Shown piece after piece: positions 1 through 64,000 of a DNA stretch of 64,000 nucleotides. A model generated the notes under the pieces. It was given only the letters and a program-made list of their open reading frames with translations, did no database searches and was not told the DNA's origin. The translations under genes were made by a program, and so were the position numbers. The DNA lies in NCBI GenBank assembly GCA_963681505.1, contig OY811980.1, positions 8,267,955 through 8,331,954 of the forward strand, written 5' to 3'. Within the stretch, counting starts at the first letter, position 1. Every line of letters starts with the position of its first letter. The DNA is from Eunapius fragilis. Its lineage: Eukaryota; Porifera; Demospongiae; Spongillida; Spongillidae.

Positions 1-261
1 CAGTGGGGTATGTTTTATAGGAAGGACTGGGGAGGAGTTTTGGTTGCTAAGTGGGTGTGGTTAAGACAGCACAAGAAGTGAAGCATAACTGCGTAATTTG
101 GAAAGCAGTAGAGAAGATGCCTTGAAGACAATAACCTTGGAAACAGTAGAATAACCTTGGAAACAGTAGAGTTGTGAGGGACATGGTTTCTAAATCCTTT
201 TTTGGTTACCTTAGCAACCAATAAATCCTAATTGCCAAGGTGTCCATGTGGTGTGAAGGCT

Positions 262-392
262 CTCAGTTATACAAAGAGGGAGTGAGTGAGGGGGAGGTTA
301 GGAGGGAGTGAGGGGGAGGTTAGGAGGGAGTGAGGGGGAGGTTAGGAGGGGAGGGAGTGAGGAGGTTAGGAGGGGGAGTGAGTGAGGGGAGG
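262..392. repeat. GA-rich minisatellite in SDHB intron
   Basis: Imperfect tandem copies of a gggaggttaggagggagtga-like unit inside the intron before the penultimate SDHB exon. No coding signal. Confidence 0.75.
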
Positions 393-459
393 TCAGCAGT
401 GAGGGATAAGAGTGGCGACTAGCTGAGATGTGTGTATTAGTTTTTGATGCATTAATTAG

Positions 460-708
460 GATGAGATGAAAGCTGAGCGGCTGAACAAGTTGAGTGATCC
501 ATTCTCCGTCTTCCGTTGTCACACAATAATGAACTGTACCAAGTCTTGTCCTAAGGTTAGTCCAAGGGTTTAAGGTTAAGGGGTGTGGTTAAGGTAGAGT
601 TGGTCTTTCTTGAAATTCTGTGGTTAACTTTACATATATCTCACTCAGGGCCTCAATCCAGGCAAAGCTATAGCTGAACTGAAGAAGATGCTTGCTGGAC
701 TGGCTTAG
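460..708 (+). CDS. SDHB: Succinate dehydrogenase iron-sulfur subunit, 3' end (partial)
   Basis: Last two coding exons, 460-555 and 649-708, joined in phase 0 with a GT donor at 556 and AG acceptor at 647-648. They give the C-terminal 51 residues of mitochondrial complex II subunit B. The segment [20 protein letters not shown] holds the last cysteines of the iron-sulfur binding region, and the tail [12 protein letters not shown] matches SDHB. The protein passes electrons from succinate oxidation to ubiquinone at the inner mitochondrial membrane. The upstream exons lie left of the window; 1-459 is intron with GA-rich repeats. The next gene, IPO13, is convergent, with its stop 134 bp away. Confidence 0.93.
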
Positions 709-747
709 TATAGTAGAGCTGTTGCTTAGCAACTATTGCATGTACAT

Positions 748-753
748 AATAAA
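748..753 (+). terminator. Polyadenylation signal of SDHB
   Basis: AATAAA 40 bases after the SDHB stop codon. The signal of the convergent IPO13 gene lies only about 50 bp further on, so the two transcripts probably end within a few bases of each other or overlap. Confidence 0.75.
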
Positions 754-797
754 CTGAAGCCATTTAATCTTGCATAGTTGGTCAAGGAATCAGATGA

Positions 798-803
798 TTT
801 ATT
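798..803 (-). terminator. Polyadenylation signal of IPO13
   Basis: AATAAA on the minus strand (TTTATT on plus), 40 bases downstream of the IPO13 stop codon at 843-845. Confidence 0.75.
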
Positions 804-842
804 AAAAAACAGTATGATACAAACTGTGTAGTGGTGTTTGCT

Positions 843-1248
843 CTATGTGGTCTGTGCAGCATACAAGGTGCCGTGAAACCCTCGACACATCAGAGAGAAC
901 TCTGAGACTTTGTTGCTCAGTTGCTGTCTGTTCCCTCTAGACCTGGGTGGTCATAAATCTGTGAGGGGAGGGGGTGGGGCAGTGGGTGTGGTCAGACCTG
1001 AGAACAGTTGTCTTGAAGTTCTGTTTTTCCACAAGGGAGAGGTTTGTTGAGGGAAAGCCATCCCGAGCCAGTAAGTCCTGATGAGAGGGAAGCACAAAGT
1101 TCTGCAACATGGACACTCTTCACTTCCTACTGTTCAACTGGCCACCCCAGCAATCAACCCCAAACACATACCTCCATACCTCTGCAGATAACAAATTATG
1201 ATAGGAATGGACATCAAGAGATGGTCAACGTCTAACACAACACAACAC

Positions 1249-1319
<71 letters not shown>

Positions 1320-4300
1320 CTCCAGCCATTGTGAGAACAAAGATATGCAGTGTGTGTTCATGGAGTGGAGGATGTCCACAAAGGAGGACAGGTATGAGCG
1401 AGGGGCAGCACCACCTATGGCCCCAAGGACACACTGCACCAGTAGGCAGCCTTGGTCCACTAAGAGCTCTTGCACACTCTCCAATGTGTCCACCAGCGAT
1501 ATCAGCTGACAGAACAGTACTGTAGCTGCCTTCACAGTAGGCTGCTCTGAAGCTTTAAGTGCCACACAGCCTAAGGTATTGTATGTGTGTGTGCATGTGT
1601 ACATTGTGTGTATGTGTGTGTATGTGGTTTGAGTGAAAGGCCTGCTTTTAACAACCAATGGGTTCATATACCTGCCCCCTCCCACTCCCCACACACAATG
1701 CACACCACCAACCTATTTGAAACAGACTGGCTAACGATCCTACCATATTGAGCACCAACGACGGAGAGTATTTCAGTACCTAATGGGAAGTGAACTGAAA
1801 TAGCCACACACACACACACACACACACACACCACATGCACACACACTACATGCACACTCACCACAAGCACACACACATCACACACACATGCACACACACA
1901 CACCACATGCACACACACAACATGCACACACTCACCACAAGCACACACACATCACACACACATGCACACACACACACACCACATGCACACACACAACATG
2001 CACACACTCACCACAAGCACACACACATCACACACACATGCACAAACAACCTACCATGTTCTGATTAAGACAAATAGCTCATTAATGACAGATATTAAAG
2101 TTAATCTACTTCTGATTGGAGGACATTCCTATGTGCACATCAACATGTCATAATGTATTCATAGCAAGGTGGGAAGGCGTGTCCCTGTGTAGGGTGTGTG
2201 TCGTGTAGTGCGAGGCGTTTCCTGTGTTGTTTGAGCTCACATGCCCCATGAATGATGGTCATTAAATTTGAAACCTAGGGCACTTCATTCAAGTGGTGCC
2301 CCTCCCCTTTTCAACATCCACCAACACCCCCTACTTACAGCACACATCAGCTGAAGGTAAGCTTGAAGGAGCTCAGGTACTAGGTAGAAGGCAGAGGGAC
2401 TAACGTCACACACTCCACACGCCTACCACACCACATACCTGACTGAAGGTAAGATAACGCTTGGAAATGTAGTCCTTTCAACATCACATCCAACAGAGGC
2501 AAACATGATGGTTGCTTGTGGAATACTTCTAACAGCTGCAAACAGCAGGATCACAAAAGTAGACAGTATACAGAGATGCACAGAGATATACAAGTGAGGA
2601 TTATGATATGGTAATAGAGCGGACATGAATGTGATGATGATGATGTGTGGGTGTGATGAGGGTATGGTGTGATGATGATGATGTGTGGGTGTGTGATGAT
2701 GATGAGGGTGTGATGATGAGGGTGTGATGATGATGATGTGTGGGTGTGTGATGATGATGAGGGTGTGATGATGAGGGTGTGATGATGATGATGATGAGGG
2801 ATGATGAGAGGGTGGGGGCGGCTAACATTGGAAGCACAGTCCAGAAGGCTGGGGTTGTGCACAGCTGCAAAGCACTGTATGATGAGGTCGACTGTCCCCT
2901 CCAGCAGTGGTGCGTACTGCTCTTGCACTGTACGAACAGCCCTACTCCAGCATGTACAAACACCCTAATTGGAGCACACCAACATGGAAGGACCATTCAT
3001 CATCTCCACTCCCGCTACCTCTACAATGTCTTGATCAACACACCACTTGCTGATCAGGGCTTGAAGGGAGGGCCATACTTGAGCCAACAGAATAACCACC
3101 TGTTGGGGGCGTGGGAATGGGACCAATAGCAAGTGCATGCAAGGCAAAAACCACACCCACCATTACATCATCTTTTACACACACCTACATTCACCCACAT
3201 AAAGATGTAGCTATACCATGATGAACACATCAAGACGCATCACAAACCACGTATGTTTCAACTCCCCTGGACATACTTACACACATACACCTTACACCTG
3301 TACACACATACACCTTACACCTGTACACACATACACCTTACACCTGTACACACATACACCTTATACCTGTACACATACACCTTACACCTGTACACACATA
3401 CACCTTACACCTGTACACACATACACCTTACACCTGTACACACATACACCTTACACCTGTACACACATACACCTTATACCTGTACACATACACCTTACAC
3501 CTGTACACACATACACCTTACACCTGTACACACATACACCTTATACCTGTACACATACACCTTATACCTGTACACACATACACCTTACACCTGTACACTA
3601 TACACCTTACACCTGTACACACATACACCTTACACCTGTACACACATACACCTTACACCTGTACACACATACACCTTACACCTGTACACATACACCTTAC
3701 ACCTGTACACCCTACCACCTTACACCTGTACACAGATAGGGAGCAGTAATTCACAACAGTGCAGAAATGTAAGTCCAAATGGTTAATTAACTACACACAG
3801 ATCCTGAAAACCATCCCCACATTAAGTGTTTGGATACGTGGTTTGAATTCCATGTAGCACCATCACATGATATAACCATCACACACACACACTCACAGGA
3901 TGCTGTTCTCCACATCGTCCCACATCCCACCATCACACACTCACAGGATGCTGTTCTCCACATCATCCCACATCCCACCATCACACACTCACAGGATGCT
4001 GTTCTCCACACCATCCCACATCCCACCATCACACACTCACAGGATGCTGTTCTCCACACCATCCCACATCCCACCATCACACACTCACAGGATGCTGTTC
4101 TCCACACCATCCCACATCCCACCATCACACACTCACAGGATGCTGTTCTCCATTCAGCAAGGTTGGATATATATGATGACAGAAGGCACTTAGAATGAGG
4201 AGTTCCTTCTCCACCATTGGTTTGGAGACATCTGAAGGGTCCTGGTGTGCTAGCTGGTCAAGGCTCCTGACCCTTGACCCCACCAACACCTCGAGGGGGC

Positions 4301-5166
4301 CAGACAGCTCCTTGATGGGCATGGTTGAGAGAACATTGCCAATGGCTGCCACCATGCGGACACAGTCACGGGCCTCCAGCCTCGGATTAGAAAGACTGGA
4401 CTGTTGGAATGGAGACAAGATTGAAAGGGTTAGCAGAATGGGGTTATGGAAACATCCATCCCCAACCACCTTGCCCCTCCCTCTGCCACCACTTTGCCCC
4501 TCCCTCTCCCACCCCTTTGCCCCTCCCTCTCCCACCCCTTTGCCCCTCCCTCTCCCACCCCTTTGCCCCTCCCTCTCCCACCCCTTTGCCCCTCCCTCTC
4601 CCACCCCTTTGCCCCTCCCTCTCCCACCCCTTTGCCCCTCCCTCTCCCACCCCTTTGCCCCTCCCTCTCCCACCCCTTTGCCCCTCCCTCTCCCACCCCT
4701 TTGCCCCTCCCTCTCCCACCCCTTTGCCCCTCCCTCTCCCACCCCTTTGCCATGCAGGATGCAAAATTAAATAGCAATAAATCAATTGCACTCATTGTAA
4801 AAATTAGATACAGGTCTGGTCACATGACATGTCTTAGTTGTCACATGACATGTCTTAGTATGTTAGGTCTGGTCACATGACATGCCTTAGTATGTTTGGT
4901 CACATGACATGCCTTAGTATGTTACATGTAGGTCTGGTCACTGACCTATGCCTTCCACATGCCACACCCCTACATGACCCACCCACCTCACAAGCAGGGA
5001 TGAGCTGCATCATATAAGGGACCAGCTTCTCTGCACACTCTCCACACACATCTCTGAAGGCCAGAGCTGCACTGGGGGCCAGCTCTGGCTGAGTGAGACC
5101 TTGCAGTATGGTGGGGAGGACAGCCTGCAGTAGGTCCATATGCTCCTTAAACCAAGACGAGAGACA

Positions 5167-5244
<78 letters not shown>

Positions 5245-8200
5245 TGTGTGCATGTGTGTGTGTGTGCATGTGTGTGTGCATGTGTGTGTGTGTGGGTGTG
5301 TGTGCATGTATGGTGCATATGATTAACAGGCATAATGCAGGGAGAGCACACGCATACTGTCACAGTTTATGGAAGGTCACTGCATGTAAATTTCACAATT
5401 AACATGTCCTGAAGGGCTGCCTTGAGTGTTCACACACCCCGAACACTCCAACGGATTCAATATAGCATGTGACCTTAGTAAGATCGGGCTAAACCCAACT
5501 TAAGGGGGGGGGGGGGGGTGAGTTGTTGGTAAATTGAACGGATAGCTGAGCAGGGCCATCTGCCAGACAGTGGGAGCAGGGGAGCAGCACAGGGGGGCAG
5601 GGGGGCAGCACAGGGGGGCAGGGGGGCAGGACCTTCTTTACTGATGATTACATGTGGAGACATACCAATGTACCCCCAACCACACCGCCATATAAGAGCT
5701 GACAACATCATTATTAGAGTGTAGCGAATAGATTTCTAATAATGCACACCTTTGAAGGAATCTGACCAAATATTCAAAATATTCCATCACAATTAAGGAA
5801 TTGTGTGACATTCCTTAAATCATACTCTTGGGTGGGGTGGAGGTGGGGGTGTGGAGGTGGGGAGTAGGGGGGTGAGGAGGGGGTGGAGGTGGGGGTGTGG
5901 AGGTGGGGAGTAGGGGGGTGAGGAGGGGGTGGAGGTGGGGGTGTGGAGGTGGGGAGTAGGGGGGTGAGGAGGGGGTGGAGGTGGGGGTGTGGAGGTGGGG
6001 AGTAGGGGGTGAGGAGGGGGTGGAGGTGGGGGTGTGGAGGTAGGGAGTAGGGGGGTGAGGAGGGGGTGGAGGTGAGGGTGTGGAGGTGGGGAGTAGGGGG
6101 TGAGGAGGGGGTGGAGGTGGGGGTGTGGAGGTGGGGAGTAGGGGGGTGAGGAGGGGGTGGAGGTGGGGTGTGGAGGTGGGGAGTAGGGGGGTGAGGAGGG
6201 GGTGGAGGTGGGGGTGTGGAGGTGGGGAGTAGGGGGGTGAGGAGGGGGTGGAGGTGGGGTGTGGAGGTAGGGAGTAGGGGGTGAGGAGGAAGTGGAGGTG
6301 GGGGTGTGGAGGTGGGGGTGTGGAGGTGGGGAGTAGGGGGGTGAGGAGGGGGTGGAGGTGGGGGTGTGGAGGTAGGGAGTAGGGGGGTGAGGAGGGGGTG
6401 GAGGTGGGGGTGTGGAGGTAGGGAGTAGGGGGTGAGGAGGGGGTGGAGGTGGGGGTGTGGAGGTAGGGAGTAGGGGGGTGAGGAGGGGGTGGAGGTGGTT
6501 GGGGATATACCTAAAAAGGACAGAGCCGTCCTGATCAGCAGGGGGTGAGGTGGCATCCTGGGGAAGAGAGCAAGTACACTCTGGAAGAGGTGTGAGCTCT
6601 GCTGGGAGGTAGCCACACCTTGGAGCAAGAAGAGAATGGCCTCCACTGGCTGCAAAGGGAAAGAGCATAGCATATTACACAGCCACACCCACAGCCACAC
6701 CCACAGTATGCTGCCTACTACATAAAGCCCATGAATGCACTCAAACTGAAGTATTAACCATTATTAACCATTATTAAGTATTACCACATTCATATCTCTC
6801 AATGCACACACATTAAAGGTATTAATAGCTTTAACTTTAAGAAGTACAAACACAATAACTAGATGGTATGTGCCAGCAATAGTGGACAGACCAGCTGCCT
6901 ATCAGCACCACTGACCTCAAAGCCTATAAAGGGAGGGACCAGGGGACATTACACAGGGAGGGATACCAGAGGACATTACACAGGGAGGGACCAGGGGACA
7001 TTACACAGGGAGGGACAAGGGGACATTACACAGGGGAGGGCATGATAACAACCCTTTACCCCCCTTACACCCTTTACCCCCCTTACACCTCTTCCTTGTG
7101 TTTATGTACCTATATCATATCATTAAATTGTTTTACTAATTGCATGATACTGGTGATCTTCCCCCCTCCCCCCTCCCCCCTCCCCTTGGTTCTTGGTAAG
7201 ATACAATTATCACATGTTTTGGGAAGTTGAAGCCTCTGAAGGCTTAAGGCATAACCCACAACACTATAATGTGCTGAGGTACAGCATGGTGTTGTGGGAA
7301 CCCCTGATATATGGTGCTGTGGGAACCCCTGATATATGGTGCTGTGGGAACCCCTGATATATGGTGCTATGGGAACCCCTGATATATGGTGCTGTGGGAA
7401 CCCCTGATATATGGTGCTATGGGAACCCCTGATATATGGTGCTGGGGGAACCCCTTATGGGCACTTGGTGTTATAGTAAGCATATTGATTCATTGCTCTC
7501 ACACACACACACACACACAACACTCGTACCTGCCATTGTACGGAGGAGCCAGTCAACAAGGTGTTCATTTGACCAGTAAGATACTGCAGATATTCTGTGT
7601 GCATCACTTGTTGAAGAGAGTCCTGTTTCATGACAAAGTGCCTTTCGTTTAGTACATATGTGTGCATGTGCATGTGTGTGTGCCTTAATAACTAACCCCT
7701 AAATCACATAAGTCCTCTCGGTATTTGACAAAGCTGTCCTTGTCGTCTGCAAAGGTACAAAGGTAATCTCGCCATCAAATAGGAAAGATCAGTCACCATG
7801 GTGACCATGGTGACCCTGGTGACCATGGTGACCCTGGTGACCATGGTGACCCTGGTGGTGTACCATTGGTCCAATTGTTCTCCCAGTCAGAATCTGAAGG
7901 ATACTGTGACTTCTCAGGACACATCTTCCTCACAGGGAGGTAAGTGGTTTGGGCACATATAGTACAACATTAGGAGAACGTCAAAGCCACAAAAAGTACT
8001 GAGAAATCCTCTGAGGTCATGGAGAAACCCTCCCCAAATCCTCTGAGGTCATGGAGAAACCCTCCCCAAATCCTCTGAGGTCATGGAGAAACCCTCCCCA
8101 AATCCTCTGAGGTCATGCAGAACCTCTGACATTGTAAGTACTAACCACCTTAACTAAAAGACTATAATACCTCAATGATGGACAGAAGAACAGGATTGTA

Positions 8201-11171
8201 GAACTGTAACAGGAAGTGGGTGTGGTGGGGCTCCTCCCCCGATATAAGCTCCTACATATCAGTGACTATTTTAGGGAATGTTACCAGTGGGTGTGGTCAT
8301 ACCAAGAAGTGTTCCCAGAAAGGGATTGTCAGAACCGAGCACCTCTCATCCACTGGATAGTAACCAGGCACTGAGAGGAAGGCCTGGGGAAGAGTATGCA
8401 ATGTGAACGAAAGCACCATTCACTCCTCCCCAGGCCTGTCTTCAGTACTCCTTACTTGGAGCAACTGAACTCCATCTAATGCCTCCTGACAGCTCTCCTC
8501 CCCATCCTGGGAAACACTTAGCAGGCTGCTGATGTTAGCTTCAAGTGTCTCAGTAACAAACTTGCACAAGGCAACAGATGAGTCCTGGTGAGAAGAGACC
8601 CCTCAGTAATGTGTAAGCTAAGTCTGGGGAGGAGGCATTGTAAGCTAAGTCTTGGGAGGAGGTATCGTAAGCTAAGTCTGGGGAGGAGTATTGTAAGCTA
8701 AGTCGTATTGTAAGCTAAGTCTGGGGAGGAGGCAAAGACATCATCATGACCTCCACAGTAGGGTGCCTACCACTATGTGATGATGATGATGTAATCATGC
8801 TCTAAATATTGCCCACCCTATAATTACTCACCTCATCTCCTTCCTCCAACTTGGTTCGGATAAAGTCACCCAGCACTAACACTTGACGAAAAAACCACTT
8901 TAACCCTTCTGCATACCTGCAGTCAAAAACCACACCCACCAGTTACCACAGCACCCAACCTCCATACAGCTTCCTCACTTTCTAGCATCCTCATGAGACA
9001 CAGCTTCAGATAAGGCTTCACATGCAGAGGGGAACAGTTGGGGGTCATACAATGCCTGGAACAGCTGACCCATGATTGGTGAAGTCTGGGACAGAGGCAG
9101 TCCAAATTGGGTCCAGCTTGTGTAACACTTGATAGCCTTGTATGGCAGAGATCACACACACACACACACACCCATAGAGATTAGCTATACCATAATCTTG
9201 ATGTGATTGGGTTGTGTTGAAGACAGGACCTGGTCAAGAACAGATAGTACTGCAGGTAGGGGGCAGGTGTGTATGTATGTGTGTGTGTGTGTGTGTATGT
9301 ATGTGTGTGTGTGTGTGTGTATGTATGTGTGTGTGTGTATGTATGTGTGTGTGTGTATGTATGTGTGTGTGTGTATGTATGTGTATGTATGTATGTGTGT
9401 GTATGTGTGTGAGACATACACACCACCAGATAGAAGGCAGAGAATCAACCTGTCTCCAGTGATGCGTTCAGCTCTTTCCTCAGGATGCCTCTCTTATAAG
9501 CCAACATGGTCTCAGCAGTGCTAGAAAACTAGTCATTGCCATGGTAGTAGTTGCCATGGTAGTGGGATGGTGTGTAAATGTGCACATATATATATATATA
9601 TATATATATGTGGTCATGGCAGTGAAAAGGGACCTAGCACAAATTTCCAGGAAGGAACTTCAAAGTTGACGTGTGCAATTAAAATGCACTCATAATTATT
9701 AATTCAGGCCACTGTAATTCCATGATGGATAGACTAATTTCCAGTGTGCAAGAAATAAGTTGTAGGGGACATAGGTATCTCTTTAGAATATGAAATAACT
9801 TGAAAACTTGAAAAAATATGCACTAGGTCCCTTTTTGCTGCTACCATCCCATATATATACACATTACCTCTTCAGGCAGAATGGAGAGCAGGTGCAGTAT
9901 AGCCACAGTGGGATCAGCATCCTGTATGTGATGGGGCAAAGTTCTGACTACATAGGAGACTGAAGGGACACGTACTGAATTGCCCGACATCCCACACCTT
10001 TAACCCCCCTATGCCCCAGCCCCATCTCTTTCACCAAACCACACCTTTAACCCCGGCCCCAATTCTTTCACCAGACCTACCCCTAACACACAACAGTACT
10101 CACTGCGAAGGCTGAAAAACCTTTCTGCAGTGTGTGGATCATGGAGACAACAGCGTTGGGCCACAGTTCAGGCATGGTATGAAAGGAGAAGTGTACAAGA
10201 GCTACACATAGTCTGGTGAGCACTATGCGATGGCCAGTGGAAAATTTAAGTATTGCTTTGAGCAGTTCTGATCTTAGTGGTTCATACTGATCGGTGGGCA
10301 GCTCTGTCCTTTTGAATAGAAGATGAAAAGATGAGCGGAGTGAGTGAGGGAGGTGTGGTGAGGGGAGGGAGGTGTGGAGTGAGTGAGGGAGGTGTGGAGG
10401 AAGTGTGGTGTGGTGAGGAGGGGGTGTGAAGTGAGGGGAGGGAGGTATGGAGTGAGGGAGGTGTGGCGTGAGGAGAGGGAGGTGTGGAGTGAGTGAGGAG
10501 AGGGAGGTGTGGAGTGAGGAGAGGGAGGTGTGGAGTGAGTGAGGAGAGGGAGGTGTGGAGTGAGTGAGGAGGGAGGTGTGGAGTGAGTGAGGAGAGGGAG
10601 GTGTGGAGTGAGGAGAGGGAGGTGTGGAGTGAGTGAGGAGGGAGGTGTGGAGTGAGTGAGGAGAGGGAGTGAGTGAGGAGAGGGAGGTGTGTAGTGAGTG
10701 AGGAGAGGGAGGTGTGTAGTGAGTGAGGGGAAGAAGAGAGGTAATATAAGAGGAGGTGAGATATAACAGCAGTAGGTACTCACCAGGACTTCGATATCTT
10801 GGTTGCCAATATCAGGGCACCAAAATTTTGTATCTCGAGATTCTATGCAAGGCAGTTAATATCCCGTGCACTACTGCATACTTCCGGCATACCTGTTGTT
10901 GCAGAAGTACCCAGCACGCTTGCCACGCTTGAGGAGACTGCTGCACTTCCAGTAGCCATCTTTCGGCTGCTGTTCTGTTATTGGGGTCCAAGTCCTGGTA
11001 AAGTTGGTACAATGCCTGGGCAGGGTTATAGAGCATTTTTTAAAAGTCCACATGGATGGGTAAAGCAGCCAAATATTTCACAAGGACTGCATGGACGCTG
11101 GTAAGGTAGACAAAGCTTACTTTGTCCACCTCAATGACAAACTCCCGCTGCTCTGGTGTTGTACTATCCAT
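843..11171 (-). CDS. IPO13: Importin-13 (karyopherin-beta nuclear transport receptor)
   Basis: Twenty-six exons, 927 aa, close to the 963 aa of human IPO13: 11171-11121, 11015-10893, 10842-10784, 10308-10104, 9921-9868, 9510-9450, 9249-9191, 9136-8979, 8916-8832, 8584-8456, 8383-8303, 8251-8171, 7924-7864, 7746-7697, 7622-7530, 6649-6511, 5168-4987, 4400-4137, 3099-3019, 2964-2827, 2535-2439, 2379-2339, 1779-1713, 1570-1320, 1077-998, 936-843. All phases agree. The family match is continuous, e.g. [15 protein letters not shown] near the N-terminus, [10 protein letters not shown], and [13 protein letters not shown] at the end. HEAT-repeat receptor that works with Ran to carry cargo through the nuclear pore. 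In-frame upstream ATGs at 11261 and 11246 could add about 30 residues. Its introns hold a dozen minisatellites, which explain most of its 10 kb. The 2438-2380 intron acceptor is the least certain junction. Confidence 0.93.
1246..1317. repeat. (CA)n microsatellite, IPO13 intron
   Basis: Uninterrupted CA dinucleotides directly downstream of the 1570-1320 exon donor (minus strand). Confidence 0.95.
1803..2046. repeat. CA-rich compound minisatellite, IPO13 intron
   Basis: CA runs interrupted by ATG and TCACCACAAG steps in a longer period of roughly 80 bp, repeated about three times. Confidence 0.85.
2626..2805. repeat. GATGAT/GTGTGGGTGT repeat, IPO13 intron
   Basis: Imperfect GATGATGATGTGTGGGTGTG-type units between IPO13 exons 2964-2827 and 2535-2439. 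Confidence 0.85.
3281..3733. repeat. Approximately 23-bp minisatellite, IPO13 intron
   Basis: About twenty copies of a cacacatacaccttacacctgta-like unit, some lacking one CA step. Long open frames here are repeat artefacts. Confidence 0.92.
3896..4151. repeat. 48-bp tandem repeat duplicating an IPO13 splice donor
   Basis: Six copies spaced exactly 48 bp (shared cagg at 3896, 3944, 3992, 4040, 4088, 4136). On the minus strand each carries the last bases of IPO13 exon 4400-4137 (GGAGAACAGCATCCT) followed by the donor GTGAGTGTG. Only the first donor keeps the frame; using any later copy reads V-S-V then TGA. Confidence 0.9.
4468..4752. repeat. 23-bp C-rich minisatellite, IPO13 intron
   Basis: About twelve near-identical copies of tttgcccctccctctcccac plus three C between the exons ending at 4987 and starting at 4400. 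Confidence 0.93.
5172..5310. repeat. (GT)n microsatellite next to an IPO13 acceptor
   Basis: GT run with GCATGT interruptions, ending directly at the acceptor of IPO13 exon 5168-4987 (minus strand CACACACAG). Confidence 0.93.
5822..6500. repeat. 46-bp G-rich minisatellite, IPO13 intron
   Basis: About fifteen copies of a ggaggtgggggtgtggaggt-containing unit, starting roughly 10 bp after the donor of exon 6649-6511 (minus strand). Long proline-rich open frames here are artefacts. Confidence 0.92.
7285..7446. repeat. 25-bp tandem repeat, IPO13 intron
   Basis: About six copies of gggaacccctgatatatggt plus gctgt/gctat. Confidence 0.88.
8006..8120. repeat. 32-bp tandem repeat, IPO13 intron
   Basis: About four copies of an aaatcctctgaggtcatgga-containing unit between exons 8251-8171 and 7924-7864. 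A shorter ggtgaccatggtgaccct array lies at 7796-7858, directly beside the donor of exon 7924-7864. Confidence 0.85.
9263..9418. repeat. (GT)n/TATG microsatellite, IPO13 intron
   Basis: GTGTGTGTATGTATGT units between exons 9510-9450 and 9249-9191. Confidence 0.92.
10336..10735. repeat. Purine-rich minisatellite, IPO13 intron
   Basis: Irregular copies of gagggaggtgtggagtgagt between IPO13 exons 10842-10784 and 10308-10104. Confidence 0.88.
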
Positions 11172-11348
11172 TTGCGCAAATTCAATATTACGCAGAGCAA
11201 TTATTATTTTTTTTACGCGCTCCGTGACGTCACTACCTCCATTCATTTCGCTATAAGGCATACTACTTATGGTGTAAATAGTTGCTGATCGAGTGAACCA
11301 ACGGATTGCAAACTATTTGTGTAAATCGGCAACGCTTGTGACGTCACA
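11172..11348. promoter_or_regulatory. Bidirectional promoter region, IPO13 / PDE4
   Basis: 177 bp separate the chosen IPO13 start (minus) from the first PDE4 ATG (plus), or 87 bp if IPO13 begins at 11261. Contains TGACGTCA-type CRE-like half sites near 11223 and 11340. A shared promoter is inferred from arrangement only. Confidence 0.6.
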
Positions 11349-18427
<7,079 letters not shown>

Positions 18428-18574
18428 TGAGTGATTGTGGAGATTTTCTCCTCCTTGATATACACAGTGTCCTCTTTTTAAGAATAATACTTACCAACGA
18501 TGACACTTTGGAACAATGAGGTAGCTGGGTTACTACCTCCAACATACCTCCAACAGTGACGATTTGGATGTTTT

Positions 18575-18580
18575 TTTATT
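18575..18580 (-). terminator. Polyadenylation signal of MSH5
   Basis: AATAAA on the minus strand about 100 bases after the MSH5 stop codon (18679-18681), within the 251-bp gap to the PDE4 stop. No canonical AATAAA was seen for PDE4 in this gap. Confidence 0.65.
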
Positions 18581-18678
18581 TCTTTTGATTTTACTCTTTT
18601 TTTTATGTGTTCTTCAAAGATGATGTACTCAATGTATCTTGGTGTATTCCTGTCTAATGTGAGAACATTACTACTGCT

Positions 18679-20913
18679 TCATATGTGATCTCCCACTGTG
18701 GAAATGACAAAGTCCTTCAGAAATGATGTAATGTTGTCTGTGTTGAGATCCAGTCCCAAAAACCTGCTTACCACTGCAGAGCATCTTATAGAAGGGGGTG
18801 TGGAGAGGTAGGGGGAGGGAATGGAATGAAGCATGATGGATTGCTGGGGTGGTTTGAGAGCATACACTTGCAGCTGCCTCTTCGTGTCCGGTTCCCTGAC
18901 CTTTCCTATGGCCTTGTTCTGCCGAATCAACTCAGAAACCTTTTTGAAAGTAAAAGCACACACTGATAATATAGCAAGTGATGGCCACTCGTGACCACGC
19001 CCACTTCTGCTGCCCGTTGGACCATATTTGCAGGAAGCCCTACACCTGCAGCAATGTGACAGGCGTAACTGATATCAGACATGCCAGGGACCAGCTGGTA
19101 GAGAAACACCATCTCCTCTCCATCATGCATCGTGTCCATGGTCTATCCAGGGTATTAAAAGTTCTTAACCCCTGAATAGCCAGCCATGTGCCACACACAC
19201 TCACGAGGTACTCCAAGAGCCCTGAGTCAGGCAAGAGTTTTTGTTTCACGAGACCATGGAAATGGGTGGAAACAAGCACTGAAGGACACTGTGACTCCTG
19301 GGCCAGCCAGTGCCTCAGAGAGGCTGTAAGGAGTGCTAGACCATCAACCTTCAAGTGTGTGTGTGTGTGTGTGTACATGTGTGTGTTACTACCCTGACTG
19401 CTGTAGGATGTATGGGACATACTGTGGCTGTTCCCTTTCCATATTCATCCAATAGAACCAATGATTTCTCCGAGCTCTCTCTCAGAGCTACTGCCACCTG
19501 TGGAGTAGGTAGATAAGCACGCTGCTTAAAAATGGCTTGTCACCTTCGTACTTGATTAAGGTCTATCATGAATGTTGACAATGCCACAGATACAGTCTCC
19601 CTGGTACGAATACGTGTAAATATACGATCCACCATTCCAATTAGTGCCACCTCAGCAGGAACAAAACTACCCAGGTGTGCCATGAACACCAATAGGCCGA
19701 CCTAGAGCAAAGGAAAGGAGGGGAGGAGGAGGAAAGGAAGAGGGGAGGGGGAGGGGAGGGGAGGAAGAGGGGAGGGGGAGGGGAGGAAGAGGGGAGGGGG
19801 AGGGGAGAAAGAGGGTAGGAGGAAGAGGGGAGGGGAGGGGGGGGAAGATAAACTTAAGTGTTAGGCAACGATTGGTCATGGAAAGTTTAACAAGCAATGG
19901 AAGAATGCACATGACAGTTGACAACACACTTGCTTCAGGTAGACACTCTTGCCACTGGCATTTGGGCCTGTCAGGATCTTCATCCTGCCATGTTTGAGGT
20001 CAATGGATGTGTCGTTTGGGACAAAGGTAGTGACACAGAGCTCTTGAAGAGGGTGTCTAGAGGGCAGGGGAGGTGGGGAGGAGGGAGGGGAGGAGAGAAG
20101 TAATGGGGAGGAGGGTGATGACATACAAGGTGCACGTGGTTGCACTGACCTTCCTGCCTTGATGCGTATACCTGGCTCTTCTCGTAATTCAGGCCTTACA
20201 CAATTGTTCTCTCGAGCAAAAAGTGCAAGTGACAGAAGACTGTAGCAATGGTAGCAGCTCTAACCACACCTACTATCCACTTGAACCCTGTCCCCCATAC
20301 CATACCAGTCCAGCTCAGCAGCCAATTCCACTGTGCTCAGGAGTGTGTTGGCCTGTTCCAAAATTACAGCTTGTAGCCTATGCATTATGACTGTCTCACG
20401 ATCTGGGTAAGATGGGTGACTTGTGATGATCTGGGTAAGATGGGTGACTTGTGATGATCTAGGTAAAATGGGTGACTTGTGATGATCTAGGTAAAATGGG
20501 TGACTTGTGATGATCTAGGTAAGATGGGTGACTTGTGATGATCTAGGTAAGATGGGTGTCTTGTGATGATCTAGGTAAGATGGGTGACTTGTGATGATCT
20601 AGGTAAGATGGGTGACTTGTGATGATCTAGGTAAGATGGGTGACTTGTGATGATCTAGGTAAGATGGGTGACTTGTGGTGATGGTTATCACAATGGCACA
20701 GAACATCCATCATACATGTACAAATACACATAAATATATGCACACAACACACACCTGTGATTTCACACTGTGTGTCCCCTAATTGAGCATCCAGTTCCTT
20801 TGTCCTGTCAGTCTTATAGTGAACCATGTTATTCGATAGAAACTGTGGGAGGAAGGAAGAAAGTGATGTGATCACATAGGAGTTCTGATGCACAAACACA
20901 AAACACAAAACAC

Positions 20914-20972
<59 letters not shown>

Positions 20973-23900
20973 ACAAACTCCATCCCAGGCAGTACAAAAT
21001 CTTTCTCATCCTGCATGTGAGGAGCTCTTGGCACAGCCAGAAGGAAGCCAAGCTATGTAATGCAGTGAATAAACAGAGTGGAAGCAAATCACCATGGTTA
21101 CCTGAGGGACATAGATAATGGTGCACTGAGCAATGTCATCAGGTAGCTTAGCCAACTCTTCCTCAGCCACCTGTGTCATCAGGTCAGGTAGTCCATTATA
21201 CAGACGCTTCTCTGGAGTCATGCCAGGAGTGATGTAGGTCATGTGATGGTTGATGTAGGTCATGTGATGGTTGATGTAGGTCATATGACAAAGACTTACT
21301 TTCATCTAGTTCAGAGTCAACATTTGGCTTCACTACAAACCTATTATGAAGAGCTGATTCATCAAAATCTATCTGACAAGATAGGGAGGAGTGTGAAGTG
21401 TGGAGGCGTGATAATGAGAGAGTTATGTATGTACACAATGCATTCTCCAGACCACCAAACCAGTGTGGAATTGGACTTAGGTGATATAGAAGTGTGTATG
21501 CCAGACAGTAAGGACAGCAGGGCAGGTATGGAATTGGGAATTGAAGCAGGTATGGAATTGGGAATTGAAGCAGGTATGGAATTGGGAATTGGAAAGCTGG
21601 TATGGAATTGTGTATTGAACAGCTGGTATGGAATTGGGTATTGGGACAAGGTATGGAATTGGGTATTGGATAGCAGGTATGGAATTGGGTATTAGATATG
21701 GAACTGGGTATTGGGACAAGATATGGAATTGGGTATTGGACAGCAGGTATGGAATTGGGTATAAATTTGAGCTACTCACAATCTGACTGATAAGACTGGC
21801 CATTCTTGGCAGTTCATCTGAGAAGGTTGCTGCTATCTGTGTGAAAGGACACATGAACACAGAGTAGGGTTAGTAAGAAATTAAATACCCGTCTGAAGAT
21901 GGTAATGTTCTCTGGTAGAGACCTACACATATCACCAATGAAGATAGCATTGTACACTGTCTGCAAGTATAGAGGGTGGGGCAGAGGGTGGGGAGGTGGG
22001 GCAGAGGGTGGGAAGGTGGGGCAGAGGGTGGGAAGGTGGGGCAGAGGGTGGGAAGGTGGGAAGGTGGGGCAGAGGGTGGGAAGGTGGGGCAGAGGGTGGG
22101 AAGGTGAGGCAGAGGGTGGGAAGGTGAGGCAGAGGGTGGGAAGGTGGGGCAGAGGGTGGGAAGGTGGGGCAGAGGGTGGGAAGGTGGGGCAGCGGGTGGG
22201 AAGGTGAGGCAGAGGGTGGGAAGGTGAGGCAGAGGGTGGGAAGGTGGGGCAGAGGGTGGGAAGGTGAGGCAGAGGGTGGGAAGGTGAGGCAGAGGGTGGG
22301 GAGGTGAGGCAGAGGGTGGGAAGGTGGGGCAGAGGGTGGGAAGGTGGGGCAGAGGGTGGGAAGGTGGGGCAGAGGGTGGGAAGGTGGGGCAGAGGGTGGG
22401 AAGGTGAGGCAGAGGGTGGGAAGGTGGGGCAGAGGGTGGGAAGGTGGGGCAGAGGGTGGGAAGGTGGGGCAGAGGGTGGGAAGGTGGGGCAGAGGGTGGG
22501 AAGGTGGGGCAGAGGGTGGGAAGGTGGGGCAGAGGGTGGGAAGGTGGGGCAGAGGGTGGGAAGGTGGGGCAGAGGGTGGGAAGGTGGGGCAGAGGGTGGG
22601 AAGGTGGGGCAGAGGGTGGGAAGGTGGGGCAGAGGGTGGGAAGGTGGGGCAGAGGGTGGGAAGGTGGGGCAGAGGGTGGGGAGGTGGGGCAGAGGGTGGG
22701 AAGGTGAAGTAGAGGGTGGGAAGGTGAAGTAGAGGGTGGGAAGGTGAAGTAGAGGGTGGGAAGGTGGGGCAGAGGGTGGGAAGGTGGGGCAGAGGGTGGG
22801 AAGGTGAGGCAGAGGGTGGGAAGGTGAAGTAGAGGGTGGGGCAGAGAGTTCAGTGGGTGGTACCTTGTACAGGGCCTGCCAATCATTGATGGAGCATTGG
22901 GCAGTCTCCATGCGAGTCAATATTCTCTGTGGACCAAAGGCACCATGAAGACCCTCCCACTTCCTCCTACATGGCCTCTCCCACTTCCTCCTACATGGCC
23001 CCTCCCACTTCCTCCTACATGGCCCCTCCCACTTCCTCCTACATGACCCCTCCCACTTCTCCCTTACTGGTATGTTCCTGATGTGTTTAAGACATTCTTG
23101 GAGGCTGTTGGCCAGCTCTGTATTCCTTGGACTGGTCAAAAAGCCAATGGCATCTAATCTCTGTTGAAGTGAGGGCAGGTCCCTCAGTGGCCTCTGGAAC
23201 CAGAGCCTGGGAGTATTGGAACCAGGTTGTGTGTCAGAGCCCTCCCCCTACTCCATGACCAGTACCACCTTAGCATTCTTGTACCCAAAGGAGACTTCGT
23301 CTTATTCATGATGCCTGAAAGTGGGCGGAGCAGGAAATCGATGGGGGAGGGACAGGGATTAGTGTTACCAAACAACGAGAGCCCCTCCTTGGCCCCGCCC
23401 CCTTCCTTGTAGACAGAGGGGTGTGACTCCTTCTGAAATATCTGCAGTGCACTGATGTGTGTGAGTGGTGTGAGGGTGATGTGTGTGGGTGGTATGTGAG
23501 GGTGATGTGTGGGTGGTTATGTGAGGGCGATGTGTGTGGGGTATGTGAGGGTGATGTGTGTGGGTGGTTATGTGAGGGTGATGTGGATGGGTGGTATGTG
23601 AGGGTGATGTGTGTGGGTGGTTATGTGAGGGTGATGTGTGTGGGTGGTATGTGAGGGTGATGTGTGTGGATGGTATGTGAGGGTGTGTGTGGGTGGTTAT
23701 GTGAGGGTGATGTGTGGGTGGTTATGTGAGGGTGATGTGTGGGTGGTTATGTGAGGGTGATGTGTGTGGGTGGTATGTGAGGGTGATGTGTGTGGGTGGT
23801 TATGTGAGGGTGATGTGTGTGGGTGGTTATGTGAGGGTGATGTGTGTGGGTGGTACGTGAGGGTGATGTGTGGCAAACACATGAAATGAGATTACGTATA

Positions 23901-24832
23901 AGAGTTTTCATCCACCACTACAAGCTGTTCTCTGCAGGTAGGGAGTAGTATGAGGGGTGTGGCAGCATGGGTGTGGCTTACAGGGAGAATGTGCGCAGTG
24001 CCAGAATGGGGACTGGTACAGACGTGTCTTCCAGCTCAACACCCAGCCTTTTCTTTTCAACGTACTTGAGAAGTGCCCCAATGCTGCGTACCTGCAAGAC
24101 GTCATATTTCGTCATCATTATGATTATGTAATCACATTGACGGCGCCCGCCTACCAAGTTCTGACTCTCCATGGGAAGAAGACTGGACACGAGGACGTGA
24201 CGTTGGTCGGCCGTGGCATTCGCGGGTACACCAGGTAAATTGGTGGCGAGCAGCCGGTGTTTGCACGTCTCCAACTCTTAAACGAGCGGCAAGCGATGTA
24301 CTATATACCAAAGCTGGTGGGTAGGGACCTACTGAAGTCTGAGCTTGGAAGAATTTCAACTTTGGCTGTCCGGCCATTCTCTTCCTCCGGAATGGCTGAA
24401 ATATAAAAGCTTGATTGGTGTTGCAGGCAAAGCCCGTCATACCGTAAGCTCGAAGAATACGAAGAAGTCTCTCGTCCACTTTGGAGCTCACCACGATGAC
24501 TTTAGGCTCCACTTGCGCTAGGACTAAGTTAATGTGATGACTCATGCACAGTAGACGAGAAACAAAGGCGCACCTCGCTTCATAAGACCAAAGTCTTCAG
24601 CCTCGGCAATGTCACACATAGTGTGTAAATAACCACTGTCTACGGAGTAGAAGGAGAGACCGAGCTTCCATCCTCCCCACACCACACACATCACCATCTC
24701 TTCGATGGTGTCACCCTCCATATCCATGTTACGCAACCCGCAGCTGTGTGATAGAATGTCGCTTTCGTCCATGGCAGCGGAGGTATCTCCGCTCCTTTCA
24801 GGCTGCTTTTCGTTAGCTCCAGAATTAGACAT
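18679..24832 (-). CDS. MSH5: MutS homolog 5, meiotic crossover factor
   Basis: Twenty-three exons, 869 aa (human 834): 24832-24574, 24523-24333, 24274-24155, 24091-23982, 23931-23896, 23451-23369, 23314-23269, 23206-23068, 22926-22864, 21960-21889, 21836-21780, 21372-21300, 21211-21102, 21052-20972, 20842-20755, 20402-20306, 20239-20150, 20056-19930, 19701-19552, 19497-19423, 19348-19205, 19142-19005, 18939-18679. Walker A GPNASGKS (602-609) and Walker [13 protein letters not shown] (D681/E682) mark the ATPase; the clamp and lever regions match MSH5, e.g. [10 protein letters not shown] and [16 protein letters not shown]. With MSH4 it forms the MutS-gamma clamp that stabilises Holliday junctions in meiosis and lacks mismatch recognition. 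The last exon is an uninterrupted frame with a long low-similarity stretch that might hide a small intron. Confidence 0.93.
20401..20682. repeat. 28-bp repeat duplicating an MSH5 splice acceptor
   Basis: About ten copies of gatctaggtaagatgggtga plus cttgtgat. On the minus strand every unit contains catcttacc(c/t)ag followed by AT, the same as the acceptor of MSH5 exon 20402-20306, which is the last copy of the array. Confidence 0.9.
20917..20971. repeat. (CA)n microsatellite at an MSH5 donor
   Basis: CA run beginning directly at the GTGTGT donor of MSH5 exon 21052-20972 (minus strand). Confidence 0.93.
21530..21765. repeat. Approximately 24-26-bp minisatellite, MSH5 intron
   Basis: Degenerate copies of ggtatggaattgggtattgg between MSH5 exons 21836-21780 and 21372-21300. 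Confidence 0.85.
21972..22852. repeat. 20-bp minisatellite, MSH5 intron
   Basis: About 44 near-identical copies of ggtggggcagagggtgggaa. On the transcribed minus strand this is a continuous C/T-rich tract running up to the acceptor of exon 21960-21889. Long [13 protein letters not shown] open frames are artefacts. Confidence 0.95.
23457..23870. repeat. Approximately 27-bp GT-rich minisatellite, MSH5 intron
   Basis: Copies of gtgagggtgatgtgtgtggg plus tggttat between MSH5 exons 23931-23896 and 23451-23369. A separate 24-bp array (cctcctacatggcccctccc-like) lies at about 22945-23060. Confidence 0.9.
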
Positions 24833-25488
24833 CTTGCGGACGTTTCTTTGTAACCAGCTGGAGACGCGCATGCGCGTTTATTATATGCTACAACACTGAT
24901 CGTGAGCTATAGAAACAACACCCATTATATTGAACGCCCTACCGGACCGCTGGTTCCCAGCAACTCATATTGCTGAGAATGTAGCTCGCTTGCATGACGC
25001 TTCAATTAAGGAAACGACAGAGTACGGATGTACACGGACAATATGGCAGGGTGTTAAGTCATACAGAAATGAACATGCAGAAGGTGGTTCGAACCATTGG
25101 TTATGATATATTTTCAGAGTGGGACCAAATCGGGCCAAACTAAAGAACATTACATGCATGTACTTGATAAATGAAGCCTAGCATAGATCAGAAAACATTT
25201 TTAATTTTAAGCACAACGGAGTTACCATGGTGATAGTGTTTGTCCATTACATTTCATGATCTATGCTCTCCAGCAGTGTTAAGCAAAGCAATGAGTTAAC
25301 CACACCCACTCCCACTACAGGATGAGTTATAAACATGTCATCTTGGCTAGACAATGCATTATGTACAAGAAATAGATATTTGATATGAGGAAACCTAGAT
25401 GCTGTTAATACATGTCATCTTGGCTAGACAATGCATTATGTACAAGAAATAGATATTTGATATGAGGAAACCTAGATGCTGTTAATAA
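24833..25488. other. Intergenic region upstream of MSH5
   Basis: 656 bp between the MSH5 start codon and the stop codon of the EGF/LamG gene; both are on the minus strand, so this holds the MSH5 promoter and the 3' UTR of the larger gene. It contains a 77-bp direct duplication (separate entry). No further gene was seen. Confidence 0.7.
25334..25487. repeat. Two direct copies of a 77-bp sequence in a 3' UTR
   Basis: Two adjacent near-identical copies starting catgtcatcttggctagaca (25334 and 25411). They lie immediately downstream of the stop codon of the EGF/LamG gene (minus strand, 25489), so the unit nearer the gene begins two bases after the stop. Confidence 0.9.
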
Positions 25489-38587
<13,099 letters not shown>

Positions 38588-38778
38588 TACTTGTTTCTTA
38601 TGTGATCGCCGTTCAAAAGAGCTCCATCACGTGAGATAACTATTCATAACTTTGTTTTCAGATGCACGTTAATGTTTAATAAAATCAGTATGCCCATATC
38701 AATGAATAGGTGACCTGAACTGAATACTGGGTACAAACACACATACAACACACACAAGTGGTCTGACACAAATGCTCT

Positions 38779-39539
38779 TTAGAAATGCGAGAAGCCCCAT
38801 GAGTCATCCTCCCTTCCAAAGACAACAAAGTATGTGTACACTGTGCCAAAGACAAAGAGATTAGCAGCAGCTATTAGTCCTGCCGATGCCACCTGGATCT
38901 ACGAGGACAAGAGGGGCGTGTGAACACCACACACATGACTGTCTCTTTCCTCTCACCACTGCCTTCCTTGCAAGAACAGCAGGTAGCCCTGTAAGTACGA
39001 CGTGTGCTCGTGAAAGTGCTGGGATTAGATTAAATAACTCACCAAAGCCGCTGACAACTACGCAAGCAGACAAGAAGTAACAGATGTCAAATACAATACC
39101 TCTGTTAAAAGGAAATCATTGCAACCAAGCTAAACTACTTAGTAATGGCGCATACAAGCTCTCTGACGATAGATAATCGGCACTTTTAAGCCTCCTCGCA
39201 AAGGCCAGTGGTACTGGCGACAGCAGGTAGAGAACCACTAGACGGAGAAGTTGACATCACAACAAAACTCGAGTTACGAGCGGGGTTACTCACATACAAA
39301 CATCCCCCACCAATTAATAATGCCACTGTGAGAGGGAAGGTCACAAGCACAGGTCACGACTGTTGTGTTTCACTGAACTTACGCGTTGCCAGGGAACTGT
39401 AGCGCGCAACCGATAAACAATAAACAAACACCCAATGATGCCGTCAGTGCCATTAAGATCAACCTACGGGCATTAGCGGTCTTTTAGCGGCTACCGTTGA
39501 TGTCAGTACTTACGAGATAAAAGTCTTGTTCTTCTCCAT
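38779..39539 (-). CDS. LEPROT: Leptin receptor overlapping transcript / VPS55 family membrane protein
   Basis: Seven exons: 39539-39514, 39463-39383, 39325-39294, 39237-39156, 39101-39043, 38988-38957, 38898-38779; 143 aa (human 131). Four hydrophobic segments fit the VPS55 fold: MALTASLGVCLLFIGCALQ, WGMFVLVLYLLSPVPLAF, ICYFLSACVVVSGFG and LIAAANLFVFGTVYTYFVV. The ending FGREDDSWGF matches the family tail FGRGDDFSWEQW. Acts in endosome-to-vacuole/lysosome sorting and, in vertebrates, in surface levels of leptin receptor. Two exons are only 32 nt. Shares a short promoter with PRMT3. Confidence 0.93.
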
Positions 39540-39664
39540 CTCTTTGGTTTACAAATGACGTCAGTCACATGACGCAAGCATACCGTAAATGTATTTACGG
39601 GTTTAAATTGCGTTGCAAAAAAATATAGTGGTGCCATGTGCGGTACGATTTAGCAGTTTTAGGC
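39540..39664. promoter_or_regulatory. Bidirectional promoter region, LEPROT / PRMT3
   Basis: 125 bp between divergent start codons, containing TGACGTCA-like and CACATGACG motifs near 39555-39575. Shared promoter inferred from arrangement. Confidence 0.6.
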
Positions 39665-42139
<2,475 letters not shown>

Positions 42140-42183
42140 CAATTCATTCGAACTTATTAATTTTCCCGCCAACACATGCTGTG

Positions 42184-43881
42184 ATGGATAATAGGAGCGT
42201 CGTACATATTTTGGAAAGAAGGAAGGTACGCATGTGTTTTAGGTGGAGCTGAGCGTAATGGCACTTTACAGACAGAAATATGCGCCGCCAGAAGCAATGC
42301 CCTGCTTCCGTCGGCAATAGCCTTTACGACCATCAATCTTGATGACATAATGGATGTCGACAGAGCCTTGGTGAATGGGTGAGCTTAAAATAACAAGGAA
42401 GTTATCAAACTCATCTGCATTTTTCAGCCATATCATTTTAGGCTTCACGCGGGACGGTCAGCATCTAATATCCTACCAGTGTCGTGTGGACGCGCTCCAC
42501 ACATACTCCCTTCACTGGTGGCGCTTTAATCTGCGCTCACCGCTGCGTCACGTGCACTATGAAGAGCTATTTCGCGGAGAGAAAATTGAGCAGGATCTGC
42601 ACTTAATCGTCTGTCAGACTCCAGACGATGGGTCTGTTGTGGTGTTGGGTTCAACGTTGGGACTCGCTGAAGATGACTGCAGATCTTGCTACATCAGTGT
42701 TCTTCCCTCTTGCAACCCAGAGGACACCACACGTAAACCAAGCAGTACCTTCCACATCAAATACGAGCTCCTTCCTCCATACCCACCTTTTTCTCCTTCA
42801 CTGAGTCTATCATTAACAGGTACCATCCCTGCTCCCCTCACTTACAGTGCACAAACCACACCCACTCCACAGGCAGTATAATACTCAACACAGGAGATAC
42901 CCTGGTGGCCATTTGCTATGCTGCGGACATGTGTCAAAGGTCATCCCTGAGTACCTGCTCCGTCCATACTCACCAGCTGTTTGTTGGCCCTTCTGATGAC
43001 ATCACCATGTCACCTGGATGTGGTATGAACTCATGGTAGAGTGTTGGCCATGTGTCTAAGTTATCTCTCCTCCCATCTCATAGTTGTCAGTCCTTCACAA
43101 CTCCTTTTACCAGTGGAGGTGTACTGTGGTGACCAACACTGGATGTTGACGTCACGGAAACAGAAGGTATTATATTAGCCACGCAATCCGTCAGCTCCTC
43201 CCATGCCCCACCCCCCATCCCCTTGCAGGGGCACATAGAAGTTTGCCAGACCACTTTAGACATCGAACTCTGGCTAAGCAACCTCTTCCACACAGAACTG
43301 GGGAAAAGAGGAGTTGTATTCAATTCTGTCAATGATTATGACATGCAGCTGGCAGAGGTGTCGCCTAGTGGGTGTGTCCTGTTTGTGGTGGCAGTGGTAC
43401 TAGAAGCATGCACGCCTCCTTCCTGTCTGTAAGTTAAAGAGTGGCCCTTACTGCACACATGTTCTTACACTTGGAAGGGTTTCAGAGCAGAGTGCTTAAC
43501 CACAGTGGTTGTCGCGACGTGGGATGTAAACACTGGACAGGTATGCTGCATTGAATTTGAAGAGCTGAAGGAAGCCCACCCAGCGCACAAAAGGTGAGTG
43601 CTCCTCCAATGCTGCCTACTGTAGCACTAGACCACACCCCTACTCAGACGAGGCTCCACCTCTTCCTTGGCCCTGGAGCTGCGTAAGATGTGGCACACCC
43701 CCATCTCAGTGTGGACGAGCGTTAGGGCATTTTCCAACCACACTGTCTTCACTGGCAAGTGTTTACATACATGTGTGTGTGTGCCAATGCATCAGCCATG
43801 ACCTGCATCTCTGCAGGCAAGTCACTGCGCTCCTTATCACACCCCATCCTTCCTCTTGCTGTTGTGTTCAGTCATAGCTGA
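42184..43881 (+). CDS. DCAF15: DDB1- and CUL4-associated factor 15
   Basis: Exons 42184-42225, 42272-42378, 42428-42819, 42873-43022, 43084-43166, 43229-43438, 43478-43593, 43648-43754, 43817-43881; 423 aa against 600 in human. The N-terminal WD40-like half matches strongly (HIILGFTRDGQHLISYQ, LHWWRFNLRSPL, DLHLIVCQ), as does the C-terminal half (VNDYDMQLAEVSPSGCVLFV). The long disordered centre of the vertebrate protein is absent. Substrate receptor of the CRL4 ubiquitin ligase. The last intron appears to use a GC donor (TTCACTG|GCAAGT); a GT two bases later would give a different short tail. Its stop overlaps the 3' end of the opposing EF-hand gene. Confidence 0.88.
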
Positions 43882-44448
43882 ATAGACTTGTTTTAAGCAT
43901 CACTTCTATGAACTCTTGTTCACTGACCGTTCCGTCTCCATTCTTGTCTGCTTCAGTTATCATATTCTATTTAAAGGGACACTATGTGACAAGAGGTTGC
44001 ATCACTGAATGGTGCACACACACCTGCAATTCTCTCCTTTTTATTTTCAGTCCTGACTCTCTACTCGACATGACGAGGTCCTCCACTGACAAATATCCAT
44101 CGCCATCTTTGTCCATGATCCTAAAGCACTACGCGAGTATGTATGTTACTGCTAGTTTGCGCGCCATATGTATTGCAATACCTGTATAATTTCTTCATGC
44201 GCGTCAAAGTCACTTCCTTGAAGCATACTCACTAAGCTTGTAAAGACGTCGAACTGTACATCCTTCTTGCCGCTTGTGTTCACCTTCTGCAGCAGTTCAA
44301 ATACCTCTTCCGTTGCTGTCTTAAAACCAAGCAACCTGAGTGCTTTGCAGACTTCTTTGTCAGTAATTAGGTTTCTGTCGTTGGAAAAAAGGTCGAATAC
44401 CATCCGCAAATCCCTCAACTCCTGTTCTGTGAAACCCGAAGCTGTCAT
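43868..44448 (-). CDS. Calmodulin-like EF-hand protein
   Basis: Three exons: 44448-44182, 44128-44024, 43966-43868; 156 aa. Four EF-hand positions are visible. The first (NDRNLITDKE) and second (NTSGKKDVQFD) are degenerate; the third (DKDGDGYLSVED) and fourth (DKNGDGTVSEQE) have full calcium loops. Layout is that of the calmodulin/centrin/troponin C superfamily; I cannot assign an orthologue. An upstream frame extends beyond 44448 but the ATG at 44446-44448 directly before TASGFTEQEL is preferred. Convergent with DCAF15: coding ends overlap by 14 nt. Divergent from the GNAT gene with 61 bp between starts. Confidence 0.85.
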
Positions 44449-44509
44449 ATGGAGCTGATTACTATGGCAACAGTAAGCGGCAATAAACTGCGTATTAATT
44501 AGAAGGCTC
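44449..44509. promoter_or_regulatory. Bidirectional promoter region, EF-hand gene / GNAT gene
   Basis: Only 61 bp separate the divergent start codons, so the core promoters must overlap or use sequence inside the 5' exons. Inferred from arrangement. Confidence 0.5.
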
Positions 44510-46352
44510 ATGGAACTGGTGAAAGACTGCGGATTTAGTTCAACCAAGCACAACCAGTGCAAGTGCAAATCAGTTGTACTGAATTTCAGGAGGATTGACA
44601 GTTTGGAAAGGAATAGCGGAGACCAGGAGGTAAGACTCGATCAGGATCGAACGGTAATTAACTGCATGTGTTGTACAGTTTCCACCGACTGCTGATCTAT
44701 TGCACGCTGTGGCGGGACTTTGCAGCAGCTCGCTCCCCGACATGGAGATACACACCATCTACTCTTGCCTCACTGGAGCGGGGAGCAAAGCCATAGTAGT
44801 GATGAGGGATAGCGAAGGTTAGGTCCGAAGAAGAAGACCACTAGTACCTAGGTTATTACGTGCGCGCACATACAGGTATCATAGAGGAGAGAAAACATCT
44901 GCTCGTTACAGAGCAGACGTCAAAGGCTTCAGTTTTCACTACGAGTAATGAATCAGTTTCATCACCAAGTGACGCTGTTGAAACATCAGGTCCATTTACT
45001 GGACTCTTCACAGACACTGAATCAGAAGAGAGCTCAGAAGAAGAGTTTGTGCTTTTGTGTATCTTTACGTACATCTGAATGTATTTATTCACAGGAGTGA
45101 TTCCTGGTACAAGTCAAGACTTGAGTTCACCGAACGAGTACACCAGAGACGTTGCTTGAACCAGTTTGGTATGACTTTGAGGGTCATCTAATGACAACTG
45201 TTCTAGGCTTATCCTTGCATGCCAGCGGCTGACTCTGTCGGAGCTGAGCATCGCGTAGTAGCGTGTGCTGCATTTACAAGGCTCTCAAGGTAAGCCTTAA
45301 CCCCTAATCAGTAGGGGGCGGGGCTTAACCCCTAATCAGTAGGGGGCGGGGCTTAACCCCTATCAGTGGAGGGTGGGACGTAATCCCTATCATTGGGGGG
45401 GAGGGGTAAGCCTTAACTATCAGCGGGCACATCACCACTACCTCCCTCACAGCAAGCCCAACAGTACTGCAGTACAGCTCAGTCTTATAGCTGTTCGCAG
45501 AAGCTTTAGACGAGCTGGGGTTGGAAGTTATCTGATTGAGGTGGGTTGGGTCATGCGAGGTCACATGATGTCACGTGACATCACATGGGCAGTGCTGCAA
45601 AGACCCAGCAGTGATTGGAGACTATGACGTCTTGTTGACCTTTGCTGACCACAAAGCAGAGGCATTTTTTACACGTCACAGGTTCACAGACGATCCCATC
45701 ATTGCATCAAGATACAGGTGTGGGTGTGTGTTGGTGTGTTGTGTGTCTGTTGTTGGTGTGTGTATGTGTGTGACACACATGCCCAACCACATTCTATCCT
45801 AAGGACAATCGCTGACACTTTCCAGAACAGCACTTTAATGTGCTACATCACTCCATTTTCAGGTTTGGCTGGCTGTCATGACAACTAGACGCACCACTCT
45901 CCTTACCACACTCCTAGGTCCAGGACTATCCGAGGACACACTCACTGCACTAAAGCACGCTAACCTGCACATCAGCACATGGTCAGTAAACTCTTGGGTG
46001 CATGGTCAGTAGACTATGCCCCTCCCACCCACTTAACAGGAGAGAGCAAGCTTCAGACGCATACTGGCGGCAGCTTACGTTCATGGAACGGCTCAGACAT
46101 GAGCTACTGCTGGTCCATGGCAGGTGTGAGTCACAGGAGGAAATGATAGCCGTGCTTAAGTCACAGGTGACCAAAGCACGTGAGGAGAAGGCTGTGGTGG
46201 AGGCGGAGTTCTCGGAATACCGTAAACGGACACAGGTATTGGTGGGTGTGGTTAGGGTGTGGTTTGATGCCTTCGTCGCTGCACAGAGGCTGCTTTGCGA
46301 GCTAACAGCAGCGAGGGCGGAGCAATGGTTAGTTGAAAATGAGCAGCAGTAA
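44510..46352 (+). CDS. GNAT-fold acetyltransferase-like protein with C-terminal coiled coil
   Basis: Ten exons: 44510-44629, 44679-44817, 44876-45056, 45095-45168, 45226-45289, 45453-45540, 45593-45717, 45804-45862, 45918-45981, 46040-46352; 408 aa with all phases consistent. The GNAT core is seen in LIAVRRSFRRAGVGSYLIE, with the acetyl-CoA loop R212-R213-A-G-V-G217, followed by VLLTFADHKAEAFFTRHRF, the usual beta5/alpha4 region. Before it lies an acidic Ser/Glu-rich stretch (TDTESEESSEEEF). The last exon is charged and likely coiled coil (QEEMIAVLKSQVTKAREEKA). I do not recognise the orthologue; substrate unknown. Weakest junction is 45168/45226. Confidence 0.8.
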
Positions 46353-46491
46353 ATGTGGTGTCCAAACATCTACATTTCTATGGTGTCCAAACATCTACAT
46401 CTCTGTGTTGGTTATACCGATCTGTTACAATCGCAACTCGGTCCCAGACTTGCAAATTTAATATGTTTATAATAACCCGAGGACTTCGAAG

Positions 46492-46899
46492 ATGGTGAGA
46501 ATAATTTAGAACCTTCAATTCGATACTCATAATACACCCAATAGAGATTTTCACTTCAAATAAAAGCGACATTGGAAAACGTTACGGACCTACGCCCGAG
46601 CGGGGAGGATTTTCGATGGTTTCTTAAAGTACGTACTAAATTTTAGTACGGCGGTTTGGTAACTTGCCCGCCAACAGCTTTCGTGCGTCAGCTGCCGAGA
46701 ATTGACGTCCAACTGGGTGTCTGCGTGTATGCTGGTAGGCGAGGGTGTATTGCTGCAAGAAGATACGGAATGCGTGACGACGAGTGGGTGTGTTTTAGGA
46801 GCGGCTGCCCACCAAAGGAAGCAGGGGCTCTGCGTGTATCGTGGCGAAATGCAAGCTATGCTCGCACGAGAACACACTAGGTGTGGTTAGTTTGCCGCC

Positions 46900-46941
<42 letters not shown>

Positions 46942-47412
46942 GCGTTGAAATAGCGACTATTCTCTTTGCATATTAGACATAATCCCAGAGTCGCTCGCAC
47001 CGTACACAGTGAGTGAATCATCACACATGTGCCCAGTAGGCCACGGGCATGTACTCTCTTAGGCTGAATGCAGCGGCACCTTCAAGACCATTGTTGTGTT
47101 TGAGTGCAGAGGCTTGCAACCAGTGGATTTTGATCCCCGTGTAAGTGTGGATTATGCCCTCCCCCGGGTCGTGATAGTTGCCACACCCATCTCACTACAG
47201 GATGGCTTTTGTGCTGTGGGAACAGAAAGTGGTGTAAAATTTGATGACATTGATCTGACAGAAAAGGTACCAAACATGACACAGCTGATCGGCTAATAAC
47301 CACACACACACACACATGCACATGCACACACTAGGACTGGACAGATTATGACGAGACAGCACAACATCAGGTCAGCATCCTGAACCTTGAACATCAGATT
47401 ATAAAAGAATAA
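46492..47412 (+). CDS. CZIB: CXXC-motif zinc-binding protein (CZIB / UPF0587 family)
   Basis: Eight exons: 46492-46494, 46545-46628, 46678-46734, 46799-46880, 46977-47008, 47063-47140, 47201-47266, 47335-47412; 159 aa (human C1orf123 160). The first coding exon is the ATG alone, spliced directly to RFSLQIKATLENVTDLRP. Two CxxC pairs (CVSC and CKLC) form the zinc site; VVFECRGLQPVDFDPR and DWTDYDETAQHQV match the family throughout. Small cytosolic protein of poorly known function. Its stop codon is 12 bp from the stop of the opposing gene. Confidence 0.93.
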
Positions 47413-47424
47413 TGATCCCATTGG

Positions 47425-48862
47425 TCAATGCATGTGGGAGGAGGGGCTTTTGACTGGTTCTGTAAGAAGGGACTCCACCAGTTCATCAATAATTTTTAAT
47501 AACTCGTTAATTTCCTCTATTCCACAAGTACATTGGGAGACCTGGTGTATGTCCTCCACCCACGTCATGATCCTGGTATGTACTGTAGGGCTCAGCCAAT
47601 GCCCACCGACCTGGTGCAGAAATGACAGCTGCACTTCCCTGATGGCCTTAGGACGACGCTCCACTTGCAGCCATTGTACAAGCTGAAGGAGGCAGATGGT
47701 ATGGTGCCCAGACCTTGCTCCGTGCGTGCAGACGTTACTGTAATAGCTATCAAGGAGTGAGCGCCAGGTACTATCCAGTAGCTCTGTCCTGAGGTTATGC
47801 CTCCCACTGAGGCAGTCTGACAAGACATCCAGTAGATGTCTCTGATCCTTCCATGCCTGTAACTTGATAGTTCTCTGCCAAGTTGTATAACCTTCCCCTC
47901 TCTTCTTCATCTTTTCCTGTTCTTTGGATGCCAAAATTCTGTTTAACTCTTCGTCAGACGCCCGTAAAATGGGTGTATTGTTTGAGTCCAAATAGAGCAC
48001 ACCTACTTGGCCAGTAGCTGGTACTTTATATGCCAGTACAGTTAACCAGTGGTTTGTGACACCAAGTATCATTGCCATGTGGATAGAGTGTGTGGAAGTG
48101 CAGAACATGTCTATCTTGTCCTGAAGTTCACAAATACTTGCCACGTTACTATGGAACTGTCCATATGCATACTGTGACATAACCAAAGAGGGGTAATGTG
48201 CAAGTTAATCCCAATTGAAGCCTACCTGCAGTACGTTTATCAGCTTAGCTCCACCAAGGCGTTTACTGTGGCTATCCTCCATCACCAGGTACCACATGTA
48301 TGACCTCTCCATGTCTCCCTGCATCACGCCGTCACGCGTCCATGGCCACCAACTGTCCTCCCCTAACCTGCGCACATTGTACATGAGTTCCTCCAGAGAC
48401 AGCCAGTACCGCCTCCAGAAGGGACCTGTTCGCTCCAACTCCTCGACGTAGCCGAGGACAGAAGCCTGCGTGGTGCTCCTGCACAGCTCCAGCCCGCACA
48501 GGGCGAAGTGGAGGGCGTAATGGCCGCAGTACCCTGGGTACAGGTGACGGGATAACGTCCCTCTAGTCTTGTGCACGCGACGTACGTACGTACGTACCTG
48601 ATGCCTTCTGATCGACGCATTTCAGTTGAAGGATCTCTGTCCCGCACCTTAGGGAGTAGTTCGAGAGTATTCTGCTCGGTACTGTCGCTCTAATTAACGA
48701 ACACAGGTCAAACTGAGGCCCGCTTACGACTAGCTCCACCAACGAACTGACAGGACCCGCCCCCTTGAGCGATCTGGCCTTCATGGCGATGTCCCACTCG
48801 CTGTAGTGAACCACTGCATCAAGCAGTTCGTGCAGAATCTCTTCTGAAGCCTGCATCGCCAT
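47425..48862 (-). CDS. Putative cysteine-peptidase-like protein of unknown family
   Basis: Three exons: 48862-48598, 48560-48226, 48171-47425; 448 aa. I do not recognise the family. Seen directly: a GYCGHYALHFA motif (C100), then VTNHWLTVLAYK (H241) and VLYLDSNNTPIL (D262/N264). This Cys ... NHW ... LD-S-N order is what papain-fold peptidases (ULP/OTU/transglutaminase-like) show around their Cys-His-Asp/Asn triad, so an enzyme role is an inference. The C-terminal half is helical and rich in Trp, Leu and Glu. No signal peptide or membrane segment. Divergent from YIPF with 166 bp between starts; convergent with CZIB. Confidence 0.8.
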
Positions 48863-49028
48863 ATTCTCCTATTCTAGACTTACAACTATTATTGCCGAGT
48901 CATTATACCCGAATAGCATACTATAAATTTCTGTCCGAAAGCCTGTTACGTAATGATAAAAACAACACAGCAACGTCATCGCGACCTTTTATTATGGTGC
49001 GCAGTAATTAGTATGCACAATAACTTAA
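48863..49028. promoter_or_regulatory. Bidirectional promoter region, peptidase-like gene / YIPF
   Basis: 166 bp between divergent start codons, AT-rich, with a CGTAATGA-type stretch and no TATA box I would trust. Inferred from arrangement. Confidence 0.5.
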
Positions 49029-50383
49029 ATGTCGCACACAGCTCTAACGTTGGAAGACGGGGTAAGGACACAGCCATGCATTTGTGCGAGACCCAGACAA
49101 ACTTTCGCATTAATTTTAGGACGATGGTACCTTTGGTAGTGAATTTAAAGGTGAGCGAATTGTACTGTAGTAACACCACGCATCTCATTACATGTCATGA
49201 CGTACTGGGTCGCACGGCGCCAGATTATCACCCGCTGTTGGAACCTGGTATCATCGAAGCAGAGCAGGAGCATGGTGAGCACGTGATTCAGTGTATATAT
49301 CTGTGCTTATTAGACCCATTCTGCAGAGTCTCAAGCCAAGCTGGTTAGTTAGCATGTCAGCTGGTGTGTTACAAATACCTTGTCAGTATGTTGGACTCCT
49401 AATAGTTAGGAGAGGCACCAAAAGAATCCAACACCAAATCGACCTCATGGGCAGCTTTTGTGTCGCTGGAATACTATCAGAGCTTCTTTGACGTAACAAC
49501 AGCAGAGGTAAGAATGGGGGGAGGAGGGGCTTCAAGCACACGTGATTATACTTTGGCAGGTATTGTATCGTGTGTTGGCGGGAATGGTCCCGGTCCGCTT
49601 CAGTCTAGCAGATGCTGTCAAAAATAAACCTGACCTATATGGACCCTTCTGGCTGTGTATGACTTTAGTGTTCACTGCTGCACTCTCAGGGAATATTGGG
49701 AAGTTCTTCAGGTAAGGCTGACACCACACCACTGCTTAGGTAATGCGAATTACTTGTTCAGGTCTGGAGTGGCCTGGCAGTTCCACTTCAGGGAAGTGAC
49801 TGTGTTGGGAACAAGCCTTTATGCCTACACGTGGCTGGTCCCTCTTGTGTTGTGGACCGCACTGTGGTGGAGAGGCAACCAAACACGGTACTCACTCCTG
49901 GAGCTTCTCTGTATCTACGGGTATTCTGTAGGTGTGTTTATTCCTGTCATGGTAAGGCTACTGTCAGTACCATCATCCCTTCACCTCACTCATTCTCCTC
50001 CCCTACTTCCTCCTCCCCTCCCTCCTCCCCCTCCACTCCCTCAGCTGCTTTGGATAGTGAACATTGATTGGCTTCAATGGCTCCTACTGTGTGTAGGAGC
50101 AGTTGTGTCAGGCGCCTCCCTTGTGTTGGCAGTGTGGACTCCTCTTAAAGTGGAGAAAAAACAGGTTAGTCTTCATACTGTGGTCACGCGTACTGTCTAA
50201 ACCATCCCCATAGATAGCGTTAACAATATCCTGTCTGCTGTTTCTTCTCCATACGGGGCTCGCTGTTGGATTTAAAGTACGTTCTGCATTTACGAGGTAA
50301 CTTTTGCAGCCACGGGTTTTCTCTTCCTACAGTTCTATTACTTCAGTGCGTTGGCTCCAAATGCCACAAAACCAGGACATTGA
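49029..50383 (+). CDS. YIPF1: YIP1-family Golgi membrane protein (YIPF1/YIPF2 type)
   Basis: Exons 49029-49061, 49120-49150, 49224-49274, 49410-49507, 49560-49711, 49762-49951, 50045-50164, 50214-50276, 50333-50383; 262 aa. An acidic cytosolic N-terminus leads to the family block SLEYYQSFFDV, KPDLYGPFWLCMTLVF and a run of about five membrane helices (LYAYTWLVPLVLWTAL, LLELLCIYGYSVGVFIPVM, LLFLLHTGLAVGF). LEY-YQ-FF and NPDLYGPFW-like motifs place it with YIPF1/2 rather than YIPF5. Rab-interacting protein of Golgi/TGN membranes. The start (ATG TCG CAC) is chosen because it is the only one giving a phase-0 junction to exon 2. Confidence 0.9.
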
Positions 50384-50475
50384 ACAATATTCATATCTTG
50401 TAGTGACGTAATTAGTTTACACTTTACCAGAAAATTATACGGCGGAAAGGCTATAACTCTAGCAACTGCTAAATA

Positions 50476-52779
50476 ATGGCGTGGCATTGGGAGGAAGGTG
50501 GCGTTATGTGTTTTACTCCTACCATGGACGAGTTTCGGGACTTCAATAAATACGTAGCCTATATGGAAGAACAAGGGGCTCATAAGTGTGGTGTGGCGAA
50601 GGTTGGTTACTGTATTGTCCATTGCGCGTCAAGCGCGGACACCTGAAGACAACAAAAAAAAAAAAAAAAATGGAGGCACGTTAATTTTGTTAACTCTTTC
50701 AGGTAATTCCACCGAAAGAATGGTGTCCCCGAAAGTCGTACGACGATATAGGATCCTTGAAAATCCAAACACCCATATCACAATTTGTAACTGGGCAGCA
50801 GGGGATTTATCAGGTGTACAACATACAAAAGAAGTCACTGACGTTCGATGAATTTGCACAAATGGCTCGCAGTGACAAGTAAGCCTCATACCTAGTATTC
50901 GTGGACGTTACGTGTACCTACATCGTTAACAGGTACAAAGCGCCCAACGCTAAGGATTATGAGGAACTGGAACGCAAGTATTGGAAAAATGTAACGTTCA
51001 ACCAACCATTGTACGGTGCTGACATTCAAGGCAGCCTGACTGACCCAAACGTGGATGTGTGGAACATTAACCGTCTGGACTCCATATTGGATACTGTGGC
51101 AAAGGAGTATGGTGTCTCTATCCCTGGAGTGAACACCTCGTACCTGTACTTTGGAATGTGGAAGGCAACATTTGCTTGGCACACAGAAGATATGGACCTT
51201 TACAGTATAAACTACCTTCACTTTGGAGCCCCCAAGGCATGGTAAGTGTCTCCCCCACTGTCATTGTAATGGTTGTGAAAAGCTAGTGTGTGTGTACACA
51301 TGTCCTGATGTCTTTGAACAGCACAAGGATAGCACATGTGTATCCAATATGTGTACTATCATTTTGTTGTTTGCTATCATTTTGTTGTTTGCAGGTATGC
51401 CATTCCACCCGAGCATGGCCAGAGGTTGGAGCGCTTAGCCAAGGGTAAGAGAGTTGTTGTCCACCTCATGTCTGTCACCAAATGATCCCATATTGGGGCA
51501 GGTTTCTTTCCCGAGTGTCATGAAGAATGCTCAAGTTTTCTTAGACATAAGATGACTCTCATATCTCCCTCAGTCCTTAAGCAGTACTCCATTCCCTTCA
51601 ACAAGGTACGTCTGCTCCCTAAATACTCCCCTGCCCTCACCTGCCCTCACACCCTCCCCTCACACCTCCCTCCCCTCACACCCTCCCCTGCCCTCACCCT
51701 CCCCTGCCCTCACACCCTCCCCCTCACATCCTCCCCTTTCCTCACACCCTCCCCCTCACACGCTCCCCTCAGGTGATACAGGAGGCAGGTAACTTCATTG
51801 TCACCTTCCCTTATGGGTACCATTGTGGCTTCAACCATGGATTCAACTGTGCTGAGTCAACAAACTTTGCCTCCTTGCGATGGATAGACTATGGGAAGAA
51901 GGCCACTCACTGCTGGTGTAGAAGTGACATGGTGAGGATCAACATGGACCTCTTTGTACAGAAGTTCCAGCCCGATCAATGGCCGGAGTACAGTCAGGGT
52001 AGGCAGCAGGAGGTGCTGGCATTGAAGTAAGTAGCATGATCAATAGGAAGGGGGAGGGGAGGAGGGTGGGTAAGGGGAGGAGGGAAGGTGGGTAAAGGGA
52101 AGGGAGGAGAGGGGGAGGATGTGGAGGGGGATGAATGGAAGAGGGAGAGGTGTGGTTTAAGTGTTCATTGCTCCTTGTCTCATTCTAGACCAGTGGTGGT
52201 AGGGGATAAGCGTGCAAGTCAGGGTCCTATTATGTCATCTAGTGGACCTGTTACAAAGAGAATTCGGATCACTGACCCTGCAAAACAGGTCAGCAGGTAC
52301 ACCCACCTGGCTGTAGTTGACACACATTGATCTTGTGAAGGATTGGACAGACCAGTTCTGTGGGCTGTGGCAGTCACAACAGAAGGACAGGCTTCTCGAA
52401 AAAGCTTTTAATGAGTTGGTATCATGTGGGGGGAGGACCTGCTGTGTTTGCAGCATTCTTGCCAAAGATAACAGCCCCTTTACCCACTTTGATGAAAACA
52501 AGCTTAAGGAGGCTCACAGCAAGTTGATTAGCACAGCAGTGGCTAAGCCACTCCCACTGGAGCCACCCCCACTGGAGCACCGTGTGAAGTCACTTAAGGT
52601 GGTGGTGAAGAGAGAGCTGATCACACTACCTGCATCCCTGCACATCAAGGGGGAGGAGGTGAGGACAGCCAGTGGGAGTGGCTCCAGTGGGAGTGGCTCA
52701 AGCTGTGGTGAAGAACTTATCTCATGCTCCACATGTGGCATTTGTGTACACAAGTGTAAGTGTGTGTTGTGTGTGTGTG

Positions 52780-52813
<34 letters not shown>

Positions 52814-53973
52814 AACTGTTACCACACAGCCTGTTACGGTATGTTAAATGAATCTGTTGGAGAAAAGTGGCTTTGCAGTCCATGTCAACTAAATGTGACT
52901 TCTGCTGTGAGTTCCCTTGGCTAAGTAGTAGCTAAGCTGCGTTATCTGTTGCCCCATGTTCCCCTAGGAGTGCTGCCTCTGTAGGTTACGGGGAGGGGCC
53001 CTAAAGCCGACTGCTTGTGGAAGATGGGCGCACATTGTCTGTGCCATCTCCATACCAGAAGTTGTGTTGCAAGACCCACTTCGCAGAGAACCAGTAGTTT
53101 TGTCAGGGCTACCCAGAGCTAGAAGGAGACTTGTAAGAGTTTGATGTCTGGTGTTTGGGTTTGGTGCTTATGGCAGTCTCTGTTATGCTACAGCGTTGTG
53201 CACTGTGCCAGAGGGTTGGTGGAGAAGCACACACTCAAGGTGTGTGTGTGCAGTGCAGCTGGGCTCGCTGCTGCACATCTTTCCACGTGACTTGTGGGCA
53301 GTACCGCGGGCTCGTCGCGGGAGAAAGTGGCGGGCTCGTTTGTCATAAACACAACCAGGTAGCATTTCTTGAATATATTTGCAGGCTATTAATATCCTTA
53401 TCAATTTTGTGCAGCAATTGGACAAGGTGTTACTAGAATTAGCGCAAGGAGACACAGTCTACGTTTGCTTAGAAGACGGAAGCTACACAACAGGACAAGT
53501 CGAGAAGGTCCAAGAACAAACACTTTACGAAGTGTCATTCGAAGAAGAGAACTCTGTGTGCACCGATCTTCTGCCGACTGACATATTGGTTAGCGAAATT
53601 GCTAGAGAGTTAAATAGGCTACGCGCACGACATTGGCAGGAATTCCAAGCGGATGGACATCCGGAAGTCGGGACGGCTGTAACCGTGCGATGGACAGACG
53701 CTCAGTTGTATCCCGCCAAATTTATGGGCTATCACACGACCCCTGAATACACGGTATAGCGTGCACAATAATGTCTGTGAGTTTAATCCAAAATCACTCT
53801 CTAGGTCCGCACATCAGCGGATATCGTGACAGTTACAGATGACAAAATTTACTCAACCAAAGAGAAACTACCGAGATCAGTTTTAAACAAAATTAAAGTG
53901 AATGTAGTCCTGCTGCAAGCGACCATCACGTTTACCCCACACCTCTCTTCTTTTCTTACAGGCTCTGAAGTGA
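50476..53973 (+). CDS. KDM4: JmjC histone lysine demethylase 4 (JmjN-JmjC-PHD-Tudor)
   Basis: Fourteen exons: 50476-50601, 50703-50878, 50933-51241, 51395-51444, 51502-51605, 51773-52026, 52189-52288, 52341-52755, 52830-52906, 52968-53132, 53194-53358, 53415-53753, 53805-53897, 53962-53973; 794 aa. JmjN ([20 protein letters not shown]); JmjC with Fe(II) ligands in [11 protein letters not shown] (H184, E186) and [19 protein letters not shown] and extended PHD ([35 protein letters not shown]); Tudor pair ([31 protein letters not shown]). Removes methyl groups from H3K9/H3K36 using 2-oxoglutarate. It has the reader domains, so is like KDM4A-C, not KDM4D. The JmjC-PHD linker is short. An alternative acceptor at 52317 and a read-through last exon are possible. 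Confidence 0.93.
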
Positions 53974-54407
53974 CTATGATGTGGCTCAGGCCACGCTGCC
54001 TTGTATATTGTATGTGTTGTGCTGTATATATATATATACATAGTTCATGTTTGATATATTGAGCACATGTATCATCTCGTGTCTGTATTTGAAACACAAA
54101 AGAAAACAAATACCAGAGCAGTGAACAGTAATAATCAGCTATGTGCACCCTAAATGAATGCAAGTCAAAAAAAAGAAACCAAAATAAATAAATAAGGTCC
54201 TATCCTCAAAACATAAGTGCCTCATCTGAAAACTGAAAAAAACAAGAGGCTATTTTGTGGTCTTTCTGCCCAGAGAACCTAGAATAGCTGTGTAAGACAT
54301 GCAGAATCACACGAGGCATGCATAACTGTACGTGCGCCAGCACCTGTGGAAGAGGACATTGGCTAGCTAGCCCAAGCCACAAGAGCATGTCCTGCATCAC
54401 TTACCTC
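53974..54407. other. Convergent intergenic region KDM4 / TNPO1
   Basis: 434 bp between the two stop codons: 3' UTRs only. An (TA)n run lies near 54028-54038 and KDM4 poly(A) signals at 54183-54192. No gene seen. Confidence 0.7.
54183..54192 (+). terminator. Polyadenylation signals of KDM4
   Basis: Two overlapping AATAAA hexamers (54183-54188 and 54187-54192) about 210 bases after the KDM4 stop. Confidence 0.65.
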
Positions 54408-57400
54408 TCACACTTGGTAAGTTGCAGCTAACTTTTCTTTCAAGGCTGGAGGGAACTGACCAGCAAACGCTTTCCAATTTTCTGTTCCAACCTCACCCTT
54501 GAACCCATGCAGGATCTAATAAGGCCAGCAAACTCGTCATATGTCATATTATCCACACGTTGATAACTGACCTTATGAAATGTCTGCCTGAGGTCTTCCT
54601 TGGGACTGGACCAGGAGGCTATGGCATCGCAGAAGGACATGAAGTGTTGCAGTACTCCTGAGGGGTTCAGGCTGATCATTGCACACACGCCTCTAAATGC
54701 CGAGTCCTTCTCTTCATTGTCTCTAATGTTTCTAAGCGTGCTGCACCACTGGTATATAAATGTTTGCAGGAATGGTGCAACGTCTTCAGGACACACTAGC
54801 CCGAGGCGTCCAATGGTAATTGCAGTGTTCTCCAGCAATGTCTTTGGAGTTCCAGGACGATTTATGTTTTCAATGAGCTGATGGAGCACCAGTGACAGGT
54901 AAGCTTTCATCCCACTGCCTAGCTGCAACGACAGCTCTCCTATGGCCCATGTGGCATTGTTGCAAACTGAGATGAACTCGGGGTTGAGGTTTCTACCCAA
55001 TACTGGAAGGAAGTCAACTAAGGGGGAGAGAAGGGAGCAGAGGAGAGAGAAGGGAGCAGAGGAGAGAGAAGGGAGCGGAGGAGAGAGAAGGGAGCAAGCA
55101 TACATTGGTTCACACTTAATCTCCTGCCAAGTACAAGAACACTTACCAACGCAAGGTTGCACGTGGTTGAAGCAGGCCTTTGTGAGGTCCCCAAGCAAGG
55201 CAAAGGAGCTCTGCCTCACCTCAGGCATGGAGTCCTGCATACACTGGAACAGCAGTGTGAGGATATTGCTCTGTGCCACCAAGGGCTCAATATGGGTGCC
55301 CAGACCCTCAGCAAGACCCGACAGAAGATCAAGGGCAACGATCATGAACTCTTTGTCGGGAGGTACATAATGCTCAGGGTTAGATACGGCTGCTTGGGTT
55401 TGATGCAACGTTTGTTGTATCAAGAAGACACACCGTTGGAACACCGGTCCACAATAAGGAAGGAAGCCAGACTGAAGAGCAGTAGCCACTGACGACAGGC
55501 ACTGATGGCAGCAATAGGTACAATGGAATCAAAAGAACACCAATGACAAGGCTACAATGAAAAAGGTGCAGTACTCACTTCTAGAAGAGGAAAGAGGTCT
55601 TTGTCTTCATTTTTCAGTACACTCCACTTCTCAATCAATGGAGGCATCAGGAGACTTATGTACTCCTATCAAAGTTTGGTGATGAAGCCATGAAGTAATG
55701 TGTTATAAGCATGCAACAGGTCAAGTGGTATGTGTGTGTGGGCGGGTGAAGAGGAGGATGATTCAGCCCAAGAAGCATGTAAACAAAAGTACCTCCTTGT
55801 TCAAGTGATTTCCTACTGAGTCAGCAAGTGTACCAATTGCATCATACAGGATGAGAAGGTTTTTAGCCTGGTATTGCTTGAATGCAATCATCAACACTTG
55901 CAGTATACCACCTAAGTAAGGCACCAGCTCTGTACATGCCTCCTCTTCCAACGTAGCAAAGGCACTACAGGTGAGGGGGTGGGAGGGGAGGAAGACATGA
56001 GGGTGGGAGATGAGGGTGGGAGGGGAGGAAGAGATGAGGGTGGGGAGGGAGGAAGAGATGAGGGTGGGGAGGGAGGAAGAGATGAGGGTGGGGAGGGAGG
56101 AAGAGATGAGGGTGGGAGGGGAGGAAGAGATGAGGGTGGGAGGGGAGGAAGAGATGAGGGTGGGAGGGGAGGAAGAGATGAGAATGGGAGGGGAGGAAGA
56201 GATGAGAATGGGAGGGGAGGAAGAGATGAGGGTGGGAGGGAGGAAGAGATGAGGGTGGAGGGGAGGAAGAGATGAGGGTGGGGAGGGGAGGAAGATATGA
56301 GGGGAACTTTAGTTCACACTGGTAAGTGTCCATACCTGCACGCTGCCTCTTGCACACGCTTGTTTGGATCCAGGATTCTTCCCAGAAGCTGCACAGATTT
56401 AAAGGAACAACAGCACACCTGTAATATCTCCCTTCATGCTGTGTGTACAGCCAACCTCAGTCATAAGCTTCTGTAGGTAATGCTCGTGAGGCTGGCCCAC
56501 TATCCAGTGAGCATAGCGACTGAGGGACCAGCACGTGATGGACCTGACCAGGGCCTTCGAGTCAGCCAGGCAAGATATGAGAAAGGGTACTAGCTCTGGC
56601 AGGTGTTGCACCATACCATCCATACAGCCCTCTGATACTGCTCCCAGGGCAAGGATTGCTGCCTCCTTGACCAGCCAATCAGACGAGAACAAGTTCTGCT
56701 TGAGTAGTGGCAGGAGCACAGGTAGTAGGGTGTGGTGGAAGACGTTTGAGAGAACATCCAGAGCAGCCGCTGAGCACTTGCGAAGGTTCCAGTCTGATAG
56801 GGCTTCCTTCCTCAGCTCGTCCTCCTCGTCTGAATCGCTGTCTTCCCCGTCCCCAGTCCCTCCTGCCTCCGGTTGTCCCTGCTGGTCGGCTACATGTGTC
56901 TTGACCTTATGAAACCTTGGTCTGATGTCAGAGTCTCTATCTGGTACATGTTGGTCCACTATGTCAGCCTGTGCAAGGTGGTACCACACCATTACATACA
57001 AAGACACACACACACACACCACGCACACACCACACGCGCACACACACCTTGAGCAGAACAATATCGATCTCTGAATAATGCATGCCATTAAGAAGCACCG
57101 GGATAAGCCTGAAGGAAAGAACATTCACATTTGCAGTGACATCTTCAAGTCTCTCCAGCAATGGGCACAACATGTGTACACAATGAGTAAACCGACCGAT
57201 CCAAATATGGCACCAGGGCATCAACACAGATGGATTGTTCTGCCAGTGTTAGCCAAAATTCGCAGGCCTCCAGAGCCACTACATCATTGGAATCTTGTGT
57301 GTGCACAAGCATGTACTGGGGTGGGAGGGGGGGAGGAGGTCATATTAAACACACCAAAGGGGGAAGGGCCCATCATACCTCCACTATGGAATGCATGTGA

Positions 57401-58523
57401 GGGATGAGATCACTAGACCGCACCTCCAGGAGCATCACCAAGGCTCTACACACATTCTTACGGACCTCAGTGTCGGCATCGCCTGCTACAGCAAACAGGG
57501 CCTTTTGGGAACAAAGAAAAGCACATCAAGTGAAAGCACACACTGTGGAGTGTGGTGGAGTGAAATGGTATGTGAAGTAATATGCACAGTTATCTTAGGA
57601 GTTGATTAACAGTTGGGGGATGGGGGGGGGGGTGGTGAGATAATGATGGAAGAGGTCTACACACACCTGGATAAAGTGGCCCATGTTGTCCACTAGTGCT
57701 GAAGGTTGGGACATGATGAACTGGTTCACGCAGGCTATGGCATGTGACCTGCTCGTAAAACACATGCCAATTCACACACAGCAAATGTTTAACCCTTCCA
57801 TATCTCCACCTTATGGATGGACTGTTGTGGTTGAAGAAGTGCAGGAACTTGGGAATAAGGACGTTCAGCGGTCCGTTGAGAGCGTTGGACTCCAACTGGT
57901 CCGAGCAGTCTTCACATATTTTGTGCAGCGTGCTAAATGCCCCCTGCACGCAACGAGATGGTATCACGTGCCGCCCCACCAAAAATAAAAGTCCACTAAC
58001 CTCGGCTGCTTCGGCGCTGTTGCTATCAATCAACCCACACAGCGTAGGTAGCAGTTCGGGCCACTGGACAATGTCCCCGCGCATGGCTATCGTGCTGATA
58101 AGGGTACCCGCGGTGGCCCTAATTAGAGCCGACGAGTCGGCCACTGCGTGCATGGCCTCCTGTTTGATAAACGTCTTGATCTCTCTGGGAAAACTGGCGT
58201 AATACATCTTCACATTGTTCTTCAGGATTAGACCAGCGATGGACCGCGTTGGTTCGTCCTCACGTTTCATCTTTGTGAACACGAAGATGAGGTAGTTGTT
58301 GAAGTCGGGGTACTGGTTTAGAGCCTCTAACTTCTGCACATTGTGAGAACGAAGAAGGGGCAAAATAAACAACTAATCTACCCTCCTTTTTACCCGCACT
58401 TCTTCCCTTCTCTCCTACCTGCTCCACTACTCGCTGTGTAGCCGTATCTGGGTTCTGGCTCTCCCTCAGCAGTTGAACAATCTGGGACAACCCATTCGGG
58501 TCCGGTTGCCACGAAAATGCCAT
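54408..58523 (-). CDS. TNPO1: Transportin-1 (karyopherin-beta2)
   Basis: Fourteen exons: 58523-58419, 58333-58001, 57943-57810, 57748-57667, 57501-57379, 57315-57197, 57108-57048, 56968-56456, 56388-56336, 55964-55793, 55665-55579, 55501-55147, 55017-54572, 54515-54408; 896 aa (human 898). Match is continuous: [19 protein letters not shown], the acidic H8 loop ([11 protein letters not shown]), [48 protein letters not shown]-repeat importin for PY-NLS cargo such as hnRNP A1, released by RanGTP through the H8 loop. Divergent from SPAG16. Some introns carry pyrimidine-rich minisatellites just before the acceptor. Confidence 0.96.
55019..55100. repeat. Purine-rich repeat before a TNPO1 acceptor
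   Basis: Four copies of gagagaagggagcagag-like units. On the transcribed strand they form the C/T tract of the acceptor of exon 55017-54572. Confidence 0.85.
55975..56297. repeat. 23-bp minisatellite before a TNPO1 acceptor
   Basis: About fourteen copies of gatgagggtgggaggggagg plus aaga. On the transcribed strand this is a C/T-rich tract leading to the acceptor of exon 55964-55793. Confidence 0.92.
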
Positions 58524-58651
58524 CGCTCCGCCGTAAGATATCGCTACAAAAACAGCTGGGCCATAGCAAAATCACATGTGCAACTCCGCATACCTAATTT
58601 GCGGAATGATATCGTCGCGTGATCGTCTCCCTGGCAACTGCAAACGGGACC
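58524..58651. promoter_or_regulatory. Bidirectional promoter region, TNPO1 / SPAG16
   Basis: 128 bp between divergent start codons of a housekeeping importin and an axonemal gene. Shared promoter inferred from arrangement. Confidence 0.55.
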
Positions 58652-61600
58652 ATGGAAGAAACATACTATTTGCACGGTTTGTTGCACAAATTGCACGCCT
58701 AGCGTCTCATGATTAATCTTGCACAGACGAATACGTGGACGTAGAAAGTGAAGGAGGCTTTGCTTATGAAGAAGTGGCTGTTGATAATGTATCCATTTCC
58801 TCTGGTGAGACCTCATAACATTGACAAGTTGCATTGCTTCACTACCAGAGAATTCTACACGCAGGTGATGAAGATCTTGACACTGCACTTCATAACCTTC
58901 GTGTAGCCAAACAGCCTAGTACAATAGAGAAGGTATGGTATAACCTTGCTGATCCCTCATCAGGTATATGTCATTAGGTGTCTCAGGTTTCCTTGGAGCC
59001 AGCAAGCCAGGTAATGTCATTTTGTTGTTTTCCCATTTAATTTTGCATGCGCTCTAATTAAAGCACCCAGAGGTAGTGGAGGACTTTGTCAGGAACTTCC
59101 TTGTGCGCATGGGGCTACACAGAACCTTGGAGACATTCCAGACAGAGTGGTGAGTTATCTCACATGACTACAGGCCAAACACTAGCCGAACTTCTGCAGG
59201 TATGAACTGCTGCAGAGAGGCAGTTTGGGCTCACCCCATATGCAACAGCTGCCAGATGCATATTCCCAGTAAGATAGTTGAGAGGCCATAATGTGTTGAA
59301 CTTTGTTCAATTCTGTGTAGAAACCGACAGCTGGAAAGCAAAGTGCAAGAACTGCAGTCACAAATGCTCAGCTTTAAAGAGGCAGCAAGGTGGGCATGAA
59401 TTGGAGTTGTGCATATTTTTACGGTAACATGGGTTGATCACCTGCAGGATAGCCAAGGAGAAGTATGTAAGCTTGAAGAAGGAATGTGACTACCATCGCA
59501 TGCATCACAGGAGAGTCCTTCAGGAGAAGAACAAGCTAATGGTAGATATTAAGAAGTGAGCACTTGTAGTGTGCGTGCACACTGCTCCAAGGCCTCCCTC
59601 CTAACACATCCTACATGTGCGCAAAGACTGCAGCATCATATCAGCTCCTACGACCCGGTACTGAAGGCACTGAGGAATAAGTATGAGGTAATGTTGTAGG
59701 CTGTGTGCCACCTTCCATCATCCCCTCACATCCTCACACCTCCTCCCTCTCACTCTTGCAGGTGGTAACCAAGGAGAAGATGCTGGCATGCATGGAAAGA
59801 GACAGAGCTGTATCTGAAGTGAGCTGTCTGCAGACAACCCTCCACTCCCTCCAACCATCCTCGGCACATGATGGAACACATGGTACACACCCATCACCCG
59901 TGACTCCCATTGCCTTAGCATCTCCACCAGGTACCAAAAATGTTGCTGGCGGTGATGTGAAGGCTACTGAATGTGAGGCAATGCAGAGCGTAATGAAGCT
60001 ACCAGACGACCCAAGCAATCCTTATCTCTTTGCCAAGTTACCAGAATGTGCACACCTCACTAGAACTGGAGGCTTCCAGCTGACAAGCCACTTCCAAGCA
60101 CATGAATATGCCGTGAGCAAGTAAGGACGAAGCATAAATATCCTTAACCTCACACACACACACACACATACACTCACTTTCAGTGTATGCATGCATCCAG
60201 AGAAGGATGTAATGGTCACTACCAGTGATGATCACACCTGGAAGATGTGGGCATTAGAGGGGTAAGGTCATTTTCCCCTCCTACTCGTATCGGGTTAATG
60301 CCAGCTCTGACAACTCTTATCTTCTGTCCTCAGAGGGGACCTTCTCATGACAGGGGAGGGGCACAGTGATTGGATTGGAAGAGCAACCTTCCACCCCAAG
60401 TAGGCCTTCTGGTATGGCAGGAGGCTGCATGTAAATACCTTCTCCTCATCCCCACCAGTGGTAAGATGCTGGCCACCTGTTCAGGGGACGGCACCCTCAA
60501 GATATGGGACTTCGGGAAAGCGTGCTGTTCCGCTACCCTGAGCGACCACCACCCGCAGCCAGGTGGGAGGGGCACGAGTTAGTGGGAGGGGCTGCGTGAC
60601 ATGTCCTCTTGTGTGCAGTGTGGGGGTGTGTCTGGCACTGGAGTGGACAGCTCTTGGTGTCAGGGTCCATGGACCACTGTTGCAAGCTGTGGGATGTTGA
60701 GAGGTGTGTAGAATGCCTGCCCCCCCCCCCCCCCCCATGCAAAAGTCACGTGACCAGCATGTGACCTCCCAGCGCTCGCTGCTACCTCACCCTGCGGGGG
60801 CACTCACAGGCAGTGAACGCTGTGCAGTTCCTGCCCTACAGCTCAACACTGTTCAGCTGCTCACAAGACAAGACCATCTCAATGTGGGATGCCAGAAGTG
60901 TAAGTCCAACCCTCTCTCCTCCTTTCCCCTCCCTCCTTCATTTACGCGTTCTTTTAGGGACTGTGTGTGCAGAACATGTGTGCACACCAACACTCCTGTA
61001 ATGATGTCACTAGCAATGCTCAGGTGGGCAAGCCGATTCACGCTCACAGCCCAGTGGACTTCACACCTCTGGTCCTCACCCTCACACCTCTGGTCCTCAC
61101 CCTCATACCTCTGGTCCTCACCCTCACACCTCTGGTCCTCACCCTCATACCTCTGGTCCTCACCCTCATACCTCTGGTCCTCACCCTCCACCCTCACCCT
61201 CAAACTTCTGGTCCTCACCCTCCACCCTCACACCTCTGGTCCTCACTCTCCACCCTCACACCTGCAGGGAACACTTTTGTTTTCAGCAGACTGCTTTGGC
61301 AATGTGATATGTTGGGATGTCCGTAAGGCATCTATTTCAAGGCAATGGCAGCTGGGTCCTTCTGGTGTTAATGCCCTGGCAGTGGACCCTGCTTGTGGGT
61401 GATGTGCCCACCATCCTCCACATCACTCCCATCATTCCATCTCTCACACAGGTACGGTTTTGGCCTGTGCCAGTAGCAATGGGTCAGTGATACTGATAGA
61501 CCAGCATACGGCCAAGGTCAGTGACCCATATAGGATGCACTGGCTGGTCAAATGTGTCCCACCCCCCTCCCCCAGGAGTGGGCACTAAAAGGACACGAAG

Positions 61601-61686
61601 ACTATGTGCTGAGCGTGTGCTACACTGCTCTGGCAGACTCTTTAGTGTCGGGGGACTCGGCAGGTCATGTTATTGTGTGGCAATAG
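58652..61686 (+). CDS. SPAG16: Sperm-associated antigen 16 / PF20, axonemal central-pair WD40 protein
   Basis: Nineteen exons: 58652-58676, 58727-58804, 58865-58932, 58978-59010, 59064-59149, 59200-59268, 59321-59389, 59448-59555, 59627-59687, 59762-60120, 60184-60261, 60334-60399, 60459-60562, 60619-60703, 60773-60899, 60958-61023, 61268-61394, 61452-61516, 61576-61686; 594 aa. The N-terminal half has a LisH-like segment (DFVRNFLVRMGLHRTLETFQ) and coiled coil (HHRRVLQEKNKLM). The C-terminal half has seven WD40 repeats (DDHTWKMW, DGTLKIWD, DHCCKLWDVE, DKTISMWDA, FGNVICWDV, and AGHVIVWQ at the end). PF20 bridges the central-pair microtubules and is needed for ciliary motility, so the organism has motile cilia. 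Junction 61394/61452 is the least certain. Confidence 0.93.
61060..61265. repeat. 22-bp minisatellite in SPAG16 intron
   Basis: About nine copies of cctctggtcctcaccctcac plus ac/at, ending at the acceptor of exon 61268-61394 and supplying its pyrimidine tract. Confidence 0.9.
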
Positions 61687-61718
61687 TACAAGCCATCAAG
61701 ATGTCTGGTGGTAACTGG

Positions 61719-62613
61719 TCATACATCGAGGGTGGTGGACACTGTACTGGTGCACAGTCTTGAGAACAGTTTTGTCATAAAGATGAATCCTGTTGTACCG
61801 CCTGGCACGTAGCTAATCAGAAACCTGTACGATTTAAGGTGTCAGGATTTGACACACAGGAGTGGGTGGGGCTTACCAAAGTAGGGCCAGCACTTGGGCT
61901 ACAGCGCAGGGAATGGTTAGAATTGTACTGTGTACCTGCACGAGAACATGATATAAGGCACAGACGAGGGGCACAGGTACGTATTAAGAACTCACGCACC
62001 ACAAGAGCACAATAAAGGGTAGCAAGCATGGAGATGATGTAGGCAGCAGTGAATGGTAGTCTTGATAGGGACAGAAGATGTTTGAAGTGCTCCCATGGAC
62101 CCCACAGAAATGAGAAACTATGACATTAAAGACAATACTTAAAGTCGTATGTTAAGTTAAAACTTATAAAAGCAAGGCAGTAAGGCCTACCTCCCCAAGC
62201 AAGGCAGTAAGGCCTGCCTCCCCAAGCAAGGCAGTAAGGCCTACCTCCCCAAGCAAGGCAGTAAGGCCTACCTCCCCAAGCTGAAGAGGCTTCCGAGGGT
62301 AAAGAGGACAGCAAACTTTCGCGATTTTACAATCAGTACAGGAGTAAGCAGAAACGCCTAAGGAAGGAAAGGTATAAATTCGATGCTTTGTACATGTATT
62401 CGCACCATGATAAAACATATTGCTCCGAACGCCAAGCAAAGGAAGAACCCAATGATCCTTTCCTTTTTGCTCTGCGAGTAAGAAATATAGCCACTCATTA
62501 CTTTCAATCTTCACTAAGTGCAGGCGGGTTACCAAGCTAAGGGCGTCGTCCTTCTCCTTGCTCCATAGCTTGTTCAAGGCGCCCGTTGCCCCAGAACTTC
62601 GATCACCAGCCAT
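61719..62613 (-). CDS. SFT2D: SFT2-domain vesicle transport protein
   Basis: Six exons: 62613-62533, 62471-62406, 62357-62272, 62117-62000, 61935-61877, 61824-61719; 171 aa. Four hydrophobic segments (IIGFFLCLAFGAICFIM, KFAVLFTLGSLFSLGSFSFL, AAYIISMLATLYCALV, VAQVLALLWFLISYVPGG) and the conserved FTLGSLFSLGS...WGPWEH block identify the SFT2/GOT1-related family. It acts in retrograde traffic from endosomes to Golgi. The donor of exon 62357-62272 is repeated four more times in a 27-bp array. Convergent with SPAG16 (32 bp between stops), divergent from EIF2B3 (47 bp between starts). Confidence 0.92.
62165..62279. repeat. 27-bp repeat duplicating the SFT2 exon-3 donor
   Basis: Four units of gcaaggcagtaaggcctacc plus tccccaa. 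On the minus strand each holds CTTGGGGAG followed by GTAGGC, i.e. the end of exon 62357-62272 and its donor. Only the first donor keeps the frame; the next reads AGG TAG. Confidence 0.93.
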
Positions 62614-62660
62614 GCAGAATACGCCCCCTCGCTCATAATTCTAATCGATGCACAGTTGCG
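62614..62660. promoter_or_regulatory. 47-bp bidirectional promoter region, SFT2 / EIF2B3
   Basis: Only 47 bp lie between the two start codons, so both transcripts must start within or beside this segment and have very short 5' UTRs or overlap. Confidence 0.55.
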
Positions 62661-63931
62661 ATGGAACTGTGTCCTGTCATTCTGGCCGCAGGACGCGGGT
62701 CTAGAATGTACCCTCTCACAGAAAGTTGTCCAAAAGCTCTACTGCCCGTCGGTAATGTGCCACTGGTGTGGTACCCAGTACATTGGCTTGAGAAGAATGG
62801 CTACAACAGTAAGCTGAACACGTGGTCTTATGCGGGTAATAAGCTATGTTCAACCTTGTGCAGAAGCGACAGTTGTAGTTAGTGAGTCTTCATCACAGCA
62901 GATCAATGAAGCATTATCTGAACTGTGTACAGCAAATTCCTCCAAAATATCACTACAATTTGAGGAAATCCCTGACAATGAAGACTGGGGCACAGCTGAT
63001 ACCCTCAGACACCTCAAAGTCAAGGTTTGAGTCAAGTATCACTAATAAAGTAATACAGTGAGGTATGTTGGGACATGTTTGGCTTTTGTTCTCAGGGAGA
63101 CTTGCTGGTCATTACTTGTGACTTGGTGGCCACCACTGCACTGCATCGGCTCACTGATTCCCACCATACCAATAATTCCACACTTACACTGCTTCTGGTT
63201 CATCCTTCTCAGGATGAAGAAGATCCATCAAAGAAGAAGCTAGCTGCCACAGGTTAGTGATAGCACATGTGCCGGTAACTCCCTCATCTATAAATATTTT
63301 TATAGAGCGTGACATTATAGGACTGGATGACCAGTCGCATCTTGTGTACTTTGTAGCTGGGGCAGACCTTGATGAAGGTCTGCCAGTAAGCAAGTCACTT
63401 CTCCACAGGCAAGAGCTAACTGTTACTCTTGGAGCCAGCTAATGATAACATATTGCTTTGGTACTCAGGCATCCACACATCAAATTCACCTCGCAGCTTG
63501 TCGATGCCCATGTTTACCTCATGGATAGATGGATTTTGGATGACTTCCTGCACGTCAAGAGCAAAGCTGTGTCATCAGTGAAGAGAGAGCTGATCCCTCA
63601 GTTAGTGAGGCAGCAGAATCACTCACCATCAATTGCCTCTACCACTAATCTAGATAATTCCAACAAGCAACAAGGTTTAGTGGTTTAAAAAAAATTATTT
63701 TAACAATTTAGTTTGTCTCCTGAATGGCTGCCATTTCCCTAAGAGCCCCATTGTACTGTTGATGCACTGGAGCAGATGGCATTACAACGTTCATCCTTCG
63801 CTGGGATTGATGGAGGGAGCAAAAATTTTGTAGGGCAGCAGCTCCGCTGCAATGCAGTGGTAGTGCCCCTGGATGGAGGGCTGTGCACACGTGTCAACAG
63901 CCTCCAGCAATACATCACTATCAATAGAATG
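62661..63931 (+). CDS. EIF2B3: Translation initiation factor eIF2B subunit gamma, 5' part (partial)
   Basis: Six exons seen: 62661-62808, 62864-63024, 63096-63252, 63306-63408, 63469-63674, 63744-63931, about 321 residues; the gene continues past the window. The N-terminal nucleotidyltransferase-like domain is clear: CPVILAAGRGSRMYPLTESC, PKALLPVGNVPLVWYP, NEDWGTADTLRHL, DLLVITCDLV, SQLVDAHVYLMDRWILDDF, SVKRELIPQLVRQQ. Part of the eIF2B exchange factor that reloads eIF2 with GTP. The intron after 63408 has a GC donor (CACAG|GCAAGA); phase requires it. From 63932 on, read-through and splicing to 63962 or 63977 are all open, so the next junction is unresolved. Confidence 0.92.
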
Positions 63932-64000
63932 GTAAGGGTAAGGTGTAAACATGACCTCCAGCTGAACCAACCATGCGACAGATGTACCAGTATGCTGACC

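Follow-up and report, generated by a model that had tools for sequence, protein, structure and literature searches.

Do intronic minisatellites grow preferentially out of splice sites? The question is raised by a stretch of 64,000 nucleotides of the sponge Eunapius fragilis (hereafter the window), where a first-pass annotation noticed tandem arrays that contain a splice junction or run up to one. It took this to be more than randomly placed repeats would give, and proposed that replication slippage favours GT/AG-rich sites or that redundant splice sites are tolerated or selected. We analyzed 304 kb of the genome (the window and 240 kb elsewhere, 0.14% of 218.9 Mb). Repeats here meet splice signals at about the rate expected from blind duplication; the results further hint that they are tolerated at the start of introns and weeded at their end.

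Arrays were identified with TRF, whose edges overshoot by a few bases, and introns with a purpose-built gene finder, the splice sites being predicted without transcripts. Before counting, we removed arrays with a period above 200 or extending at least 40 bp past a junction, and left out introns with a flanking exon score below 3. This filtering reduced 106 arrays to 92. The gene finder fused MSH5 with the LamG/EGF gene, assigned some of the EGF gene to the opposite strand, missed SFT2, and took one MSH5 intron array (22952-23059) as exon, which left that array out of the statistics. The arrays at 61061-61275 also lie outside the filtered statistics, since one flanking exon scores 1. SFT2 was entered by hand into the counts under the straddling null and the 32 settings described below, as a locus that had been named beforehand, which tilts these counts slightly to donors. 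Four gene models of the window (IPO13, PDE4B, MutS, and transportin-1) agree with solved homologues in protein alignments, and the hand-made SFT2 model matches the Got1/Sft2 family (110 bits). The median array-free intron called by the gene finder in the 304-kb sample is 76 bp.

Table 1. Tandem arrays at or near predicted splice sites in the window (a slash marks the exon-intron boundary).
Feature	Position	Strand	Basis
IPO13 intron array, 48-bp unit x5.6	3886..4152	-	TRF and predicted exon 4137-4400
CA run (sense) to 1 bp from IPO13 acceptor ACACACAG/GTT	5170..5304	-	Predicted intron
18-bp array, 6 bp from IPO13 donor	7795..7857	-	Predicted intron
PDE4 intron array, 12-bp unit x89	13144..14218	+	TRF and predicted intron
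MSH5 intron array, 28-bp unit x10	20400..20682	-	TRF, predicted intron; MutS and MutS_V matches
TG run (sense) forming the MSH5 donor GTG/GTGTGT, 4-bp overlap	20891..20975	-	Predicted intron
20-bp array x43 filling MSH5 intron; donor at 23 bp, acceptor at 14 bp	21975..22840	-	
24-bp array in MSH5 intron 22927-23067; donor at 8 bp, acceptor at 25 bp	22952..23059	-	TRF and intron check
19-bp unit x2.2 across LamG/EGF gene donor TAG/GTGGGT	30561..30601	-	Predicted intron
19-bp pyrimidine-rich (sense) array, 8 bp from transportin-1 acceptor	55026..55096	-	Transportin-1 alignment
24-bp pyrimidine-rich (sense) array in transportin-1 intron, acceptor at 42 bp by TRF	56007..56303	-	
21/28-bp pyrimidine-rich arrays up to acceptor of a WD40 gene, presumably ATG16-like	61061..61275	+	WD40 matches
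SFT2 intron array, 27-bp unit x4.1	62170..62281	-	TRF and hand exon model; intron 62118-62271

Four of these arrays (IPO13, PDE4, MSH5, and SFT2) had been described as containing the splice junction itself. If one asks for a minisatellite (period of at least 7) whose copies include the functional junction, this holds for two of them. Each copy of the IPO13 array includes the last 16 bp of the exon (TGGAGAACAGCATCCT) followed by the donor GTGAGT, giving six identical donors with the functional one counted, and the SFT2 copies carry 10 exon bp and the donor GAG/GTAGGC, with GC in the third copy. The PDE4 and MSH5 arrays extend beyond the junction by only 1 and 3 bp, respectively. The former starts at the donor GCT/GTGAGC and its intron holds 53 copies of GTGAGC, functional one included; the copies of the MSH5 array end in an acceptor-like TTACC(C/T)AG/ATC and have the three exon bases in common. 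All the other arrays that had been placed beside a donor or an acceptor do exist near predicted splice sites, from overlaps of 4-8 bp to distances of 42 bp according to TRF. At the upper end of this range, the degenerate start of the transportin-1 array at 56007-56303 comes, by eye, to about 10 bp from the acceptor; at the lower end, the array at 61195-61275 overlaps the acceptor of the WD40 gene by 8 bp (TRF). This gene is ATG16-like by our own naming, and not by a database match.

At the donor arrays, the exon-proximal copy is probably the one used. The protein alignments have no insertion at the array junctions of IPO13 and PDE4B, and together with the family match of SFT2 they are consistent with exon-proximal donor use in the three genes. 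The acceptors lie beyond the arrays, by 52 bp (SFT2), 131 bp (PDE4), and 786 bp (IPO13).

Compared with uniform placement within introns, arrays are indeed close to splice sites: 27 of the 92 are within 10 bp, for 15.2 expected. The proposed comparison with shuffled intron positions thus came out in favour of closeness, in the window as well as in the 240 kb outside it. Gene prediction and TRF edges might themselves produce such a pattern, since the splice sites are predicted and the repeat edges overrun by a few bases. We therefore consider the control in which real arrays were inserted at random in array-free introns (893 of 981 inserted arrays evaluated). It gave a mean u of 0.492 and 0.99 times the expected number of near arrays, i.e., a nearly unbiased pipeline overall. 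Unmasked gene predictions left the closeness unchanged (26/86 against 13.5), and the agreement of the four window models with solved homologues also speaks against an artefact, which we regard as quite improbable as the source of the closeness. On the other side, 8.1% of the inserted arrays come out as spanning a junction, an error of TRF or of the gene finder, and introns with at least 400 bp outside the array show 6 of 89 near in the control for 2.8 expected. Because of these two biases, some of the observed spanning may be false.

Uniform placement, however, does not let a unit straddle a junction. Where introns are short, geometry can be the main source of an apparent concentration of repeats at splice sites, and an appropriate null must allow straddling, as the neutral seed model does. 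Under this model there is no excess of junction-spanning minisatellites of period at least 7: we observed 12 among 77, for 18.4 expected. In other words, the claim that the arrays are closer than random stands against uniform placement within introns and falls when straddling is allowed. The two ends of the intron differ. Nine minisatellites span a donor (9.2 expected) and three span an acceptor (9.2 expected, P 0.011); when at least 3 exon bp are required, the counts are 6 at donors and 2 at acceptors, for 8.4 expected at each (P 0.006 for acceptors). We varied masking, exon filter, array quality, and overlap over 32 settings, all with period at least 7. Donor-spanning arrays were neither significantly high nor significantly low in any of them, whereas acceptor-spanning arrays were under the expectation in all 32, with P ranging from 0.0016 to 0.14 and exceeding 0.05 in 8. 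We regard this asymmetry as a modest lead.

Could splice sites nevertheless be mutational hot spots, where GT/AG-rich sequence seeds slippage and arrays are born more often? The closeness to splice sites in a nearly unbiased pipeline would fit, and most strongly the introns with at least 400 bp outside the array, where 8 of 30 arrays are near for 1.0 expected, well beyond the control given above. This is the part of the closeness that geometry explains least well. Short-period runs are a clear exception to neutral placement, with 7 of 16 within 10 bp of a splice site (1.8 expected) and one of 16 spanning a junction (0.2 expected). For minisatellites the evidence goes the other way. Besides the lack of spanning excess once straddling is allowed, the non-spanning ones do not depart significantly from uniform placement (mean u 0.452, n=65, KS p 0.30), with a slight lean to splice sites over the 32 settings (mean u 0.42-0.50, z -0.05 to -1.83); pooling non-spanning arrays of every period gives a mean u of 0.421 (n=80, z -2.44, KS p 0.040). 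Donor-like sites show no sense-strand excess among 93 intron arrays (29 sense against 39 antisense). Genome-wide, three tandem copies of AGGTGAGT gave 544 matches against 904 for the reversed pattern, triples of AGGTAAGT gave 67 against 52, and the dinucleotide-matched permutation AGTAAGGT gave 447 against 169 for its own reversal; the design also had the dinucleotide-matched AGTGAGGT, and the counts cover the other three patterns. These counts show no clear direction for splice sites as array seeds, and they are weak because the listed matches cluster from single arrays. Good evidence for splice sites as seeds of minisatellites is thus lacking, and we regard the slippage proposal as unlikely, the short-period runs being the exception.

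Selection for redundancy, with spare copies guarding or tuning splicing, finds some encouragement in the units of 48, 12, and 27 bp at IPO13, PDE4, and SFT2, which are all multiples of three, and in the 7 of 93 intron arrays carrying at least three donor-like sites that match the real donor of the intron in strength. Yet among the 12 spanning units just 5 are multiples of three (6 of 13 with SFT2), not clearly over one in three. The other copies do not as a rule hold the reading frame in the donor arrays examined. In five of seven, the frame read on from the exon reaches a stop ahead of the following donor copy: 9 nt in for IPO13, 1 nt in for SFT2, and 1, 1, and 44 nt in for three arrays from the 240 kb elsewhere. 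Of the other two, the LamG/EGF array changes frame at the next copy, and PDE4 alone remains open, for 171 nt. As acceptor copies are moreover depleted rather than enriched, good evidence for selected redundancy is lacking and we hold it to be highly improbable.

Neutral duplication in short introns followed by a one-sided splicing filter is probably the right account. Minisatellites would originate as tandem duplications whose position is more or less random, and a unit of about 20-40 bp in a short intron must then frequently reach a splice site or lie across it. Duplication of a donor would leave the exon and its exon-proximal donor intact and add only downstream decoys, which may be why it is tolerated near the neutral rate. 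Duplication of an acceptor would place decoys upstream of the true acceptor, so that the decoys would be met first, and such arrays may be removed for that reason; the acceptor deficit would then reflect selection. An array next to an acceptor would survive mainly if pyrimidine-rich. The sense pyrimidine fraction is 0.706 in arrays near acceptors (n=17) against 0.447 near donors (n=26; p 4e-5), and the contrast holds separately in the window (p 0.0025) and elsewhere (p 0.0036). Since array-free introns are also pyrimidine-richer at their 3' end (0.610 against 0.504, n=108), part of this effect may be owed to the seed sequence and not to selection.

Minisatellites at exon boundaries are already known as a kind. 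PMC2812944 describes internal tandem repeats at the exon-intron boundaries of human segmentally duplicated genes. They differ from paralogue to paralogue, change the transcripts, as RNA data support, and can give rise to new introns. Like the sponge arrays, they overlap the boundary and multiply splice sites; the sponge introns differ in retaining an acceptor outside the array, and are known here from the sequence of one assembly. PMC4974935 describes how introns can be gained when a segment with AGGT is duplicated in tandem, with a potato RdRp case that spans an intron-exon boundary and multiple 24-bp AGGT duplicates in fission yeast. The sponge arrays are likewise tandem copies of a segment with a splice site. 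In that model both sites of the new intron come from the duplicate, whereas at SFT2, PDE4, and IPO13 the acceptors lie outside the arrays by the distances given above, so that donor and acceptor are not both inside the duplicate. Neither sponge arrays of this type nor a donor/acceptor asymmetry turned up in our literature search, although this does not prove absence.

It is possible, although we lean against it, that intron growth is polar here, with minisatellites expanding freely from donors, where the exon-proximal site wins, and being purged at acceptors. If so, arrays that copy donors would provide a one-way route from short to long introns, and introns would hold rows of identical decoy donors for the spliceosome to ignore. 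Were the asymmetry genome-wide, such rows, like that of the PDE4 intron, would be natural tests of first-donor choice by the spliceosome. A comparable intronic minisatellite, CeRep25B of C. elegans, lies near alternative exons and is tied to splicing decisions in PMC4039745, the sponge case being read from DNA alone. CeRep25B is, in that text, a single dispersed family, and the sponge introns each have their own unit.

The analysis covers 304 kb, i.e., the window, 200 kb of contig C1 (including 5,000 masked bases) and 40 kb of contig C12 of the same assembly (218.9 Mb, 24 contigs; the window lies at C10:8267955-8331954). Splice sites were predicted with a small two-strand gene finder trained on the whole sample, which gave 33 genes and 327 introns with a median length of 129 bp. 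Clear splice motifs emerged from the training of its first version, in which around 5% of the donors predicted in the window and in the sampled stretches L002-L025 are GC instead of GT. The window genes encode importin-13 (IPO13), a PDE4-type phosphodiesterase, MSH5, a large LamG/EGF protein, transportin-1, an ATG16-like WD40 protein and SFT2, where the names LamG, ATG16 and MSH5 (as distinct from MutS) are presumptive and come from our own reading of the sequence. This set of genes, together with the compactness of the introns, suggests an animal source, perhaps a sponge. Four window gene models were compared with solved homologues: transportin-1 matched nearly end to end (1392 bits), PDE4 matched PDE4B (347 bits), IPO13 reached 267 bits, and the conserved core of MSH5 matched bacterial MutS (134 bits). 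The hand-built SFT2 model matched Got1/Sft2 (110 bits).

The window is unusually rich in arrays, with 115 tandem-repeat rows identified by TRF. They cover 23.9% of it, versus 8.1% and 7.0% of the C1 and C12 samples, and make up 33.0% of its predicted intron bases, versus 9.0% and 7.0%. The two coding arrays of the LamG/EGF gene encode near-identical EGF domains, each array lying within a single predicted exon. At least one intron array, in MSH5, was missed by the gene finder, which called the stop-free array coding; such errors could also befall annotation pipelines.

Coordinates of individual arrays and runs in the window and in the sampled stretches R1 and R2
Feature	Stretch	Position	Strand	Description
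LamG/EGF coding array	window	28053-29328	-	114-bp unit, 11.2 copies, 94% matches, in frame
LamG/EGF coding array	window	32737-35457	-	114-bp unit, 23.9 copies, 93% matches, in frame
MSH5 intron array	window	22952-23059		24-bp unit, in frame; 8 bp from donor of intron 22927-23067; left out of counts
Dinucleotide run by donor	window	26835-26966		5-10 bp downstream of ordinary donor
Dinucleotide run by donor	R1 (L007)	58732-58760		5-10 bp downstream of ordinary donor
Dinucleotide run by donor	R2 (L023)	16881-16956		5-10 bp downstream of ordinary donor

The arrays listed in the first-pass annotation were found where it had placed them relative to the predicted introns. In IPO13, the exon end and the donor occur in six successive copies, and the protein alignment continues across the copy nearest the exon with no insertion. 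In SFT2, four copies combine the final 10 bases of the exon with a GTAGGC or GCAGGC donor, the GC form occurring in one of them. The PDE4 donor is the start of its array, within which GTGAGC occurs 53 times, and MSH5 has about ten copies with acceptor-like ends.

Nearness to a splice site says little by itself, because the array-free introns of the sample have a median length of only 76 bp. Under uniform placement, i.e., at random in the intron part left free by the array, 15.2 of the 92 arrays were expected within 10 bp of a predicted splice site, and 27 were found. The corresponding counts were 15 of 50 versus 9.5 in the window, 12 of 42 versus 5.8 outside it, and 26 of 86 versus 13.5 with unmasked gene predictions; the nearness persisted with one array per intron (73 introns, z -3.44). 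As a pipeline control, real arrays were inserted randomly into array-free introns and all steps were rerun. Among the 893 of 981 inserted arrays that were evaluated, the mean of u, a measure of position relative to splice sites, was 0.492 and the ratio of near to expected arrays was 0.99, from which the observed arrays differ in the window (p 0.007) and elsewhere (p 0.0008). As this control is nearly unbiased overall, the excess is real under the uniform null. The control is imperfect, since 8.1% of its arrays falsely seem to span a junction; this speaks for nearness as a product of prediction or pipeline, which we consider quite improbable.

The first-pass annotation had proposed that arrays lie at splice sites more often than randomly placed repeats. 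This holds against uniform placement within introns, which forbids the junction overlap seen in 12 of the 27 near arrays. It fails against a straddling null, where the unit is dropped at any point overlapping the collapsed intron: spanning arrays show no excess, either at all periods (12 of 92 versus 18.0 expected) or among minisatellites, with periods of at least 7 (11 of 76 versus 17.7). Nearest gaps of 0-5, 6-10, 11-20, 21-40, 41-80 and over 80 bp were found for 7, 8, 13, 15, 14 and 23 arrays, versus 8.7, 6.5, 11.6, 16.1, 17.7 and 31.4 expected under the uniform null. Non-spanning minisatellites do not deviate significantly from uniformity (mean u 0.452, n=65, KS p 0.30), and their slight lean towards splice sites (z -0.05 to -1.83) is neither lost nor significant across 32 settings.

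The two ends of the intron differ. With SFT2 included, as the first-pass annotation had named it, minisatellites extend across donors as often as neutral seeding predicts (9 versus 9.2 expected) and across acceptors at one third of the predicted frequency (3 versus 9.2, P 0.011), or 2 versus 8.4 (P 0.006) when at least 3 exon bp are included. This acceptor deficit rests on small counts; its direction is the same in 32 of 32 settings, P ranging between 0.0016 and 0.14 and exceeding 0.05 in eight. The sense pyrimidine fraction is 0.706 near acceptors (n=17) versus 0.447 near donors (n=26; p 4e-5), a contrast that holds in the window and outside it, each taken alone. Array-free introns show the same tendency less strongly (0.610 versus 0.504, n=108). 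A literature search did not find this donor/acceptor asymmetry.

Together with the logic of duplication, these counts suggest that the arrays probably arose by neutral duplication and were then filtered by splicing. Duplication across a donor would keep the exon and the first donor intact; across an acceptor, it would leave equal copies upstream of the true acceptor. Splice sites might instead be mutational hot spots that seed arrays. Where at least 400 bp of the intron lie outside the array, 8 arrays are near versus 1.0 expected (n=30), with 6 versus 2.8 in the control (n=89). These long introns, and the control arrays that falsely span a junction, led us to rate neutral duplication slightly lower, and seeding and artefact slightly higher. 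Yet donor-like sites in intron arrays show no sense-strand excess (29 sense versus 39 antisense of 93 arrays), including among the 67 arrays far from a site (18 versus 29), and tandem donor octamers have no clear genome-wide excess, in weak counts. Seeding thus appears unlikely, and the earlier idea that slippage favours GT/AG sites finds no support for minisatellites. The least probable reading, very doubtful in our opinion, is that redundant splice sites are selected, as had also been suggested: in 5 of the 7 donor arrays examined, an in-frame stop interrupts read-through ahead of the next donor copy, after 9 nt in IPO13, 1 nt in SFT2, and 1, 1 and 44 nt in three arrays from the other sampled stretches. 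The next copy in LamG/EGF, 19 nt on, shifts the frame, and read-through in PDE4 stays open for 171 nt.

Short-period runs (period 6 or less; 1-4 bp in this sample) differ from minisatellites, since 7 of 16 are no more than 10 bp away from a site versus 1.8 expected. Three of the seven are TG/GT runs beside a donor; the other four are CA runs, of which two lie at acceptors and two at donors. Composition may simply account for most of the seven, because GT runs yield donors and CA runs with a G behind them yield an acceptor; it does not account for the two CA runs at donors. The three dinucleotide runs in the table do not supply the nearby donor, and hence site composition fails to explain their nearness.

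Tandem repeats that lie on an exon-intron boundary have been reported from human duplicated genes (PMC2812944), and they also figure in tandem-duplication models of intron gain (PMC4974935). Our arrays are of the same kind as the former, and differ from the AGGT-type gains of the latter because their acceptors fall outside the arrays. Elsewhere in the genome, several arrays over about 60 kb of contig C7 (C7:9316805-9377720) share a unit of about 39 bp of the type AGGTAAGTCTACAAACACCTCCCCTGTCCCCTTACATGA, with one AGGT per unit; they form a local family of candidate mini-introns worth checking. On contig C5, an array of a 38-bp unit starting AGGTGAGTGCTTGC (C5:10590963-10592680) extends over at least 1.7 kb and carries a donor consensus in almost all copies, both among the matches listed.
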